64,000 bases of DNA from Actinospineispora spinosispora DSM 44797 (GTDB lineage Bacteria; Actinomycetota; Actinomycetes; Mycobacteriales; Pseudonocardiaceae): contig NZ_KE386833.1 of NCBI RefSeq assembly GCF_000429025.1, positions 386,582 through 450,581 of the forward strand, written 5' to 3'. Below, one piece after another: positions 1 through 64,000 of the stretch. How positions within the stretch are numbered: position 1 is the first letter of the stretch; the number at the start of each line of letters is the position of its first letter. A program made the position numbers and the translations under genes. Below the pieces are notes generated by a model that had not been told where the DNA came from, ran no database searches, and saw only the letters and a list, made by a program, of their open reading frames with translations.

Positions 1-1
1 T

Positions 2-73
2 CTGGCAGGACCTGATTCGAACTACATGACCGGACAGTCGGTCATGATCGACGGAGGGATCGTGATGGTATGA
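2..73 (+). CDS. SDR-family acetoin reductase / butanediol dehydrogenase, C-terminal end (partial)
   Basis: Only the last 23 codons lie in the window. They end in a DSNYMTGQSVMIDGGI stretch followed by VMV and a TGA stop. This is the classical short-chain dehydrogenase C-terminus with the Y-x-T-G-Q-x-x-x-x-D-G-G motif, and it resembles the tails of acetoin reductases/meso-2,3-butanediol dehydrogenases. The stop overlaps the next start (ATGA), so the gene is very probably translationally coupled to the acetoin dehydrogenase genes downstream. That context supports a role in interconverting butanediol, acetoin or diacetyl. The catalytic part lies outside the window, so substrate cannot be judged. 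Confidence 0.75.
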   Translation: MAGPDSNYMTGQSVMIDGGIVMV

Positions 74-1065
74 CCGACACCCTGGACAGCACGGTGAGCC
101 AAGAGCTCGGCCCCGAGCAGCTGCTCGAGGCGTATCGCACGATGCGCACCATCCGGGACTTCGAGGAACGCGTCCACGAGGAGTTCGCCAGCGGCGACAT
201 CCCCGGATTCGTCCACCTCTACGCGGGGGAGGAAGCGTCCGCGACCGGCATCTGCATGCACCTCGACGACCGGGACGCGATCGCCAGCACCCACCGCGGC
301 CACGGTCACTGCATCGCCAAGGGCGTCGACGTGATCGGGATGATGGCCGAGATCTACGGCAAGTCCACCGGGTCCTGCAAGGGCAAGGGCGGCTCGATGC
401 ACATCGCCGACCTGTCCAAGGGCATGCTCGGTGCCAACGGCATCGTGGGTGGCGGTCCGCCGCTCATCTGCGGGCGTGCGCTCGCGTCGAAGCAGCTCGG
501 GACCGGCGGTGTGGCGGTGGCGTTCTTCGGTGACGGTGCCTCGAACCAGGGCACCACGCTCGAGTCGCTCAACCTGGCCACCGTGTGGAATCTGCCGGTG
601 ATCTTCGTCGCGGAGAACAACGGCTACGCCGAGGCCACCTCCTCGACCTGGTCGGTCGCCACCGATGACATCGCCGACCGGGCCGCCGCCTTCGGCATGC
701 CCGGCGTGATCGTCGACGGCTTCGACTTCTTCGCCGTACACGAAGCGGCTGGCGAGGCCATCGCACGGGCTCGGGAGGGCGGCGGGCCGACACTCATCGA
801 GGTCAAGTTCACCCGCTATTTCGGCCACTTCGAAGGTGACCAGCAGCTCTACCGGGGCGACGAGGTGGCGAACGCCAGGGAGAACCTCGACTGCCTCAAG
901 CGGTTCCGCGCGGCGGTGACCGACGGTGGCCAGCTGAACGCCGACCAGCTCGACGCCATCGACACCGAGGTCGCCGCGTTGATCGACCGCTCCGTGGACG
1001 AGGCCAAGGCCGCACCGAAGCCGACGGCCGCCGACCTGCTGACCGACGTCTACGTCTCGTACTGA
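70..1065 (+). CDS. acoA: TPP-dependent acetoin dehydrogenase E1 component, alpha subunit
   Basis: A 331-aa thiamine-diphosphate-dependent dehydrogenase E1-alpha. The TPP/Mg-binding motif runs from GDG (residues 154-156) to the NN pair (183-184), and the phosphorylation-loop-like THRGHGH region is near residue 75. It pairs with the E1-beta gene 12 bp downstream and with a lipoyl E2-like protein. Length and the three-gene order match the aerobic acetoin dehydrogenase system (AcoA-AcoB-AcoC), which cleaves acetoin to acetaldehyde and acetyl-CoA. The ATG overlaps the stop of the upstream SDR. A pyruvate or branched-chain 2-oxoacid dehydrogenase is the alternative, but the unusual E2 downstream and the SDR favour acetoin. 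No E3 (acoD) is in the window. Confidence 0.8.
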   Translation: MTDTLDSTVSQELGPEQLLEAYRTMRTIRDFEERVHEEFASGDIPGFVHLYAGEEASATGICMHLDDRDAIASTHRGHGHCIAKGVDVIGMMAEIYGKSTGSCKGKGGSMHIADLSKGMLGANGIVGGGPPLICGRALASKQLGTGGVAVAFFGDGASNQGTTLESLNLATVWNLPVIFVAENNGYAEATSSTWSVATDDIADRAAAFGMPGVIVDGFDFFAVHEAAGEAIARAREGGGPTLIEVKFTRYFGHFEGDQQLYRGDEVANARENLDCLKRFRAAVTDGGQLNADQLDAIDTEVAALIDRSVDEAKAAPKPTAADLLTDVYVSY

Positions 1066-1077
1066 GGAGGAATTCTC

Positions 1078-2091
1078 ATGGCACGCAGCATCAGCTACCG
1101 CGAGGCGATCAACGAGGCACTGGCGCAGGAGATGGAACGCGACCCGCGCGTCGTGGTGTTCGGCGAGGACAACGTCGGTGGTACCGGCGCGCCCGGCGAC
1201 ATCGACGCATGGGGCGGGGTCCTCGGTGTCACGAAGGGCCTGCACGGCAGGTTCCCCGGCCGCGTCATGGACACCCCGATCTCGGAGTCGGCGTTCATCG
1301 GCGCCGCGATCGGGGCCGCCACCGGCGGTCTGCGCCCGGTCGCCGAGCTCATGTTCATCGACTTCATGGGTGTGTGTTTCGACCAGATCTTCAACCAGGC
1401 CGCGAAGTTCCGGTACATGTTCGGCGGCAAGGCGGTGACCCCGGTGGTCATCCGCACGATGTGGGGCGCGGGCCTGCGGGCGGCGGCGCAGCACTCGCAG
1501 TCGCTGCTGTCCACGTTCACCCACATCCCCGGGCTGAAGGTCGTTGCGCCGTCCAACGCCTACGACGTCAAGGGGCTGCTCATCCAGGCGATCCGGGACG
1601 ACGATCCGGTGATCTTCGCGGAGCACAAGATGCTCTACGACACCACGGCCGACGTGCCGGAGGAGAGCTACACGATCCCGTTCGGTGAGGCCAATATCGT
1701 CCGCGAGGGTTCGGACGTGACGATCGTGGCGATCGGCAGGATGGTGCACACTGCGACCGACGCGGCGGCTGAGCTGGCCGGGGCCGGTATCGAGGCCGAG
1801 ATCATCGACCCGAGGACCACGAGCCCGCTCGACCTGGACACGATCCTGGAGAGCGTCGAGAACACCGGGCGGCTGGTCGTGGTGGACGAGGCGAACCCGC
1901 GCTGCTCGCTGGCCAGCGACATCGGCGCGTCGGTCGCGCAGGAGGCGTTCGGCGCGCTGCGCGCCCCGATCCAGCTGGTCACCGGCCCGCACACACCCGT
2001 GCCGTTCGCCGACTCGCTGGAGGACCTGTTCATCCCGGACGCCCAGAAGGTCATCGGCGCGGTGAAGACCGCCGTCGACTGGACACGGTGA
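1078..2091 (+). CDS. acoB: TPP-dependent acetoin dehydrogenase E1 component, beta subunit
   Basis: A 337-aa transketolase-like E1-beta subunit. It opens with the typical SYREAINEALAQEM segment and contains the VFGEDNVGG and DTPISESAFIGAAIGAA motifs of the pyrimidine-binding half, followed by a C-terminal transketolase domain. It forms the alpha2-beta2 heterotetramer with the preceding gene product. A GAGGAGG-like ribosome site lies in the 12-bp gap before the ATG, and the stop overlaps the next gene's GTG start. Together with its neighbours it would decarboxylate acetoin (or a related 2-oxo compound) and pass the acyl group to the lipoyl arm of the next protein. Confidence 0.82.
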   Translation: MARSISYREAINEALAQEMERDPRVVVFGEDNVGGTGAPGDIDAWGGVLGVTKGLHGRFPGRVMDTPISESAFIGAAIGAATGGLRPVAELMFIDFMGVCFDQIFNQAAKFRYMFGGKAVTPVVIRTMWGAGLRAAAQHSQSLLSTFTHIPGLKVVAPSNAYDVKGLLIQAIRDDDPVIFAEHKMLYDTTADVPEESYTIPFGEANIVREGSDVTIVAIGRMVHTATDAAAELAGAGIEAEIIDPRTTSPLDLDTILESVENTGRLVVVDEANPRCSLASDIGASVAQEAFGALRAPIQLVTGPHTPVPFADSLEDLFIPDAQKVIGAVKTAVDWTR

Positions 2092-3194
2092 AACCTGTGA
2101 CGGACGAGCGCATCCAACGGGTCACCATGCCCAAATGGGGCCTCTCGATGAAGACCGGCAAGGTCATCGAGTGGTTCGTGGCCGAGGGCGACACCATCAC
2201 CAAGGGCGACGACCTGGCCGACATCGAGACCGAGAAGATCGCCGGCACGCTGGAGTCGCCGCAGGAAGGGCTGCTGCGACGGCTCGTGGCGGAGCCCGGT
2301 GCCGAGCTGCCGGTCGGCGCGACCCTCGCGGTCGTGGCGCCCGCCGACGTCGCGGACGCCGACATCGACGCGGTGGTCGAGGAGGCCAAGGCGCAGCTGG
2401 CGTCCGGTGAGCTGGACGAAGGCGACGGGATCGAACCGGCCACGACCGAAGTGGGGGGACGATCCATCTCCCACGTCACGCTCGGGTCCGCCGAGGGCGA
2501 CCCGGTGGTCCTGGTGCACGGGTTCGGGGGCGACAAGAACTCCTGGCTGTTCGTGCAGCAGCCGTTGTCCGAGACCCACACCGTGCACGCGCTGGACCTG
2601 CCGGGTCACGGCCAGTCCGGCAAGGACGTCGGCGACGGTTCGCTCGACACCCTCGCCGGGGTGGTGCTCGGGCTGCTCGACGCGGTCGGTGCCCAGCGAG
2701 CGCACCTCGTCGGGCATTCGCTCGGCGGAGCGGTCGCGGCCGCGGTCGCCGCGCAGACCCCGGACCGGGTCGCGTCGCTGACACTGCTGGCGCCTGCCGG
2801 GTTCGGCTCCGAAGCGGACGCCGAGTACCTGCGCGGGTTCGCCGGCGCGGCGTCGCGGCGGGAGCTGAAACCGCTGCTCGGGCGGTTGTTCGCGGACGAG
2901 TCGCAGGTGACCAGGCAGCTCGTGGACGACCTGCTGAAGTACAAGCGGCTCGACGGTGTGGCCGAGGCTCTGCGGATCCTGCTGGACACGCTGCTCGACG
3001 GTGACCGACAAGCCATCGACCTGCCGGCGCTGCTCGACAAGGTGAGCGTGCCGGTCACCGTCGTGTGGGGTGAGGCCGACCGCATCCTGCCGTTGCCGGA
3101 CGGGGTGGAGCTGCAGCGCGTGAAGGCCGGGCACATGCTCCACATGGAGGCGGCGAACGACGTCCTACGTCACGTCCAGGCAGCCGTCACCTGA
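2088..3194 (+). CDS. acoC: Acetoin dehydrogenase E2-like protein: lipoyl domain fused to alpha/beta hydrolase
   Basis: A 368-aa two-domain protein. Residues 10-85 form a biotinyl/lipoyl domain with the modified lysine expected at K50 in DIETEKIAG. Residues about 135-365 are an alpha/beta hydrolase with HGFGG, the nucleophile elbow GHSLGG (S211), an acid in VWGEAD and a C-terminal GHMLHME histidine. The usual CoA-acyltransferase (CAT) domain and peripheral subunit-binding domain are absent. This is the known architecture of AcoC in Pseudomonas and Ralstonia acetoin dehydrogenases, where the hydrolase-fold domain replaces the 2-oxoacid dehydrogenase catalytic core. GTG start overlaps the acoB stop. 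A strong hairpin follows directly. Confidence 0.8.
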   Translation: MKPVTDERIQRVTMPKWGLSMKTGKVIEWFVAEGDTITKGDDLADIETEKIAGTLESPQEGLLRRLVAEPGAELPVGATLAVVAPADVADADIDAVVEEAKAQLASGELDEGDGIEPATTEVGGRSISHVTLGSAEGDPVVLVHGFGGDKNSWLFVQQPLSETHTVHALDLPGHGQSGKDVGDGSLDTLAGVVLGLLDAVGAQRAHLVGHSLGGAVAAAVAAQTPDRVASLTLLAPAGFGSEADAEYLRGFAGAASRRELKPLLGRLFADESQVTRQLVDDLLKYKRLDGVAEALRILLDTLLDGDRQAIDLPALLDKVSVPVTVVWGEADRILPLPDGVELQRVKAGHMLHMEAANDVLRHVQAAVT

Positions 3195-3198
3195 GGCT

Positions 3199-3240
3199 CG
3201 TGAGTGGTACGGGCGCCTCTGGGCGCCCGTACCACTCACG
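3199..3240. terminator. Bidirectional terminator-like perfect hairpin with CGTGAGTG ends
   Basis: Left arm 3199-3217 and right arm 3222-3240 are perfect 19-bp inverted repeats around a TCTG loop. The hairpin sits between the convergent acoC and ABC permease genes. The right arm also supplies the permease stop codon (TCA on the plus strand at 3236-3238). There is no T-tract, as is usual for actinomycete terminators. It shares its terminal 8 bp with hairpins at 24239 and 48541. Confidence 0.8.
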
Positions 3241-4093
3241 AGGTGATGTCCTTGCGGGCGAAGCGCCAGACCGCGAGTGCGACGAACACGGCACAGTAGG
3301 CCAGCGCGGAGAACACACCCCGGGTCATGTCGCCCCAGTCGACCTGGTCCGCCAGCAGACCCGACCAGGCGTTCCCGTAGTGCGTCGGCAGGACGTCACG
3401 CAGATCGCCCAGCGCGGTGATCGTGTTCAGGATCTGCGACACGATCGACGCCATGACGGCGCCACCGACCGCGCCGAGCGGCGCATCGGTCGTCACCGAC
3501 AGCAGCAGCGCCAGCCCAGCGACCCAGCTCAGATGGACCGCGATGTACAGGGCGCCGAACAGGATGTGCAGCGCGGCGTTCCCGAACGTCAGCGACTCGC
3601 CGCTGGGGCTGACCAGGTCGCCGGTCCCGTAGGTGAGCGAGCCCACGATCAACGCGACCGCGGGCAGCAGCAGGATCGCCACCAGCGACAGACCGGCGGC
3701 GACGATCGCCTTCTGCCGCAGCAACCGGGCGCGGGGGACCGGCATCGCCAGCAGATAACGCAGGCTCGACCAGGAGGCCTCGCTCGCCACCGTGTCGCCG
3801 AAGAACAGCGCCACGACGACGACCAGCAGGAAACCGGCCGAGGCGAAGATCGCGAAGATCGTGAAGTTCGGCCCGCTCGTCTTGGCGAGGTCGACCAGCG
3901 ACAGCGAGCCGGGCGGACCGGGCTCGGACAGCTGGAACGCGCCCCACAGAATCACCGGGAGCAGCGCCACCAGCCCGAGCGCGACCTGGGTGCGCCGGCG
4001 CGCCAGCTGACGGGCGAGCTCGACGCGAAGCCGCAGCGTCCTGCCGGGTCGGTAGCCGGGCGTCGCCGCCTGGCCCGGTTCTACGACCGTCAT
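3236..4093 (-). CDS. ABC-2 type transporter permease
   Basis: A 285-aa membrane protein with about six hydrophobic segments, starting after a basic N-terminus (RVELARQLARRRTQ). The segments GLVALLPVILWGAF, FASAGFLLVVVVALFFGDTVA and the YLLAMPVPRARLLRQKAIVA loop are typical of ABC2 membrane permeases. Its start overlaps the stop of the ATPase-fusion gene (ATGA, 4090-4093), so both are made from one message and likely form one exporter. The cargo cannot be read from sequence. Drugs, lipids or peptides are all possible. Confidence 0.8.
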   Translation of the reverse strand: MTVVEPGQAATPGYRPGRTLRLRVELARQLARRRTQVALGLVALLPVILWGAFQLSEPGPPGSLSLVDLAKTSGPNFTIFAIFASAGFLLVVVVALFFGDTVASEASWSSLRYLLAMPVPRARLLRQKAIVAAGLSLVAILLLPAVALIVGSLTYGTGDLVSPSGESLTFGNAALHILFGALYIAVHLSWVAGLALLLSVTTDAPLGAVGGAVMASIVSQILNTITALGDLRDVLPTHYGNAWSGLLADQVDWGDMTRGVFSALAYCAVFVALAVWRFARKDITS

Positions 4094-7029
4094 CGGGGAC
4101 CGTCCTCTCCGACCAGCTGCAGGAACGCGTCTTCCAACCGTCGCCTGGGCCCGACCGACTCGACCGCGACACCGGCGCGGACCAGCCGCCCGACGACGTC
4201 GGCGCGCGCCGTGCCGTTCAGGTCGGCGTAGACCGCCTCGTCGTCCACCTCGATCGCGCTGACCCCCGCCAGGTCGCGCAGCACGTCGGCCGCGCGAGCG
4301 GGATCATCGACCCGGAAACTGGACTGGCCGGCACCCGACACCAGGTCCGCAACCGTGCCGTCCGCGACGACCTGACCACGGTGCATGACCACGACGTGGT
4401 CGCAGGTCTGCTCCACCTCGGCGAGCAGGTGACTGGACACCAGGACGGAACGGCCGTCGCGGGCGTAGCTGCGCAGCACCTCGCGCATGGCGTGGATCTG
4501 GGGCGGATCGAGGCCGTTGGTCGGTTCGTCGAGCACCAGCAGGTCCGGCAGCCCGAGCATGGCCTGCGCGATCGCGAGTCTTTGGCGCATGCCCTGGCTG
4601 TAGGTCCGCACGGCCCGGTCGAGTGCGCCACCGAGACCGGCGATCTCCAGGGCCTCCTCCAGGTGCGAGTCGGCGGCGGGGCGCCCGGTGGCCGCCCAGT
4701 AGAGCCGCAGGTTCTCCGCGCCGGACAGGTGCGGGAGGAGACCGGAGCCCTCGACGAACGACCCGATCCGGGACAGCACCGCCGCGCCGGGGGCGACCGG
4801 ATGACCGAAGACCGTGATGCCGCCGTCGCTCGGGTGGATGAGCCCCATCAGCATGCGCAGCACCGTCGTCTTGCCGGCACCGTTCGGGCCGAGCAGCCCC
4901 AGCACCTGGTTGCGTTCCAGGGCGAAGCTGACGCCGTTGACCGCGCTGACGCCGCCCGGATAGGTCTTGCGCAGCCCGTCGATCACGAGCGGGCGCGGGT
5001 CGTCGGACGCCTCGGCGACGTCCCGTCGACGCCTGCGCAGCTGACCCACCACCCCGGCCGAGGCGGCCAGCACGAGGATCACCCCGATGCCGATCGCCGG
5101 ACCGAGCGGGACGGTGTTGGCGGTGGCGGCCGTACCCGGCACCAGCGGAACGCCGAGCGTCGGCGGCCCGGATGTGTTCCGGGCGAGGCCGATGCGCCAG
5201 ACCGCCTGCTCGGCGGCGCCCTGGTAGGACTGGTCCGTGGTGCTGAGCGCCACCGCGATGCGGTGACCGGCGGGAACCGGCGCGACCACGGCGGGCAGCG
5301 TCACGGTCGCCTGGGTGCCGGTCGGCGGAACGGTCAGCCGCATCGGAGCGACGGCGCTGCCCAGCAGCGTCGCGCGACCGTCCGGCGCCACATCGAGCAG
5401 CTTCCCGAACAGCACCGCCTCGGCGGTGGCCGGCTGACCGGGTACCGGGGCCACGTCGATGCGGACCCGGGACGCCCCGGCGACCACGGTCTGCTCGGCC
5501 AACGGTTCGGTCGCGAACGTCGCCGACTGGCCCGGCAACGCCGAGGTCAGCGCGGACAGGCGTCCGGCGAGGCTGCCCAGCGTGCCACCGACTCCCGGGA
5601 TCGCGGTGATCGCAGCGGGGTTGGCGCCCGCCGGATTCAGTACATCCTGCTGGTCACCGTGCAGCGGTAGTTCCGCGAGCTGTACCGGAGCCGCGCCGGG
5701 CAGGCCGGGGTAGTGGTCGGCGGCCACGGTGCGGACGGTCTGGGTGTTGCGGCCACCACCGCGCACGCCACCCTGGACCGCATAGTCGAGACCACCGACG
5801 ACGGGCAGATCGTCGGTGTCGAGGTCCACTCCCGGTGGCGTTCCGAGGTAGCGGTCGAACCAGGCGGTGATCCGGTCGCGGACAGCCGGCCCGGGCGCTC
5901 CACCGTCGTGGCCGCCGGAGTACCAGATGACCGACACGGTGCCGCCGGCCGACGCGATCTGACGAGCGGTGACGTCGGCCTGGTCCAGACCGAACAACGT
6001 GTCGCTCTCACCCTGGATCAGCAGGGTGGGCGCGACGATCCGGTCCGCCACACTGGCCGGTGAGGAACGCAGCAGCAGCCGCGCGGTGCCCGGGTCGATA
6101 CGGCCGGTGGCGGCCACCTGGGCGTAGGCCTGGCACACGGCGGGCACGAATCGGCCGCAGCTGGTCGGCGGGGTGCTGCCGGGCAGCGGTCCCGCCGGGT
6201 CGGCGGGCATGGTCCGCAGGAAGCTCGTCGTGGAACCGGAGGTGTCCGAGGACGAGGAGTTCTGCTGCTCGGAGCCGTCGTTCCCGCCACCGTCCCCCGA
6301 AGCGGTGTTCGCGGTCTGGTCCTGGGCGTCAGCCGGTGCCGGCGTCAGCCCGGCGGAGAAGAAGATGCCCGCCCAACCGCGCTTGAACACCCCGTCCGCA
6401 CCGAACACCCGATGCGCCGGGGTGTCAGCGGGTGGCGCGCCGTTGGCGGCCGAGTTCGGGAACAGTGCCTGGCCCAGGTCGTTCCAGGTGATCGCGGGCG
6501 CGAGCGCGTCGACCCGGTGGTCATACGCGGCGAGCAGCAACGACAACGCACCACCGTAGGAGCCGCCGGTGACCCCGACCCTGGGATCGTTCGGCCCGTC
6601 CAGCCGAACCTCGGGCCGGTGCGCGAGATAGTCGATCAACCGGGACGCGTCCGCGACCTCGTGTTCGGGCGAGTCCAGGCTGATCTGCCCGGTGCTGCGC
6701 CCGAAACCCCGGGCCGACCAGCTCAAGGCCACGAAACCGTGCTCGGCCAGCTCACGGGCATCCGCGTCGACGGACGCCTTGCTGCCTCCGAACCCGTGCG
6801 CGACGAGCACAGCCGGAGCCGGCGTGCGATCCGGGAGGTAGACGCTCACGTCGAGCGACACGGTGCCCGACTCGCCGGGCCCCGCCGGGACGTCGAGCCG
6901 AAGCTCCTCGGTGCGCACCTGGTCAGCACCACTACGGCTCACGAGCACACCGGCGAGGACAGCGAGTGCGACGGCGAGCAGCGCCGCCGTGACGACCCGC
7001 CCAGTCGTCATCCATGGTCGGGTCGTCAA
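4090..7029 (-). CDS. Fusion of membrane-anchored S15-type alpha/beta hydrolase with an ABC transporter ATPase
   Basis: A 979-aa protein in three parts. An N-terminal transmembrane anchor (about 12-30) is followed by a large alpha/beta hydrolase resembling X-Pro dipeptidyl-peptidase/CocE (S15) enzymes, with AHGFGGSK, the nucleophile elbow GGSYGG and a C-terminal jelly-roll-like region. A second transmembrane helix lies near 640-660 and ends in RRRRR. An ABC ATPase occupies about 677-979, with Walker A GPNGAGKT, signature YSQGMRQR, Walker B LLVLDEP and an SSH switch histidine. The positive-inside pattern puts the hydrolase outside and the ATPase in the cytoplasm. A low-complexity D/S/G/N-rich insert follows the first hydrolase segment. 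Coupled to the permease downstream, it may process or sense the exported substrate; that role is inference. Confidence 0.85.
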   Translation of the reverse strand: MTTRPWMTTGRVVTAALLAVALAVLAGVLVSRSGADQVRTEELRLDVPAGPGESGTVSLDVSVYLPDRTPAPAVLVAHGFGGSKASVDADARELAEHGFVALSWSARGFGRSTGQISLDSPEHEVADASRLIDYLAHRPEVRLDGPNDPRVGVTGGSYGGALSLLLAAYDHRVDALAPAITWNDLGQALFPNSAANGAPPADTPAHRVFGADGVFKRGWAGIFFSAGLTPAPADAQDQTANTASGDGGGNDGSEQQNSSSSDTSGSTTSFLRTMPADPAGPLPGSTPPTSCGRFVPAVCQAYAQVAATGRIDPGTARLLLRSSPASVADRIVAPTLLIQGESDTLFGLDQADVTARQIASAGGTVSVIWYSGGHDGGAPGPAVRDRITAWFDRYLGTPPGVDLDTDDLPVVGGLDYAVQGGVRGGGRNTQTVRTVAADHYPGLPGAAPVQLAELPLHGDQQDVLNPAGANPAAITAIPGVGGTLGSLAGRLSALTSALPGQSATFATEPLAEQTVVAGASRVRIDVAPVPGQPATAEAVLFGKLLDVAPDGRATLLGSAVAPMRLTVPPTGTQATVTLPAVVAPVPAGHRIAVALSTTDQSYQGAAEQAVWRIGLARNTSGPPTLGVPLVPGTAATANTVPLGPAIGIGVILVLAASAGVVGQLRRRRRDVAEASDDPRPLVIDGLRKTYPGGVSAVNGVSFALERNQVLGLLGPNGAGKTTVLRMLMGLIHPSDGGITVFGHPVAPGAAVLSRIGSFVEGSGLLPHLSGAENLRLYWAATGRPAADSHLEEALEIAGLGGALDRAVRTYSQGMRQRLAIAQAMLGLPDLLVLDEPTNGLDPPQIHAMREVLRSYARDGRSVLVSSHLLAEVEQTCDHVVVMHRGQVVADGTVADLVSGAGQSSFRVDDPARAADVLRDLAGVSAIEVDDEAVYADLNGTARADVVGRLVRAGVAVESVGPRRRLEDAFLQLVGEDGPR

Positions 7030-7538
7030 GGGGCTCGCGGCTCCGAATCCTGAGGGGGAGATCCTACCTACCTACACAACTACCAGGACTGGTCTGGTTT
7101 GTTGGGCCTGTTCCGCGCGGAGTTTTTCTGTGACCACCCCGGCTCGCGTAAACGCTCGCTGGGGTACTCCCAGAAAAACAAGCTCCTTCGTCGCTGGGCG
7201 CGCGCTTGTTGTCGCCCTGGGAGCCGCCGTCCGGGTTGGGAGCCTGGGTGCGGACATTCAGTACGCCGGCCTTCGCCGGAACTCCTTCGGAGACTTGCGG
7301 AGCTGGCTTTGCTGTGGCTGGGGTTGGGGTGCCTTCGCCGGAGCTTCTTCGGAGACTTGCGGAGCTGGCTTTGCTGTGAGCGGGTTGGGTGTCTCCACCC
7401 GTACCTCGTGCATGCTGAGAATTCTGTGAAGCTGCTGGGGGTCGGCCGAAAAAGTACTTGCGCCCGGGCGGGTGTGTTCACTCACGTATGGGGCGTCCGG
7501 CTGGCTTCTGCTGCCGGTTTGAGGAAGACTTGAGCCTG
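7030..7538. other. Intergenic region with imperfect tandem repeats, no credible gene
   Basis: About 0.5 kb between the divergently arranged ABC fusion and terC. Open frames here lack codon-usage support and recognisable products. The region contains two 48-bp near-identical copies (see repeat) and several G-rich, imperfectly self-complementary stretches. It probably holds the promoter of the minus-strand ABC operon at its left end. Confidence 0.6.
7269..7378. repeat. Two-copy 48-bp tandem repeat, period 62 bp
   Basis: Copy 1 is 7269-7316 and copy 2 is 7331-7378. Both begin GCCTTCGCCGGA and end GAGCTGGCTTTGCTGTG. They differ at two positions and are separated by a 14-nt G/T-rich spacer. Each copy contains the palindromic tract CTTCGCCGGA(A/G)...CTTCGGAG. 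No function is known to me. Confidence 0.8.
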
Positions 7539-7645
7539 CCAAGGGGAGTATCCCTCACGCGGCGACATCGTCAGCACGGCTAATAGGCCCGGTGTCGTCG
7601 GTCGGATCAGTTCAGCCGGCGGGAGAGACCTCGGTCTATGACCGA
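7539..7645 (+). promoter_or_regulatory. yybP-ykoY (manganese-sensing) riboswitch upstream of terC
   Basis: The leader contains the hallmark AAGGGGAGTA loop (7541-7550), the CGACATCGTCAGCAC element (about 7563-7577) and the closing GGGAGAGACCTCGGTC strand (7621-7636). These match the order and spacing of the yybP-ykoY aptamer of actinobacteria as I remember it. It lies directly ahead of a TerC/Alx-family gene, the classic target of this riboswitch. Mn2+ binding would be expected to raise expression of the downstream operon. The assignment rests on motif recognition without a covariance search. Confidence 0.85.
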
Positions 7646-7656
7646 TGCTCTTTTCT
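7631..7656 (+). terminator. Possible riboswitch expression platform hairpin
   Basis: TCGGTC (7631-7636) pairs with GACCGA (7640-7645) around a TAT loop, followed by TGCTCTTTTC. The 5' arm is also the 3' strand of the aptamer, so hairpin and aptamer would be mutually exclusive. This fits a short terminator or ribosome-access switch just before the GGAGG site at 7657-7661. The stem is short, so confidence is low. Confidence 0.35.
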
Positions 7657-7671
7657 GGAGGCTCGACCGTT

Positions 7672-8787
7672 ATGAACGTTCCTGTCTGGCTGTGGCTCGC
7701 CACAGTGGGCACGCTGTGTGCGGTGATCCTGGTCGACCTGTTCGTCGTCGACCATCACCCGCACAAGGTCAAACTTGCCGAGGCAGCGCGTTGGGTCGTC
7801 TTCTATCTGACGCTGGCGGTGCTGTTCGGCATCGGCGTGTGGATCTTCGCGGGCGGCACCCCGGCAGGTGAGTTCTTCGCCGGTTATCTGACCGAGTACT
7901 CGCTCTCGGTGGACAACCTCTTCATCTTCGTGATCATCATGGCGGCCTTCCGGGTTCCGGAGGAGTACCAGCACAAGGTGCTGCTGTTCGGCGTGGTGAT
8001 CGCGCTGATCATGCGCGGCATCTTCATCGCGGTCGGCGCCGCCGCGATCGCCCAGTTCAGCTGGGTCTTCTACCTGTTCGCGGTCGTGCTGCTGGTCACC
8101 GCCTACCGGCTGCTGCGTGACCACAACAAGGACGACGGCGAGTACCACGAGAACCGCGCGCTCAAGCTGCTGCGCAAGGTCCTGCCGGTCACCGAGGAGT
8201 ACCACGGCGCGAAGACCACGGTGAAGGTCGACGGCAAGCGCTGGGTCACCCCGATGCTCATCGTGATGATCGCGATCGGCACCACCGACCTGCTCTTCGC
8301 GCTCGACTCGATCCCGGCGATCTTCGGTCTCACCAAGGAGCCGTACCTCGTCTTCACCGCGAACGCCTTCGCGCTCATGGGGCTGCGGCAGCTGTACTTC
8401 CTGCTCGGCGGTCTGCTCAGCAAACTGGTCTACCTGTCCTACGGCCTGTCGATCATCCTCGCCTTCATCGGCGTCAAGCTGGTGCTCGAGGCGCTGCACG
8501 AGAACGAGCTGCCGTTCATCAACGGTGGCGAAGCGGTGCCGGTACCGGAGATCGGCATCCTGGTCTCGCTCGGCGTGATCGTCGGAGTGCTGGCGATCAC
8601 CACGGTGGCGAGTCTGCTCAAGGTTCGCAAGGACGAGCGCGCCGCCGGCGACAGGTACTCCGAGGACACCTCTTCCGACACCGAGGCGACCGACGGCGCT
8701 CCGAAGGGAGCCGCGTCCTTTCCGGCGTCCACGTCAGTGAGGCCGACCACGGGAGTCGGGCGTCGGGAGGCGCGCGGCGAGGCGTGA
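7672..8787 (+). CDS. TerC/Alx-family integral membrane protein
   Basis: A 371-aa polytopic protein with the TerC signature: acidic residues in membrane segments around EYSLSVDNLFIFVIIMAAF and TTDLLFALDSIPAIFGLT. TerC/Alx (YkoY/YceF) proteins export Mn2+ or supply it to exported metalloenzymes. The upstream yybP-ykoY riboswitch fits that role. The start was set at MNVPVWLWL because GGAGG lies 10 nt upstream; an earlier in-frame ATG at 7645 overlaps the riboswitch platform. The C-terminal 50 residues are a low-complexity S/T/E tail. The two MFS genes that follow at 15 bp may share this transcript. Confidence 0.9.
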   Translation: MNVPVWLWLATVGTLCAVILVDLFVVDHHPHKVKLAEAARWVVFYLTLAVLFGIGVWIFAGGTPAGEFFAGYLTEYSLSVDNLFIFVIIMAAFRVPEEYQHKVLLFGVVIALIMRGIFIAVGAAAIAQFSWVFYLFAVVLLVTAYRLLRDHNKDDGEYHENRALKLLRKVLPVTEEYHGAKTTVKVDGKRWVTPMLIVMIAIGTTDLLFALDSIPAIFGLTKEPYLVFTANAFALMGLRQLYFLLGGLLSKLVYLSYGLSIILAFIGVKLVLEALHENELPFINGGEAVPVPEIGILVSLGVIVGVLAITTVASLLKVRKDERAAGDRYSEDTSSDTEATDGAPKGAASFPASTSVRPTTGVGRREARGEA

Positions 8788-8802
8788 GGTCACACTGACC
8801 GG

Positions 8803-10281
8803 GTGACACAGCCGGCCGCCGAGGAGTACCAACCCGACCCCCGGCGGTGGGGTGCACTCTGGATCACGCTGACGGCCGGTTTCATGGGCCTGCTGGACGT
8901 CAGCATCGTGGCGGTCGCGCTCCCGTCGATGGAACGGTCGCTCGGTGGCTCGGCCGCCGGAGTGCAGTGGGTGGTCTCCGGGTATGCACTGACGTTCGGC
9001 CTGGTCCTCGTCGCGGCGGGGCGGCTCGGTGATGCATGGGGCCGCCGCCGGATGTTCCTGCTGTCGATGGCCGGGTTCGTGCTCACCAGCGCACTGTGCG
9101 GCGCTGCACCCAGCCTTGCCTGGTTGGTTGTCGGCCGGCTGGTCCAGGGGATGGCGGCCGGCATGATCGGCCCGCAGAACTCCGGTCTCATCCAGGACCT
9201 GTTCCGGGGACCGGAGCGGGGACGCGCCTTCGGCATGTTCGGTGCCTCGGTCGGTCTGTCCACGGCGGTCGGGCCGGTGCTCGGTGGTGTGCTCCTCGGG
9301 ATCTTCAGCGGACCGGACGGCTGGCGTTGGATCTTCTTCGTCAACGTGCCGATCGGCATCGTGGTGCTGGCGCTGGCGCCTCGGCTACTTCCCGGGCCCG
9401 CGGCCATCGGAGCCGCCTCCTCCCCACGTCAGCGGCTGGATCTGCTGGGCACCGCGTTGCTCGGGGCCGGTGTCCTGGCGATCATGCTGCCGCTGCTGGA
9501 ACCGGACCGGTTCGGTGAGCTGTGGTGGTTGTTGGTGGTCGCCATCGCTCTGTTCGTGGGCTTCGTGCGGTGGGAGGCCCGGCTGGTCAGGGTCGGTGAC
9601 CGCGCACCGCTGCTGGACATGAGGCTGCTGACCGAGACCCCGGGGTACGCGTCCGGAGCGGCGCTGGGCATGACCTACTTCGTGGGATTCAGCGGCATCT
9701 GGATGGTCCTCGCGTTGTTCTTCCAGTCCGGCCTCGGCTTCTCCCCGCTGTACTCCGGCCTCGCGGTCACCCCGTTCGCGGTCGGATCGGCGATCTCGGC
9801 GTTCGCGGGTGGCAGCCTGGTGGTGCGCTGGGGTCGCCGGCTCACCGTGTTCGGCCTGGTGGGGGTAGCCGTCGGGCTGGTCGGCGCCGCCTTCGCGCTG
9901 GCCGACGGAACGACTCACGCGGCGTGGCTGGCGGCCGTGCCGCTGCTGGTGGCCGGCATCGGCGGGGGACTGGTCATCACCCCGAACATCACCCTCACCC
10001 TCGACGCGGTCCCGGTCCGGATGGCCGGCGCGGCCGGTGGGGCGCTGCAGACCGGGCAGCGGATCGGGTCGGCGGTCGGGACGGCGCTGCTGGCCGGCGT
10101 GTACTACAGCGCGCTCGGAGCCGGTCCGCCGCGACCGGGCACCGCGGTGTTCGCCGCGATGCTGTGCGCCGTGCTGTTCGTCCTGGTTGCATGTGGCATC
10201 GGCGGGTACGAACTGCTGCGCGCCGGCCCAGGCGGGCGCGGGACGACCAGGCGGGCCGAACACGAGGTGATCACCGAATGA
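8803..10281 (+). CDS. MFS transporter, DHA2 (EmrB/QacA, 14-TM) family
   Basis: A 492-aa protein with about 14 hydrophobic segments. It has the DHA2 hallmarks: LDVSIVAVALPSMERSLG in TM1, GRLGDAWGRRRMFL (motif A) and the antiporter motif C-like AVGPVLGG region. Such proteins are proton antiporters for drugs or metabolites. The GTG start lies 15 bp after terC and the stop overlaps the next MFS gene (ATGA). It is therefore likely to be part of the Mn-riboswitch-led transcript. The substrate is unknown. Confidence 0.85.
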   Translation: MTQPAAEEYQPDPRRWGALWITLTAGFMGLLDVSIVAVALPSMERSLGGSAAGVQWVVSGYALTFGLVLVAAGRLGDAWGRRRMFLLSMAGFVLTSALCGAAPSLAWLVVGRLVQGMAAGMIGPQNSGLIQDLFRGPERGRAFGMFGASVGLSTAVGPVLGGVLLGIFSGPDGWRWIFFVNVPIGIVVLALAPRLLPGPAAIGAASSPRQRLDLLGTALLGAGVLAIMLPLLEPDRFGELWWLLVVAIALFVGFVRWEARLVRVGDRAPLLDMRLLTETPGYASGAALGMTYFVGFSGIWMVLALFFQSGLGFSPLYSGLAVTPFAVGSAISAFAGGSLVVRWGRRLTVFGLVGVAVGLVGAAFALADGTTHAAWLAAVPLLVAGIGGGLVITPNITLTLDAVPVRMAGAAGGALQTGQRIGSAVGTALLAGVYYSALGAGPPRPGTAVFAAMLCAVLFVLVACGIGGYELLRAGPGGRGTTRRAEHEVITE

Positions 10282-11564
10282 GCAATGACGCGGCACCCAC
10301 CCAGGAGCAGGCCCCCGGCATCCGCCGTTCGGTGCTCGCGGCGCTGATCGGCAATGTCCTCGAGTGGTACGACTGGCAGGCGTACGCGATCTTCTCGGTG
10401 TTCTTCGCCGGGCAGTTCTTCGCCTCGGGCTCGGGTGCGTCGCAGCTGCTGGCCACGCTGGCGATCTTCGCGGTCGGCTTCTTCTTCCGGCCGCTGGGTG
10501 GCCTGCTGCTGGCGGGGTTCACCGACCGGGTCGGACGACGCGGTGGGCTCGTCGCGTCGGTGCTGCTGATGGCGGCCGGCAGCCTGCTGATCGCGGTGTG
10601 TCCGACCTATGCGCAGGCCGGGGTGTTCGCACCGGTGCTGCTGCTGGTCGCCCGGATACTGCAGGGACTGTCCACCGGTGGCGAGTTCGCCGCGTCGGCG
10701 ACGTACCTGTCCGAGATCGCGCCCCCGCATCGCCGGGGCTTCGTGACGTCGTTCTTCTACGTGTCCAACGTTCTCGGGACGCTGCTCGCCACCGTGCTCG
10801 GTTCGGTACTGGTCGCCACGCTCGGCGCTACGCAGGTCCGCGAATGGGGCTGGCGGATCGCGTTCGTGCTGGGGGCGTTGCTGGCCTTCGTCGCGCTCTA
10901 CCTGCGTGCCAGGCTGGTCGAGAGCGCGGCGTTCACCGCGCAGGGCGAGCGTCCGCAACGACCGACGCTGCGGGCGTTCCGGGAGCACCCGAAGGCGGTG
11001 GCCAGGGTCGTCGGCTTCACCATCGGTGGCACGGTCTCGTACTACACGTTCGCCGTCTACCTGCCCAACTTCGCGCAGCAGGCACACGGCGTCAGCACAT
11101 CCTCCGCGCTGTGGGCCTCGATCGCCGCGCAGCTGATCCTGATCGCGATCCTGCCGATGCTCGGCGCGTTGTCCGACCGCATCGGACGGCGACCGCTACT
11201 GATCGGGTTCGGGCTCGGTTTCGCGCTGTTGTCGGTGCCGCTGTTCGCGCTGATGTCCTCGTCCGGCTGGTCGTTGTTCCTCGTCATGACGATCGGGCTG
11301 GTGCTGTTCGCCGGGTACGGGGCGGTCGCGCCGGTGGCGATGGCCGAACTGTTCCCCACCGCCGTGCGCACCTCGGGCATCGGGCTGCCCTACGCGCTCA
11401 CCGTGGCCGTCTTCGGCGGTACCGCGCCCTACCTGGTCACCGAGCTCACCCAGTCCGGCCGGGGCGCGATCTTCCCCTGGTATCTGGCCGCGACGTGTCT
11501 GATCACGCTGGTGGTGTGCGTGTTCAGCAGGGAGACGAAGAGCGTGGACCTGACCGAGGCCTAG
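10278..11564 (+). CDS. MFS transporter, metabolite:H+ symporter (MHS) family
   Basis: A 428-aa MFS protein of the ProP/KgtP/ShiA type. The features are VLEWYDWQAYAIF in TM1, FRPLGG and FTDRVGRRGG after TM2, and LQGLSTGGEFAASATYLSEIAP in TM4. MHS members import organic acids, osmolytes or aromatic acids with protons. The start at 10278 gives a 4-nt overlap with the preceding MFS gene and the family's normal N-terminal length. The upstream in-frame extension runs through the DHA2 gene and is not credible. Confidence 0.85.
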   Translation: MSNDAAPTQEQAPGIRRSVLAALIGNVLEWYDWQAYAIFSVFFAGQFFASGSGASQLLATLAIFAVGFFFRPLGGLLLAGFTDRVGRRGGLVASVLLMAAGSLLIAVCPTYAQAGVFAPVLLLVARILQGLSTGGEFAASATYLSEIAPPHRRGFVTSFFYVSNVLGTLLATVLGSVLVATLGATQVREWGWRIAFVLGALLAFVALYLRARLVESAAFTAQGERPQRPTLRAFREHPKAVARVVGFTIGGTVSYYTFAVYLPNFAQQAHGVSTSSALWASIAAQLILIAILPMLGALSDRIGRRPLLIGFGLGFALLSVPLFALMSSSGWSLFLVMTIGLVLFAGYGAVAPVAMAELFPTAVRTSGIGLPYALTVAVFGGTAPYLVTELTQSGRGAIFPWYLAATCLITLVVCVFSRETKSVDLTEA

Positions 11565-11582
11565 CGGTTTCGTCGGTGGGCA

Positions 11583-12092
11583 TCAACCGGGTGCGGTGGC
11601 CTCGAGGTGATGTAGCTCGACGTCGAGCAGCCGACCCGAGGAGACCCGTGCGGTCATCCACGTGTGGGTCGGCTGACGCCTGCGATCCGTGGGCGAGCCG
11701 GGGTTGAGCAGCCGCAGGCCGTTGTCCGCCACCGAGTCCCACGGGATGTGGCTGTGTCCGAACACCAGCACGTCGGTGTCCGGGTACCGGGCTGCGCAGC
11801 GCCGCTCCCGTCCCGCCGCCTGACCGGTCTCGTGAACGACCGCGAGCCGGACACCGTCCAGTTCGACCCGGGCGACCTCGGGAAGCCGGGCACGCAGCTG
11901 CGGCCCGTCGTTGTTGCCGAACACCGCGACCAACCTGTTGGCGCGGGACTCCAGCTCGTCGAGCAGCTCGACACCCACCCAGTCGCCGGCGTGCACCACG
12001 ACATCGACGGTCTCGACCGCCCGCCAGACCTCGTCCGGCAGGCGACGACCGCGACCCGGCATGTGTGTGTCCGAGATCAGCAGAAGGTCCAT
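11583..12092 (-). CDS. MJ0936/YfcE-type metallophosphoesterase
   Basis: A 169-aa calcineurin-like phosphoesterase with the metal-ligand series DTH (8-10), GDW (36-38), GNND (59-62) and GHSH near residue 116. It is small, as in the YfcE/MJ0936 family of phosphodiesterases. It lies convergent to the MHS transporter with 18 bp between stops and is followed on the same strand by no gene, so it may be the downstream partner of the membrane-protein gene at 12100. The physiological substrate cannot be told. Confidence 0.85.
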   Translation of the reverse strand: MDLLLISDTHMPGRGRRLPDEVWRAVETVDVVVHAGDWVGVELLDELESRANRLVAVFGNNDGPQLRARLPEVARVELDGVRLAVVHETGQAAGRERRCAARYPDTDVLVFGHSHIPWDSVADNGLRLLNPGSPTDRRRQPTHTWMTARVSSGRLLDVELHHLEATAPG

Positions 12093-12099
12093 CGGCCGC

Positions 12100-12447
12100 C
12101 TATTTGCTGGTGCTGGTGTCGATCGTCTCCACGTTGCCGATCGTGCCGTAGCCGGGGACGGCCTGGCCGCCGGGCACCGAGTAGGGGCCGCGAGGCACCG
12201 AGCTGGACGGGTCCGTCGACGGGTCCGTATCGCGAACCGGACCAGCGGGCAGAGCGAGCATCGAGGTCAATAACAACAGGAGTGCGAACACGGTGAGAAG
12301 CCAGGCTGTCCTGACCGTCGAAGTGTCCTGCTGACCGGTGTTCCGGGGCGGCGCCGACAGCGCGACCCATAGGCCGACCATCAGGCCGATAACGCCAACT
12401 CCATCCACCTCTCGTAGGTACACCCCGGTATAGCGGCAGGTCATCAC
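12100..12447 (-). CDS. Small hypothetical membrane protein, start uncertain
   Basis: Up to 115 aa with two hydrophobic helices (VGVIGLMVGLWVAL and TAWLLTVFALLLLLTSML) separated by a short polar loop, then a Pro/Ser/Thr/Gly-rich tail. No family is recognised. An internal GTG at 12408 would give 102 aa and is equally possible, as neither start has a strong ribosome site. It ends 7 bp before the phosphoesterase start, so the two are probably cotranscribed. Confidence 0.55.
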   Translation of the reverse strand: MMTCRYTGVYLREVDGVGVIGLMVGLWVALSAPPRNTGQQDTSTVRTAWLLTVFALLLLLTSMLALPAGPVRDTDPSTDPSSSVPRGPYSVPGGQAVPGYGTIGNVETIDTSTSK

Positions 12448-12470
12448 TCGCCCGGGTCATGAGTTCGCAC

Positions 12471-12517
12471 ACTACGTAACGTAGTCACATCTGTGACATT
12501 GAGTCACAGAATGTCAC
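12471..12517. promoter_or_regulatory. Cluster of inverted repeats in a divergent promoter region
   Basis: A 15-bp palindrome ACTACGTAACGTAGT (12471-12485) abuts alternating GTCACA and TGTGAC blocks at 12484, 12492, 12503 and 12513. These form two more dyads: GTCACA-2-TGTGAC and TGTGAC-5-GTCACA. The cluster lies between the minus-strand gene at 12100 and the HlyD-like gene at 12679. It is likely an operator for one or both. Confidence 0.5.
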
Positions 12518-12678
12518 GTTCTTCTCGGTGGTCACAACGGATCCATAGAGCCAAACGAGTGAATATTGGCCCTGAGTGACAACTTTCTCGGCGTGGAGCC
12601 GTCACTGAACACTCCAAAGGGTGTTGAACATCTTGCGTACCAAGATTCACAACCTCAACGGGAAGGCTCCCCGGTCCC

Positions 12679-14292
12679 ATGTTGACGGCCCCTCGGTCGG
12701 CTCGAACCCGATTGCACGACAGGCGGACACGTCGGTGTCTGGCCATCTCACTGGCGGTGTCCGCCGTGCTGATCAGTTCGGCCTGCGGCAGTTCGGACGC
12801 CGGTGGCTGGACGACGGTGCGCGTCACGAAGGGCACCGTGGCTCGCACGGTGTCCGCCACCGGAACCCTCCAGGCGATCACGGAACAGAACCTCGGCTTC
12901 TCCAAGGGCGGCAAGCTCACCGCGCTCATGGTCGCGGTCGGACAGCAGGTCAAGGCGGGCCAGGTGCTGGCCAAGGTCGACGACTTCGACGCACAGAGTG
13001 ATCTGCAGGAGGCCAAGGCGAAGCTGTCGCGCCAGGAGGCCGTGCTGGCCCGGCTGGAGGACAGCAACAAGACCGACGCGGCCGAGGACGACTACGACCG
13101 CGCCAAGGACGTGCTCGGCGCCACGAAGGACGAGGCTGACGTGCTCAGCAGCGTCAACGACGACTCGCTCAAGCAGACCCAGCAGCAGCTCGACGACGAT
13201 CGGGACAAGCTCAAGAAGATCCAGGCCGTCGCCAAGGCGGACCAGGACAAGTGCAACCGGTCGCTGACCGGCGGCTCACACCGCTACGACGGCTACGGCG
13301 ACAACGCGGACGTGACGACCAAGAACCAGAAGGGTCTGTTGCTGGAGTCGCCGCTCGACCTGCACTCGCCCTCCTGTGACCGCGCCGAGCGAGGTAAGGC
13401 CACGATCGCGTCCTACCAGCGGCGGATCGACTCGGGCAAGCGGTCGATCCAGCGTCTGCAGCGGCAGCAGGACATCCAGGACGCACGGCAGAAGGTTGCT
13501 GTGGAGAACGCCCGCCGGGACGCGGACGCGGCGGGCAACGCCGCCGACGGAGCGGCGAGCGACCACCCGCACGACCTCGACGAGCAGCAGGCGATCGTCG
13601 AGGACGCCGCCACCGACGTACGCCGCGCCCAGCACGCCGTGGACAACACGGTGCTGATCGCGCCGGTCTCGGGCAAGGTCGCCAGCATCAACGGCGCGGT
13701 CGGCGAGTACATCGGCTCCGGTGGCGGCTCGACGGCGCTCGCCCCGGGTTCCCGGACCGCGCTGCCCAACACCGACTCCGGGGTGTCGTCACACGGCGAC
13801 TCCGGCGACAAGTCCGATCGTCCCGGCGACGGATCGTTCATGACGCTCAAGGACGTCAACAGCTTCTCCGTCGTCGTGCCCTTCGAGGAGTCCGACGCCA
13901 CGCTGGTCCAGCCCAACCAGCGGGTCAACGTCACGTTCGACGCGGTGCCCGGGCTCAGCGCACCGGGAACGGTGGCCTCCATCGCCCCGACCGGGACGCA
14001 GATCAAGGACGTCAACAACTACTACGCGACGATCGTGCTGAACGCCGTCGACCCACGGCTCAAGGGTGGGCAGACCGCGGAGGCCAAGGTCATCGTCGGC
14101 GGGGTCAGCAACGTACTGGTGGTGCCCACGGCGGCGATCCAGCGCGGCGGGACCAACGGTGTGGTGCAGGTGATGCAGCCGGACGGCACGACCCGCCGGG
14201 TTCAGGTGCAGCTCGGACTCGTCGGTGACACCACCACCCAGATCGTCGGTGGCCTGACCGAGGGGCAGCAGGTAGCCATCTCACAGAGCTGA
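12679..14292 (+). CDS. HlyD/MacA-type efflux periplasmic adaptor-like lipoprotein
   Basis: A 537-aa exported protein. A basic N-terminus and hydrophobic segment end in ISSAC (C36), a reasonable lipobox. The biotinyl-lipoyl-like half motif follows (VRVTKGTVARTVSATGTL), then a long charged coiled-coil hairpin of about 230 residues (EAKAKLSRQEAVLARLEDSN onward), the returning lipoyl half (NTVLIAPVSGKVASINGAVGEY), and beta-barrel and membrane-proximal domains (FEESDA to TEGQQVAI). This is the membrane-fusion adaptor fold. No MacB-like ABC permease or TolC-like partner is adjacent, so it is an orphan here. Confidence 0.8.
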   Translation: MLTAPRSARTRLHDRRTRRCLAISLAVSAVLISSACGSSDAGGWTTVRVTKGTVARTVSATGTLQAITEQNLGFSKGGKLTALMVAVGQQVKAGQVLAKVDDFDAQSDLQEAKAKLSRQEAVLARLEDSNKTDAAEDDYDRAKDVLGATKDEADVLSSVNDDSLKQTQQQLDDDRDKLKKIQAVAKADQDKCNRSLTGGSHRYDGYGDNADVTTKNQKGLLLESPLDLHSPSCDRAERGKATIASYQRRIDSGKRSIQRLQRQQDIQDARQKVAVENARRDADAAGNAADGAASDHPHDLDEQQAIVEDAATDVRRAQHAVDNTVLIAPVSGKVASINGAVGEYIGSGGGSTALAPGSRTALPNTDSGVSSHGDSGDKSDRPGDGSFMTLKDVNSFSVVVPFEESDATLVQPNQRVNVTFDAVPGLSAPGTVASIAPTGTQIKDVNNYYATIVLNAVDPRLKGGQTAEAKVIVGGVSNVLVVPTAAIQRGGTNGVVQVMQPDGTTRRVQVQLGLVGDTTTQIVGGLTEGQQVAISQS

Positions 14293-14416
14293 CCGAACCG
14301 GGTGAATGTGACCCCTGATACTGGCGTGGCGTCTGACTGGACGGTCGCGACCGGATAAGAAGCCCTACGTGGCCGGAGCATCCGCGCCGGCCGGGGGAAA
14401 TGAGGAGGTAAATGTG

Positions 14417-14680
14417 ATGCGCACGCTCGGACGGCGCACCGCTGTTGCGGTGGCCGCGGTTGCGCTGGGCGTTGTCGGGTTCGGTGGCACCGCTTTCGCC
14501 ACCGGCCATCACCACGTCGACGGCGAAGGTGGCAGCGGAGGCAACGGCGGTAACTCGAACGCCAACTGCGTGATCCCGCTGGGCATCTCGGCCGGCGTCG
14601 TTGGCCAGGGTGGCAGCAACACGCAGTGCACCTCCAACGCCGGTGACGCCGGCGAAGGCGGCGACGGCGTGGACAAGTAG
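14417..14680 (+). CDS. Small secreted glycine-rich protein with two cysteines
   Basis: An 87-aa protein: a signal peptide ending around AFA-28, then a His/Gly/Asn-rich stretch, a hydrophobic core CVIPLGISAGVVGQGG bounded by C51 and C71, and an acidic Gly-rich tail. AGGAGG sits 8 nt before the ATG. It recalls small surface proteins of actinomycetes, with some resemblance to chaplins (two spaced cysteines, hydrophobic core), but the chaplin consensus is not matched. Function unknown. A terminator follows. Confidence 0.7.
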   Translation: MRTLGRRTAVAVAAVALGVVGFGGTAFATGHHHVDGEGGSGGNGGNSNANCVIPLGISAGVVGQGGSNTQCTSNAGDAGEGGDGVDK

Positions 14681-14710
14681 GAAGCCCGCTCCCTAGCCAG
14701 CTTCTGACGG

Positions 14711-14743
14711 ATGCAGGTCCCTGGATGTGTCTGGGACCTGCAT
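14711..14743. terminator. Hairpin terminator between convergent genes
   Basis: ATGCAGGTCCC (14711-14721) and GGGACCTGCAT (14733-14743) form a perfect 11-bp stem with an 11-nt loop. It lies between the small secreted-protein gene and the convergent cupin dioxygenase gene. Confidence 0.75.
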
Positions 14744-14762
14744 TCGTCGCGAACGGGCCGTC

Positions 14763-15845
14763 CTAACGAGGGGTGAAGACCCCGGTGACCTGTTGCGGCG
14801 CGTCCAGCGGTTGCTCGCGGTAGAGACCGAGCGCGCGCAGCACCGGCGAGTCGCTCAGGGTGAACAGGTCGGAGCGCCGGTCGGCGTGATGTTCCACCGC
14901 GGACCAGGAGGGCACCACGAACATGTCGCCGGTCGCCCAGTCGAACCGGCGGCCGTCGATGATGCTGTGGCCGGCACCGTCCCTGACCACGAACGTCCAG
15001 TTCCCGGCGCGCCGCACCCCGGAGGTCGTGCGTCCCGCGAAGACCCGCTGCATGCCGCAGGCCAGGGTGGGCAGAACGCTGCCGCCGGAACGCGGGTTGA
15101 CGTACTCGACGGACACCGACGGCTGTTCCGGCCGGGCGGCCGCCTCGGCGTCGAGGCGGGCGTCGGTGTCGGTCCAGCGGTAGATCAGCAGTGGGGAATG
15201 GGTCGGGTCCAGCACGTCGTGCACCACACCGGAGGTGTGCGCGGCGCGCCCGCCGAACCGTCGCTCCGAGTCGTTGCGCGCCAGGACCTGCTGGTTGGCC
15301 TCGGGGTGCGGTTCGAAGAAGATCGCGTCCAGCGCCAGGACCAGGGGGACGTCCAGACCGTCGAACCACAGCATGTTCCGGTCGGTCGAGTTCAGGTGGT
15401 CGTGCCAGTTCATCGAGGGGGTCAGCACCAGGTCGCCCGCCCGCATGTCGCAGGCGTCGCCGTTGACCGTCGTGCTGACGCCCTCGCCCTCCAGCACGAA
15501 CCGGATCGCGCCGGGGCTGTGCCGGTGCGCGGGCGCGCTCTCGTGCGGACCGAGACACTGGATTCCACCCCACAGGGTGCCCGCGACGTACGGGCGCCCG
15601 GCGAGGCCGGGATTACGCAGGCTGAGTACTCGTCGTTCGCCGCCGCGCTCGATCGGAACGAACTCGATCGCCCGCTCGGCGAGCGCGCGGTACACCTCCG
15701 CCCGCCACAGCCATGGCCGTGCCTTGGGACGCGGTGTCGGGGTCAGCAACTCTTCGGTGATGGTCCACAGCGGCGTCAGGTCGACCGCGTCGAGGTCGCG
15801 GTACAACCGCGCCAGTTCCGCATCGGTGTGCTGCTGCACGGTCAT
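14763..15845 (-). CDS. Gentisate 1,2-dioxygenase-like cupin oxygenase
   Basis: A 360-aa bicupin. The N-terminal cupin has the metal-binding signature PAHRHSPGAIRFVLEGEG and a later histidine in WHDH. The C-terminal cupin (near VRRAGNWTFVVRDG) lacks the HxH pair and is probably structural, as in gentisate dioxygenases. Family members cleave gentisate, salicylate or 1-hydroxy-2-naphthoate between ring carbons using Fe2+. The start at MTVQQHTD has a CTGGAGG site; an upstream in-frame Met is weaker. It diverges from the molybdenum-hydroxylase operon and may act on a hydroxylated ring produced by it. The precise substrate is uncertain. Confidence 0.8.
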   Translation of the reverse strand: MTVQQHTDAELARLYRDLDAVDLTPLWTITEELLTPTPRPKARPWLWRAEVYRALAERAIEFVPIERGGERRVLSLRNPGLAGRPYVAGTLWGGIQCLGPHESAPAHRHSPGAIRFVLEGEGVSTTVNGDACDMRAGDLVLTPSMNWHDHLNSTDRNMLWFDGLDVPLVLALDAIFFEPHPEANQQVLARNDSERRFGGRAAHTSGVVHDVLDPTHSPLLIYRWTDTDARLDAEAAARPEQPSVSVEYVNPRSGGSVLPTLACGMQRVFAGRTTSGVRRAGNWTFVVRDGAGHSIIDGRRFDWATGDMFVVPSWSAVEHHADRRSDLFTLSDSPVLRALGLYREQPLDAPQQVTGVFTPR

Positions 15846-16090
15846 CGGTGCGTTCGCCTCCAGGTGATTCTGTGCCCGCCCGATCAGCCGTCCGGCCGGG
15901 TGCAATCAGGACACTAGTTGCTGGAGCGAGGTCGAAGAAGTCGTACTGTCCGGCGACCTTCGCGAAGTTTCGTGCCGACTGGGCACCGTGCACAAGGCCG
16001 TCCGGGAGATTTGTCGGCCACGCCGAAGAGGAGCGATCGTCCGCGCTTCTACGGTCTGAGCACTGCACGACGACCGAGCGGAGGGGATCG

Positions 16091-16936
16091 ATGCGGCCGG
16101 TGCCGTTCGAGTACCTGGAACCAGTGACCGTGGAGCAGGCCTGTGCCGCGCTCACCGGGCGCGCGGTCGTTCTCGCGGGCGGGCAGAGCCTCGTCGCGCG
16201 GCTGAACACGAGGGAGTCCAGACCGGACGTGGTCGTCGCCATCGGGCGCATCGCCGAGCTCACCACGATCGAACTCGCCGACGGGATCCTGCACATCGGT
16301 GCGGCGGTCACCCAGCGCGCGGTGCAGCAGGCGCCGTGCGCGGCGCGGGTGCCGGTCCTGCTGTCCGCGCTCGACCATGTCGGGCACGTGCCGACCCGCA
16401 ACCGGGGCACGGTGGGCGGCAGTATCGCGTTCGCCGACCCGGCGGCCGAGCTCCCGGTGGTACTGCTCGCGCTCGGTGGTTCGGTCACCGCGGCCTCGTC
16501 CGCCGGGACGAGGACCGTGGCGGCGAGTGAGCTCTTCCTCGGTGCGTTTCGCACCACGCTGGACCCCGGTGAGCTGCTGACCTCGGTGCGGCTGCCGCTC
16601 CCTGCGGACGGCACGCGGTGGGCGTTCGCGCAGCGTGACTTCCGCAGGCACGCGAAGGTCTCGGTCGTCGCCGGCGGCGACGACGACGGGCTGCTCACCG
16701 TGGCGGTCGCCGGCGTGACCGACCGGCCGGTGCTGCTGGCCGACGCCTCGGCGTTGCTGGAGAAGGCCGGCGGCACGTCCGAGGGCGTGAAGCTCGTCGC
16801 GGACGCCGTGGCCGACCTGGTCACCCCGAACACGGACCCTCTCGGCTCGGTCGACTACCGGCGGCAGCTGGCCGTCGCGGCGACCGTCTCGGCCGTCGGA
16901 CGGGTCGTGTCCGCGGGCGACGAGGTCGCGGCGTGA
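16091..16936 (+). CDS. Molybdenum hydroxylase, FAD-binding (medium) subunit
   Basis: A 281-aa CoxM-type flavoprotein with the two FAD-pyrophosphate motifs LAGGQSLVARL (about 30-40) and TVGGSIAFADPAAELP (about 108-123), and the C-terminal CO_deh_flav domain. It carries electrons between the 2Fe-2S clusters of the next gene's product and an external acceptor. The start at 16091 follows GGAGGGG. The stop overlaps the GTG of the small subunit. Gene order medium-small-large is that of cox/nic/kdh-type hydroxylases. Confidence 0.88.
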   Translation: MRPVPFEYLEPVTVEQACAALTGRAVVLAGGQSLVARLNTRESRPDVVVAIGRIAELTTIELADGILHIGAAVTQRAVQQAPCAARVPVLLSALDHVGHVPTRNRGTVGGSIAFADPAAELPVVLLALGGSVTAASSAGTRTVAASELFLGAFRTTLDPGELLTSVRLPLPADGTRWAFAQRDFRRHAKVSVVAGGDDDGLLTVAVAGVTDRPVLLADASALLEKAGGTSEGVKLVADAVADLVTPNTDPLGSVDYRRQLAVAATVSAVGRVVSAGDEVAA

Positions 16937-17430
16937 GCGCCAGGCAGGCACGGCGCCCGGTGTCCGTGCGAGTCAACGGCGACGACGTCGAGGCGCTCGT
17001 CGAACCACGCACACTCCTGGTCGACTTCCTGCGGGAGAAGGCCCAGCTGACCGGCACGCACACCGGCTGCCACCAGGGATGGTGCGGCGCATGCACGGTG
17101 CTGATGGACGGGACCACGGCGCGGTCGTGCCTGACGCTGGCGGTGCAGGCCGACGGCGCCGAGGTGACGACCGTGGAAGGCCTTGAGGACCCGGACGGCA
17201 CCCTGTCGCCGCTGCAGCAGGCGTTCATCGAGCACTTCGGCTTCCAGTGCGGCTTCTGCACGCCCGGATTCGTGGTGCTCGGTACGGAGATCCTGGCGGA
17301 GGCCGAGGCGGGAGCGACGTTCACCCGGGCCGAGCTGCAGCGCAGGCTGGCGGCCAACATCTGTCGCTGCACCGGCTACCGGGGAATCCTCGACGCGCTC
17401 GAGGCGACGCTGAGCGAGGTCGTCAGATGA
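16933..17430 (+). CDS. Molybdenum hydroxylase, (2Fe-2S)-binding small subunit
   Basis: A 165-aa protein with both expected clusters. The N-terminal plant-ferredoxin site uses C46, C51, C54 and C66. The C-terminal four-helix site uses C106, C109, C144 and C146 in CGFCTPG and CRCTGYRG. The length is normal for CoxS/NdhB-like subunits. It overlaps both neighbours by 4 nt, so the three subunits are translationally coupled. Confidence 0.92.
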   Translation: MSARQARRPVSVRVNGDDVEALVEPRTLLVDFLREKAQLTGTHTGCHQGWCGACTVLMDGTTARSCLTLAVQADGAEVTTVEGLEDPDGTLSPLQQAFIEHFGFQCGFCTPGFVVLGTEILAEAEAGATFTRAELQRRLAANICRCTGYRGILDALEATLSEVVR

Positions 17431-19826
17431 CCGCCGGCACGGCCCGCTACGTGGGCACCGAGGTGACCTCCCGCAACGGTGCCCGGTTCGTCCGGGGCGC
17501 CGGCCGCTACACCGACGACGTCCATCTGCCCCGCGAGGCGACCCTCGCGGTCCTGCGCAGCACACACGCACACGCCCGAATCCGGTCCATCGACACCTCG
17601 GCGGGGCGGGCACTGGACGGGGTGTTCGCGGTCGCCACCGGAGCGGAGCTGTTCGACCGGATCGGGCCGCAGAAGTACCTGTGGGACCTGCCCGGCCAGA
17701 AGGTGGGACCCGGCAGGCCACTCGCGGCGGGCAAGGTGCGGCACGTCGGTGAGCCGGTCGCCGTCGTCGTCGCCGTCGACCAGTACGTGGCCGAGGACGC
17801 GCTCGACCTGATCGTCGTGGACTACGAACCGCTGCCGGTGGTCAACACGGTCGACGACGCGCTCGCCGAAGGCGCGCCACTGCTGCACGAGGAGTGGGGC
17901 ACCAACGTCGAGGTCACCGCCGCGTGGCCGACCGCGCTGCCCGGCCTGCCACCGCCCCCGGACGCCGGTGCCGCGCTCGCCGGGGCTCACCTCGTCGTCA
18001 CCGAGACGTTCACCAGCGCCCGGATCGTGGCGACCTCGATGGAGGGTCGCGGCGTGGTGTGTGACTACGACCCGGCCGGCCCCAGCCTGACGATCTACAC
18101 CTCCACCCAGTCACCGCACCAGATCCGGGAAGCCGTCGCGCTGATGATCGGCGTCCCGGAGCACCGGATCCGGGTCATCGCACCGGACGTCGGTGGCGCG
18201 TTCGGCATGAAGGCGGTGCTCTACCCCGAGGAGGTGCTGGTCCCGTACTTCGCGCTGACGCTGCGCCGCCCGGTCCGCTTCGCCGAGCAGCGCGACGAGT
18301 CGTTCGTCGCCTCGACCCCGGCCAGGGCCCAGCGGATGACGCTGGAGCTGGGGTTCACCGAGGACGGCCGGGTCCTCGGTCTGCGTGCCCGCTACACGAT
18401 CGACCTGGGCAGCGCGCCGTCCAGCTGCGGTGCCGGGACCGGGTGGGTGACGGGTGCTCTGCTCGGCGGGCCGTACGCCGTGCCCTCGGTGGACATTCAG
18501 GCGACGGCCGTCGTCACCAACAAGACCCCGCTCGGTGCCTATCGCGGCTTCGGCCAGCCCGAGGCGAACTTCCCGCTCGAACGGCTCATGGACATCGCGG
18601 CGGGCCGTCTGGGAATCGACCGGATCGAGCTGCGCCGCCGCAACCTGGTCGCCGCCGACGCATTCCCGTACACCACGGCGACCGGCATGCTCCTGGACAG
18701 CGGCGACTACCCGGCGATGCTCGATCTGGCGGTGCGCAGGCCCGCGTATCTGGCGGCACTGCGTGAGCGCGACCAGGCCAGGGCCGAGGGGCGGCGAGCC
18801 GGGATCGGGCTGGCCTTCTACAACGAGTGCACCAACTTCGGGCCGTCCGGGCTGTTCCCACTGATCGGGATCAGTACCGGCGGCTGGGATGCCACGACGA
18901 TCACCGTCGAACCGGACGGTCGGATCCGGGTCGCCAGTGGTCAGACGCCGATGGGCCAGGGCGTGGAGACGGCGTTCGCGCAGCTCGCGGCCGACGCGTT
19001 CGGTGTCGACATCGACGACGTCGCGGTGCAGTTCGGGGACACCGCGTCCAGCCACTACACGGCGTACGCGAGCGGGGCCAGCCGTGCGGCGGGCATCGGC
19101 GGGTCCTCGCTGCTGGTCGCGGCGGGCAAGGCGATCGAGAAGATGCGGGCCATCGCCGCGCACCTCATGGAAGCCGACCCCGACGACGTCGAACAGCACG
19201 AAGGTGGCTTCCGGGTCCGTGGGACCGGGACCGCCCCGGTGTCCTATGCGGCCGTCGCGTCCGCCGCGTACCAGGGCGGGAACCTGCCGGCAGGCATGGA
19301 GCCCGGCCTGCAGGTCATGGGCACGTTCGACCCGCAGGCACTGGGTTTCTCCTACGGCGTGGCGATCGCGCTGGTCGAGCTGGACGAGCAGACCGGCGAG
19401 GTCACGGTCAAGCGGCTGATCTTCGGGCACGACTGCGGGACCCAGCTCAACCCTCGCATCGTCGCCAACCAGGTGATCGGCGGCGCGTTGCAGGGCCAGG
19501 GCGCCGCGCTGCTGGAGCAGCTGCTCTACGACGACGCGGGCAGGCCGCTGGCCACCGCGTTCAAGGACTACCTGGTGCCGCTCGCCACCGAGATCCCGGA
19601 GCTCGACCTGTTCCACACGGAGACCCCCACGCCGTTCACCCTCAACGGCGCGAAGGGCGTCGGTGAGAGCGGGGTGATCGCGGCCCCGGCGGCGATCGTG
19701 AACGCCATCCAGGACGCGCTGCCTCCGGACGCCGAGCAGCTCACCGAGATCCCGGTGCTGCCCGAGCGGGTCCTGCGGGAGCTGAACCGACCGACCCCAC
19801 CCGGCCACAACCCAGTCCACACGTGA
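17427..19826 (+). CDS. Molybdenum hydroxylase, molybdopterin-binding large subunit (not CO dehydrogenase)
   Basis: A 799-aa xanthine-oxidase-family catalytic subunit. It has an N-terminal a/b-hammerhead (FVRGAGRYTDDV), Mo-cofactor motifs GGAFGMK (about 256-262) and AYRGFGQPEA (371-380), and the catalytic glutamate motif GVGESG near the C-terminus. The active-site loop is AYRGFGQ, not the AYxCSFR of form I CO dehydrogenase nor AYRGAGR of form II, so hydroxylation of an organic, probably heteroaromatic or aldehyde, substrate is expected. Next to an LLM oxidoreductase and several amidohydrolase-like enzymes, an N-heterocycle is plausible (inference). Confidence 0.88.
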   Translation: MTAGTARYVGTEVTSRNGARFVRGAGRYTDDVHLPREATLAVLRSTHAHARIRSIDTSAGRALDGVFAVATGAELFDRIGPQKYLWDLPGQKVGPGRPLAAGKVRHVGEPVAVVVAVDQYVAEDALDLIVVDYEPLPVVNTVDDALAEGAPLLHEEWGTNVEVTAAWPTALPGLPPPPDAGAALAGAHLVVTETFTSARIVATSMEGRGVVCDYDPAGPSLTIYTSTQSPHQIREAVALMIGVPEHRIRVIAPDVGGAFGMKAVLYPEEVLVPYFALTLRRPVRFAEQRDESFVASTPARAQRMTLELGFTEDGRVLGLRARYTIDLGSAPSSCGAGTGWVTGALLGGPYAVPSVDIQATAVVTNKTPLGAYRGFGQPEANFPLERLMDIAAGRLGIDRIELRRRNLVAADAFPYTTATGMLLDSGDYPAMLDLAVRRPAYLAALRERDQARAEGRRAGIGLAFYNECTNFGPSGLFPLIGISTGGWDATTITVEPDGRIRVASGQTPMGQGVETAFAQLAADAFGVDIDDVAVQFGDTASSHYTAYASGASRAAGIGGSSLLVAAGKAIEKMRAIAAHLMEADPDDVEQHEGGFRVRGTGTAPVSYAAVASAAYQGGNLPAGMEPGLQVMGTFDPQALGFSYGVAIALVELDEQTGEVTVKRLIFGHDCGTQLNPRIVANQVIGGALQGQGAALLEQLLYDDAGRPLATAFKDYLVPLATEIPELDLFHTETPTPFTLNGAKGVGESGVIAAPAAIVNAIQDALPPDAEQLTEIPVLPERVLRELNRPTPPGHNPVHT

Positions 19827-19851
19827 GCTAGAGCGGAGATGACCAGTCGTC

Positions 19852-20862
19852 ATGGTGAGCGAACAGAACAACACACGGATCGGGCTGCTGCTGGGCAGCA
19901 CCACGCCGCCCGAGCACATCGCCCGCCTGGCCCGTGAGGTCGAGGACGGTGGCTTCGGTGAGCTGTGGATCCCCGAGGACTACTTCTTCCTCGGTGGTAT
20001 GTCCGCGGCCGCGATCGCGCTCGGCGCCACCGAGCGGATCCCGGTCGGGACCGCGGTGGTCTCGGCGATGGTGCGCCACCCGGCGTTGCTGGCGATGGAG
20101 ATCGCCACCCTGGCACGGGCGTTCCCGGGCAGGCTGCGGCCGGGCATCGGGCACGGCGTGCCCGGATGGACCGCGCAGATGGGTCTGACCGTCTCCTCAC
20201 CGATGAGCGCGCTGCGGGAGACGATGGTCGGCGTCCGTTCTCTGCTCTCCGGCGAGAAGGTCACCGACCAGGGGCGGGTGCACAGCTTCGCCGAGGTCGC
20301 ACTGACCCACCCACCGAGCGAGCGGGTGCCGCTGTACGGCGGGGTGCTGGGCGACAAGGGCATCGGCCTGGTCGGTGAGCTGGCCGACGGCCTGGTGGTG
20401 AGCGTGCTCGCCACCCCGGAGTACGTCGCGGCCACCAGGGAGAAGCTCGACAAGGCAGCGGCATCGGCGGGCCGGGACTCGCGCCCGGAGATGGTCGTGC
20501 TCGTGGCGCTGAACGTCACCAGGGACGCCGCCCAGGCCGCCGCGACCCGCGAGGCGATCAAGCCGATCCTCGCGTTCTACCTCGCCGCCACCGGGCCGAA
20601 CCCGCTGCTGGCCTCCATCGACGGTAACGAGCGGCTCGCCGAGATGCTCACCCGGGGCGGCCCCGAGGTCGTCCACGCGGAGATGCCCGATGAATGGGTC
20701 GACGCCATGTCGATCACCGGCAGCACCGAGGGCGCCCGGACGCGTCTGCGCTGCTTCTTCGACGCCGGCGCCGACCGGGTCGTCGTGGTCCCGCTCGTCG
20801 AGGCAGGCGCCGAGGAGTCGCTGGCCACCGTTCGTGAGCTGCTGGCCGACTTCCCGGTCTGA
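19852..20862 (+). CDS. LLM-class flavin-dependent oxidoreductase
   Basis: A 336-aa TIM-barrel luciferase-like monooxygenase/reductase. The features are IGLLLGSTTPPEHIARLAREVE at the N-terminus, PVGTAVVSAMVRHPALLAMEIATL and the GRLRPGIGHG strand. It may use F420 or FMN; sequence alone does not decide. It is part of the catabolic operon, 25 bp after the Mo-hydroxylase large subunit. In analogous pathways (RutA, EDTA/NTA monooxygenases) such enzymes oxygenate or open N-containing rings, but here the reaction is unknown. Confidence 0.82.
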   Translation: MVSEQNNTRIGLLLGSTTPPEHIARLAREVEDGGFGELWIPEDYFFLGGMSAAAIALGATERIPVGTAVVSAMVRHPALLAMEIATLARAFPGRLRPGIGHGVPGWTAQMGLTVSSPMSALRETMVGVRSLLSGEKVTDQGRVHSFAEVALTHPPSERVPLYGGVLGDKGIGLVGELADGLVVSVLATPEYVAATREKLDKAAASAGRDSRPEMVVLVALNVTRDAAQAAATREAIKPILAFYLAATGPNPLLASIDGNERLAEMLTRGGPEVVHAEMPDEWVDAMSITGSTEGARTRLRCFFDAGADRVVVVPLVEAGAEESLATVRELLADFPV

Positions 20863-20901
20863 GCAGCCGACCCGGTTCCGATTTCGACACGAGGAGATGT
20901 C

Positions 20902-21363
20902 ATGTCCGATGTAGACACCGACGCCGCCGCCGTACTGAAGGTGCACAACGGTTGGCTGGCGGCCAACGTCGGCCTGGAGGCGAACTCCATGCTCGGCTAC
21001 TTCCCGGAGGGCGAGGGCTACCTGCAGTTCAACCTCAACGGGTTCACCTACAACGGGGTGCTCGACAAGGCCAAGCTGTGGAACAACCTCAACGCGGTGG
21101 GGGTGGACATCACGCGCATCGAGGACACCAGCGAACCGGTCGTCCAGGTGTTCGGGGACGTCGCGCTGCTCACCTCCGAGGGCGAAGCAGAGCTGCTGCT
21201 GCCCAGCGCGACGGGAAAGCTGGAGTCCTCGGGAGCGACGCGCTTCCGCAACACCGAGTTCTACCGGCGCGACGACGGCACGGGCGGCGCGGACTGGCGG
21301 ATCTGGCACATGCACGTCAGCGAGGCGGCGCCCGAGGGCACCCTCAAGTACGGGACAGAGTGA
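20902..21363 (+). CDS. NTF2-like/SnoaL-like superfamily protein
   Basis: A 153-aa single-domain protein with the alpha+beta cone pattern of NTF2-like folds: an N-terminal helix (AAAVLKVHNGWLAANVG), the strand segment VQVFGDVALLTSEGEAELLL and a terminal DWRIWHMHVSEA. Members are small isomerases, hydrolases, decarboxylases or ring-cyclase-like enzymes or accessory domains. GAGGAGAT precedes the ATG. It is coupled to the next gene by a GTGA overlap, so a role in the same pathway is likely. The specific function is unknown. Confidence 0.7.
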   Translation: MSDVDTDAAAVLKVHNGWLAANVGLEANSMLGYFPEGEGYLQFNLNGFTYNGVLDKAKLWNNLNAVGVDITRIEDTSEPVVQVFGDVALLTSEGEAELLLPSATGKLESSGATRFRNTEFYRRDDGTGGADWRIWHMHVSEAAPEGTLKYGTE

Positions 21364-22142
21364 GTACGACGACGGTCGCGGGCCCGGCAGGTGACCTGTC
21401 GGTCGTCCTGTCGGGCGAGCCACCGAGGGACGGCGCGATCGTCCTGGTGCACCCGATCAACACGGCCGCCGTCGTGTGGGAACGGGTGGTCGCGCTGCTC
21501 GACCGCCCTTCGGTGACGCTGGACCTGCGTGGTCACGGACGGTCCACGATGGCCGGGCCGTTCACGATCGAGGCCGGCTACCTGCCCGACCTCGTTGCGG
21601 TGCTCGACGCACTGAACCTGTCCTCGGTGCACCTGGTCGGCGGGTCGTTGGGCGGGCCGATCTCGCTGGCGGCCGCCGCGCTGCACCCGGAGCGGGTACG
21701 CAGTGTCACGACGTTGGGGTCGACGCTCGGTACCGGGGTTCCCGACGAGGCGATCGCCGCGATGATCGCCGAGCTGGAGGCCAAGGGCACCGACCGGTAC
21801 TTCGAGGAACTGGTGCCGACGATCGTCGGCACCGGCTACCGCGAGGAACGCCGGGTCCTGGACACGATGCGGGTCGCGGCGGGCGGCCGTGCGGAGTCCG
21901 TGGTCGCCGACATCCTGCGCGGAGCCTTCGGCGCGGACATCAGACACCTGGTCGACAAGGTCGACACGCCGGTGCTCGCCGTCGGCGGAAGCGAGGACCC
22001 GACGTGTCCGCCCGCGATGACCGAGGAGATCGCCTCGGCGACCGGCGGCCGGGCGGTCCGGTGGGACGGCATCGGCCACCTGCCGATGCTGGAGGCCCCG
22101 GAGCGGGTGGCGGAACTGATCCTGGAACAGGTGGATGGATGA
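21360..22142 (+). CDS. Alpha/beta-fold hydrolase
   Basis: A 260-aa hydrolase resembling 3-oxoadipate enol-lactonase/MhpC-type enzymes. The features are LVHPINTAAVVWERVV (oxyanion region, with HPIN in place of HGxG), DLRGHGRS, the nucleophile elbow GGSLGG, an acid near GGSED and the C-terminal GIGHLPMLEAPE histidine. The GTG start at 21360 overlaps the preceding stop. In this operon it could hydrolyse a ring-cleavage product, lactone or ester. Confidence 0.82.
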   Translation: MSTTTVAGPAGDLSVVLSGEPPRDGAIVLVHPINTAAVVWERVVALLDRPSVTLDLRGHGRSTMAGPFTIEAGYLPDLVAVLDALNLSSVHLVGGSLGGPISLAAAALHPERVRSVTTLGSTLGTGVPDEAIAAMIAELEAKGTDRYFEELVPTIVGTGYREERRVLDTMRVAAGGRAESVVADILRGAFGADIRHLVDKVDTPVLAVGGSEDPTCPPAMTEEIASATGGRAVRWDGIGHLPMLEAPERVAELILEQVDG

Positions 22143-23050
22143 CGTACTCGATCGTCGCGCGCGACGCGGCCACCGGGGAACTGGGTTACGGCTCGCAGTC
22201 GCACTTCTTCGGAGTGGGCCGGCTGGTGGGCTGGGGTGAGGCCGGCGTCGGAGTCGCGGCGACCCAGGCGTTCGTCAACGTCGACTACGGTCCGGGCGCG
22301 ATCGCCGGACTGCGTGCCGGTCGAGGAGCCCAGGAGGTCGTCGACGAGCTGACCGGCGCCGACGAGCTCAGTGCGTACCGGCAGCTCGGGGTCGTCGACG
22401 CCGAAGGGCACGCGGTGTCCTTCACCGGGACCAGCTGCGCCCCGACCGCCGGTGGCTCGGTCGGCGATGGGGTGGCGGTGCAGGGCAACATGCTCGCCGG
22501 CCCGGAGGTGTACCGGGACATGCTCACCGCGTACCAGCGGGCGACGGGGCCGCTGGCCGACCGGATGCTCGCCGCGATGGTGGCTGCCGAACGCGCCGGT
22601 GGCGACGTGCGCGGCTCGCAGTCGGCAGTGCTGCGGGTGTACTCCGGCACGCGTTCGGACACGCCGTGGCGGGAATCGTTGGTCGATCTGCGGGTGGACG
22701 ATCATCCCGATCCGATCGGGGAGCTGGCCAGGTTGTTGCCCCGACAGCGGGCGTTCGACCTGATCGGGGAGGTGATCTTCGCGCCGAACCTGACGATCGG
22801 GCCCTACGAGGGCGTGTCCGCCGAGCTGCTCGCGGACAAGCTGACCGGTCTCGCCCGCGCATCGGAGCTGCTCGGGCCGGACAACCGGGAGGCCGACTTC
22901 TGGCGGGCGCTCCTACTGGCTCGTAGCGGCGAGCGAGCCGCGGCCCGCGCGCTGTTCGACGACCTGTTCGCCTACCGCCCCGCGCTGCGCGGGTTCCTCG
23001 CCGGAATCGGTCCGCTCGGCTTCCTCGACGACGTCACGGAGTATCTATGA
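22139..23050 (+). CDS. DUF1028-family Ntn-hydrolase-like protein
   Basis: A 303-aa protein opening MTYSIVARDAATGELGYGSQS, the DUF1028 signature, with GWGEAGVGVAATQAFVNVDYGPGAIAGL and GDGVAVQGNML. DUF1028 proteins share the gamma-glutamyltranspeptidase/Ntn fold and occur in amide and peptide catabolism loci. No biochemical role is firmly established to my knowledge. The C-terminal 90 residues form a separate helical domain. It overlaps both neighbours by 4 nt. Confidence 0.82.
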   Translation: MTYSIVARDAATGELGYGSQSHFFGVGRLVGWGEAGVGVAATQAFVNVDYGPGAIAGLRAGRGAQEVVDELTGADELSAYRQLGVVDAEGHAVSFTGTSCAPTAGGSVGDGVAVQGNMLAGPEVYRDMLTAYQRATGPLADRMLAAMVAAERAGGDVRGSQSAVLRVYSGTRSDTPWRESLVDLRVDDHPDPIGELARLLPRQRAFDLIGEVIFAPNLTIGPYEGVSAELLADKLTGLARASELLGPDNREADFWRALLLARSGERAAARALFDDLFAYRPALRGFLAGIGPLGFLDDVTEYL

Positions 23051-24243
23051 CAGCCGGCCCCTCGACGATCGACGCCGCGGCATCGGCGCGCGCCCGCGTG
23101 GACGTTCAGCGGTGCGCGGCGCTCGCCGCCGCCATGGTGCAGTGCGACACGCGGAACCCGCCCGGTGACGAGAGCTCGATCATCGGGTTGCTCTCGGACG
23201 TGTTGCGCGGCCTCGGGGCACGGGTGGAGACGTTCGAGCCCTCACCCGGCCGGACGTCACTGCTGGCCTCCGTCGAACACGGCGCAGACCGGCCGAACCT
23301 GCTGGTGAACGGTCACCTCGACGTCGTCCCGGTGGTCGACAAGGACTGGTCGGTGCCACCGTTCGGTGGTGTCATCCGCGACGACGTGCTGTACGGCAGG
23401 GGCTCGTGCGACATGAAGGGCGGCATCGCGTCGGCGATCGAGGGACTGCGCGCGTGTGCCGACGCCGGTGTCCGGCCGAGCTGTGACATCACGTTCCACC
23501 TGGTCGCCGACGAGGAGACCGGTGGCCGGTGGGGGACCGAGGCACTGCTGAGAGCGGGCCGTATCTCGGCCGACGCCGCGATCGTGCCCGAGCCGAGCGA
23601 GCTGGGGGTGTGCGTCGCGGAGCGTGGCGCACTGCTGGCCGAGATCGTCGTGTCCGGGCGCGCGGCGCACGGCAGCGACCCGGCGCGCGGCAGGTCCGCG
23701 ATCGGGGACGCCGCGCGGCTCGTACGTGCCGTGCAGGAGGCCGACCTCGGTGACCCTGCCCACGCGCTGCTCGGCACGCCGACCTGCAACGTCGGGGTCA
23801 TCTCCGGCGGGACCGCACCGAACATCGTCGCCAGCTCGTGCACGTTGCGAGTGGATCGCCGGGTCCTGCCCGGCCAGAGCCGCGAGTACGCGGTCGAGAC
23901 ACTGCGCGCGGCGTTGGACGGAGCAGGAACCGACATCGACTACCGCCTGGACGTGCTCGCCTTCGTCGAAGGCTCGGAGCTGGACTCCGCGCACCCCTTC
24001 GTGGGCTTCATGCGGGCGGCGACGAACCCCGGCAGACCGGTGCGTGGCCTCTACCTCGGCACCGACGCCCGGTTCCTGCGCAATCAGCTGGGGATCCCCA
24101 CCGTCGTCTACGGGCCGGGGTCGATGACCGTGGCGCACACCGCGGACGAGTACGTTCCACTCGCGGAGCTCGGCGACGCGGCGCGCTCGTTCGCCACCGC
24201 CTACGCGACGTACCCGGTCACCGGCGTCCACCTCACCCCGTGA
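23047..24243 (+). CDS. M20-family metallo-amidohydrolase/peptidase (ArgE/DapE-like)
   Basis: A 398-aa dizinc hydrolase with the M20 ligands H90 in NGHLDVVP, D122 in GRGSCDMKGG and E156-E157 in ADEETGG, plus a dimerisation domain in the middle. Substrates of the family include N-acyl amino acids, N-carbamoyl compounds and dipeptides. The position in this operon suggests hydrolysis of an amide released after ring opening. Its TGA stop lies inside the left arm of the hairpin at 24239. Confidence 0.85.
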   Translation: MTAGPSTIDAAASARARVDVQRCAALAAAMVQCDTRNPPGDESSIIGLLSDVLRGLGARVETFEPSPGRTSLLASVEHGADRPNLLVNGHLDVVPVVDKDWSVPPFGGVIRDDVLYGRGSCDMKGGIASAIEGLRACADAGVRPSCDITFHLVADEETGGRWGTEALLRAGRISADAAIVPEPSELGVCVAERGALLAEIVVSGRAAHGSDPARGRSAIGDAARLVRAVQEADLGDPAHALLGTPTCNVGVISGGTAPNIVASSCTLRVDRRVLPGQSREYAVETLRAALDGAGTDIDYRLDVLAFVEGSELDSAHPFVGFMRAATNPGRPVRGLYLGTDARFLRNQLGIPTVVYGPGSMTVAHTADEYVPLAELGDAARSFATAYATYPVTGVHLTP

Positions 24244-24280
24244 GTGTTGCGGCCGCCCAGGACCGGCCGCAACACTCACG
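24239..24280. terminator. CGTGAGTG-ended perfect palindrome inside the catabolic operon
   Basis: Arms 24239-24255 and 24264-24280 are perfect 17-bp inverted repeats with an 8-nt loop. The left arm contains the stop codon of the M20 gene, and the right arm ends 4 nt before the ribosome site of the next gene. It lies between co-directional genes of one apparent operon, so it may attenuate or stabilise rather than end transcription. The ends are identical to those of the hairpins at 3199 and 48541. Confidence 0.7.
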
Positions 24281-24294
24281 GGAGATACCGGCCG

Positions 24295-25374
24295 ATGCGC
24301 TACATCACCGCTGACGACGTGGACGACCTCGTCGTGGGCGCGGGCGTTCTGGGCAGCGGCGGGGGCGGCGACTGGTACGCGCCCAGGCAGATGCTGATCG
24401 CCGCGATCGAGCGTCACGGCCCGGTGCCGCTGGTGGACCCGGCCGATCTCGACCCGGCCGCGCGGCTCCTGCCGATCATCTCGGGAGGCGCACCGCCGGT
24501 ACTGATCGAGATGATCCCGGGAACCCGGGAGAGCGCGCTGCTTCGGGCGACGGTCGAGGATGCGCTGCACGAGCGGTGCTCCGCGGTGCTCCCACTGCAG
24601 ATGGGACCGGTCAACGCGGTGATCCCGGTAGTCGTCGCCGCCCAGCTGGGGCTGCCGTGCGTCGACGCCGACGCGATGCTGCGGTGCTTCCCGATGGTGG
24701 AGATGACGCTGTTCACCCTCGCGGGGCTGTCGCCGTCCCCGCTCGTGGTGGTCGACGCGATGGGTGCCGCCGCGGTGCTGTCGGCGCCGGACAACAACAC
24801 GGTGTCCGCGATGCTGCGCAGCTGCCTGCCGCACATGGGCCTGGTGGCGCTGGGCAGCGCCTACCGGATCACCGCCGGTGAATGCGCCCGCATCGCTCCG
24901 CGGGGCGGGGTGAGCCGGTGCCTGCGAATCGGGCGCACGTTCCGGGAGGCGCAGAGCGACCCGGACGGCGTCGGTGACGAACAGCTACGCGACTGTCTGG
25001 ACGCGATCGGCGGGGTACTGCTGTTCACCGGCTTCGTCGCGGAGCTGTTCCAACGCACCACCGACGGGTTCCCGCGTGGTGTGCTCAGCATCGAGTCGTC
25101 GGAGGATCCGTCGTCGGTGCTCCGGGTGGACTTCCAGAACGAGAACCTGGTCGTGGCCAGGGACGGGATCGTTCTGGCGACCGTCCCGGACCTCATCGTC
25201 CTGCTCGATCTGGACACCGGAACGGTCATGCAGACCGTCGACGTGGTCGTGGGCCAGCGCCTGCACGTGATCGGCGCGCCGGTCGGCGACCGTTGGCACA
25301 CCGGGGCGGGCACCGCCCTCGTCGGGCCACGGGCGTTCGGATACGACATCGACCCGGTGCGGGTCGGCGCATGA
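24295..25374 (+). CDS. DUF917-family protein
   Basis: A 359-aa protein with the DUF917 signature near its start (DDLVVGAGVLGSGGGGDWY) and the family's LQMGPVNAVIPVVVAAQLGLPCVDADAMLRCFPM-like core (residues about 100-140). DUF917 proteins are typically encoded beside HyuA-like hydantoinase/oxoprolinase proteins, as here with a 4-nt overlap to the next gene. The reaction is unknown. The start at MRYITADD follows a GGGAG site. An upstream in-frame start would lie inside the hairpin and is rejected. Confidence 0.82.
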   Translation: MRYITADDVDDLVVGAGVLGSGGGGDWYAPRQMLIAAIERHGPVPLVDPADLDPAARLLPIISGGAPPVLIEMIPGTRESALLRATVEDALHERCSAVLPLQMGPVNAVIPVVVAAQLGLPCVDADAMLRCFPMVEMTLFTLAGLSPSPLVVVDAMGAAAVLSAPDNNTVSAMLRSCLPHMGLVALGSAYRITAGECARIAPRGGVSRCLRIGRTFREAQSDPDGVGDEQLRDCLDAIGGVLLFTGFVAELFQRTTDGFPRGVLSIESSEDPSSVLRVDFQNENLVVARDGIVLATVPDLIVLLDLDTGTVMQTVDVVVGQRLHVIGAPVGDRWHTGAGTALVGPRAFGYDIDPVRVGA

Positions 25375-26762
25375 GCGAGCTGCGGCTGGGTGTGGACATC
25401 CGGGCCCGAGGTGCGACCGGGGTCCTGCTGGACGTCGACGACACGATCCTCGCCGAACTCACCGTTCCCGGCCCGGGCGCGCCGGCCGACCTGCTGCGCA
25501 CGGTCGTCGGCGACCTCGCCGACGATCGGCGCACCGCGATCGGCGCCGTTGTCATCGCCAGCTCCGTCCCCGCCGAGGGGCTCACCGTGCCGTCCGAGCT
25601 GTCCCGGGTGGGGGTGCTCCGGATCGGGGCGCCGGCCGCGACCTCGGTGCCGCCACTCACCGGCTGGCCGGCGGAGCTCACGGTGCCGGTCGGCGGCCCG
25701 GTGGCGATGATCAGGGGAGGGCATCGCTACGACGGCGAGGAGCTCGCGGCGCTCGATCTCGACGGGGTCGCCGAGTTCGGTCGTACCTGCCGGGGTGTCG
25801 TCGGCGCCGTCGCGGTGAGCGCGATCGACTCGCACGTCAACGCGCTGCACGAACAGCGGGCCGTGGCGCTGCTGAGCGACCTGCTGGGTCCTGGCGTACC
25901 GATCATCGCCGGCTACCGCGCCGGAGGTTCCGGGCTGCTGGAACGCGAGAACACCGCTGTGCTCGACGCCGCGCTGGCCACCCGGGCACGCCGGTTCGTC
26001 GAGGACTGTGGCGCGGGCCTCGCCGAGGCGGGGGTCGCCGGCGACCTGTATCTCACCGGCGGCGACGGCACGGTGGCACCGGCGTCGTGGGTCGCGGACC
26101 ATCCGCTGCACACGTTGGACGCTGTGCACGGCGCCGCGCGAGCCGGGGCCGCGCAGCTGACCGGACGACGCAGCCTGGTCGTCGTCGACGTCGACGAGGA
26201 GCGGGTGAGGATCAGCGCGCAGTCCGGCGGGCTGCCGGTAGAGACGGGAACACCGACCGTGATCCGGGGCGTCCGTCTCGGTACACGGCAGGTGCGCGGT
26301 GTGGAGGTGGACCACTCGGGCCCGTCGGCCCGACGTCCGGCGACGGTGCGCAGGGTGGCCCGGGCAGTGGAGCGTGTGCGGGCCGGCCTGCTCGAGGTGC
26401 CGCTGGTCATGGTCGGTACGCGAGCCGACACGGTCCCGGCGCCCACCGGGATGGAGGTGCTGCGGCCGGTTCACGCTGCCTGTGCGTCGGCGGTCGGGGC
26501 CGCGGGCGGTCAGGCGTCCGGGTCGGTCGATCGCCTGTTCTGGCTGGGCGGCGACGGCATGGCCGAGTGTGTCGAGGCGGCCCGTGTCGAGGCGAAGGAC
26601 GCGGCGATCCGTTCGGGGGCGGATCCCGCGCGGCTGACCGTCGGCGACGTGCGGGAGGCACTCATGACCTACGTCCCGGTCGGCTGCGTCCGGCTCCGGG
26701 TGACGGCGACCGGCCCGATCATGTCGGCCCCGGTGGGTCCGGTCGAGGAGGCGAGCCGGTGA
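25371..26762 (+). CDS. HyuA-like hydantoinase/oxoprolinase-family protein with degenerate N-terminal motif
   Basis: A 463-aa member of the actin-like-ATPase hydantoinase/oxoprolinase group. It shows the N-terminal domain layout (LGVDIRARGATGVLLDVDDTIL), a SHVNALHE segment, GYRAGGSGLLERENTAVLDAALA, and LYLTGGDGTVAP as in hyuA proteins. The usual GGTxTD phosphate-loop motif after GVD is replaced by RARGATG, and the protein is shorter than the normal 650-700 aa. It may have lost or changed ATP use. It pairs with the DUF917 gene as in other actinomycetes. The name is by homology only. Confidence 0.72.
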   Translation: MSELRLGVDIRARGATGVLLDVDDTILAELTVPGPGAPADLLRTVVGDLADDRRTAIGAVVIASSVPAEGLTVPSELSRVGVLRIGAPAATSVPPLTGWPAELTVPVGGPVAMIRGGHRYDGEELAALDLDGVAEFGRTCRGVVGAVAVSAIDSHVNALHEQRAVALLSDLLGPGVPIIAGYRAGGSGLLERENTAVLDAALATRARRFVEDCGAGLAEAGVAGDLYLTGGDGTVAPASWVADHPLHTLDAVHGAARAGAAQLTGRRSLVVVDVDEERVRISAQSGGLPVETGTPTVIRGVRLGTRQVRGVEVDHSGPSARRPATVRRVARAVERVRAGLLEVPLVMVGTRADTVPAPTGMEVLRPVHAACASAVGAAGGQASGSVDRLFWLGGDGMAECVEAARVEAKDAAIRSGADPARLTVGDVREALMTYVPVGCVRLRVTATGPIMSAPVGPVEEASR

Positions 26763-28360
26763 ACGGTCGGGCCGTCACTCTCGGCCAGCTGCTGGCCATG
26801 GGGCTGCTGCGGGAGCACGAGGTGCTAGGCGGTGCGGGCGGGCTGGACCGCCCGGTCCGCATGGTCGTCCCGGGCACGACGGTGCACGGCATCGGCGACC
26901 TCGCGCCGAACAGTGTGGTGGTGTTCGGTCCGGACCAGCTGGCCCTCGACGAGCTCGGCACCGATCTGGCGCTTCGCCTGGCACGCAGCGCCGGGCTGTC
27001 CGGCATCATCGCGCACCGGCCGTCCGGCAAGGTACCGCTGGTCACCCGCAGGCTCGCGGACAAGCTGAACCTGCCGCTCGTCGGTGTCGACGAGGTGGCG
27101 CCCGCCGCGGTCGCGGCCACGTTCGACCCGTACGTCCGTGCACCCGAGATCGCCGGCCTGCGCATCCTGGGGACCACTGCTCAGCGGTTCCAGACCCCGC
27201 CGACCAGCGCGAACGAGCTCACCAGGACGTTGAGTCAGACCCTGGGCGGCCCGGTGACACTCGTCGACGGCCGCGCCGGGTTCGTCGCGGGGGACAGCGA
27301 GCTGCACCGGCTGCTGGCCGAGCCGGAGATCCGTGCCCGGCTCGGCGGTTCGCAAGCCGGCGCGAGCACCGTCTCGCTGGGCGAGGCGGACGCGCTCCTG
27401 CTGCATCCGGTCCGCCTGGAACGTGCGGGGCAGGCGAACTTCTGGCTGGTCGCCCGCCTGCACACCGCGACCGGGGCGCTACTGGAACCGCTACGTCAGT
27501 CGCTGGCGATCGCGGCGCTGTCCTTCGCGGTCTACGTCGCGGGCAACACGGCGGCATTGGAACGGGAGAGCCGCGCGCGCTCACTGTTGCTGGGAGAGGT
27601 GCTGGACCAGACCGAGGCGCCGTCGCCGAGAGCCGTGGAACGTGCGGCGGCTCTGGGCTGGCGGTTGGCGGGCTGGCACACCGCCGTCCAGATCGCGGTC
27701 AAGGAGTCCGGTGGGACGGCGAGACCGGGGGAGCTGATGGCCGAGCTCGAGGAGGAGCTGACCCGGGGCGGACTGACCGCGGCGCTCGTCGAGCGGCCGG
27801 ACGGGTGGGCGTTCTGGACCACCGCCCAGTCCGAGCCGGACTCGGTGGATCCCCGGCCGCTCCTCGAGTCGGTGCGCTCGGCCCTGCTGGCGGTGGTGCG
27901 CGAGCACGCCGGACTGTCGCTGTGTGCGGGGATCGGCGGAGCGTGGGCGGGTACGTCGGGTATCCAACGATCGCTCGACGAGGCTCGGAGGGCATGCCTG
28001 CTGGCCATGACCGAGCACGGTGTCGCGCCGGTCGAGCACGTCGACGCGGTGAGTATGAAGCGCCTGCTGGTCGGCTGGTACGCCTCGGGCTCGCTGCGTT
28101 CGGTGGCCGCCGAGATCGTGACCCCGCTGCTCGAAGCGGACCCCTCCGGCGAGCTGGTCCGGACGTTGAGGCGTTACCTGGACCAGGAGTCGTCGGTGAC
28201 CGAGACGGCCGCCCTGCTCGGAATCCACCGCAACACGGTCATGCAGCGCATGGAGCGGATTCGGACGTTGCTGCCGGTCAGCCTGGACGATCCCGACGAC
28301 CGCATCGTGGTCCATCTGGCGACACGTGCGGTGGGCATCGACTGGGACGAGCACTCTTGA
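26759..28360 (+). CDS. PucR-family transcriptional regulator (operon-embedded)
   Basis: A 533-aa regulator with an N-terminal PucR-like domain (VTLGQLLAMGLLREHEVLGG), a central GGDEF-like/CdaR region and the C-terminal PucR HTH (SVTETAALLGIHRNTVMQRMERI). The GTG overlaps the stop of the HyuA-like gene, making it the last member of the operon. PucR-type proteins regulate catabolic genes for purines, amino acids or related N-compounds in response to the substrate. It probably autoregulates the operon. Confidence 0.87.
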   Translation: MNGRAVTLGQLLAMGLLREHEVLGGAGGLDRPVRMVVPGTTVHGIGDLAPNSVVVFGPDQLALDELGTDLALRLARSAGLSGIIAHRPSGKVPLVTRRLADKLNLPLVGVDEVAPAAVAATFDPYVRAPEIAGLRILGTTAQRFQTPPTSANELTRTLSQTLGGPVTLVDGRAGFVAGDSELHRLLAEPEIRARLGGSQAGASTVSLGEADALLLHPVRLERAGQANFWLVARLHTATGALLEPLRQSLAIAALSFAVYVAGNTAALERESRARSLLLGEVLDQTEAPSPRAVERAAALGWRLAGWHTAVQIAVKESGGTARPGELMAELEEELTRGGLTAALVERPDGWAFWTTAQSEPDSVDPRPLLESVRSALLAVVREHAGLSLCAGIGGAWAGTSGIQRSLDEARRACLLAMTEHGVAPVEHVDAVSMKRLLVGWYASGSLRSVAAEIVTPLLEADPSGELVRTLRRYLDQESSVTETAALLGIHRNTVMQRMERIRTLLPVSLDDPDDRIVVHLATRAVGIDWDEHS

Positions 28361-28489
28361 TCCACCGTTGTGTGCAGAACGCCCACTCGGTAGGCGAATG
28401 CAGGGCGTAATGCCCACTGACTCATCGTGGTCGGGTTCGTAGTCTTCCGCACAAAGCTCCAGCTGGGCGGTAAGGCGGAGGGTGGTCCC

Positions 28490-30139
28490 ATGTCGCTGGT
28501 GGACGAGCGGACTCGGCACGTCGACGAGCAGGTGACCTCGCTGCTCATCGCCGAACCCGCGCGGTTGCGGGATCTGCTGAGCGGCTCCGGGCGTCGCGGC
28601 TTCCACTTCGCGGCCGCTCCGAGGGGCTTGGACCGTGAGGTGCGTGGGGTGACGATCTGGGATCCGCTCACGCCCGACCCGCTGCGCACCGGGGACCTGG
28701 TATTGGCGACGACCCCGGGCATGTCTCCCGAGATGGTGGGACGCGTGCTCGGCGAGGCGGAGAGCGCGGGCGCCTCGGGAGTACTCGTGAAAGGTATCGA
28801 GGACCTGGCGGCCGCGCGTGCGGTGGCGGAGCGTGCGGGTGTCGCGCTTGTGGTGGCTGACGACGAGCTGTGCTGGGACGACATCTGTCTGATGGCGCGC
28901 TCGGTGATCCCCGCGGCGCGAGCGGGACGGTCCGCCGGAGCGGGGTGGTCGGGTGGGCTGTTCGAGCTCGCGGAGACCGCTGCCGCACTGCTGTGCGCGC
29001 CGGTCGAGATCGCCGACGCCGAGCTGCGCGTGCTCGCGTTCGCCAACCTCGACCACCCCGTCGACCGGCTGCGCACCGAGTCGATCATGTCCAGGCGGAC
29101 GCCCGAGTACGCGCGGGCTTGGCTCGCGGCCTCCGGCGTGCTGGGCAGGCTCCGCTACGGCAGGCGCCCGGAGCTGGTGTCGCTGCCGGATACCGCTCCT
29201 CGGCTGGTCGCGCCGGTCGTCGTCCGGGACGCGGTGGTGGGCTACGTCAGCGTCGCACAGGCAGACAGGCCGCTGGGCAGCGCGGACCTGCCCGTGGTCG
29301 TGGACCTCGCCCACGCCGTCGCGAGCCGGATGATGAACGCGCCGGAGCCCGGACGCCACGAGGATCTCGTGCTCGGCGACCTGTTCAGGGGCGTCCTGCT
29401 CGGGCGTGGAGCGCTCGACGTGCTCGTCGAGCGCCTGGCGGAGCGCACGCGCGGCACGGTCGTCGGTGACTGGTGTGTGGCGGGCTTCGCCCCACGTTCA
29501 CGGCGCGAGGTGCTCGACCAAAATGACTCCGTGGTGGCCTCGTGCGCCCGGCTGCTGTGCGGCGGGGCAACCGCGACGGTGCTGGACGGCCGCGTCATGG
29601 TATTGCTGCCGTACACCGGAACGGCCGAGGTCGGCAGGCTCGTCGAGCTGTTGCGCTCGCGGTACTCGGCGCAGCTGGGGACGCAGCTGGTGGCGTGCAT
29701 CGGAGAACCGTTCAGGACTCTCCGGGAGCCGATGACCCTGGTGCGCAGGATGAGCAGGGGACTTGCGGTCCTGGGCGCCGGGAGCGGGGTGGAGGTGTCG
29801 ACGCTCGCCGAGCTGAGGCCTCGGATGCTGATCGCGGAGCTCGGTGAGGTGGCGCTGCACTATCCGAGCCTGGTTCGCGGCGTGCTCGACGTGCTGCGGG
29901 ACACGGACTCCGTGCGCAACCGCGAGTACCTGGACTCGCTGCTCGGTTACTTCGACGCGGGATGCGACGTGAGCGAGGCGGCGAAGCGGCTGGGGATCCA
30001 TCGCAATACGCTGTACTACCGCTTGCGGCGGGTCGAGACCCTGTGCGGGTTCGAGCTGGACAATCCGATGGACAGATTCACGGTCGAACTGCAAGTGCGT
30101 GTGCATTTCATAACAGCTACTCGCGCACAGTTACTTTGA
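28490..30139 (+). CDS. PucR-family transcriptional regulator
   Basis: A 549-aa paralog of the preceding regulator, with an N-terminal PucR sensor domain (LRDLLSGSGRRGFHFAAAPRGLDREVRG region), a middle domain and the C-terminal HTH (CDVSEAAKRLGIHRNTLYYRLRRV). The start was placed at 28490, preceded by GGAGGGTGG; an upstream Met at 28427 lacks a site. A gap of about 130 bp separates it from the operon, so it may have its own promoter. Two tandem PucR genes suggest dual control of the island, or different ligands. Confidence 0.87.
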   Translation: MSLVDERTRHVDEQVTSLLIAEPARLRDLLSGSGRRGFHFAAAPRGLDREVRGVTIWDPLTPDPLRTGDLVLATTPGMSPEMVGRVLGEAESAGASGVLVKGIEDLAAARAVAERAGVALVVADDELCWDDICLMARSVIPAARAGRSAGAGWSGGLFELAETAAALLCAPVEIADAELRVLAFANLDHPVDRLRTESIMSRRTPEYARAWLAASGVLGRLRYGRRPELVSLPDTAPRLVAPVVVRDAVVGYVSVAQADRPLGSADLPVVVDLAHAVASRMMNAPEPGRHEDLVLGDLFRGVLLGRGALDVLVERLAERTRGTVVGDWCVAGFAPRSRREVLDQNDSVVASCARLLCGGATATVLDGRVMVLLPYTGTAEVGRLVELLRSRYSAQLGTQLVACIGEPFRTLREPMTLVRRMSRGLAVLGAGSGVEVSTLAELRPRMLIAELGEVALHYPSLVRGVLDVLRDTDSVRNREYLDSLLGYFDAGCDVSEAAKRLGIHRNTLYYRLRRVETLCGFELDNPMDRFTVELQVRVHFITATRAQLL

Positions 30140-30380
30140 TCTTCACTTCTGTCGCATCCACCACGTGAGTGATATGGCTGTACGCCTACACGGTTGATCG
30201 ATTTCATACGTAAGAGTGGCATAATTAAGCTGTAAACTACTTTTGGGTGTACCCTTTGGCGGCTCCCACTGCTCCACTAAGGTCACTCTTATAGACAGAG
30301 ATATATCGGGTCTTGGAGAGTGATGCGCTCGCGGGCCGTACGCCCCGGGTCACTGACAACGAAGAACCGGGGGGTTCCTT

Positions 30381-31337
30381 GTGTCCCACAGCAACACCGT
30401 GCGGCTCCCGATGGTAGAGGAGTCGGCGGAGTCGGCCCAGGGTAATACGTTTGACCTGGTCAGGCGTGGCTATGACCGGCGGCAGGTGGACGACCACCTC
30501 GCGGCGCTGGCCACCCAGGTCGCGGAGCTGAAGGTCGCGCACCAGCGGGAGAGCCGCAGGGCGGAGCGCGCCGAGGGCGAGCTGCAGAACGCGCGCGTGC
30601 AGATCGAGCAGCAGGCCGCGACGGCCGCCGAGTCCAGTGAGAGCGGCACGGCCCAGGGCTTCGGCTACCGGGTCGAGAAGCTGTTGCGGACCGCCGAGAA
30701 CGAGGCGTCCGAGGTTCGCTCCAGCGCGGCGCGTGAGGCGACCGCGTTGCTCGAACGGGCCCGTGAAGAGGCCGAGAAGCACCGCCACGAGGTCGAGCAG
30801 TCGCTCATCACCCGCACCTCCGCGCTCGATCAGGAGGCGGCGCAGCGCAAGGTGGAGCTGGACGAGCGCGAACGCCAGATCGCGGAACAGACCTCGGCGG
30901 CTCGTGAAGAGGTCGACCGGATGTTCGCCGAGGTGCACCGCCAGTCCGAGCAGCAACGCCTCGAGGCTCAGGCGCGCATCGAGCAGGAACGCGCGTCGGC
31001 CGAGAAGTCCATCCGCGAACGGCACCTGGCCGCCGAGCAGGAGCTGGGCCGGTTGCGCGGGCTGCACGAAGAGGTGCGCGGTCAGCTGGCCCGGTTGCTC
31101 GACTCGCTGGCGACCGAGTTCGGTGGCACACAGCCGCACATCCCACAGCCGCAGCAGCGCTCCCGTCCCGCGCAGCAGTCGCACCGCCCGAGGCCCCAGC
31201 CGCACCCCAGGCAGCAGCGCCCCGCTCCGCCCGCCGCGGCGGCGCCCCGGCCGGTGGAGGAGTCCGCCCCGGTGGCCGTCACGGGCACCACCCCGGTCGA
31301 CACGGTGGAGACCCAAGCGGTCCGCACCGAGGCCTGA
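30381..31337 (+). CDS. FilP/DivIVA-like coiled-coil protein (paralog A)
   Basis: A 318-aa protein. A DivIVA-type N-terminal motif, FDLVRRGYDRRQVDDHLAAL (residues 24-43), is followed by about 200 residues of charged coiled coil rich in E, R, Q and A, then a Pro/Gln/His-rich tail. Such 'cellulose-binding'/FilP-type proteins form cytoskeletal or polar scaffolds in actinomycetes. The GTG start lies in a leader, GAAGAACCGGGG.G.TTCCTTGTGTCCCA, that is nearly repeated before the paralog at 56046. It converges on the IniB-like gene across a very strong hairpin. Confidence 0.82.
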   Translation: MSHSNTVRLPMVEESAESAQGNTFDLVRRGYDRRQVDDHLAALATQVAELKVAHQRESRRAERAEGELQNARVQIEQQAATAAESSESGTAQGFGYRVEKLLRTAENEASEVRSSAAREATALLERAREEAEKHRHEVEQSLITRTSALDQEAAQRKVELDERERQIAEQTSAAREEVDRMFAEVHRQSEQQRLEAQARIEQERASAEKSIRERHLAAEQELGRLRGLHEEVRGQLARLLDSLATEFGGTQPHIPQPQQRSRPAQQSHRPRPQPHPRQQRPAPPAAAAPRPVEESAPVAVTGTTPVDTVETQAVRTEA

Positions 31338-31353
31338 CCCGCTCGCGCCCCAC

Positions 31354-31413
31354 GATCACCACCGCCTCAGGGCTGATCTCCGACGGAGAATCAGCCCTGA
31401 GGCGGTGGTGATC
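31354..31413. terminator. Strong bidirectional hairpin terminator
   Basis: Arms 31354-31377 and 31390-31413 are perfectly complementary over 24 bp. The 12 nt between them contain CTCCG-A-CGGAG, so almost the whole element can pair. It separates the convergent FilP-like and IniB-like genes. A short T-containing tract (ATCTTTGTT) follows on the plus strand. Confidence 0.88.
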
Positions 31414-31426
31414 TTTGTTCGGGGTG

Positions 31427-32245
31427 TCAGACGTGCGAGCTGTAGTCGTGGCTGTCCTGCAGGTCCGCGCTGTTGTGCGAGTTGTACGCGTCGTGGTTGT
31501 CGGTGTGCGACGAGTCCTCGTAGTTGCTGTGCTCGCTGTTGTCCGACTCGTGCTGGTCCGCGTAGGTGTCCGAGTAACCGCCCGCGCCCGCCGCGTTGAC
31601 CGAGGTGTCGCCGGAACCGGAGTTGTGCGCCACGGTGTGGGTGTCATTGTCGGTGGCGTGGCCGTCCGCGTCACCGTTGCCGGTCAACGAGCTTCCGTCA
31701 CCGAAGCGGGAGTGGTCGATGTCGGTGCTGCTCGCGTCGCCCGAGCCGAACGCGGTGTTGTTGCCGTCGCCGGTCTCGGCGTTGTTGTCGTCGCCGACCA
31801 CGTTGCCGCTGCCGGGGGTGATCGTGCTGTCCCGGATGTCGCCGGCCGATGCCACCGCGCCGTCACCGGACGCGACCACCGGGTCGTTGTCGATGTGCTG
31901 GTCGAAGTCGCCACCGCCGGTGTCGATGTCCTGGTGGATCGACTGGTCGATGTTGGTCTCGTGCTTCTCGACCGTCGTGTAGTTGTTCGTGATGTAGCGG
32001 TTGAGGTAGTGCGGCGCGGCTTCGCCGTGATGGTGCCTCGGCGGCGGGGAGTGGTCCGAGTGGTCGGAATGCGCGGGCTGGCTGTCGGCGGCGACGCACA
32101 GGACGTCATGCATGTCGGCGGCCGAGACGTTCTCGAAACCGTGGTCGGACGCGTACTTGTCGGGGTCGGCCCGGAACGCTTCGCGCGCGTCTGGATCGTT
32201 GAACAGTGCCAGAATCCAGTCGAGCAGCGAGGTCGAGGTCGTCAT
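31427..32245 (-). CDS. IniB N-terminal domain protein with Asp/Asn/His/Gly-rich repeats
   Basis: A 272-aa protein. Residues 1-55 (LLDWILALFNDPDAREAF, SDHGFENVSAADMHDVLCV) match the N-terminal domain of mycobacterial IniB. A His/Pro-rich linker follows, then about 190 residues of very low-complexity N/D/G/S/H sequence with recurring GDGNNT, TDNDTHT and SD(N/H)SEHS-type blocks, ending in Val. No signal peptide is evident. In mycobacteria iniBAC is induced by cell-wall stress, but no dynamin-like iniA or iniC is adjacent here. Its function in this setting is unknown. Confidence 0.75.
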   Translation of the reverse strand: MTTSTSLLDWILALFNDPDAREAFRADPDKYASDHGFENVSAADMHDVLCVAADSQPAHSDHSDHSPPPRHHHGEAAPHYLNRYITNNYTTVEKHETNIDQSIHQDIDTGGGDFDQHIDNDPVVASGDGAVASAGDIRDSTITPGSGNVVGDDNNAETGDGNNTAFGSGDASSTDIDHSRFGDGSSLTGNGDADGHATDNDTHTVAHNSGSGDTSVNAAGAGGYSDTYADQHESDNSEHSNYEDSSHTDNHDAYNSHNSADLQDSHDYSSHV

Positions 32246-32407
32246 CTACGATCATCTCCTGGTGGGGAGCCAGTCTCACATGTGACCAGCGTTAGAGCTG
32301 TGCACACGCTATGTGACCAGCTCACTCACAAGATCGAGAAACAGCCGACCAGGTGACGCCCGACCAGGTTGTTTGCAGCGGAAACAATCTTTCGGGTGGT
32401 TGCGAAC

Positions 32408-32794
32408 TCAGCTCTCGGATGCCAAGCACAGGCAGAAGGGGTGCCCGACCGGATCGAGATAGACCCGGAACGTCGTGCCCGGTTGGACCTCCGCCTTGCG
32501 CGCGCCGAGCGCCAGGACCTGCGCCTCGCCGGCGTCGAGGTCGGGGACGTCGAAATCCAGATGCGCCTGCTGCGGATGTTGCTGGCCGGGCCACTCCGGC
32601 GGCCGATAGTCGGCCACGCGCTGGAAGGCGATGGTGACGGCCCCGTCGGCGACGAGCTCGACCCAGTCGTCGTCCTCGCCGTCCTGAGCCTGGGGACGTA
32701 CCGGCCAGTCGGTCAGCCGGGAGTAGAACTCGGCCAGCGCGTGCGGATCGGGACAGTCCAGGGCGGCGACGGTGAACCGGGCGATCGGCGGCAT
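32408..32794 (-). CDS. VOC-superfamily (glyoxalase-like) protein
   Basis: A 128-aa two-beta-alpha-beta-beta-beta-module protein with RFTVAALDCPDPHALAEFYSRLTDWPV at its start and FRVYLDPVGHPFCLCLA at its end, typical of actinomycete VOC proteins of unknown substrate. The start at MPPIARFT lies 2 nt after the stop of the STAS gene, so the two are translationally coupled. The long in-frame upstream extension overlaps the STAS gene and is rejected. Confidence 0.83.
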   Translation of the reverse strand: MPPIARFTVAALDCPDPHALAEFYSRLTDWPVRPQAQDGEDDDWVELVADGAVTIAFQRVADYRPPEWPGQQHPQQAHLDFDVPDLDAGEAQVLALGARKAEVQPGTTFRVYLDPVGHPFCLCLASES

Positions 32795-32796
32795 CG

Positions 32797-33198
32797 TCAG
32801 CTGAAGGTGAGCGGCGCGGTCGTCCGGCTGAGCGCGTGCGGAAGGTCGTCGAAGCAGGGCAGCTTCTCGTGCGGCGCGCACAGCCGCAGCACTTTCGCCG
32901 CGGGGCTGCGGCCACCGATCAGCGCGAGCTTGGAGCCGTCCGTGCACGTGCTGGCGAGGTCGTGCAGGCAGCTGACACCTGCCGCACCGAAGAACGTCAC
33001 CTGGGTGAGATCGATGAGTAGGTAGTGCGGCGCCCGGCTGAGCGCGGCACGCAGCTGCAGCTGGAAGTCAGGTGCCGTGGCGATGTCGATCTCGCCCACA
33101 GCGGTGCACACCTCGGTGGAAGGCCGGGGTGAGTGCAAGGTGACCGTCAACATGGAGATACCACCGGGGTCCGGGTAGCGCACGTCGCGTAGTGCCAT
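32797..33198 (-). CDS. STAS-domain anti-sigma-factor antagonist
   Basis: A 133-aa STAS protein: a VCTAVGEIDIATAPDF strand-helix start, LLIDLTQVTFFGAAGVSCLHDL with the usual phosphoserine position replaced (FFGAAG rather than FxDSSG), and a C-terminal helix. Loss of the phosphorylatable serine means the switch may not be controlled by a partner kinase in the normal way. AGGAGG lies 9 nt before the ATG at 33198; an internal Met at 33153 is possible. It is cotranscribed with the VOC gene, and no anti-sigma kinase or sigma factor is nearby. Confidence 0.8.
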   Translation of the reverse strand: MALRDVRYPDPGGISMLTVTLHSPRPSTEVCTAVGEIDIATAPDFQLQLRAALSRAPHYLLIDLTQVTFFGAAGVSCLHDLASTCTDGSKLALIGGRSPAAKVLRLCAPHEKLPCFDDLPHALSRTTAPLTFS

Positions 33199-33404
33199 AC
33201 GCCGACGCCTCCTACAGTCCCGCCGGGACAGTGACGAGCCAACATGGGCGCGCGGCTGTTGCCCGGCATGGCCGGGTGGATGTGAAAGCTGATGACACTG
33301 ACGTTACGGGAGAACCGAGCGGAGTCAAGTGGCCGTCACGGTTTGCTCCGTCTCAACTCGGTGTCGGCACCGTGATGTGACGGAGTGGGATCGGTCGTCG
33401 CAGG

Positions 33405-33746
33405 TCAGTCCGATTTCGGGGTGTTGGTGATGCTGCGGCCGTTGTGGGTGGAGGTGCCGTTGGCCCCATCGGCCCCCTTGCTCGAGTGCCCACCCTTGGC
33501 GTTCGACTGCGCGCTCTTGGACTTCGGGTTCTCGGTGCACTGCAGCGGGTTGGCGAGCTCGAGGTTCGGCTTCTCGTTGCAGTGCGCCGTGGCGGTACCG
33601 GCCTTGCCGTCCGCTCCGCGGTGGCTCGATCCGCCGCTGCTGTCGTCATCGTCGCTGGCATACGCCATGCCGCTGAACAGGACGGCGGACAGCATGACTG
33701 TCGCGGTGAGTGTCGTGGCGAAGCCGGTCTTGCTGATGCGGCTCAT
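33405..33746 (-). CDS. Small secreted low-complexity protein with two cysteines
   Basis: A 113-aa protein with a signal peptide (hydrophobic LTATVMLSAVLFSGMAYA, cleavage after A30), then a DDDD-start mature part with Ser/Gly/Lys/Ala-rich blocks (HRGADGKAG, HSSKGADGANG) flanking C56 and C70. GAGGGG precedes the second of two nearby ATGs by 6 nt, so that start was taken. No family is recognised. It resembles, in style only, the secreted proteins at 14417 and 41470. Confidence 0.7.
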   Translation of the reverse strand: MSRISKTGFATTLTATVMLSAVLFSGMAYASDDDDSSGGSSHRGADGKAGTATAHCNEKPNLELANPLQCTENPKSKSAQSNAKGGHSSKGADGANGTSTHNGRSITNTPKSD

Positions 33747-33900
33747 GTGCATCCCCTCGAGAGGCCGTGCTCGGTAGCTGCCTGTCTCCGTGCGGTCACT
33801 AGCTGTACTCGGACCCCTGTGAGCTGTCCATGCGGCCGGGCCCCGTTCATCCGACCGTCCGGCAACACCACGCGATGGGGTAGATGTGACGAGTGGGAGG

Positions 33901-34557
33901 CTACCGCGCGGAATTCAGTGCCCTCAGCCCGGCATCCAGACGCAGGTCGGTGACCGTTCGGTGAGCGCCGGCGGCGCGCAGCTCCGCTGCCGAGGACGTC
34001 GTGTCGATCCCCACGACGTCGCCGACCCCGGCGTCGACCAGCGCCTGTACGCCGGACGGTGAGTCCTCGACCCCGGCACACGCGGAGGGGGCGAGTCCGA
34101 GCTGCTCACAGGCGCGCAGGTACCCCTCGGGTGACGGCTTTCCGTGGACGATGTCCTCCGCGGTGACCACCACCGAGATCAGCTCGCGCACACCGAGGAG
34201 CTTGTTCAGCACTTCGTCGGCCCAGTCGGTTCCCGCGCTGGTCACGACCGCGATCGGTCGATCGGCGCGGCGCAGCGTGGTGAACAGCTCGACCGCGCCC
34301 GGAACGATCTCGACGGTGTGCGCCATCGCCTGCGCGTCCTCCGCGAGCGCGCGGAGCCCCACCTCGAGATCGGTCCCGCTCCATGGTCCGGGTACGTGGG
34401 TGAGCACGTCGCGGGCCCGGCGCCCCATGAACGTGCGCTGGTACTCCTGCTGCGAGACCTCGATGCCCCAGCTGGCGAAGAACCGTTGCCAGGTCTCACG
34501 ATGGACCTTCTCGCTCAGCACCAGCGTGCCGTCGAGGTCGAGCAGCACCCCGGTCAC
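33901..34557 (-). CDS. HAD-superfamily hydrolase (beta-phosphoglucomutase-like subfamily)
   Basis: A 218-aa HAD phosphatase with motif I LLDLDGTLV, a helical cap, motif II VVTSAG, motif III lysine in HGKPSPEGYLRAC and motif IV VEDSPSGVQALVDAG. The GTG start overlaps the EIIA stop by 4 nt, so it belongs to the EIIB-EIIA transcript of the GlcNAc PTS locus. It probably dephosphorylates or isomerises a sugar phosphate taken up by that PTS, perhaps as a detoxifying valve (inference). Confidence 0.83.
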   Translation of the reverse strand: MTGVLLDLDGTLVLSEKVHRETWQRFFASWGIEVSQQEYQRTFMGRRARDVLTHVPGPWSGTDLEVGLRALAEDAQAMAHTVEIVPGAVELFTTLRRADRPIAVVTSAGTDWADEVLNKLLGVRELISVVVTAEDIVHGKPSPEGYLRACEQLGLAPSACAGVEDSPSGVQALVDAGVGDVVGIDTTSSAAELRAAGAHRTVTDLRLDAGLRALNSAR

Positions 34558-35027
34558 GCGTCCGCGCCCTTCGTCCAGCTGAACAGCGGAGCACCGGCCG
34601 CGACGGCCGTTCCGGCGGCGATGTCGCCGACGCTGTCGGCGGGGGACTCGACCACCACGACCGGGCAGATCGCGGACAGGCCGCGTTCCCGTACCCGGGC
34701 CGCGTCGAAGGTGACCATCGGCGCCCCCGCGACGACCTCGTCACCCTCGGCGACGTGCACCGTGAAGCCGTCGCCGCCGAGCGTCACGGTGTCGATGCCC
34801 AGATGGACCAGGACGCCGGTTCCCGACGTCCCGACCACGATGAAGGCGTGCGGGTGCAGCTTCACGAGCTTCCCGCTGATCGGCGCGACGACGTCGACGG
34901 CGTGTGCGTCGGGCAGCGGCTCGATGGCGGCACCCGACCCGATGAGCTGGCCGGCGAACACCGGATCCGGTACGTCGGCGAGAGAGGTCACGGTGCCCGC
35001 GAGCGGGGCCGCGACCGCGAGGGTCAC
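34554..35027 (-). CDS. PTS sugar transporter EIIA component (glucose/GlcNAc Crr family)
   Basis: A 157-aa EIIA-Glc-type protein. The phosphorylated histidine is H75 in VLVHLGIDTV, and the second active-site histidine is H60 in KLHPHAF. GTG start overlaps the EIIB stop (35024-35027). It passes phosphate from HPr to EIIB in GlcNAc/glucose uptake. The longer in-frame extension that overlaps the EIIB gene is not used. Confidence 0.92.
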   Translation of the reverse strand: MTLAVAAPLAGTVTSLADVPDPVFAGQLIGSGAAIEPLPDAHAVDVVAPISGKLVKLHPHAFIVVGTSGTGVLVHLGIDTVTLGGDGFTVHVAEGDEVVAGAPMVTFDAARVRERGLSAICPVVVVESPADSVGDIAAGTAVAAGAPLFSWTKGADA

Positions 35028-35254
35028 AGCAGGTCCTGGATGTCGTCGGCGAGCGAGTCCGCCTCCGGGCCGACCACCACCTGCACCACCTGGCCGGCCT
35101 GGACGACGCCGAAGGCGCCGGTGCGCTTCAACGCCGCCTCGTCGACCAGCCTCGGGTCCTTGACCTCGGTGCGTAGCCGGGTGATGCATCCCTCGACCTC
35201 GACGATGTTCGCCGCGCCACCGAGACCGGCCACGATGTCATCCGCTTTCGACAT
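35024..35254 (-). CDS. PTS EIIB component, glucose/N-acetylglucosamine family
   Basis: A 76-aa stand-alone EIIB with the phosphorylated cysteine C23 in EGCITRLRTEVKD. It is the first gene of the minus-strand EIIB-EIIA-HAD unit and diverges from the EIIC gene across a dre-like operator. The start at MSKADDIV fits the domain boundary; ten extra N-terminal residues are possible. Split IIB and IIC resemble the NagF/NagE1 organisation of Streptomyces. Confidence 0.9.
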   Translation of the reverse strand: MSKADDIVAGLGGAANIVEVEGCITRLRTEVKDPRLVDEAALKRTGAFGVVQAGQVVQVVVGPEADSLADDIQDLL

Positions 35255-35360
35255 GTCTGCTCCCTTGCAGGGTGCGTTGCGCACCCCGGCCGATGTCAGA
35301 ACCGAGAAGATGCCAGACCGGCGGTTGACAGCACAGGGCCTGTCAGCCCATCCTCTCGTA

Positions 35361-35376
35361 ACTGGTTATGACCGGA
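35361..35376. promoter_or_regulatory. dre-like DasR operator in divergent PTS promoter
   Basis: ACTGGTTATGACCGGA contains inverted arms CTGGT and ACCGG (one mismatch) and closely follows the DasR responsive element consensus ACTGGTCTAGACCAGT. It lies between the EIIB (minus) and EIIC (plus) genes, so one operator could control both transcripts. Confidence 0.8.
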
Positions 35377-35465
35377 CCGTACCGGTGCGCCCGAGGAGCC
35401 GCAATGGTCCACCGCGCATCCGGTCGGCCGGGAGTCCTGTCCATCTGAGCGAGCCAGAGGTCGCC

Positions 35466-36737
<1,272 letters not shown>

Positions 36738-36772
36738 CCACCTTCACCCCTGCCCGAGGAGTTGACCACGCC

Positions 36773-37042
36773 ATGCCCAGCCGTACCGTCACCGTCGCGT
36801 CCGCCGTCGGACTGCACGCCCGGCCGGCGGCCACGTTCAGCCGCGCCGCGGCGGCCACCGGTTTCGCCGTGACGTTGAGCGTGCCCGACAAGGAACCGGT
36901 GAACGCCGCGAGCATCCTCGCGGTCATGGCGCTGGGCGTCGAACACGGACAGGAGGTCACGATCGCGGCGGAGGGTGAGGGCGCCGACGCCGCGCTGGAG
37001 AAGCTGGCCGATCTCCTCGCCACCGACCAGGACGTCCGATGA
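36773..37042 (+). CDS. ptsH: HPr phosphocarrier protein
   Basis: An 89-aa HPr with the phosphorylated histidine H15 in GLHARPAA and the regulatory-serine region around S47 (VNAASILAVMALGVEHG). It relays phosphate from EI to EIIA. An AGGAG site lies upstream of the ATG, and the stop overlaps the EI start by 4 nt. Confidence 0.95.
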   Translation: MPSRTVTVASAVGLHARPAATFSRAAAATGFAVTLSVPDKEPVNAASILAVMALGVEHGQEVTIAAEGEGADAALEKLADLLATDQDVR

Positions 37043-38694
37043 GCGACGCCGCCCTGCTCGGGAGGGGGGTCAGTCCCGGCGGCGTGTGCGCGCGGCTGGC
37101 CAGGCTGGCGCCGCCACCGGCGACCTCGGCGGACGACCCGGTCGGCGAGGATGTCAGGACCGAGCTGGCACGGGCGAACCAGGCGCTCGACGACGTCGCG
37201 GCGCTTCTCGAGGAACGCGCCGCGAAGGCCGAGGGGGTCGCGGCGGAGGTACTGGTGACGACGGCGGCCATGGCTGCCGATCCCACACTGCGCGACGCGG
37301 TGGCGGAACAGCTGAACCAGGGCAGACCGACGGCGCACGCGGTCACACTGGCGGTCGAGGGTTTCTGCGCCCAGTTGCGGGCGATCGGCGGTTACCTGGC
37401 CGAACGAGTCACCGACCTGCGCGATGTCGCCGCCAGGGCGGCTGCGCTGCTGCTCGGCGTCGACATGCCGGGGATCCCGTCGCCCGGCCATCCGATCGTG
37501 CTGACCGCTGTCGATCTGGCGCCCGCCGACACCGCGACGCTGCCGGGCAGTGACGTCGTGGCGTTGGTGACCGAGCAGGGTGGGCCGACCGGGCACACCG
37601 CGATCCTCGCCAAATCTCTCGGTCTGCCGGCGATCGTGGCGTGCCCGGCGATCGCCTCGGTCCCCGCCGGAACGTGGGTTCTGGTGGACGGATCGACTGG
37701 AACCGTTGAGGTCGATCCGTCGCGGGAGGCACGGGCCCGGGTCCACGCGGTGAAGCGGCCGGAGGGCGAACCCGGCCCCGGGCGAACCAGGGACGGCTCG
37801 CCGGTCGCGCTGCTCAGCAACATCGGCACCACCGCCGACGCCAGCCGGGCGGCGGCGAGCGGCACCGAGGGGGTCGGGCTGTTCCGGACCGAGTTCCTGT
37901 TCCTCGACCGCCGGACCGCGCCGACCGAGGCCGAACAGACCGAGACCTACGCTTCGGTGCTGGCCGGCTTCGGCGAGCGACCGGTCGTGGTGCGCACGCT
38001 CGACGCCGGCTCCGACAAACCGCTGCCGTTCCTCCCGCTCGGCGTGGAACAGAACCCGGCGCTCGGCGTCCGGGGACTGCGCACCTCGGCGCTGCACCCG
38101 GACGCTCTCGAGACCCAGCTGCGCGCGCTCGCCTCAGCGGCACGGGACACCGGGCGACCGGCGCGGGTGATGGCACCCATGGTGGCGACCGCCGACGAGG
38201 CGCGCCGGTTCGTCGAGCTCGCGCACGCCCATGGGCTGGCCGAGGCAGGGGTGATGATCGAGGTGCCCGCCGCCGCGCTACGCGCCGAGGAGATCCTGCG
38301 CGTCGTGGACTTCGTCAGCATCGGCACGAACGACCTCGGTCAGTACGTGATGGCGGCGGATCGCACGTCCGGGGCGCTGGCCGAGCTGCTCGATCCCTGG
38401 CAACCGGCCCTGCTCGACCTGATCGCGCTCGTCGGGCGTGCCGGAGCCCTGCACTCCACACCCGTCGGGGTGTGCGGTGAGGCGGCCGGCGATCCGCTGC
38501 TGGCCGCCGTGCTCGTCGGGCTCGGTGCGACGAGCCTGTCCATGGCGCCGCTCTCGCGGGCCGGTGTCCACGCCGAACTGGCGGCTCTGAGCAGGCCGGA
38601 CTGCCGGGCGATCGCGGACGCGGCACTGGCCGGGACGGGCCCGGCCGACGCCAGGGCGCGGGCACTGGGCGTCCGGGAGCGTGTCGGTGGCTGA
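37039..38694 (+). CDS. ptsI: Phosphoenolpyruvate-protein phosphotransferase (PTS enzyme I)
   Basis: A 551-aa enzyme I with the N-terminal HPr-binding helical domain, the phosphohistidine H186 in GGPTGHTAILAKSLGLPAIV, and the PEP-binding barrel with GVGLFRTEFLFLDR, DFVSIGTNDLGQY and VGVCGEAAGDP motifs. It starts PTS phosphate flow from PEP. Encoded together with HPr and all EII parts, it may be the only EI of the cell. Its end overlaps the nagA start by 14 nt. Confidence 0.95.
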   Translation: MSDAALLGRGVSPGGVCARLARLAPPPATSADDPVGEDVRTELARANQALDDVAALLEERAAKAEGVAAEVLVTTAAMAADPTLRDAVAEQLNQGRPTAHAVTLAVEGFCAQLRAIGGYLAERVTDLRDVAARAAALLLGVDMPGIPSPGHPIVLTAVDLAPADTATLPGSDVVALVTEQGGPTGHTAILAKSLGLPAIVACPAIASVPAGTWVLVDGSTGTVEVDPSREARARVHAVKRPEGEPGPGRTRDGSPVALLSNIGTTADASRAAASGTEGVGLFRTEFLFLDRRTAPTEAEQTETYASVLAGFGERPVVVRTLDAGSDKPLPFLPLGVEQNPALGVRGLRTSALHPDALETQLRALASAARDTGRPARVMAPMVATADEARRFVELAHAHGLAEAGVMIEVPAAALRAEEILRVVDFVSIGTNDLGQYVMAADRTSGALAELLDPWQPALLDLIALVGRAGALHSTPVGVCGEAAGDPLLAAVLVGLGATSLSMAPLSRAGVHAELAALSRPDCRAIADAALAGTGPADARARALGVRERVGG

Positions 38695-39868
38695 GCAGCT
38701 GCTGCGCGGTGTCGTCGTGAGCGCGGGGCAGCGGATCGACGACGGGTTGGTCGCGGTCGACGGTGACCGGCTGAGCTGGGTCGGACCGGTGAGGTCGTGG
38801 CGCGGGGCACCGCCGCCTCCGCCCACCGAGCGCTTCGTGCTTCCCGGCCTGATCGACGTGCATTGCCACGGTGGCGCGGGGTTCGGTTTCCCCGAGGCCG
38901 ACGCCAGCGGCATGACGATCGCGGTCGAACACCATCAGGCGCACGGCACCACCTCGTTGCTCGGCAGCCTCGTCTCCGCGCCGGTCGATGTACTGGAGAA
39001 GCAGATCCGCATCCTGGTGCCGCTGGTCGAGAGCGGTCGGCTCGCCGGCATCCACCTCGAGGGCCCGTTCCTGGCCACGGCCCAGTGCGGCGCACAGGAC
39101 CCGAACGCGATCATCCCCGGTGACCCCGAGGTACTCACCGGGCTGCTCACCGCGGGTGAGGGGCATGTCCGTTCGATGACGCTGGCACCGGAGACCCCCC
39201 GGTTCGGGGAGCTGCTGCGGGTCATGGAGGAGCACCGGGTGCTGCCGAGCTTCGGGCACACCGATGCCAGCGCCGCGGTGACCAGGGCAGCGATCGACCG
39301 GACCGGCGGCGCGCCGGTGAGTGCCACCCATCTGTTCAACGGCATGCCCCAGATGCATCACCGTGCGCCGGGACCGGTCGCCGCGTGCCTCGCCGGAGCC
39401 GCGCGCTGTGCGTTGGTCGTCGAGCTGATCGCCGACGGGGTGCACCTCGCCGACGACACGGTCTCCGCCGTGTTCGACATGGTGGGTCCCGACCACATCG
39501 CGCTGGTCACCGATGCGATGGCCGCCGCCGGGATGCCGGACGGGCGCTATCCACTGGGACCCAAGCTCGTCGAGGTGGTCGACGGTGTCGCCCGGCTCGT
39601 CGATCATCCGAGAGGTATCGCCGGCGGCACCGCGCGCCTCGTCGACGTGCTACGCCGAGTCGTACGGCGCGCCGGAGTCCCGCTGGTCGACGCGATCACC
39701 TCGGCCAGCTCGACACCGGCGCGTCTGCTGGGTATCGATGACGAGGTGGGCGACCTCGTCCCTGGCCGTCGGGCCGATGTCCTGGTCACCGACGCCGACC
39801 TGACGCCGGTCGCCGTGATGCGCTCCGGTGGCTGGACCACCGGATCCCCGCAGCAGAGAGGAAACTGA
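38681..39868 (+). CDS. nagA: N-acetylglucosamine-6-phosphate deacetylase
   Basis: A 395-aa amidohydrolase with the metal site HCHGG in LIDVHCHGGAGFGFPE, HLEGPFL, GHTDAS and the THLFNGMPQMHHR histidine pair, plus the TDAMAAAG catalytic-aspartate strand. It removes acetate from GlcNAc-6-P delivered by the PTS. The GTG at 38681 overlaps ptsI; a second GTG two codons later is equally possible. Confidence 0.93.
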   Translation: MSVAEQLLRGVVVSAGQRIDDGLVAVDGDRLSWVGPVRSWRGAPPPPPTERFVLPGLIDVHCHGGAGFGFPEADASGMTIAVEHHQAHGTTSLLGSLVSAPVDVLEKQIRILVPLVESGRLAGIHLEGPFLATAQCGAQDPNAIIPGDPEVLTGLLTAGEGHVRSMTLAPETPRFGELLRVMEEHRVLPSFGHTDASAAVTRAAIDRTGGAPVSATHLFNGMPQMHHRAPGPVAACLAGAARCALVVELIADGVHLADDTVSAVFDMVGPDHIALVTDAMAAAGMPDGRYPLGPKLVEVVDGVARLVDHPRGIAGGTARLVDVLRRVVRRAGVPLVDAITSASSTPARLLGIDDEVGDLVPGRRADVLVTDADLTPVAVMRSGGWTTGSPQQRGN

Positions 39869-39870
39869 CG

Positions 39871-40647
39871 ATGGAGGTCGTAATCCTGCCGACCGCCGAA
39901 CAGGGCGGAAAGCTGGTCGCGGACATCATCGCGTCGGCGCTGCGCACCCCGGGGACGATCGGGCTGGCCACCGGCTCGTCGCCGCTGCTGGCCTACCGCG
40001 AGCTGATCCGGCGCCACCGAGAGGAGGGGCTGTCCTTCTCCGGGGCACAGGCGTTCCTGCTGGACGAGTACGTCGGCCTGCCGTTCGGACACGAACAGTC
40101 CTACCGCCAGGTGATCCGGCGTGAGCTGACCGACCACGTTGACATCGACCCGGCGGCGGTGCACTCACCGGACGGCTCGGGCGACGACCCGTTGTCCGCC
40201 GCCGAGGCCTACGAGAAGGCGCTGGTGGCGGCAGGTCCGGTGCGGGTGCAGGTCCTGGGTATCGGCGCGAACGGGCACGTCGGCTTCAACGAGCCGGGCT
40301 CCTCGCTGTCCTCGACGACCAGGATCAAGACCCTGACCGAGCAGACCCGCCAGGACAACGCGCGCTTCTTCTCCTCAGCCGAGGAGGTGCCGCGCCACGT
40401 CATCACCCAGGGGCTGGGCACCATCCGCCGTGCCGAGCACCTGGTGCTCACCGCCGTCGGCGAGCACAAGGCAGCCGCCGTGGCGGCGGCGGTGGAAGGC
40501 CCACTGAGTGCCTCCTGCCCGGCGTCGATCCTGCAATGGCACCAGCACGCCACGGTCGTCATCGACGACGCCGCCGCCGCACAGCTGCACCGGGCCGACT
40601 ACTACCGCTACACGTTCGAGCACAAACTGACCGGCCAGGGGTTCTGA
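39871..40647 (+). CDS. nagB: Glucosamine-6-phosphate deaminase
   Basis: A 258-aa enzyme with GLATGSSPLLAYREL (phosphate site), LLDEYVGL (catalytic aspartate), and GIGANGHVGFNEPGS with the active-site histidine. It converts GlcN-6-P to fructose-6-P and ammonia, finishing entry of GlcNAc into glycolysis. The start is 2 nt after the nagA stop. The dre-like site and dasR follow. Confidence 0.94.
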   Translation: MEVVILPTAEQGGKLVADIIASALRTPGTIGLATGSSPLLAYRELIRRHREEGLSFSGAQAFLLDEYVGLPFGHEQSYRQVIRRELTDHVDIDPAAVHSPDGSGDDPLSAAEAYEKALVAAGPVRVQVLGIGANGHVGFNEPGSSLSSTTRIKTLTEQTRQDNARFFSSAEEVPRHVITQGLGTIRRAEHLVLTAVGEHKAAAVAAAVEGPLSASCPASILQWHQHATVVIDDAAAAQLHRADYYRYTFEHKLTGQGF

Positions 40648-40653
40648 CGACCG

Positions 40654-40669
40654 GCTGGTTATGACCAGA
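40654..40669. promoter_or_regulatory. dre-like DasR operator upstream of dasR
   Basis: GCTGGTTATGACCAGA holds perfect CTGGT/ACCAG arms around TATG, nearly identical to the site at 35361. It lies between nagB and the GntR gene and would allow autoregulation of the regulator. Confidence 0.82.
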
Positions 40670-40724
40670 TGAGATACTCGGAAGCGTCCACGTTCATCCA
40701 TGTCGACCGGCACGGAGGCCACCG

Positions 40725-41450
40725 ATGGCGCAAGCCACGCGCATCGTCGACGGGGCCGTGCCCAAACACGAACAGCTGCGCTCGATCCTGATCGACCTGG
40801 CGACCCGGGAACTCACGCCCGGCGACATGTTGCCCAGTGAACGGCAGCTGTGCCTGGACCACAGCGTCAGCCGGATCACCGTCCGGGCGGCGATCGGTCA
40901 GCTGGTCAGTGAGGGGCTGCTGGTCCGGGTGCACGGTAAGGGCACGTTCGTCGCGGAGCGCACCGTCCGGTCACGGCTGCACCTGGCCTCCTTCGCGGAG
41001 GACATGCGCCGGATGGGGCTGGAACCGACCACCGTGCTGCTGTCGGTCCAACGCACCGTGCCGCCGGACCGCACAGCCGAGCTGTTCGCGTCCCGGGTCG
41101 GGCCGGAGGCACTGCACGTCCGGCGGCTGCGAGTGGCGGGCGGATCGCCGATGGGGGTCGACGACGCCTGGTACAACTCGGAGCTCGCGCCGGGGCTCGA
41201 CGAGTTCGACCTGACCCGCTCGATCTACCGGACCCTGACCGAGCACTACGGACGCCGGCCCGATCGCGCTGAGCAGACGGTCGGTGCGATCGGCGCGGAC
41301 CAGGAGATCGCCGCGCTGCTCGGCGTCTCGCCGTCGCACCCGATCTTCGTGTTCGACCGGATCACCTACAGCGGTGACCGGGTCATCGAGCACGCCCAGT
41401 CGTGGTACCGGGGTGACCGCTACGAACTCCAGATGACCCTGGAGAGCTGA
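40725..41450 (+). CDS. dasR: GntR/HutC-family regulator, DasR-like
   Basis: A 241-aa regulator with an N-terminal winged HTH (LPSERQLCLDHSVSRITVRAAIGQLVSEGLL, residues about 41-70, ending GKGTF) and a C-terminal UTRA effector domain (VLLSVQRTVPPD to RYELQM). HutC-type proteins of this kind bind amino-sugar phosphates. Location at the end of the nag/PTS locus and the two dre-like sites support a DasR role in GlcNAc sensing. The orthology is inferred from motif and context. Confidence 0.85.
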   Translation: MAQATRIVDGAVPKHEQLRSILIDLATRELTPGDMLPSERQLCLDHSVSRITVRAAIGQLVSEGLLVRVHGKGTFVAERTVRSRLHLASFAEDMRRMGLEPTTVLLSVQRTVPPDRTAELFASRVGPEALHVRRLRVAGGSPMGVDDAWYNSELAPGLDEFDLTRSIYRTLTEHYGRRPDRAEQTVGAIGADQEIAALLGVSPSHPIFVFDRITYSGDRVIEHAQSWYRGDRYELQMTLES

Positions 41451-41469
41451 CCGGTCGGGCCCGAAGGCC

Positions 41470-41946
41470 TCAGCGACCGACCTTGATGTCGCCGTCCACC
41501 GGCATGGTGGCGACGTTCGGGTGGCAGCCGGGGAACGCGGCGGCGGGCGCGGGGCCCACGAACCCGATGGCGTCGGTCTGGCCGGGGCCGTTGTCCTGGG
41601 CGGTGATCAGGATGACCTGGCCCTTCAGCGCGGCGGGCCTGCTGTTGTCCTCCAGCGGATAGAGGAAGCCGACCTTGTTGCCATCGAAGGCGACGCAGGT
41701 CGCCGGTCCCTGAGGCGCGATCAGTGTGTCGGCGGGCGAGGTGGCCTTCGCGGAGAAGTAGCCGTGTGCGTGGCCGTCGGAGTCGCGGTGAACATCGAAC
41801 TCGAATGCGAATAGTGCGGTCGTCCCGGATCCGCTCGCGCTGTTGTCATCGCTTTCTCGGGCGGACGCCACGCCCACCGTCGCAAATAGTGCACTGATTG
41901 TGACAACGGTGGTCACGGTCGCGGCAATGCGCACCCGAAGGCTCAT
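41470..41946 (-). CDS. Secreted hypothetical protein
   Basis: A 158-aa exported protein with a signal peptide (AATVTTVVTISALFATVGVASA, cleavage near residue 29) and a mature beta-rich region with C84 and C141, likely forming a disulfide. It has a D/S/N-rich start, FAFEFDVHRDSDGHAHGYFS and a C-terminal DGDIKVGR. No family is recognised. The start at MSLRVRIA was preferred because it begins the signal peptide. It converges on dasR with 19 bp between. Confidence 0.72.
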   Translation of the reverse strand: MSLRVRIAATVTTVVTISALFATVGVASARESDDNSASGSGTTALFAFEFDVHRDSDGHAHGYFSAKATSPADTLIAPQGPATCVAFDGNKVGFLYPLEDNSRPAALKGQVILITAQDNGPGQTDAIGFVGPAPAAAFPGCHPNVATMPVDGDIKVGR

Positions 41947-42539
41947 GTCTCGACAACTTGCGGGAACCGCATTCGGTACGTGATCGGCGCCGAGTACAGC
42001 CAAACGTGGAGGCGCGACCGTGGAGAGAATGTAACTATAACTAAGAGTGAGCGACGATGGCGCTCAGTCGCGGTCTATCGGCTTGCGGTGACGCCCGCCC
42101 AGTCCAGGCCGGGACGACAACATGCGGACAACGGCCTGCCCTCCGGAGTCGTCCTCGTCCGAGAGCTGTCGGCGGGCTCGGGGCACGGTGTGGCCGAGCG
42201 CGGCCGACCTCGCGCGCAGCCCGTCGTAGATCGGGGTAACACTCACATCGGTCAAGGTATCCATTACTTGCGGCGATGCAACCGCACCACAGTGCGAATC
42301 GCTCAACACAATCGAGTGGTTCCTTGTCGAGTTTAATATTATATCAGCACTCTGGGCAATCGCATTGCTGGTCAAGGGCAGTTCTGCGGATCACGCTCTC
42401 TCGCTACGTGGGGTGAGGCGCTTGTTGCCTAATGGGGTGATGTCGGAGTGTCCTATTGGGTGGCGTCTCGCTTCGGTGATCACTATCCGATAGAGATCTG
42501 CGGGTCCGGAAAACCTGTCCCCGAGGAGGCTTCCAGCTC
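41947..42539. other. Intergenic region, locally AT-rich, with one possible small gene
   Basis: About 0.6 kb whose G+C drops well below the neighbours at 42030-42055 and 42330-42355 (AATGTAACTATAACTAAG and GTTTAATATTATATCAG). These AT-rich tracts look like promoters. A small minus-strand reading frame (42064-42264) has coding-like codon usage. The rest shows nothing recognisable. Confidence 0.55.
42064..42264 (-). CDS. Possible small hypothetical protein
   Basis: A 66-aa frame starting MDTLTDVSVTPIYDGLRARS and ending KPIDRD. Third codon positions are mostly G or C across the frame, unlike the surrounding AT-rich DNA, which argues for real coding on this strand. No domain or strong ribosome site is seen. 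A longer start at 42375 runs into AT-rich sequence and is less likely. An AT-rich promoter-like tract (about 42335-42355) lies upstream. Confidence 0.4.
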   Translation of the reverse strand: MDTLTDVSVTPIYDGLRARSAALGHTVPRARRQLSDEDDSGGQAVVRMLSSRPGLGGRHRKPIDRD

Positions 42540-43304
42540 GTGACGAGCTCTGCTCCCGATCCCGGCGATCACCCTTCCGGGGATGCTCGGTCTCAACCCA
42601 GCGTGATCACGCTTGCCGACATGCTCGGCAAGCGAGCCCGTTCCCTGTCTCGTCGTGGTGCCGAGCCCACGCGGGAGGAAGGCTGCCCGTTGTACGCGGC
42701 GGCGGCCAGGCACAAGGCGACCGCCACCGCGGGAGTGGTCGTCGCGGTCGGCTCGCTCGTCGCCACGGCGGCCCTGTTCGGCCACGTCGACCGCGCGAAT
42801 GCGCCAGGACAGCTTCCGCCGTCGAGGCACCCCGGAGGTGGGGCTCCCGGCGCGGACCAGCCAGCCGAGCTGCCGGGCCGGACGCGGGAGATGGTCCCCG
42901 GAACGCAGATGATGCGCGACCTGACCACGGTTGCGCTGCCGACCCTGTCGGACCTGACCGTGCCGAACCGCCCCGCGCGGGTTCGCGGTACGGGACGAAC
43001 GGTGCGCGACACGACCACCGCGAGCCTGACCGCGGCGGACTCTCCGGCCTCCGCGGACCCGGAACAGCCTCGCGATGTCACCGGTCTGGTCGGTGGGACG
43101 GTCGAAGCGGTGGGGGAGACGCTCGGTGGACCGGGTGAACCGGTGGCCGAGGCTGGGCGCGGTGCCCGGCACGCGGCCCCGGTCGAGCACCGGGGCAACC
43201 GGTCGATCGGACCTCTGTCGAGTGCCCACCAGCGGACGGGCCGCCACGCCGCGCCCGACTCGGTCACCGGCGGAACGGTCAGGTCGATCGGCTTGCTCGG
43301 CTAG
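42540..43304 (+). CDS. Hypothetical single-pass membrane protein
   Basis: A 254-aa protein: a polar N-terminus, one transmembrane helix (about 63-80, AGVVVAVGSLVATAALFG) after a basic segment, then a long disordered region rich in Pro, Gly, Arg, Thr and Ala. The topology suggests most of the chain is outside the cell. AGGAGG precedes the GTG start by about 10 nt. No family is recognised and no neighbour suggests a role. Confidence 0.6.
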   Translation: MTSSAPDPGDHPSGDARSQPSVITLADMLGKRARSLSRRGAEPTREEGCPLYAAAARHKATATAGVVVAVGSLVATAALFGHVDRANAPGQLPPSRHPGGGAPGADQPAELPGRTREMVPGTQMMRDLTTVALPTLSDLTVPNRPARVRGTGRTVRDTTTASLTAADSPASADPEQPRDVTGLVGGTVEAVGETLGGPGEPVAEAGRGARHAAPVEHRGNRSIGPLSSAHQRTGRHAAPDSVTGGTVRSIGLLG

Positions 43305-43384
43305 CACGACCTCGCAGACCCTGCTGTCGCATCGCGGACTGCGCCCGAACGGCCCGCGCCGAGCCCGACTTCGCAGAGCTTCAC

Positions 43385-43420
43385 GTCGTGTCGCAGACGC
43401 TGCAGTGTCTGCGACACGAC
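43385..43420. terminator. Hairpin terminator between convergent genes
   Basis: GTCGTGTCGCAGAC (43385-43398) and GTCTGCGACACGAC (43407-43420) form a perfect 14-bp stem with an 8-nt loop. Further TCGCAGA/CTCTGCGA half-copies flank it at about 43313 and 43429-43435. It lies between the membrane-protein gene and the convergent tetR. Confidence 0.8.
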
Positions 43421-43474
43421 ATGATCCTCTGCGAGACGGCACGGACGAGGCGTGTGGAGCTGGCGGGGCATCGT

Positions 43475-44074
43475 TCAGCGCACCAGCTTCAGCAGGGTCT
43501 CGGTCAGCTCGAGGATCGCCCGGTCGCGGTGTTCGTCGTCCAGCTCGCCGCACCATTGCGGCGCCTGGGTCATCGCGGCGTGCAGGCACTGCAGGACCGT
43601 GTCGACGGAGGTCACGGTGAACTCGCCGGACCCGACACCCTGCTCGACCACCGTGCGGAAGATCCTGTCGTGACGTCTGCGCAGTTCCTTGATGCGTGCC
43701 CGCTGTGCGTCCGGCCATTCGTTCGGGACGAGGAACAGGCGTAGCGCGGCGGGATGGTCGCGGACCGCGATGGCGATCTGCCGCTGGACCAGCGCGCGGA
43801 GGCGTTGGGTCGCGGTGCCGGTCTGTTCCTCGGCCAGTGCTTCCAGTCGGCTGCTCCAGTCGTTGCCGAGTGTCTCGATGGCGGCGGTGCCGAGCTCGTC
43901 CTTGCTGGCGAAGTAGTGGTACAGCGAGCCCTTCGTGACGTCCAGCCGTTCGGCGACGTCCTCGAGGCTGACCGAGTCGTAGCCGTGTCTGCCGAACAGC
44001 TCGGCGGCGGTCGCCAGGATCTCCTGGGTTCGCCGATCCCGCCTGCGTTCCCATCGGCTCGGCTGTTCCGTCAT
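43475..44074 (-). CDS. TetR-family transcriptional regulator of the cyclohexanecarboxylate-type operon
   Basis: A 199-aa TetR repressor with the N-terminal HTH (TQEILATAAELFGRHGYDSVSLEDVA and VTKGSLYHYFASKDELG). The C-terminal ligand domain is of the common acyl-CoA/aromatic-sensing length. The start at MTEQPSR is the usual distance before the HTH; a longer start at 44128 would cross the operator. It diverges from badI over a 33-bp dyad that is the obvious binding site. The ligand is likely an acyl-CoA intermediate (inference). Confidence 0.87.
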   Translation of the reverse strand: MTEQPSRWERRRDRRTQEILATAAELFGRHGYDSVSLEDVAERLDVTKGSLYHYFASKDELGTAAIETLGNDWSSRLEALAEEQTGTATQRLRALVQRQIAIAVRDHPAALRLFLVPNEWPDAQRARIKELRRRHDRIFRTVVEQGVGSGEFTVTSVDTVLQCLHAAMTQAPQWCGELDDEHRDRAILELTETLLKLVR

Positions 44075-44094
44075 CGGTCCAGGGTGCCAACTAC

Positions 44095-44127
44095 TGACTC
44101 TAGGGTCAACTCTTGACCATAGAGTCA
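44095..44127. promoter_or_regulatory. TetR operator: 15-bp inverted repeats
   Basis: TGACTCTAGGGTCAA (44095-44109) and TTGACCATAGAGTCA (44113-44127) are inverted repeats with one mismatch and a 3-nt spacer. Each arm is itself partly palindromic (TTGAC...GTCA), as when two TetR dimers bind. It lies between the divergent tetR and badI starts. Confidence 0.8.
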
Positions 44128-44171
44128 AAAGTTGGCATGTTCGACACGACGCGAACGCGAAGGAGCCGACA

Positions 44172-44990
44172 GTGACGACGATTCCGGACAGTGCGGCGGG
44201 CTACGAGGACATCCGCTACGAGATCGACGGCCCGGCCGCGATCATCACGATCAACCGCCCGGAGCGCTACAACGCCTTCCGGGGCAAGACGGTCGAGGAG
44301 ATGGTCAAGGCGTTCCGTTCGGCATGGGCGGACCGGCGGGTCCAGGCGGTGATCCTGACCGGGGCGGGCGAGAAGGCGTTCTGCACCGGCGGCGACGTCA
44401 AGCAGCGAGCTGAGACCGGTGACTACGGCCCGACCGAGAGCGGCATGTTCGAGATCGGCTACCTGCACAAGCTCATCCGGGACATCCCGAAGCCGGTCAT
44501 CGCCGCGGTCAACGGCATCGCGGTGGGTGGCGGGCACGTGTTGCACGTGCTGTGTGACGTGTCGATCGCCAGCGAGACCGCGCGCTTCGGCCAGGCGGGC
44601 CCGCGCGTCGGCTCGTTCGACGCAGGCTTCGGCTCGGCCTACCTGGCCCGGGTGGTCGGGGAGAAGAAGGCACGCGAGATCTGGTTCTGGTGCCGCCAGT
44701 ACAGTGCGGCGGAGGCGGAGCGGATGGGCCTGGTGAACGCGGTCGTGCCGGCCGACCGGCTGCTCGACGAAGCGAAGTCCTGGGCGTTCGAGGTCGCGGA
44801 GAAGAGCCCGACCGCGCTGCGGTTCCTGAAGCAGTCCTTCAACGCCGACACCGACCACCAGGCGGGCCTGAGCAACCTGGCGATGTCCGCGCTCGATCTG
44901 TTCACCGCATCCCCGGAAGGGCTGGAGGGGGCAGCCGCGTTCGCCGAGAAGCGCAAGCCGGACTTCGCCCAGCACGTGAACTGGCACTGA
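44172..44990 (+). CDS. badI: 2-ketocyclohexanecarboxyl-CoA hydrolase-like crotonase (BadI/MenB type)
   Basis: A 272-aa crotonase with the oxyanion motifs GAGEKAFCTGGDVKQRAE and VNGIAVGGGHVLHVLCD. Its GPRVGSFDAGFGSAYLARVVGEKKAREIWF region is shared by BadI and MenB. BadI opens the ring of 2-oxocyclohexanecarboxyl-CoA to give pimeloyl-CoA. No menaquinone genes are near, and the next genes encode an acyl-CoA dehydrogenase and a BadH-like SDR, which supports BadI over MenB. AAGGAG precedes the GTG start. The gene is controlled by the divergent TetR operator. Confidence 0.78.
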   Translation: MTTIPDSAAGYEDIRYEIDGPAAIITINRPERYNAFRGKTVEEMVKAFRSAWADRRVQAVILTGAGEKAFCTGGDVKQRAETGDYGPTESGMFEIGYLHKLIRDIPKPVIAAVNGIAVGGGHVLHVLCDVSIASETARFGQAGPRVGSFDAGFGSAYLARVVGEKKAREIWFWCRQYSAAEAERMGLVNAVVPADRLLDEAKSWAFEVAEKSPTALRFLKQSFNADTDHQAGLSNLAMSALDLFTASPEGLEGAAAFAEKRKPDFAQHVNWH

Positions 44991-44992
44991 CC

Positions 44993-46138
44993 GTGGATTT
45001 CCTGTTCGACTCCGACCAGGAGTCCTATCGCCAGGAACTGCGCCGGTTCGCCACCCGGATCCTCGCTCCGCACTACCAGCTCGACGACAAGGCGGCCCGG
45101 CTGCGGCCGGGGCTCGCCGAGGCGATGGCCGGCATGGGGCTCACCGGCCTGCGGATTCCGGAACGGTTCGGCGGTCAGGACGCGGGGGCGGTCGTCGCCG
45201 GGATCGCGGCCGAGGAGATCGGCAGGGCCGACTTCAACGCGACCTACCTGATCATCAACACCTCGCTGATCAGCGACGTGCTGGTTCGCAACGCGACCGC
45301 TGAGCAGCAGGCCGACTGGCTGCCGCCGATCGCGTCCGGACGGGCGCTGCCGTGTCTGTGCGTCACCGAACCCGGCCACGGCAGTGATGCGGCGAACCTG
45401 CAGCTGAAAGCCGAGCCCGACGGCGCCGGATGGCGCCTGATCGGCGAGAAGACCTCGATCACCCTGGGGATGAACGCCGACACCGCGCTCGTGCTCGCCA
45501 GGACGGGAGGGCCAGGCGCGCGTGGGGTCAGCGCCTTCTACGTCGACCTCGACGACCGGTACGTCCAGCGGTCGGCGTTCGACGACCTCGGCGGCAGATC
45601 CATCGGCCGGGCCGCCTTGCACTTCGACGGACTGCCGGTCGCGCCCGACCGGCTGATCGGCGAGCAGGGAGCCGGGTTCGTCTCCGTCATGCAGGGCTTC
45701 GACTACTCGCGGGCGGTGATCGGGCTCGGCTGCCTCGGCGCCGCCCAAATCTCGCTCGAGGAGGCGGTGGGGTGGGCCCGCGATCGAGAGGCGTTCGGCC
45801 AGCCGATCGGCCGGTTCCAGGGCGTCGCGTTCCCGCTGGCCGAGTACGCCACCCAGCTGCGAGGTGCCCGCCACGTGTGTTTCGAGGCGTTGTGGCGCAA
45901 GGACAACGGACTCGACCACAGCGCGGAAGCGGCGATGGCGAAGCTTTGGGCCCCGAAGCTCGCGGTCGACGTCATCCACCAGTGCCTGCTGACCTTCGGC
46001 CACCTGGCCTACTCGACCGACAGCCCGTTGGGCCAGCGGATGCGTGACGTCATCGGGCTGGAGATCGGCGACGGAACCGCGCAGGTGTCCAAGCTGATCA
46101 TCTCCCGGCACCTGCTCGGCCGCGACTACGCGCCCTGA
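44993..46138 (+). CDS. aliB: Acyl-CoA dehydrogenase, cyclohexanecarboxyl-CoA dehydrogenase-like
   Basis: A 381-aa FAD-dependent acyl-CoA dehydrogenase: an N-terminal helical domain, the LCVTEPGHGSDAANLQLKAE flavin-contact strand, a middle beta domain, and a C-terminal helical bundle with RDREAFGQPIGRFQGVAF. It would introduce the ring double bond of cyclohexanecarboxyl-CoA if the AliB assignment is right; this is inferred from its position between badI and badH homologs. The GTG start lies 2 nt after the badI stop. Confidence 0.7.
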   Translation: MDFLFDSDQESYRQELRRFATRILAPHYQLDDKAARLRPGLAEAMAGMGLTGLRIPERFGGQDAGAVVAGIAAEEIGRADFNATYLIINTSLISDVLVRNATAEQQADWLPPIASGRALPCLCVTEPGHGSDAANLQLKAEPDGAGWRLIGEKTSITLGMNADTALVLARTGGPGARGVSAFYVDLDDRYVQRSAFDDLGGRSIGRAALHFDGLPVAPDRLIGEQGAGFVSVMQGFDYSRAVIGLGCLGAAQISLEEAVGWARDREAFGQPIGRFQGVAFPLAEYATQLRGARHVCFEALWRKDNGLDHSAEAAMAKLWAPKLAVDVIHQCLLTFGHLAYSTDSPLGQRMRDVIGLEIGDGTAQVSKLIISRHLLGRDYAP

Positions 46139-46169
46139 CCTGGAATCGAATCACACCGGAGGCACGGAC

Positions 46170-46916
46170 ATGACAAGACTGCGGGACAAGATCGCCATCG
46201 TCACCGGGGCCGGTCGCGGCATCGGCAGAGGCATCGCGGAGAAGATGGCCGCCGAAGGCGCTACGGTGGTGGTCACCGACATCGACGAGACCACGGCCTC
46301 GGAGACCGCGGCGGCACTCGGTGGGGAGGCCATCGGAATCCGGACCGACGTCACCGCGCGTGACTCGGTGAACGCCATGGTCGAGCAGGTCACCGAGCGC
46401 TACGGCCGGATGGACGTGCTGGTCAACAACGCGGGCTGGGACAAGGTCGGCCCGTTCGTCGACTCGGACCCGGCGGACTGGGACCGGGTCATCCAGATCA
46501 ACCTGTACGGCGTCCTCAACACCAGCTACGCGGTACTCCCGATCATGGGGGAGCAGGGGCACGGCTCGGTCGTCAACATCGCCTCGGACGCCGGCCGCGT
46601 CGGCTCGTCGGGTGAAGCGGTCTACTCGGCGGCCAAGGGCGGCATCATCGCGTTCACCAAGACCATGGCGAGGGAGATGTCGCGCCGTCAGGTGAACGTC
46701 AACTGCGTGTGCCCCGGCCCCGCCGACACCGCGCTGTTCAACTCGATCGGCGGCGACAACCCGAAGCTGCGTGAGGCGCTCATCAAGGCGATCCCGTTCC
46801 GGAGGCTCGCCCAGCCGTCCGACCTGGCCAACGTCGTCGCGTTCTTCGCCTCGGACGAGGCCGGCTACGTGACGGGCCAGACGATCAGCGTGAGCGGTGG
46901 CCTCACGATGGCGTAG
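46170..46916 (+). CDS. badH: 2-hydroxycyclohexanecarboxyl-CoA dehydrogenase-like SDR
   Basis: A 248-aa classical SDR: cofactor motif TGAGRGIG (12-19), NNAGWD (86-91), catalytic S139, Y152 and K156 in SDAGRVGSSGEAVYSAAKGG, and a C-terminal YVTGQTISVSGG. The NNAGWD, SSGEAVY and SVSGGLTM features match BadH of Rhodopseudomonas closely, beyond general SDR similarity. It would oxidise 2-hydroxy- to 2-oxocyclohexanecarboxyl-CoA before BadI cleavage. A hydratase (BadK) and a CoA ligase (AliA) for a full route are not in the window. Confidence 0.8.
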   Translation: MTRLRDKIAIVTGAGRGIGRGIAEKMAAEGATVVVTDIDETTASETAAALGGEAIGIRTDVTARDSVNAMVEQVTERYGRMDVLVNNAGWDKVGPFVDSDPADWDRVIQINLYGVLNTSYAVLPIMGEQGHGSVVNIASDAGRVGSSGEAVYSAAKGGIIAFTKTMAREMSRRQVNVNCVCPGPADTALFNSIGGDNPKLREALIKAIPFRRLAQPSDLANVVAFFASDEAGYVTGQTISVSGGLTMA

Positions 46917-46980
46917 AAGCCGTCAAGGTTACGTTGATCGGCGGGTTTGGAGTGGGGTACCGGTAGGGAAGGCTGTCCGT

Positions 46981-48513
46981 ATGGTTGGTGCAGATGCAAG
47001 CGTCGTTCGGGAGACCGAACGCAAGTACGAGGTCAGTGGGAAGGCACGGTTGCCGGAGCCGGGGAAGCTGCTCGGTTCGGCGACCGGAGGCGCGCACGCA
47101 CGTGAGCTGGTCGCGACCTACTTCGACACCGAGGACCTGCGCCTGCTCACTGCCGGGATCACCCTGCGTCGCCGCACCGGCGGCTCGGACGAGGGGTGGC
47201 ATCTCAAGCTGCCCGCCGGCCCGGACAGCCGTGACGAGCTCCAGCTCCCGCTGGGCCGTTCCCTGGCCGAGAACCTCCCGCCCGCCGAGCTGCTCGGTCT
47301 GGTGCGGGTGCACACGCGTGGCGCGGCGGTGGCCCCGGTCGCCGAGCTCCGTACCCAACGGCGGAGCTGGCAGCTCGCCGAGACCGGCGGTGACGACCTC
47401 GCGGAGCTGGTGGACGACCAGGTCGTCGCTCGCACGATGGGCGCGAAGACGACCACGGTCTCCTGGCGCGAGCTGGAGGTGGAGCTCGCCGAGGCCGGCT
47501 CCACGAGGCTGCTGGACCGGATCGAGAAACGACTGCTGCGCGGTGGCGCCACCCGCTCCGCGTCGAGCTCGAAGCTGGCCAAGGTGCTGAAGGTCGAGCG
47601 CGCCGCGACACCCGCGCCGGTGGGAAAGTCCTCGTCGGCGGGCGAGGTCGTCCTGGCCTACCTGCGTGCCCAGGCAGACCAGCTGAGGACACAGGACCCG
47701 CTGGTGCGGCGGGACGCTCCGGACTCGGTCCACCAGATCCGGGTGGCCGCGCGCCGCATGCGCAGCACCCTGCGCGCGTTCGGGCGGGTCCTCGACCGGG
47801 AGAAGACCAAGCCGCTCGCCGACGAGCTGCGCTGGCTGGGCCGCGCCCTGGCGGATGACCGCGACAGCGAGGTACAGGACGAGCGCTTCTCCGATGCGGT
47901 GTCGCGGCTGCCCGACGACCTGGTGTTCGGCCCGGTCCACGCGACCCTCACGAGGGTCATGCAGCGCCGGCAGGCCGAGGCACGCGAAGCGACGCTCGAG
48001 GCGTTGAACAGCGATCGGTACCTGGCGCTACAGGCTCGGATCGACGAGCTGCTGACGAGCCCGCCGCTGACCCGCAAGGCACGTCGACCGGCGCGAAAGG
48101 TACTGGCCAAGGACGTGGCCAAGTCCTACCGGCGCCTGGAACGCCGGATGAGCGATGCGGCGGACCAGCCCGAGGGCGAACAGCGCGACCACGGCCTCCA
48201 CGAGGCACGGAAGGCCGCCAAACGCGCCCGCTACGCCGTGGAGACGGCCGCGCCCGCGATCGGCAAGCCCGCGCGGCGCACGCGCAAGAACCTGAAGAAG
48301 ATCCAGAGCGTGCTGGGCACCCACCAGGACACGGTGGTCGCGCGGTCCGTGCTGTGGCGCTTCGGCGCACTGGCCGGCCAGGAGGACCAGAACGGTTTCA
48401 CCTACGGCGTCATGCACGCCAACGAGCGTGCCGAGGCCGACCGGGCGGAGCGCGCCCTGCCCGAGGTCTGGAAGAAGGCCACGAAGAAGAAGACCACGAA
48501 GTGGCTCACCTGA
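46981..48513 (+). CDS. CYTH and CHAD domain-containing protein
   Basis: A 510-aa protein. The N-terminal CYTH domain (about 10-215) has the ExExK signature (E11, E13, K15 in ETERKYEV), usual for triphosphate-tunnel enzymes. The C-terminal CHAD domain (about 235-505) is helical with conserved histidines in SVHQIRVAARRMRSTLRAF and HGLHEARKAAKRARYAVE. CHAD domains bind polyphosphate, so a role at polyphosphate granules or in triphosphate hydrolysis is likely. The start at MVGADASV has a GGGAAGG site. It stands alone and is followed by a hairpin. Confidence 0.88.
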   Translation: MVGADASVVRETERKYEVSGKARLPEPGKLLGSATGGAHARELVATYFDTEDLRLLTAGITLRRRTGGSDEGWHLKLPAGPDSRDELQLPLGRSLAENLPPAELLGLVRVHTRGAAVAPVAELRTQRRSWQLAETGGDDLAELVDDQVVARTMGAKTTTVSWRELEVELAEAGSTRLLDRIEKRLLRGGATRSASSSKLAKVLKVERAATPAPVGKSSSAGEVVLAYLRAQADQLRTQDPLVRRDAPDSVHQIRVAARRMRSTLRAFGRVLDREKTKPLADELRWLGRALADDRDSEVQDERFSDAVSRLPDDLVFGPVHATLTRVMQRRQAEAREATLEALNSDRYLALQARIDELLTSPPLTRKARRPARKVLAKDVAKSYRRLERRMSDAADQPEGEQRDHGLHEARKAAKRARYAVETAAPAIGKPARRTRKNLKKIQSVLGTHQDTVVARSVLWRFGALAGQEDQNGFTYGVMHANERAEADRAERALPEVWKKATKKKTTKWLT

Positions 48514-48540
48514 CCTGACGAGCCGTGACCGCTCGGTTGG

Positions 48541-48584
48541 TCGTGAGTGTTGAGTATGGCTATGGCCACACTCAACACTCACGA
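48541..48584. terminator. CGTGAGTG-ended hairpin between convergent genes
   Basis: Arms 48541-48560 and 48565-48584 pair over 20 bp with one mismatch and a 4-nt loop. The outer TCGTGAGTGTTG/CAACACTCACGA is shared with the palindrome at 24239. It separates the CYTH/CHAD gene from the convergent aromatic-acid transporter. Confidence 0.8.
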
Positions 48585-48600
48585 CACGGGCATGAGCTGA

Positions 48601-49932
48601 TCAGGTCGAGTACCGGCGCCCGAGCACCAGAACCACCAGCCCGGCCACCAGCATCGGGACGGCCATCGCGTAGAACACCGAGCGAGGGTCCCACCCGGCG
48701 CTCAACGCGGCCCCGACGACGAGTGGGCCGGCGATTCCACCGAGCCGGCCGATGCCGAGTGCCCAGCCGACGCCGCTGGACCGCATCGCGGCCGGATAGA
48801 ACACCGCGGCGAGCGCGATGACGCTCTTCTGACCGCCGCTGACACAGCATCCCGACAGGAAGGTCGCGGTCAGCAACAGCCACACCGGGCTGCCCAGCGC
48901 GAGCCCGGTGAGCGCGACGAACACGCAGCCGGCGAGATAGACGCAGGCGACCGTCCCGTACGCGCCGAGCCGGTCCATCGACGGCCCGGTCAGGAAGGCC
49001 GCGACGATGCCGCCGACGGTCGTCAGCGTGGTGGCGCTGACCACCGTGCTCATCGGGTAGTGCAGGTCGGTGAGGATGCTCGGCAGCCAGCTCTGCAACG
49101 CGTAGAACTCGCCAAGGTTGATCACGAAGACGAGCCAGAGCAGCACCGTGCCCCACACCCAGTGCCGGGTGAACAGGCTGCTCAGCGCGGCCCGCCCGGC
49201 GGTTGTCCGGTCCTCCACCGCGACGGCCGACGGCGTCCAGGTGTCATCCAGCGTGGGGTCCACCCGGCGTAGAACCGCCAGCACGCGGCTCGGGTCGTAC
49301 CGGCGGCGGATCATGAACGTCGGGGACTCCGGCAGGTAGCGGATGAGCGCGGGCACCAGGACGAGCGGTACGAGCGCGCCGACCCAGAACAGCGAGCGCC
49401 ACCCGTGGTGCGGCAGCAGCCAGCCCACCGCGAGCCCGGCCGCGACGAAACCGAGGGAGAAGCCGCAGTAGATCACCAGCACGAACGTGGCGCGCAGCCG
49501 GGCGGGGCTGAACTCGCCGGTCAGCGCGATCGCGCTGGGTGCGGCCGCGCCGAGACCGACGCCGGTCAGGAAACGCAGTGCGACCAGCTCGGTGACGTTG
49601 CCCGACCACACCGCGAGCAGCGTGAACACCGCGAACGACGCGGTCGCCACGACGAGCACGCGCTTGTGGCCGAACCGGTCGGACAACGGTGACAGCACGA
49701 GATAGCCGACCATCAGCCCGAGCAGCGCCGAGGAGAAGATCGGGCCGAGGACGGCCTGGGACAGTCCCCATTCCTTCGCGATGTGCGGTGCCAGGTAGCT
49801 GATGGCCTGGGTGTCGAACCCGTCGATGAACATCACCAACGCGCATAGCGTGATGACGCCGTACTGGAAGCGGCTCACCGGCCGCTGGTCGATCAGTTCG
49901 GGTAGTGGGGTGGAGCCGGTGTCGAGGGACAT
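48601..49932 (-). CDS. MFS transporter, aromatic acid:H+ symporter (AAHS) family, probable terephthalate-type importer
   Basis: A 443-aa MFS protein with 12 predicted helices and AAHS features: FIDGFDTQAISYLAPHIAKEWG in TM1, LSPLSDRFGHKRVLV after TM2, and the RFLTGVGLGAAAPSAIAL TM4 motif seen in PcaK, BenK and MhpT. It ends the tph-like operon, 31 bp after the reductase gene. In Rhodococcus the terephthalate locus also carries an MFS uptake gene (tpaK), so it probably imports the aromatic acid used by the upstream dioxygenase. Confidence 0.83.
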   Translation of the reverse strand: MSLDTGSTPLPELIDQRPVSRFQYGVITLCALVMFIDGFDTQAISYLAPHIAKEWGLSQAVLGPIFSSALLGLMVGYLVLSPLSDRFGHKRVLVVATASFAVFTLLAVWSGNVTELVALRFLTGVGLGAAAPSAIALTGEFSPARLRATFVLVIYCGFSLGFVAAGLAVGWLLPHHGWRSLFWVGALVPLVLVPALIRYLPESPTFMIRRRYDPSRVLAVLRRVDPTLDDTWTPSAVAVEDRTTAGRAALSSLFTRHWVWGTVLLWLVFVINLGEFYALQSWLPSILTDLHYPMSTVVSATTLTTVGGIVAAFLTGPSMDRLGAYGTVACVYLAGCVFVALTGLALGSPVWLLLTATFLSGCCVSGGQKSVIALAAVFYPAAMRSSGVGWALGIGRLGGIAGPLVVGAALSAGWDPRSVFYAMAVPMLVAGLVVLVLGRRYST

Positions 49933-49963
49933 CGTTGGCCTCGTTTCGATGTTCGGGACGGCC

Positions 49964-50986
49964 TCACTGGTGGGCGGCGGGTTCGAGCTGGTCGCCGAGG
50001 CCGGAGGGGACGAATGCGTCGCAGTGGAAACGCTCGGGGGGCAGCCCGGCCGCGAGGAGGTCGCTGCGCGCGGCGTCGGTCATCGCGGGGTTGCCGCAGG
50101 CGAACACCTCGCGGTCGGACAGCTCGGGGTGATCGTCGACCACCGCCCGATGCACCGGGCCGGTCCGGCCGGACCACCTGGCGTCCGGCTCGGACAGCAC
50201 CGGGGTGAACCGGAACCACGGGTATCGGCTCGCCCACCTCGACGGTAGGTCGGCCAGGTACAGGTCCGACGAGGTGCGAGCACCCCAGTACAGGTGCACC
50301 GGCCGGCCGTCGCGCCGCTGGATCAGGTCCTCGATGATCGACTTCGCGGGCGCGAACCCGGTACCGGTGACCAGCAGCACGATCGGCCGGGACGACACCG
50401 CGTCCACGGTGAACCCGCCGAACGGCAGCTCGACGGTCAGCTCGTCACCCCGGCGCAGTCCACTCACCACCTGCTCGGAGAAGCGCCCGCCGGGAACCCC
50501 GCGCACGTGCAGCAGCACCCCGTCGTTGCGGTGCGGGGGGTTGGCCATCGAGTAGTTGCGGGTGTCCCCGTCCGGAAGCCGCACGGTCAGGTACTGCCCC
50601 GCCCGGAACCTGACCCGTTTGCCGATCGGGTAGCGCAACACCAGCACCGCGACGTCCGGCGCCGGACGGGTGATCTTGTGAACGGTCGCGGTCATGGTGC
50701 GCCTGCTCGGCGGTTCACCACGGGTGACGCTGGCCGGCGCGATCTCCAGTGACGAGCACGCCGTCGCTCGGCACAACAGGAGATCCTCCGATGGCGCCTC
50801 GACCAGCCCCCGGCCGCTCTGCCGAGCGGTGCCGTCGACCAGGCCCGCCGCGCACGTCGTGCAGACACCCTTGCGGCACGAGTAGGGCAACAGGTAGCCC
50901 GCTCGTTCGGCCGCGTCCAGCACGGTCTCGTCAGGTCCGCAGTCGAATGCGATGTCGGTGCCCGCGACGCGGACGCTCGCCGTCAT
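49964..50986 (-). CDS. tphA1: Terephthalate dioxygenase reductase component (2Fe-2S / FAD / NAD)
   Basis: A 340-aa electron-transfer protein. The N-terminal plant-type 2Fe-2S domain has ligands C37, C42, C45 and C72 (CRKGVCTTC, LLCRA). A ferredoxin-NADP reductase module follows, with FAD motif RNYSMAN and NAD-site GTGFAPAKSIIED. This is the class IB oxygenase-reductase layout of TphA1 and BenC. It passes electrons from NAD(P)H to the Rieske oxygenase encoded upstream. The ATG overlaps the tphB stop by 4 nt. Confidence 0.86.
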   Translation of the reverse strand: MTASVRVAGTDIAFDCGPDETVLDAAERAGYLLPYSCRKGVCTTCAAGLVDGTARQSGRGLVEAPSEDLLLCRATACSSLEIAPASVTRGEPPSRRTMTATVHKITRPAPDVAVLVLRYPIGKRVRFRAGQYLTVRLPDGDTRNYSMANPPHRNDGVLLHVRGVPGGRFSEQVVSGLRRGDELTVELPFGGFTVDAVSSRPIVLLVTGTGFAPAKSIIEDLIQRRDGRPVHLYWGARTSSDLYLADLPSRWASRYPWFRFTPVLSEPDARWSGRTGPVHRAVVDDHPELSDREVFACGNPAMTDAARSDLLAAGLPPERFHCDAFVPSGLGDQLEPAAHQ

Positions 50987-51984
50987 GACAGCACCTGCTC
51001 GGCGCGTTCCGACGGGGCACGCACGAGGCGGATGGCCCCGAGAACCGCATTGGGGTCGGCGCGGTCCCGGCCCGCGATGTCGAACGCGGCACCGTGACCG
51101 ACGCTGCTGAAGACCAGCCCGGCGCCGAGCGCCACCGCGGCCGACATCCGGCCGGCGAGCATCTTGACCGGGATGTGCCCCTGGTCGTGGTACATCGCGA
51201 GGTGCGCGTCACAGCCTTCGCGGCGGCCCGGAGCGAACAGCAGGTCGGCGCCGAACGGGCCCACCGCGTCGATGCCCGCTGCGCGCAGCGTCGCGACGGC
51301 CGGCCGGGTGACACGTTCGTCGTCGTCGCCGAACAACCCGTTCTCCCCGGCATGCGGGTTGATCCCGCAGACCCCGATCCTCGGTGACCGGATCCCGCGC
51401 TGGGTCAGGAACGTGGCGACGGCCTGGCCCGCCGCGACGACGAGCTCCGGGGAGAGCCTGCCCAGTGCGCCGGCCAGGCTCTCGTGCAGGGTCACGTGCA
51501 CGACGCGTAACCCTCCACCGACCAGCATCAGGAACACCTGATCCCTCGGGACCCCCGCGAGGTCGGCGAGCAGGCCGGGATAGCCGTCGAAGGCGATGCC
51601 CGAGGAGTTGACCGCGGTCTGCGAATGCGGACAGGCGACGATGGCGTTGCCGATGCCGGCGCGGACGGCGTCGACCGCGGCACGCAGGTAGGCGACCGTC
51701 GCCGCGCCCGCCTCGGCGCTGACGGTGCCGGGGGAGAAGCTTTCCTCGGGCAGCGCATCGACCGGCACGAGGTCGAGCACCCCTGGTGTCGCCTCGACGG
51801 GCGCGGACACCGGACGGATGTCGAGACCGTGCTCGTGAGCAAGCCCCTGTACGACATGCCGGTCCGCGACGAGGACCGGTGCCGCGACACCGTAGCGATC
51901 GGTGTCCAGCGCGGCGGCGGCCTTGACCGCGATCTCGGGCCCGACGCCGTTCGGGTCGCCGACGGACAACAGGACCCGGTTCAC
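50983..51984 (-). CDS. tphB: PdxA-family dehydrogenase, TphB-like (dihydroxycyclohexadiene dicarboxylate dehydrogenase)
   Basis: A 333-aa member of the PdxA family with metal-ligand histidines in VHVTLHESL, INPHAGENGLFGDDD and MYHDQGHIPVK. The C-terminal SSVGHGAAFDIAG motif is also characteristic. In terephthalate operons this family member (TphB) oxidises 1,2-dihydroxy-3,5-cyclohexadiene-1,4-dicarboxylate to protocatechuate. Its place between oxygenase and reductase genes is the Comamonas tph order. A vitamin B6 role is unlikely given the context. The GTG start overlaps the tphA3 stop. Confidence 0.84.
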   Translation of the reverse strand: MNRVLLSVGDPNGVGPEIAVKAAAALDTDRYGVAAPVLVADRHVVQGLAHEHGLDIRPVSAPVEATPGVLDLVPVDALPEESFSPGTVSAEAGAATVAYLRAAVDAVRAGIGNAIVACPHSQTAVNSSGIAFDGYPGLLADLAGVPRDQVFLMLVGGGLRVVHVTLHESLAGALGRLSPELVVAAGQAVATFLTQRGIRSPRIGVCGINPHAGENGLFGDDDERVTRPAVATLRAAGIDAVGPFGADLLFAPGRREGCDAHLAMYHDQGHIPVKMLAGRMSAAVALGAGLVFSSVGHGAAFDIAGRDRADPNAVLGAIRLVRAPSERAEQVLS

Positions 51985-52469
51985 AGCGGGAGCGCCAGGA
52001 GCGTGTCGATCCGGTTGCTGTCGCACACGACCGTCCGCTCGACCAGCTTGGGCGTGGCTTCGGACAGCGTCCACCGGTCCAGGTAGCGGCCGGAGGCGAA
52101 CAGGTCGGTACGACCGTCCCGCATGACCCGCACGACCATGAAGGACGTCTCGGTACGTGGCTCGTCGCCCGGGTCGTCCGGCGCCGCCGGACACAGCAGC
52201 GGCTGGCCGAGGATGTGCCGGTAGGTGTGCCGCTCGTAGATGTTCGCCTCGCGCAGCGCGGACACCCGGTCGGTCAACATGCCCTTGGTGTCGGCCCAGA
52301 TCAGCCCGGCGGGCAGGCCCGCGCGGTGGTTGTCGGCCGTGGTGATCGAGTAGAAGCACGACGTGTCGGAGAAGAAGTCCGGCCAGGTCTCCAGCTGATC
52401 GGTGTCGATGCAGCGTGCGTACTCGGCCTGCGCCTGGCTGATCAGCCAGGCCTGGTCCCGGTCGATCAT
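51981..52469 (-). CDS. tphA3: Terephthalate dioxygenase small (beta) subunit
   Basis: A 162-aa NTF2-fold ring-hydroxylating-dioxygenase beta subunit. It starts with [27 protein letters not shown] and carries [13 protein letters not shown] and [23 protein letters not shown], normal for the family. It forms the hexameric oxygenase with the large subunit. ATGA overlap with tphA2 and GTGA overlap with tphB show tight coupling. Confidence 0.86.
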
Positions 52470-53725
52470 GCGCTCGCCCCGTTCGCGGCGCGCATGTCCA
52501 TCGCGGCCAGGTAGGCCTGCCAGAACCCGCGCACGGACGCCTCGGTGACCCGGCTCTCGCTCGACTCGGCCGTCGCACCGCCCATCTGCAGCACCGCTGA
52601 CTGGTCGGCGGCACCGGCGACACCACGCTGGACGAAGCCGCCGACGCAGCCGTCCTCCATGGAGATGTACCCGGCCGACCCGACGAGGTTGGCCTGCTTG
52701 AGCCGCACCCTACGCTGCTCCTCGGTGTCCTCCTCGAAGCCGAGCAGGGTCCAGTTCAGCTCGGTGCTGGCGACCCCGCGCGGCAGGATCTGGCGGACGG
52801 CCACCGAGTTCTGGATCTGCTGGAGCACGAAGGCAGGGAAGGTGGAGAGGATCTGCAGCGTCGTGTCGTCGCCGCACTCGGGGAACCCGTCGAGCAGGGA
52901 CGGATCGGCGAGCCGGTAACCGCTGTCGGATCGGATCTTCTGCTCCGAGTAGCTCCCGTCCTGCTCGGCCTCGCGGTCGATCGCCGAGTAGCTGACGTGA
53001 TGGCCGCCGTCGGGGCTCACGATGATCCCGCCGCGCATCGAGAGCTTGTTCAGCTCGAACGTCGTGAAGAACAGATGCAGGATGCTCGCGTGGTAGGAGT
53101 CCTTGACGTTCTCCACGTAGAGCTTCCAGTTGTTCGGCAGCATCTGGGTGAACCGCCCGAGTACCACCGGGGTGCGCCCGCCGAGGACGCGCTCGATGCG
53201 GTCGAGGATCTCCTCGCCGAAGTAGTCCTCGACGTCGGGGACGTCGTTGTCGAAGCTGCCGAAGATGAGTCCGTGCACGACGGCCAGGCGGAGCTTGCGG
53301 GGCCAGTGCCGTGCCATGCAGAACGACTCGGGCATCCCGCCCTTGCCCTTGATCCCGTCCTTGAACGCCACGCCGGTCAGCTCGCCCTCGACCGAGTAGG
53401 TCCAGGCGTGATAGACGCAGGTGAACTCGGTGGCGGTGCCCTGGGTGTCCAGTGCGATCAGGGCGCCGCGATGCGCGCACCGGTTCTCGAACGCGTACAG
53501 CTCGCCGTCGCGGCCCCGGCTGACGATCACCGGGGTGTCGCCGAGGAACGTCGTGCGGTACTGGCCCGGGTCGGTCAGCTCGCTCTCCAGGCACAGATAG
53601 TTCCAGTGCGGACCTCGGAACAGCTTCTGTTGTTCGGCGGCGTACACGTCCTCGCGTTGGAAGACCCAGTACGGAACCCGGGTCAGGCCCTCGGGCCAGG
53701 ACGGGAGTTCGGTGGTGGCGGTCAC
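52466..53725 (-). CDS. tphA2: Terephthalate 1,2-dioxygenase large (Rieske oxygenase alpha) subunit
   Basis: A 419-aa oxygenase. Rieske cluster ligands are C83, H85, C103 and H106 ([19 protein letters not shown]). The mononuclear iron site has H212 and H217 near bridging D209 ([13 protein letters not shown]). Many stretches agree with Comamonas TphA2 as I recall it ([66 protein letters not shown]). It should cis-dihydroxylate terephthalate or a close aromatic dicarboxylate. The GTG start has an AGAGGTGA site, and a GTTCG-N5-CGAAC operator is centred 30 nt upstream. Confidence 0.86.
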
Positions 53726-53747
53726 CGGTCACCTCTGATCGCAAAAT

Positions 53748-53762
53748 GTTCGAATAACGAAC
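53748..53762. promoter_or_regulatory. IclR-type operator, tphA2 side (GTTCG-AATAA-CGAAC)
   Basis: A perfect GTTCG/CGAAC palindrome with a 5-nt AATAA centre, 22 nt upstream of the tphA2 start codon. An almost identical site lies exactly 100 bp away at 53848. IclR activators such as PcaU and PobR use similar short repeated boxes. Confidence 0.8.
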
Positions 53763-53767
53763 AATGA

Positions 53768-53781
53768 GTTCTTGTACGAAC
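53768..53781. promoter_or_regulatory. Secondary operator-like palindrome
   Basis: GTTCTTGTACGAAC has GTTC/GAAC arms around TTGTAC and lies 5 nt from the tphA2-side operator. It looks like a weaker third copy of the same box. Confidence 0.55.
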
Positions 53782-53847
53782 AGTAGAAAGGCCTCATTCT
53801 TGTTCTGTCAAGTGCGTCGGCCCGGATGCTTGACAGATCGAGTCGAT

Positions 53848-53862
53848 GTTCGTATAACGAAC
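53848..53862. promoter_or_regulatory. IclR-type operator, regulator side (GTTCG-TATAA-CGAAC)
   Basis: A perfect GTTCG/CGAAC palindrome whose last base is 2 nt before the GTG start of the IclR gene. Its core TATAACG differs from the partner site by one base. Binding here would block the regulator's own expression. Confidence 0.8.
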
Positions 53863-53864
53863 GC

Positions 53865-54653
53865 GTGACGCCAGTCCGAACAAATGGTGGTGAGGGTCCG
53901 GTTCGTGCCCCGGAGGGGATGGCGGGGCTCGGGAAGGGCCTCGCGCTGATCGAGGCGTTCGGCAGGGAGCATCCTCGGCTCACCGTCGCCGACGCCGCGA
54001 GGGCGACCGATACGACGCGTGCCACGGCCCGGCGCTGCCTGCTGACCCTCGAAGCGCTCGGCTACGTGGTGCACGACGGCAAGTTCTTCCATCCCACGCC
54101 CAGGATGCTGCGGCTCGGTGCCTCGTTCCTGGAGACCTCGCCGCTGCCGACGCTCGCCCAGCCGCACCTGGAGTCGGCGAGGAACGAGCTCGCCGAGTCG
54201 ATCTCGTTGGCGGTGCTGGAAGAGGACTGGTCGGTGTTCGTGGCGCGCGCCGAGGCCCAGCGCATCGTGTCCACGGGCGTCCGGCTCGGCGCCCGGCTGC
54301 CCGCGCACGCGTCGGCGACCGGGCGGGTGCTGCTCGCGGCGCTGTCGGACGAGGAGCTCGATGCGCACCTACGGCTGTGCCGGCCTCGGCGCCAGACGCC
54401 GCACACGATCACCGGGAAGGCCGCGATCCGGACGCGGGTCGAGACGGCACGTGACGAGCGGATGGCCTACACCGACGAGGAGCTGGAGCTCGGCATGCGC
54501 ACGATGGCCGTGCCGGTCGCCGACGCGCGCGGCACGGTTCGCGCCGCGATGAGCGTCAGCACGTTCGCTGCGCGGGTCACCCTCGACGAGATGCGTGAAC
54601 AGTTTCTCCCGGTACTCCGGGTGCACGCGGACCGGGTGGGCCGAATGCTCTAG
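53865..54653 (+). CDS. tphR: IclR-family regulator of the terephthalate-type operon
   Basis: A 262-aa IclR/PcaR-type protein. The winged HTH is at about 36-70 (LTVADAARATDTTRATARRCLLTLEALGYV) and the effector domain runs from LGASFLETSPLP to the end, with RIVSTGVRLGARLPAHASATGRVLLA typical of PcaU/PobR-like members. It diverges from tphA2 as tphR/tpaR do in other species. No ribosome site lies between the operator and the GTG, so the message may be leaderless. A Met at 53919 is an alternative but would leave GGAGG too close to it. Confidence 0.85.
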   Translation: MTPVRTNGGEGPVRAPEGMAGLGKGLALIEAFGREHPRLTVADAARATDTTRATARRCLLTLEALGYVVHDGKFFHPTPRMLRLGASFLETSPLPTLAQPHLESARNELAESISLAVLEEDWSVFVARAEAQRIVSTGVRLGARLPAHASATGRVLLAALSDEELDAHLRLCRPRRQTPHTITGKAAIRTRVETARDERMAYTDEELELGMRTMAVPVADARGTVRAAMSVSTFAARVTLDEMREQFLPVLRVHADRVGRML

Positions 54654-54663
54654 CGCGGGCCGC

Positions 54664-55596
54664 TCAACCGGTTTGGATTCCCCATGTGCTGGTCGTCGAC
54701 TCGCCAGGGGCCAGCGTCCTGATCCCGACGCCGGTCGCGAAACCGTTCGGTGGGCAGGTCATCGGCTCCACGGCGAGGCTACGTCGGCGCTTGTCCGGGG
54801 ACTGAGTGTCACCGGTGAACAATTGAACGTACGGGTAGCTCTCATCGGCCCAGACTCGGTCGCACGTGCCGTCCGGAGCGGTGAGCTCCACCCGGGCCAG
54901 GCCGTCCTCGCCGCGGTGCAGGTCGGTGAAGGCGTTGTCGAGGCGGGTGTCGCCGATCCTGCGCGGGACCCGGAAGTCGAACGGTGTGTCGGCCACCGGG
55001 CGCTGACCGGTGGGAATGCCCCGCTCGTCGGTGGGTAACCAGGTGTCGGCGGGCATCCTCAGGGTGGCGTGGTCGATCCCGTTCTCACCGGCGACCAGAT
55101 AGGGATGCTGACCCGCTGCATACGGGCAGGGATTGTCCCCGATATTTGTGGCCGTTGTGGTCACTGACAGTCCGCGCTGACTCTTTTCCGAGGGATTCTG
55201 CTGGACGGAATACGTGATGGTGACATCGAGAGAAAAGGGATAGCCGGGTTTCGGGTGCAGTACCGTCCCGAGCACGATGCTGGACGGGCTCTGTTCCCGA
55301 GGTGCCCAGTTTCGCCACCGCAGCAAACCGTGGATCGCATTACGGTGTGCCGGCTCGGTGAGTGAGAGCTGGTGACTCACGCCACTGAAAGTGAACTGTC
55401 CATTAAGGATTCGGTTGGGCCAGGGAATGAGGGGTGCGCCCCGGGCGCCGCCGCACATCTCGTCGACGCCGTAGCCGTCCAGTACGGCTCGGCCGTCGCT
55501 GGAGTACGCACGGATGCCGCCGCCGACCTCCACCAGCGTGGCGCGCTGGCCGCCGTCGGTGATCTCGTACTGCTCCCCGGACGGTGCATGTCCCAT
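54664..55596 (-). CDS. Aldose 1-epimerase (galactose mutarotase-like)
   Basis: A 310-aa mutarotase with the family's N-R-I strand (APLIPWPNRILNGQFTF), HGLLRWRNW, GQHPYLVAG (catalytic histidine region) and WADESYPYVQLFTGD near the C-terminus. It interconverts alpha and beta anomers of hexoses. The start at MGHAPSG has an AGGAGC site. Base composition in the middle of the gene (about 55130-55440) is visibly lower in GC than the neighbours. It converges on tphR with 10 bp between and appears monocistronic. Confidence 0.85.
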   Translation of the reverse strand: MGHAPSGEQYEITDGGQRATLVEVGGGIRAYSSDGRAVLDGYGVDEMCGGARGAPLIPWPNRILNGQFTFSGVSHQLSLTEPAHRNAIHGLLRWRNWAPREQSPSSIVLGTVLHPKPGYPFSLDVTITYSVQQNPSEKSQRGLSVTTTATNIGDNPCPYAAGQHPYLVAGENGIDHATLRMPADTWLPTDERGIPTGQRPVADTPFDFRVPRRIGDTRLDNAFTDLHRGEDGLARVELTAPDGTCDRVWADESYPYVQLFTGDTQSPDKRRRSLAVEPMTCPPNGFATGVGIRTLAPGESTTSTWGIQTG

Positions 55597-56045
55597 CGAT
55601 GCTGCTCCTGACCTGGCGTTATTCAGCCGGCCGCGACGGCTGACAGGAGTGATCATGCTCGTGGTCGTCCGGTTGCGCCACTCGACTGCCGGTACCGTGC
55701 GGACCCATGCCGTCGACAGCCGCCCGGATCGCCGATCCCCTGTTTCACATCCGTACCAGTGGACATCAATTGCACTTTGTGCATCGTCATCTTTGATGAA
55801 CTTGAGACCGGTCTGAAATGATCCAGGAGTGCTGAATGAAGAGTGCTTTTGGAAACAACTAGCAGGCGATTGAAGCCGAGGGGGTCGCCGTGATTCCCCT
55901 GTGATGTCGCGTGTATCGTCGCTCGCAGTGTTCCTGGAGTTCACTCGGTCGGGGTGGATTAGGGCTCCTGGAGCCCTGTCCTTTGCGCACTACTACGAAG
56001 AACCGGGGGTCCTTGTGTCCCATCAGTACTGCTGTGGCGCAACCG
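55597..56045. other. Divergent promoter region of aldose epimerase and FilP-like paralog
   Basis: About 450 bp without a supported gene. It is less GC-rich than the surroundings. The right part contains the palindrome AGGGCTCC-T-GGAGCCCT (about 55964-55980) and then the leader GAAGAACCGGGGGTCCTTGTGTCCCA shared with the paralog at 30381. It probably carries the promoters of both flanking genes. Confidence 0.55.
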
Positions 56046-56053
56046 ATGTCTGA
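56015..56053 (+). CDS. Possible 12-codon upstream ORF overlapping the FilP-like paralog start
   Basis: GTG at 56015 occupies the same place in the conserved leader as the true GTG start of paralog A (30381), but here it reads MSHQYCCGATDV then TGA at 56051. The stop overlaps the downstream ATG (56046-56048). It could be a coupling leader peptide, or the relic of an ancestral N-terminus lost by a one-base indel. Confidence 0.4.
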   Translation: MSHQYCCGATDV

Positions 56054-56969
56054 GCCACTGGCGGAGCCGACCCAGATGTCGATGTTCGACCTTGTACGGC
56101 GTGGCTACGACCGCCGCCAGGTCGACGATCACATGCAGACCTTGAGTGCTCAGCTCGCCGAGGTGCAGCAGGCGCACCAGCGTGAACACCGCCGGGCCGA
56201 CTGGGCCGAAGGTGAGCTGCGCAACGCTCGGAGCCAGCTGGAGCAGCAGAGCGCCCAGCTCGCGGAGAGCCAGAACTCCGGCGGGCCGCAGGGCTTCGGT
56301 TATCGCGTCGAGAAGCTCATGCGTACCGCCGAGCAGGAGGCCGCCGAGGTGCGTACCAGCGCGGCCCGTGAGGCCACCGCACTGCTGGAGCGGGCTCGCG
56401 CGGACGCCGAGGCACATCGCCACGAGGTGGAGCAGTCCCTGATCACGCGCACCGCGATGCTCGATCAGGAAGCCGCGCAGCGCAAGGTCGAGCTCGACGA
56501 GCGCGAGCGGCAGATCGGCGAGCAGGCGGCCGCGTCCCGGCAAGAAGCCGAGCGCATGCACGCCGACGTCAAGCGTCAGGCCGAGCAGGTTCGGCAGGAG
56601 GCGCAGGCCCGTGCCGAGCAGGAGCGGGTCAAGGTCGAGAAGGCGATCCGCGAGCGGCAGGCCGCCGCTGAGCAGGAGCTGACCCGGCTGCGCTCGCTGC
56701 ACGACGAGGTCCGCGGTCAGCTGGCACGCCTGCTGGAGTCGCTGGCGGGGGAGTTCAGCACGTCACCGATCCCGTACCAGGCGCAGGCTCGCCAGCAGTC
56801 GCACCAGCAGCAGTCGCAGCAGCGCGCGCACTCACAGCAACATGCGCAGCAGCACCCGCAGCCGTACCCGCGCCAGTCGCTCGCCCAACACCGTTCCACG
56901 GAGCAGTCGATCCCGATGGGTCAGATCGATACGCACGAGGATCGACCGGAGCCGCAGACCGCGAACTAG
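56046..56969 (+). CDS. FilP/DivIVA-like coiled-coil protein (paralog B)
   Basis: A 307-aa paralog of the protein at 30381. It has the same DivIVA-type motif FDLVRRGYDRRQVDDHMQTL, a near-identical coiled coil (QGFGYRVEKLMRTAE, ARE-ATALLERAR, HRHEVEQSLITRT, DQEAAQRKVELDERERQI, EVRGQLARLLESLAGEF) and a tail even richer in Gln and His. It is likely a polar or filament-forming scaffold. The first GTG of the conserved leader is out of frame here, so the ATG at 56046 was chosen. A GC hairpin follows. Confidence 0.82.
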   Translation: MSEPLAEPTQMSMFDLVRRGYDRRQVDDHMQTLSAQLAEVQQAHQREHRRADWAEGELRNARSQLEQQSAQLAESQNSGGPQGFGYRVEKLMRTAEQEAAEVRTSAAREATALLERARADAEAHRHEVEQSLITRTAMLDQEAAQRKVELDERERQIGEQAAASRQEAERMHADVKRQAEQVRQEAQARAEQERVKVEKAIRERQAAAEQELTRLRSLHDEVRGQLARLLESLAGEFSTSPIPYQAQARQQSHQQQSQQRAHSQQHAQQHPQPYPRQSLAQHRSTEQSIPMGQIDTHEDRPEPQTAN

Positions 56970-56974
56970 TGGCC

Positions 56975-57007
56975 GGGCGCCCGCTCGCAGTCGTCGGGCG
57001 GGCGCCC
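56975..57007 (+). terminator. GC-rich hairpin terminator
   Basis: GGGCGCCCGC (56975-56984) pairs perfectly with GCGGGCGCCC (56998-57007) around a 13-nt loop, starting 6 nt after the stop of the FilP-like paralog. Confidence 0.8.
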
Positions 57008-57385
57008 ATAGTCACAGCGCCCCGCGTCCGTCATCGGCCATCCGAGTGGCCACGCTCCCTCGTGGAGTACGAGGTTGTTGCGACAAATGTGAGCGGAGCG
57101 TCGCCTTGAGGGCCTATCGGCCACTCGAACTGGTCAATGTGATGGCGCCAGACGTGTGACGTAGCAGACGACGGCTGGAGCTGAGCCGTCCCGGGGATAT
57201 TCTGGCGACAACGAGCGAGTCGTTACCACACACGACTTGCCGCTTGTCGCTGGGGAGCGGGCGAGCGGCTGCGCGGCCGGGGCCGGTCGTCTCGGGGGAT
57301 GACCGCCCCGGCCCAAAGCGCCATTCAGAGTCTGCCGTTCAGAGCCCGGCGCTCAGAGTCTGGCAGTCCATGGCTCGGCGGCAGA

Positions 57386-57417
57386 GAGGCGGGTGGGGGA
57401 CTTCCCCCACCCGCCTC
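57386..57417. terminator. Perfect 14-bp hairpin, possible end of a non-coding transcript
   Basis: GAGGCGGGTGGGGG (57386-57399) and CCCCCACCCGCCTC (57404-57417) pair fully around a 4-nt ACTT loop. No protein gene ends just before it on either strand, which hints at a small RNA terminator. Confidence 0.6.
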
Positions 57418-57520
57418 GGCTTGCCGGACGCCTGCCTGAGAGCGACATCGGCGTTGCTGGGGAGCTGGCACCTTTGTTCTTAGTGTGCCGGCGGTCTCAC
57501 CGCTACCGGGGACCTGCCTC

Positions 57521-57552
57521 CAGCGGTTAAGCGGAGAGCACCCAGCGGTTAA
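57521..57552. repeat. Two CAGCGGTTAA direct repeats, 22 bp apart
   Basis: Identical decamers at 57521-57530 and 57543-57552, each preceded by a C. The spacing equals about two DNA turns, as expected for an operator bound by a dimer on one face. They lie about 175 bp upstream of the MOSC gene. Confidence 0.6.
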
Positions 57553-57725
57553 TGAAAGTTTGGTCTCCTCGCCACGCCGGTCGCTCGACATGCGGCCGTT
57601 CGGCGCGCGGATCGGCACCGTCCGGCGCAGAGTGGGACCGTGGATCGCGCCGCGCTCCGACGTCGGCCGGTGAGCGGCCGCCGGTACCGGTACGGTCGGA
57701 ATCTCGGACGCCGAGGAGGTTGCCG

Positions 57726-58526
57726 GTGGAGATCGTCGCCCTGTGGCGCTACCCCGTGAAATCGATGCTGGGTGAGCCGTTGACCAGCATGGTGGTCGAC
57801 GATCAGGGCGCCGAGGGTGATCGTGGCCTGGCGCTCGTCGACGTCGAGACCGGCCGAGTGGCCACCGCGAAGCACCCGCGTCTGTGGCGGGGGTTGCTCC
57901 AGTTCTCCGCGAGCGGTGAACCCGGACAGGTGCACATCGAACTGCCCGATGGTCGACGAGTACCGGCCGTTGAACGAGACATCGATGAGCTGCTCTCCGC
58001 ATTGCTGGGTCGGCAGGTCCACCTGGCGTCCGAGCGGGCCGACGGCGCGGAGGTCGAACGTCCCGCACCGGAGGACGTCCTCGAACACGGCGTCGACGCG
58101 CAGGTCGACTTCGTGACGCTGGCGATCTCCGGCGGCACGTCCGGGGCGAAGTTCGTGGACCACTCGCCGCTGCACCTGATCACGACGGCCACGCTGGAGC
58201 ACATCGGCGCGGAAGCCGTCCGCTATCGGCCGAACCTGGTGGTGGCCTCGCCGCCCGGTCAGCGGCCGTTCGTCGAGAACGACTGGGTGGGGCGGGAGCT
58301 GACGGTCGGCGACGTGCGGCTGCGGGTCACACTGCCGACCCCGAGGTGCGCGGTCCCGACGCTGGAGCACGGCGACCTGCCCCGAGCGCCGCACGCCGTC
58401 CGGATCCCGATGGCCCGCAACCGGGTCGAGGTTCCCGGGTTCGGCACGCTGCCCTGTGCCGGGGTCTACCTGGAGGTCGTGGACGCCGGCACGATCCGCT
58501 CCGGTGACCGGGTCGAGCTGCGGTGA
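57726..58526 (+). CDS. MOSC domain-containing protein
   Basis: A 266-aa protein with an N-terminal MOSC beta-barrel domain (IVALWRYPVKSMLGEPL, GDRGLALVDVETG) and a C-terminal MOSC domain (SPLHLITTATLEHIG, YRPNLVV, PTPRCAVPTLEHGDL with the conserved cysteine). This layout resembles mARC/YcbX-like Mo-cofactor proteins that reduce N-hydroxylated compounds, but without the ferredoxin domain. GAGGAGG lies 5 nt before the GTG. The stop overlaps the next start. Confidence 0.85.
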   Translation: MEIVALWRYPVKSMLGEPLTSMVVDDQGAEGDRGLALVDVETGRVATAKHPRLWRGLLQFSASGEPGQVHIELPDGRRVPAVERDIDELLSALLGRQVHLASERADGAEVERPAPEDVLEHGVDAQVDFVTLAISGGTSGAKFVDHSPLHLITTATLEHIGAEAVRYRPNLVVASPPGQRPFVENDWVGRELTVGDVRLRVTLPTPRCAVPTLEHGDLPRAPHAVRIPMARNRVEVPGFGTLPCAGVYLEVVDAGTIRSGDRVELR

Positions 58527-59218
58527 GCGCCGAGCAACCACACCATGAGCTCGACGCCTACCTCGACCGGCTGCGCACCGAGCTCGGCCCGGGCACCGGC
58601 TCCGAGGTGACGGACCTGATCGACGAGTGCCGCGACCACGTGCTCAGCCACGCCGAGGAGTCGGTCGCCCACGGCGGATCGCCCCGGTCGGCGATGGTCG
58701 AGGCGCTCAGTGACTTCGGCGCGGCGAGCTCCGTGGGCCCGGTGATGCGGGGTGAGCTGCGTCGGCGTCCGCTGCGACGGCTGAGCGCCGCGCTCCTGGC
58801 GGCGGGCGCCGTGCTCGGTGCGGGATGGCACTGTGTCATCGCGTTCGGGCCGCCCGCTCCGTGGACCGACGAGGCCCGGCCACTGCGGATCGAGGCGATC
58901 CGCGTGGTCGGTCACGTCAGCACGCTCGTCGCGGTCGTGCTCGCGCTGGCAAGCCTCGCGTTGCTGACCGTGCCAGGACGGCTCAACGCCTACTCGACCG
59001 CGCGCTCACTGTGCCAGGGGCTGGCGATGCGCGCGTGCGTGATCAGCGTGGTGCTCGGGGTGGTCGCGGCGACCCAGGTGGCGGCCTACCTGCTGTCTCG
59101 GGGCACGGTCCGGCCCGAGTCGCTGGCCTGGCCCGCGGTGTGGGCGGCCGTCGGGCTCACGGTGGCGGGCGTCCCGGTCGTCCTACGCCCGCTGCGCACC
59201 GTGGTCGCCCTCCGCTGA
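58523..59218 (+). CDS. Membrane protein with HAAS/permease-prefix-like N-terminus
   Basis: A 231-aa protein. Residues 8-75 (LDAYLDRLRTELG, EVTDLIDECRDHVLSHAEESVAHGGSPRSAMVEALSDFG) form the helical HAAS-like domain found before PadR-controlled membrane proteins. Four hydrophobic helices follow, with a conserved-looking W/P-rich loop. No PadR regulator is adjacent. It overlaps the MOSC stop (GTGA), so the two are cotranscribed. Function unknown. Confidence 0.7.
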   Translation: MSAEQPHHELDAYLDRLRTELGPGTGSEVTDLIDECRDHVLSHAEESVAHGGSPRSAMVEALSDFGAASSVGPVMRGELRRRPLRRLSAALLAAGAVLGAGWHCVIAFGPPAPWTDEARPLRIEAIRVVGHVSTLVAVVLALASLALLTVPGRLNAYSTARSLCQGLAMRACVISVVLGVVAATQVAAYLLSRGTVRPESLAWPAVWAAVGLTVAGVPVVLRPLRTVVALR

Positions 59219-59226
59219 CCCTCCGG

Positions 59227-59865
59227 TCACTCGGACCAGTCGGAGTTCTTGATCACCTCGACGAAGTCGCCGCGCTGGAAGCCCGGGACGAAATGCTCGA
59301 GCACGTCCGCCTTGACGTTGCCGAACGTCGTGTCCGGGCGGTCGGAGATGCCGTCGGTGAACGCGGCCAGAATTCGGTTCTTGAAGTCCGGTCGCGGGTG
59401 GACGGCGACGATCGCGGCACGGTCGGCGTCGCTCACCGTGTCGTAGCCGAGGCCCAGCACGTCGAGCTCGACCCCTCGGGTCACCAGCGCGATCTCGGGT
59501 TCCATGTGCAGCGGAACCTCGGGTGTGGTGTGCAGCGCGATCGCGGTCCAGACGCGCGCGGCGGGCTCCTGAGCGATCCCGTGGGCGAGCAGGAACCGTC
59601 GGGCCTCGTCCGCGCCGTCGATCTCGAAACGCTGGTCGGTGCGGCGGTAGCGTTCGGTCAGACCGAGGTCGTGGAACATCGCTCCCACGTAGAGCAGCTC
59701 GGGGTCGAACTCGAGCCCCTGCTGGTGGCCGCGCAGCGAGCCGAACAGGTACACGCGGCGCGAATGGTGGTAGATCAGCTCGGTCGCCACGTCCCGCACC
59801 AGCTCGGTGGCCTCGGCGGCCAGCTTGCTGTCCGGGATCGTCACCTGGGCGATGGTCTCGCTCAT
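59227..59865 (-). CDS. HD-domain protein (cyanamide hydratase-like)
   Basis: A 212-aa metal-dependent HD-domain protein with H34 in YHHSRR, the HD doublet H65-D66 in GAMFHDLGL and a later histidine in IALHTTPEVP. The sequence pattern fits the cyanamide-hydratase/HDIG-like small proteins of bacteria and fungi. The substrate is not deducible; these proteins hydrate or hydrolyse small nitriles or phosphoesters. It diverges from the GlxA-type regulator, which may control it. Confidence 0.8.
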   Translation of the reverse strand: MSETIAQVTIPDSKLAAEATELVRDVATELIYHHSRRVYLFGSLRGHQQGLEFDPELLYVGAMFHDLGLTERYRRTDQRFEIDGADEARRFLLAHGIAQEPAARVWTAIALHTTPEVPLHMEPEIALVTRGVELDVLGLGYDTVSDADRAAIVAVHPRPDFKNRILAAFTDGISDRPDTTFGNVKADVLEHFVPGFQRGDFVEVIKNSDWSE

Positions 59866-59942
59866 CGGGGGTCTCCTTCGAATCGGTCACTTCTGGGTGG
59901 GACCGATACTCGTCGGATGTATGCATGCGGCACCATGTCTGG

Positions 59943-60926
59943 ATGGACAGCTACCCCACACATCTGGACAAAGGCACGTCGAGGCGTGTGGCCGTGCTGG
60001 TGTTCGACGGGGTGACGATGCTCGACGTCAGCGGACCGGCAGAGGTGCTGAGCAAGGCCGCCACGTTCGGGGCGCACTACGAGCTCACCCCGGTCTCACC
60101 GGCGGGTGGCGAGGTGCGCACCTCCACCGGGATGGTGCTCGCGGGGACCAGGCGGTTCGACGAGCTGCACGATCTGGACCTGGCGATCGTGGCCGGTAGC
60201 GATGACCTCCCGGTCGGGCCGATCGACGAGGAACTGAGCGCCGCGGCTCGCGGGCTGTGTTCCAGGGCGCGAGTGGTGGCTTCGGTGTGCACCGGCGCGT
60301 TCGTGCTCGCCGCGATCGGCCTGCTCGACGGGAAGCGGGCGGCGACCCACTGGCGGCACACCGCGACGCTCGCGCGGCGCCATCCCCGGGTCGACGTGCA
60401 CCCGGACGCGATCTACGTGCGGGATGGAGACGTGCTCACCTCCGCGGGGGTGAGCGCCGGGATCGACCTCGCGCTGGCCGTCGTCGAGCACGATCACGGT
60501 GCCGAGACGGCCCGGCAGGTCGCTCGCGAGCTCGTGGTGTTCCTGCAGCGTCCGGGCGGGCAGTCGCAGTTCGGCGCGGCCACCCAAGGGCCGGCACCGC
60601 GCAGCGCGCCGCTGCGTGCGTTGCAGGCCGCGATCGTCGCGGAACCGACGGCCAACCACTCGCTGTCGAGTATGGCCGCGCTCGCCGCGATGAGCCCTCG
60701 CCAGCTCAGCAGGCTGTTCCACGAGCAGGTCGGCACCACACCGGTGCGCTGGGTGGAATCGGTGCGCCTGGAGACCGCGCAACGGCTGCTGCTGGACGGG
60801 TACAGCGTCACGGCGGCGGCCGAGAAGAGCGGCCTCGGCAGCGACGAGACACTGCGCCGGGTGTTCAGCCGTCGTGTCGGCGTCGCGCCGAGCGACTACC
60901 GGCAGCGCTTCGCCACCACGAGCTGA
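59943..60926 (+). CDS. GlxA-family transcriptional regulator (DJ-1/PfpI domain + AraC HTH)
   Basis: A 327-aa regulator. The N-terminal DJ-1/PfpI-like domain (RVAVLVFDGVTMLDVSGPAEVL, VASVCTGAFVLAAIGLLDGKRATHW-like elbow) is joined to a C-terminal AraC double HTH (MAALAAMSPRQLSRLFHEQVGTTPVRWVESVRL). It diverges from the HD-protein gene and is probably its regulator. The ATG at 59943 has a weak ribosome site; an in-frame ATG six codons earlier is possible. Its 3' end overlaps the convergent CPBP gene by 62 nt. Confidence 0.85.
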   Translation: MDSYPTHLDKGTSRRVAVLVFDGVTMLDVSGPAEVLSKAATFGAHYELTPVSPAGGEVRTSTGMVLAGTRRFDELHDLDLAIVAGSDDLPVGPIDEELSAAARGLCSRARVVASVCTGAFVLAAIGLLDGKRAATHWRHTATLARRHPRVDVHPDAIYVRDGDVLTSAGVSAGIDLALAVVEHDHGAETARQVARELVVFLQRPGGQSQFGAATQGPAPRSAPLRALQAAIVAEPTANHSLSSMAALAAMSPRQLSRLFHEQVGTTPVRWVESVRLETAQRLLLDGYSVTAAAEKSGLGSDETLRRVFSRRVGVAPSDYRQRFATTS

Positions 60927-61707
60927 GCGTGCGTGGTCCCCACAGGAGGGTCACCGCGCCCGCGACGAGCACCAGGATCACCGCCGTGCTCACCGGGTCG
61001 TAGTGGGAGCCGTAGCGGGGGAACAGGGACTCGCTGACGTTGATCATGGCGTGGTGGAGCACGGCGATCGGGACGGCTCCTCCCACCTGGTTGTAGAGCC
61101 ACACGACGAGGACCCGGCCGGCCACCGAGCCGACGAACTGACCGGTCGTCCAGGCCAGGGTGTGGCCGGACTGTGCGTACCAGGCGACGACGTGCCATAC
61201 GGCCCAGATCGTGCCGACCACGAGCGCGGATGCGAGCGCCGACCAGCGTCGCGGCAGCGCGTCGATCAGGTAGCCCGACCAGCCGACCTCCTCACCGATG
61301 GCACCGGTCAGAAGAGCGCCGCACAGCAGCGCGGCGGTTCCGGGGGAGACCTGCCAGCAGGGGATCTCCGCGCCCATGAGGCGCAGGTAGAGATACGACG
61401 TGGTCAGGACGGCGGGCATCAGCAGGAGCGCGACGAGGTACCAGCGGGCGGGGCCGCCGAAATCCACCAGACGCCGCAGCAGCCTCCGCGCTCCGCCGGG
61501 CCCGTCGTCCCAGCGGACCAGGATCACAGCCACCAGGAGCGGACAGAACGCCTGCAGCGCGCTGAGCGGCACGTCGATCGGTATCGGCAGGCGGCCGACC
61601 ACCGAACCGAGGACCCACAGCGGAACCGACGATGCGAACACGAGGACCGTGAACACGACCGGTCGCCGACGGGGCGGCGAACGACGGTCGTTCACGTGAC
61701 CGGTCAC
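60865..61707 (-). CDS. CPBP-family intramembrane metalloprotease
   Basis: A 280-aa membrane protein with about eight helices and the CPBP (Abi) motifs: EEVGWSGYL (EExxxR-like position with W/G instead of R), WAVWHVVAWY and HHAMINVSESLF. The motif-1 arginine appears replaced, so activity is uncertain. The start was set at the GTG 61707, which has AGGAGG 5 nt upstream; earlier ATGs lack sites. The C-terminus overlaps the glxA-type gene in antisense. Confidence 0.8.
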   Translation of the reverse strand: MTGHVNDRRSPPRRRPVVFTVLVFASSVPLWVLGSVVGRLPIPIDVPLSALQAFCPLLVAVILVRWDDGPGGARRLLRRLVDFGGPARWYLVALLLMPAVLTTSYLYLRLMGAEIPCWQVSPGTAALLCGALLTGAIGEEVGWSGYLIDALPRRWSALASALVVGTIWAVWHVVAWYAQSGHTLAWTTGQFVGSVAGRVLVVWLYNQVGGAVPIAVLHHAMINVSESLFPRYGSHYDPVSTAVILVLVAGAVTLLWGPRTLSSWWRSAAGSRSARRRHDG

Positions 61708-61836
61708 ACCTGCCTCCTGGGTAAAGCCCGTGAGTATGGTCATCGGGGTACCGTCGTGCGATGTTTTTCCGACGGTCCGGTTCTGGATCGTGCGGTGTGG
61801 CACGAGGTCACGGTGCGATGCGAGATCGGTGGGTGC

Positions 61837-64000
61837 ATGTCGGAACAGCGTGATGGCGTACAGGTCGTGGTGCTCGGTGAGGTCGGCTCACGTACCGAGC
61901 GGGAGCTGGTCGAACGCTGGGCGGACACCGAGCATCCCGGCGCCCGGACGGTGCTCGTCGGGTCGCCCACCCCAGGCCCGGATCTGACGCCTGCGCTGGA
62001 CCGTGACGACGTGCGGATCGTCCCGGCCCGTGTGGTGTGGCTGCCGCCGGAGCAGTCGGGCGGCAAGCGCGGCGGCGCCGTCGAGCTGTTGTCGGTGCTG
62101 GCGATGCGGCGCCCCTGGCCGGCGCTGCAGTCGCACGTACTGCGGGGTGCTCCCGGGTCGGCGCGCGTGGTCGCGGGCGCCGAAGCGACCGTGCGCGAGC
62201 TGCGTGAGTCCTTCGCCGGTCAGAGCCGGGACGAGGCGGAAGCGGGCTCGTTCGGGAGGTTCGTGCTGCGCCAGGCGACGCTGGCCTGCGATCGTGCCGA
62301 GCGCCAGGTCGTCGGCGACCGGTACAAGGTGCCTCGGCTGATGGTCGAGCAGATCACCGCGACCAGCCGGTTCGCCGATCTGGTCGCCCGGCTGGCCAGG
62401 ACCGAGGAACGACCGCCGCGTGAGGTGGAGGCACGGCTCCGGGAGTGCCTGTCGGAGATGGTCGCGGTGCAGAGCGCGGCGGCGATCGACGCGTTCCGCG
62501 CCGCCATGGCGCCGTTGCACTCCAGGGCGTGGCACGTCGAGGTCGACGAGGCGGGGCTCGAACGGCTCCGGGCACTGAACCGGCAGCATTCGCTCGTCTT
62601 CCTGCCCTCGCACCGCTCGTACGCCGACCCGTTGCTGTTCGCCGAGGTACTGCACGAGAACGACTTCCCACGCAACCATGTGCTGGGCGGGGACAACCTG
62701 TCCTTCTGGCCGATCGGCCCGCTCGGCAAACGGGCCGGGCTGGTGTTCATCCGCAGGACGTTCGGTGCCGACACCGTCTACAAGGCGGCGATCCAGGAGT
62801 ACCTCGGCCATCTGATGGAGAAGCGGTTCAACCTGGAGTGGTACATCGAGGGCGGACGCACCCGGACCGGCAAGCTGCGCCGGCCCCGGTACGGCCTGCT
62901 GCGCTACCTCGCCGCCGCGATGGAGGAACGGCCCGACGTCGACCCGCTGCTGGTCCCGGTGTCCATCGTGTACGACCAGCTGCACGAGGTCGGCGCCATG
63001 GCGGCCGAACAGCGCGGTGCCGCGAAGCCCGCCGAGGGATGGCAGTGGCTCGCCCGGTACGTCCGCGACCAGCGTCGCAACATCGGCACCGCACAGCTGC
63101 GGATCGGTGAGCCGTTCTCCTTCCGCGAGGCGCTGGCCGAGTCCGATCCCGGTTCGGCACAGCTGGAGAAGGTCGCCTTCCGGGTGTGCGCCGAGATCAA
63201 TCGGATCACCCCGGTCACCGCGACGTCGCTCGTCACCTTCGCGCTGCTCAGCGCGAGGGACCGGGCGCTCACGCTGCCCCAGATCTGCGACGTGGTCGCA
63301 CCGCTGGTCGACTACCTGCAGAGCCGCGACATCCCGGTGCCCGCGCAGGACCTGCGCTCGATCGACGGTCTGCGCCGAGCGCTGGACGAGCTGGCCGCCG
63401 CCGACGTGGTGGGCCGCTACGAACGGGGCACCGAGCCGGTGTTCTCGGTCCGGCCGGGCCGCCATCACGTCGCGGCCTTCTATCGCAACGGCGCGCTGCA
63501 CCATCTGGTCAACCGGGCGCTCGTGGAGGTCGCGGGAGTGCGGGCGGCCACCCGGGGCGGGCAGGTTCCCTGGGCGACGGCCTGGGCTGAGCTGCTGCGG
63601 CTGCGGGACCTGGTCAAGTTCGAGTTCTTCTTCTCCGACAAGCACGAGCTGCGCTACGAGCTGCGGCGTGAGCTGGAGCTGATCGACCCCGAGTGGCGCT
63701 CGCGGGAAGCCACGGCCGACGGTGCTCTGCAGGTGCTGGGCAACGCGAAGTTCTACGTGGCCCACGCGGTGCTCCGGTCCTTCCTCGACGCGCAGCTGGT
63801 GGTCGCGGAGCAGCTGTTCTCGCTCGGCGACGACGCGCCAAGGGACTCGGAGAGCTTCCTGGACGACTGCCTGGGGCTCGGCCGCCAGATGTTGCTGCAG
63901 CACCGCATCGATCGCGCGGACTCGGTGTCCCGCGAGCTCTACGCGGGTGCGGTGCGTCTCGCGGAGAACCGGAACCTGCTCGGGCCGGGTGGTCCTGAGC
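61837..64000 (+). CDS. plsB: Glycerol-3-phosphate 1-O-acyltransferase, 3' end beyond window (partial)
   Basis: An open frame of 721 codons runs to the window edge without a stop. It encodes a PlsB-type acyltransferase: motif I HRSYAD (H259, D264), a substrate-binding RRTFG region and motif III EGGRTRTGK (from residue 338), followed by the long C-terminal region usual in actinobacterial PlsB. It acylates sn-glycerol-3-phosphate at position 1 to begin phospholipid and triacylglycerol synthesis, at the membrane. The ATG at 61837 has only a weak GGTGGG site; a GTG at 61813 with GAGG upstream is the alternative. Confidence 0.9.
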   Translation, partial: MSEQRDGVQVVVLGEVGSRTERELVERWADTEHPGARTVLVGSPTPGPDLTPALDRDDVRIVPARVVWLPPEQSGGKRGGAVELLSVLAMRRPWPALQSHVLRGAPGSARVVAGAEATVRELRESFAGQSRDEAEAGSFGRFVLRQATLACDRAERQVVGDRYKVPRLMVEQITATSRFADLVARLARTEERPPREVEARLRECLSEMVAVQSAAAIDAFRAAMAPLHSRAWHVEVDEAGLERLRALNRQHSLVFLPSHRSYADPLLFAEVLHENDFPRNHVLGGDNLSFWPIGPLGKRAGLVFIRRTFGADTVYKAAIQEYLGHLMEKRFNLEWYIEGGRTRTGKLRRPRYGLLRYLAAAMEERPDVDPLLVPVSIVYDQLHEVGAMAAEQRGAAKPAEGWQWLARYVRDQRRNIGTAQLRIGEPFSFREALAESDPGSAQLEKVAFRVCAEINRITPVTATSLVTFALLSARDRALTLPQICDVVAPLVDYLQSRDIPVPAQDLRSIDGLRRALDELAAADVVGRYERGTEPVFSVRPGRHHVAAFYRNGALHHLVNRALVEVAGVRAATRGGQVPWATAWAELLRLRDLVKFEFFFSDKHELRYELRRELELIDPEWRSREATADGALQVLGNAKFYVAHAVLRSFLDAQLVVAEQLFSLGDDAPRDSESFLDDCLGLGRQMLLQHRIDRADSVSRELYAGAVRLAENRNLLGPGGPE

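Follow-up and report, generated by a model that had tools for sequence, protein, structure and literature searches.

Layout of the operon

Twelve plus-strand genes at 16091-30139 of the window (the whole 64,000-nucleotide stretch analysed) make up the operon. It opens with three subunits of a molybdenum hydroxylase: a CoxM-like FAD subunit (16091..16936; Pfam FAD_binding_5, E 2.5e-42), a [2Fe-2S] subunit that overlaps it by 4 nt (16933..17430; Fer2_2, E 6.6e-26, with Fer2 also matched) and the large, molybdopterin subunit (17427..19826; MoCoBD_1/2). Next come an LLM protein (19852..20862), which is a probable Mer-like F420H2-dependent hydride transferase, the NTF2-like protein whose gene marks the module (20902..21363), a PcaD-like alpha/beta hydrolase (21360..22142; Abhydrolase_1, E 2e-23), a DUF1028 Ntn-hydrolase-like protein with a helical C-terminal extension (22139..23050; PF06267, E 1.5e-67) and an M20 amidohydrolase of the ArgE/DapE type (23047..24243; TIGR01910, 243.7 bits, exceeding the cut-off of 217.6). 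A DUF917/S-Me-THD-like protein (24295..25374; PF06032 and PF20906, with the query started at 24298), a short HyuA-like (hydantoinase A/oxoprolinase-like) protein (25371..26762) and two PucR-type regulators (26759..28360 and 28427..30139; HTH_30, E 9.9e-20 and 2.5e-20), the second beginning 66 nt after the first, complete the set.

These genes and families had been named in an earlier note on this DNA, and Pfam and NCBIfam profile matches bear them out. The same note had almost all of the genes joined by 4-nt overlaps. Such overlaps are found at 7 of the 10 junctions within 16091-28360 and "almost all" is slightly overstated, the other three junctions leaving 25, 39 and about 51 nt between genes (taking 24298 as the DUF917 start; an ATG lies three bases earlier, at 24295). 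No transporter is encoded among the twelve genes, and the divergent intergenic stretch 15840-16095 contains no inverted-repeat operator of at least 12 bases.

A conserved neighbourhood

Relatives of the operon were collected as 70 loci (L068-L137) found via the NTF2-like gene, from which alone the counts below are taken. (Loci L022-L031 and part of this set represent the same genomes twice; L127/L128, L130/L131, L119/L134 and L115/L133 share contigs, and others share one genome.) Since a match requires 50% query coverage, loci that are short or truncated are scored as misses, and a match to the Mo large subunit or the LLM protein may be to any paralogue of the family.

The genes do travel together, so the finding that would have counted against the earlier note's reading, a set scattered across genomes, did not appear. 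In Pseudonocardia eucalypti all twelve are present in identical order, and the nine-gene run from LLM through NTF2-like, alpha/beta hydrolase, DUF1028, M20, DUF917 and HyuA-like to both PucR genes recurs in 10 of the 70 named loci. Of 54 well-flanked loci, 38 contain the full core of NTF2-like protein, alpha/beta hydrolase, DUF1028 and LLM. Nor is the clustering chance: same-strand placement close to the NTF2-like gene holds for DUF1028 in 57/59 cases (median gap 818 nt), for LLM in 46/48 (210 nt) and for the alpha/beta hydrolase in 50/51 (174 nt). Identities of the module proteins correlate pairwise across loci (ten family pairs, r 0.73-0.96), and 0 of 999 permutations reached as high a value in any of the ten pairs. 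This conserved unit, seen in the 70 relatives' loci and in 10 family loci, supports the earlier proposal of one pathway.

Membership is graded. M20, DUF917, HyuA-like and PucR genes are absent from most of the 70 loci (PucR 1 is matched in 14 and PucR 2 in 19), and the HyuA-like gene stands directly downstream of DUF917 in relatives. Nor is the Mo-hydroxylase an obligatory member: its large subunit is matched in 28/70 loci and a P450-cluster gene in 4 (one of the four confirmed by Pfam). The first oxidase varies between loci, being either Mo-hydroxylase or P450. The divergent gentisate-dioxygenase-like cupin, once considered a possible pathway component, is real (278 bits against an NCBIfam cut-off of 442). 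It is matched in none of the 70 loci (up to 10 kb searched on each side, some loci being shorter) and in none of the 10 family loci, and therefore probably lies outside the pathway.

In a class-wide scan the NTF2 profile was matched in 41 of 394 genomes, and strongly (E below 1e-15) in only 8, including the window's own; the weak matches were excluded from the module members. One Amycolatopsis genome has six NTF2 loci, and the related module at L115 also carries a RidA-family gene. Transporters differ from locus to locus, and guessing the substrate from them failed: a Dpp-like ABC system (NCBIfam) flanks the Bradyrhizobium cluster, Liv-like genes (judged by eye) occur in L108 and an amino-acid permease in L069, and a membrane protein of L101/L114 has no Pfam match.

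The LLM protein and F420

The LLM protein belongs to the Bac_luciferase TIM-barrel family (PF00296, E 5.9e-45). Among NCBIfam models it scores 125.9 bits with Mer, as against 19.5 with RutA and 21.6 with alkanesulfonate monooxygenase (18-22 bits across the RutA, alkanesulfonate monooxygenase and luciferase models), and no NCBIfam LLM model reaches its own cut-off with the window protein. The F420-type class is common to all 27 aligned LLMs (the window's, 24 usable sequences of 41 from the 70 loci and two from Bradyrhizobium), each of which matches the same eleven F420-type models, two for Mer and nine for families of F420-dependent LLM proteins. TIGR03885, an FMN-type model, is matched as well by 25 of the 27, with 47 bits for the window LLM. 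By model scores the protein is more likely to be an F420-dependent reductase or hydride transferase than an oxygenase, and the earlier suggestion that it oxygenates or opens the ring is not supported.

Linkage to F420 biosynthesis genes is observed in Bradyrhizobium and in two actinomycete genera. CofH is over cut-off in 40 of 242 Bradyrhizobium genomes; strong NTF2 matches occur in 9, all of them among these 40 (p 4e-8, kinship uncorrected), and in 9/9 the NTF2 and CofH genes are 0.58-0.71 kb apart. The cluster in one such genome (G471) combines NpdG, CofE, CofD, CofC and CofH, each over cut-off, with DUF917, HyuA, LLM, Mo-hydroxylase, NTF2, alpha/beta hydrolase and DUF1028; for the complete FbiC, the score comes from the homologous L096 cluster. 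Prauserella halophila has FbiC immediately behind the Mo-hydroxylase of its module, and Pseudonocardia asaccharolytica carries CofD and FbiC at a distance of 6-7 kb from a divergent module. Across the 80 loci scanned, F420 genes adjoin the module at no more than 9 distinct sites; close Bradyrhizobium relatives account for six, and one of the actinomycete cases is a mere FbiC fragment. Identity between the window's LLM and those of Bradyrhizobium is only 26-27%, and the F420 linkage of the latter is therefore no proof of the cofactor of the former.

The window's host appears able to make F420, judged by a CofH match of 511 bits, over cut-off, within an 864-residue open frame. Of 49 module genomes, 4 (from Desertimonas and, three of them, from Jiangella) lack a CofH match and 5 more have one below cut-off; CofD is over cut-off in 10/10 genomes tested, including the four without a CofH match. 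Among the papers listed for F420 and Bradyrhizobium, none concerned linkage to the module by title.

The other enzymes

The best solved relatives of the Mo-hydroxylase large subunit are CoxL (8uem) and quinoline 2-oxidoreductase (1t3q). Aerobic CO dehydrogenase is rejected as its identity, in that the subunit scores 523.8 bits against the TIGR02416 cut-off of 991 and reads GAYRGFGQPE at what we take to be the position of the CO dehydrogenase Cys motif. The NTF2-like protein matches SnoaL_3/NTF2-like at 19.9 bits, below cut-off, and is modelled with an NTF2-like fold (pLDDT 88). Eight residues (H15, N22, N44, R116, T118, D125, H136 and H138) are invariant in 33 aligned sequences, and its nearest structures include non-catalytic CaMKII hubs; it is possibly an isomerase/tautomerase or hydratase. 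A GGSLGG nucleophile elbow is visible in the alpha/beta hydrolase.

DUF1028 has an Ntn fold, matching 2imh (itself DUF1028; E 6e-17) and, weakly, Anbu (E 4e-4) and HslV (E 3e-3). Met1-Thr2 is invariant in 36 aligned sequences, placing the predicted nucleophile directly after the initiator Met, and 56 of 62 homologues start Met-Thr-(Tyr/Phe/Cys)-Ser (the six others are divergent and lack that start with the start codon chosen). It is a probable amidohydrolase with Thr2 as its predicted N-terminal nucleophile. The DUF917 protein matches S-Me-THD; S-methyl thiohydantoin desulfurase, with which it shares Pfam domains, is rejected as its identity by a score far below the NF058532 equivalog cut-off (77.7 against 450 bits). 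The HyuA-like protein yields Hydantoinase_A-like matches of 19.8 and 20.7 bits (Hydantoinase_A, E 5e-4), under Pfam cut-offs, and a sequence search found no relative among solved structures at E 0.01. Literature searches, from which subscription journals were mostly excluded, returned nothing for DUF1028, for thiohydantoin desulfurase, for F420 with Bradyrhizobium and fbiC, or for F420 with hydride, Meisenheimer and tautomerase.

A proposed pathway and its alternatives

That the operon of this soil actinomycete recurs elsewhere, complete or partial, and sometimes beside the genes for the rare cofactor F420, therefore probably signifies an undescribed degradation of an N-containing ring by reduction and then hydrolysis. 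As to substrate class, step order and catalytic roles, we infer F420H2-dependent reductive catabolism of an N-heteroaromatic in Pseudonocardia, with a probability of about 0.5; the scheme put forward earlier, in which an N-containing ring is oxidised and then hydrolysed, stands as plausible. The three-subunit Mo-hydroxylase would first hydroxylate the ring, placing an oxo group beside its nitrogen and creating a cyclic amide. With F420H2 as the donor, the Mer-like LLM protein would deliver a hydride to the electron-poor ring or to an imine, with loss of aromaticity, and the NTF2-like protein might tautomerise or hydrate the product. Ring opening and amide cleavage would fall to the alpha/beta hydrolase and DUF1028 (through Thr2), and DUF917, HyuA-like and M20 proteins could act on a leftover hydantoin- or imide-like ring and N-acyl product, the two PucR proteins presumably controlling the operon. 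The reductive uric acid pathway, with its putative F420-dependent LLM in Chloroflexota (PMC12507026), and picrate degradation by F420H2-dependent LLHTs (PMC8498797) serve as precedents.

RutA and pyridine monooxygenase open rings with O2 in FMN-dependent reactions, and ring-opening oxygenases exist in the LLM superfamily. An FMN-dependent LLM monooxygenase opening the ring with O2 after the Mo-hydroxylase, with hydrolases finishing the work (a reading near to that of the earlier note), would accord with this, with the TIGR03885 matches and with the four genomes without a CofH match. The Mer score, the CofD matches in those same four genomes and the F420 genes within or beside clusters in Bradyrhizobium, Prauserella and Pseudonocardia all weigh against it, and make it doubtful. 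Dipeptide-type ABC transporters together with DUF917 recur in cyclodipeptide-oxidase clusters (PMC11055893); this, the Dpp-like transporter beside the Bradyrhizobium cluster and the ArgE/DapE-like M20 protein would suit a non-aromatic cyclic amide (a hydantoin or cyclic dipeptide), with the F420 enzyme reducing a dehydro bond or imine, DUF917/HyuA opening the ring and DUF1028 and M20 cutting amides. That substrate is unlikely, given a Mo large subunit in 28/70 loci, for which the window's copy has CO dehydrogenase and quinoline 2-oxidoreductase as its nearest solved structures.

The operon could also be read as the reductive uric acid or purine pathway in an aerobic actinomycete variant, which would share the logic of a Mo-enzyme, reductive dearomatisation, two ring openings and M20. 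In Chloroflexota the reductase of that pathway appears to be replaced by a putative F420-dependent LLM (PMC12507026). PucR regulators point the same way, as do allantoinase- and allantoate-amidohydrolase-like genes in the module's vicinity in Jiangella (L119) and, in a Nocardioidaceae MAG (L122), a neighbouring gene that resembles SsnA/8-oxoguanine deaminase. The SsnA-like neighbour, however, scores 171 bits against a cut-off of 455.5, and SsnA, an Amidohydro_1-type HyuA, YgeW/UacY and YgeX are all missing from the twelve operon proteins, which leaves this variant quite improbable and rejects membership of the uric acid pathway itself. Antibiotic biosynthesis also uses F420-dependent LLMs (PMC8498797); a cluster that tailors secondary metabolites or detoxifies, in place of catabolism that supports growth, is very improbable indeed in view of the several distinct hydrolases, the regulation by PucR proteins, the genes for ABC transporters or an amino-acid permease that some relatives carry and the lack of synthase genes among the twelve.

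Returning to reductive catabolism of an N-heteroaromatic, it may be suggested, tentatively, that the NTF2-like/alpha/beta hydrolase/DUF1028/LLM core is an undescribed, exchangeable F420H2-dependent cassette for reducing and hydrolysing rings, with oxidases (Mo-hydroxylase or P450) and downstream hydrolases swapped for each N-heterocycle, and that it accounts for F420 being made at all in some Bradyrhizobium. What Proteobacteria and other newly found producers need F420 for is named as an unanswered question in a 2021 review, which also records that no F420-dependent enzyme had been the subject of experiments in bacteria other than Actinobacteria (PMC8498797). A cluster joining F420 genes, Mo-hydroxylase, Mer-like enzyme and hydrolases makes the purpose of F420 directly testable in Bradyrhizobium. 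If the proposal is true, DUF1028 and the DUF917/HyuA-like pair acquire roles, and reductive dearomatisation of N-heterocycles extends to aerobic soil bacteria.

Relation to known pathways

That the gene set fits no complete known pathway was the earlier note's view, and no described pathway was matched here either. The Rut pyrimidine pathway likewise has an LLM protein and an alpha/beta hydrolase; membership is rejected on scores of 19.5 bits with RutA (cut-off 498.3) and 29.4 with RutD (cut-off 238.5), and the other Rut families are not found among the twelve operon proteins. Picrate is degraded via F420H2-dependent LLHTs (PMC8498797), and the degradation of picrate and 2,4-dinitrophenol in Rhodococcus and Nocardioides is similar in that an LLM hydride transferase acts on an electron-poor ring. 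NpdG, which the Bradyrhizobium cluster has in common with the npd pathway, is absent from the twelve window genes, which rejects membership; moreover, the text consulted in PMC8498797 describes neither a Mo-hydroxylase nor amide hydrolases for that pathway.

The reductive uric acid pathway comprises XdhD-YgfK/UacX-SsnA-HyuA-YgeW/UacY-YgeY-YgeX (PMC12507026). The likeness lies in a Mo-enzyme that comes first, reductive dearomatisation, stepwise ring hydrolysis and an M20 enzyme. In place of SsnA, amidohydrolase-type HyuA, YgeW and YgeX, the operon has NTF2-like, alpha/beta hydrolase, DUF1028, DUF917 and hydantoinase-A-like proteins, and it resides in an actinomycete; XdhD, moreover, is a reductase, whereas the operon's Mo-enzyme is assumed to be a hydroxylase. 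Most likely, the pathway is similar to the reductive routes for uric acid and picrate and is part of neither.

Gene content of the operon

The operon consists, on gene-by-gene reading and from annotation, of twelve genes, all on the plus strand, that span positions 16091-30139 of the window. These encode, in order, three molybdenum hydroxylase subunits, a luciferase-like protein (LLM; 19852-20862), a small NTF2-like protein, an alpha/beta hydrolase (ABH), a DUF1028 protein, an M20 peptidase-family protein, a DUF917 protein (S-Me-THD-like), a short HyuA-like protein and two PucR regulators. At seven of the first ten junctions the neighbouring genes overlap by 4 nt. A gentisate-dioxygenase-like cupin gene (14763-15845) lies divergent from the operon. 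Downstream of PucR2, the interval 30357-32245 holds two open frames of coding-like composition (30381-31337, plus strand; 31427-32245, minus strand), for which a Pfam search returns no match. S-Me-THD_N (DUF917) matches occur at six places in the host genome, the window's own counted, two of the others ~1 kb apart (C1:547-549 kb). Further along the window are genes for a PTS enzyme I-like protein, an amidohydrolase, a glucosamine-6-phosphate isomerase-like protein and a GntR/UTRA regulator (36979-41450), probably for amino-sugar use, and a Rieske ring-hydroxylating oxygenase alpha subunit (52466-53728, minus strand).

Conservation of the gene neighbourhood

The earlier note proposed that these genes serve a single pathway and suggested a neighbourhood search in the window's family; run on 200 genomes, that search finds the genes travelling together. 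The NTF2-like query has a match in 12 of these genomes (the host's own counted), six of them in other genera at 56-63% identity, and 14 of the 15 NTF2 places have a full-length DUF1028 homologue nearby. Five of ten family loci retain the nine-gene run LLM-NTF2-ABH-DUF1028-M20-DUF917-HyuA-PucR1-PucR2 (with an extra LLM before PucR2 in two of them), and a sixth, L073, has all the gene types in a different order. The module is of low frequency: class-wide, a strong NTF2 match is found in 8 of 394 genomes, again counting the host.

An alignment of nine NTF2-like proteins, used to search named genomes, yields 70 loci. Pseudonocardia eucalypti has the window's gene order for all twelve genes, and the nine-gene run is found at 10 of the 70 loci (four with an extra LLM before PucR2, one with PucR1 split into two matches); other loci retain the core (NTF2, ABH, DUF1028 and LLM), with M20, DUF917/HyuA and the Mo-hydroxylase present or absent. 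Counting matches that cover at least half of the query, NTF2 is represented at 69 loci, DUF1028 at 60, ABH at 51, LLM at 49, the Mo large subunit at 28, M20 at 25, HyuA at 21, DUF917 at 20, PucR2 at 19 and PucR1 at 14. Among the 54 loci flanked by 5 kb on each side, DUF1028 is present in 48 and all four core genes in 38. Since the NTF2 gene was the criterion by which loci were selected, position and strand serve as the control: the strand of the NTF2 gene is shared by DUF1028 in 57 of 59 cases, ABH in 50 of 51 and LLM in 46 of 48, at median gaps of 818, 174 and 210 nt, respectively. Across ten pairs of families, the pairwise identities of module proteins are also correlated (r 0.73-0.96; none of 999 permutations as high), a correlation to which shared ancestry of the genomes contributes. 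The single-pathway proposal thus stands, and the module is a real, conserved catabolic unit, apparently undescribed (as judged by literature searches beyond whose reach most subscription journals fell). The cupin, which had been put forward as a possible participant, is probably not part of it, being matched at none of the 70 loci.

Transporters and side genes vary from locus to locus. At the position of the window's Mo-hydroxylase, three Mycolicibacterium loci (L070-L072) and one of Amycolatopsis (L115) have a P450-cluster gene upstream (checked for the L115 member only, which is Pfam p450). One Prauserella locus (L023) has a confirmed PNPOx-type protein upstream. Amycolatopsis jejuensis accounts for six of the 70 loci (L084, L087, L107, L115, L129 and L133), two on one contig and with differing neighbour sets, so that the module seems to have diversified. 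In Pseudonocardia kujensis (L069:505-3535), the genes immediately ahead of the Mo-hydroxylase, and on its strand, encode a flavin amine oxidase and an amino-acid permease, which may hint at the substrate.

The LLM protein and coenzyme F420

With methylene-H4MPT reductase (Mer) the score of the window LLM is 126 bits, and with an F420 LLM subfamily 124, compared with 47 for the FMN-type model TIGR03885 and ~20 for RutA, alkanesulfonate monooxygenase and luciferase models; the window protein attains the curated cut-off of no LLM model. Eleven models, all F420-type, are matched by each of 27 aligned LLMs; TIGR03885 is matched by 25, and other FMN monooxygenase models by at most 10. The step previously read as oxygenation is probably a reduction.

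A CofH search for 50 of the 70 loci covered 49 genomes; CofH is matched in 45 of these and over cut-off in 40. Desertimonas and three Jiangella genomes (L108, L119, L127, L130) give no CofH match. CofD is over cut-off in all ten genomes tested, these four included, and the missing CofH match may come from a divergent FO synthase or from a gap left by assembly or masking. In Prauserella halophila the module's Mo-hydroxylase is followed by FbiC. Pseudonocardia asaccharolytica has a divergent module with CofD and FbiC at a distance of 6-7 kb, and a fragment of FbiC is close to another module. (These CofD/FbiC genes or fragment are at L066:17872-19948, L106:15861-18284 and L097:14511-14882; P. asaccharolytica carries one more CofH elsewhere.) The scan for F420 genes finds none within reach at the remaining module loci.

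Bradyrhizobium provides a useful test because CofH is over cut-off in only 40 of 242 genomes. All nine genomes with a strong NTF2 match are among these 40, with NTF2 and CofH 0.58-0.71 kb apart in each. Two further genomes match NTF2 weakly, one with CofH elsewhere and one without CofH over cut-off. The other ~30 CofH-bearing genomes have no NTF2 match, and F420 must have another use there. The cluster of one of the nine genomes (G471; loci L149, with an LLM gene at 9579-10619, and L150) comprises a Dpp-like transporter, a probable regulator, DUF917, HyuA, a small HapK-like protein, a Mer-like LLM and three Mo-hydroxylase subunits, then NpdG, a second probable regulator, CofE, CofD, CofC, FbiC and a short open frame, and finally NTF2, ABH, DUF1028, an SDR-like protein, SMP-30, BKACE and, further on, a second LLM, with the regulators and the SDR identified by eye. 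The Bradyrhizobium LLMs share only 26-27% identity with the window LLM, so this linkage concerns the type of pathway and is no proof for the window LLM.

Individual proteins

The AlphaFold model of the DUF1028 protein (pLDDT 95.5) is closest in fold to the DUF1028 structure 2imh (E 6e-17), followed by Anbu (E 4e-4), HslV and proteasome subunits (E 3e-3 and above) and, lower, asparaginase-type Ntn hydrolases (E > 0.1). Its Thr2 is invariant among 36 aligned proteins and would be positioned as an Ntn nucleophile once Met is removed. A Met-Thr-(Tyr/Phe/Cys)-Ser start is shared by 56 of 62 homologues; the six divergent ones, which the alignment leaves out, lack it, given the chosen start codon. 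Foldseek's top-ranked matches to the NTF2-like model (pLDDT 88) are a putative ketosteroid isomerase and CaMKII hub domains; bile-acid dehydratase and scytalone dehydratase are further matches from a second aligner. Function is not given by this fold alone. The solved structures nearest to the Mo large subunit are CoxL and quinoline 2-oxidoreductase, and the M20 enzyme is over the ArgE/DapE subfamily cut-off.

A proposed reaction scheme and its precedents

The best-supported scheme is one of oxidation, F420H2-dependent reduction and hydrolysis. The substrate would be oxidised to a cyclic amide, and hydride transfer from F420H2 would then break the aromatic system. The NTF2-like protein would tautomerise or hydrate the product, whose ring would be opened hydrolytically before hydrolysis of the amides. 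(DUF917 proteins are described as suspected hydantoinases in PMC11055893.)

Two known systems follow the same logic. For the reductive uric acid pathway, PMC12507026 reports that reduction is seen only if coupled to hydrolysis (YgfK, SsnA), and that in Chloroflexota a putative F420-dependent LLM protein is at the reductase step; picrate degradation, according to PMC8498797, uses F420H2 hydride transferases. The pathway proposed here would share the logic of both and is a member of neither.
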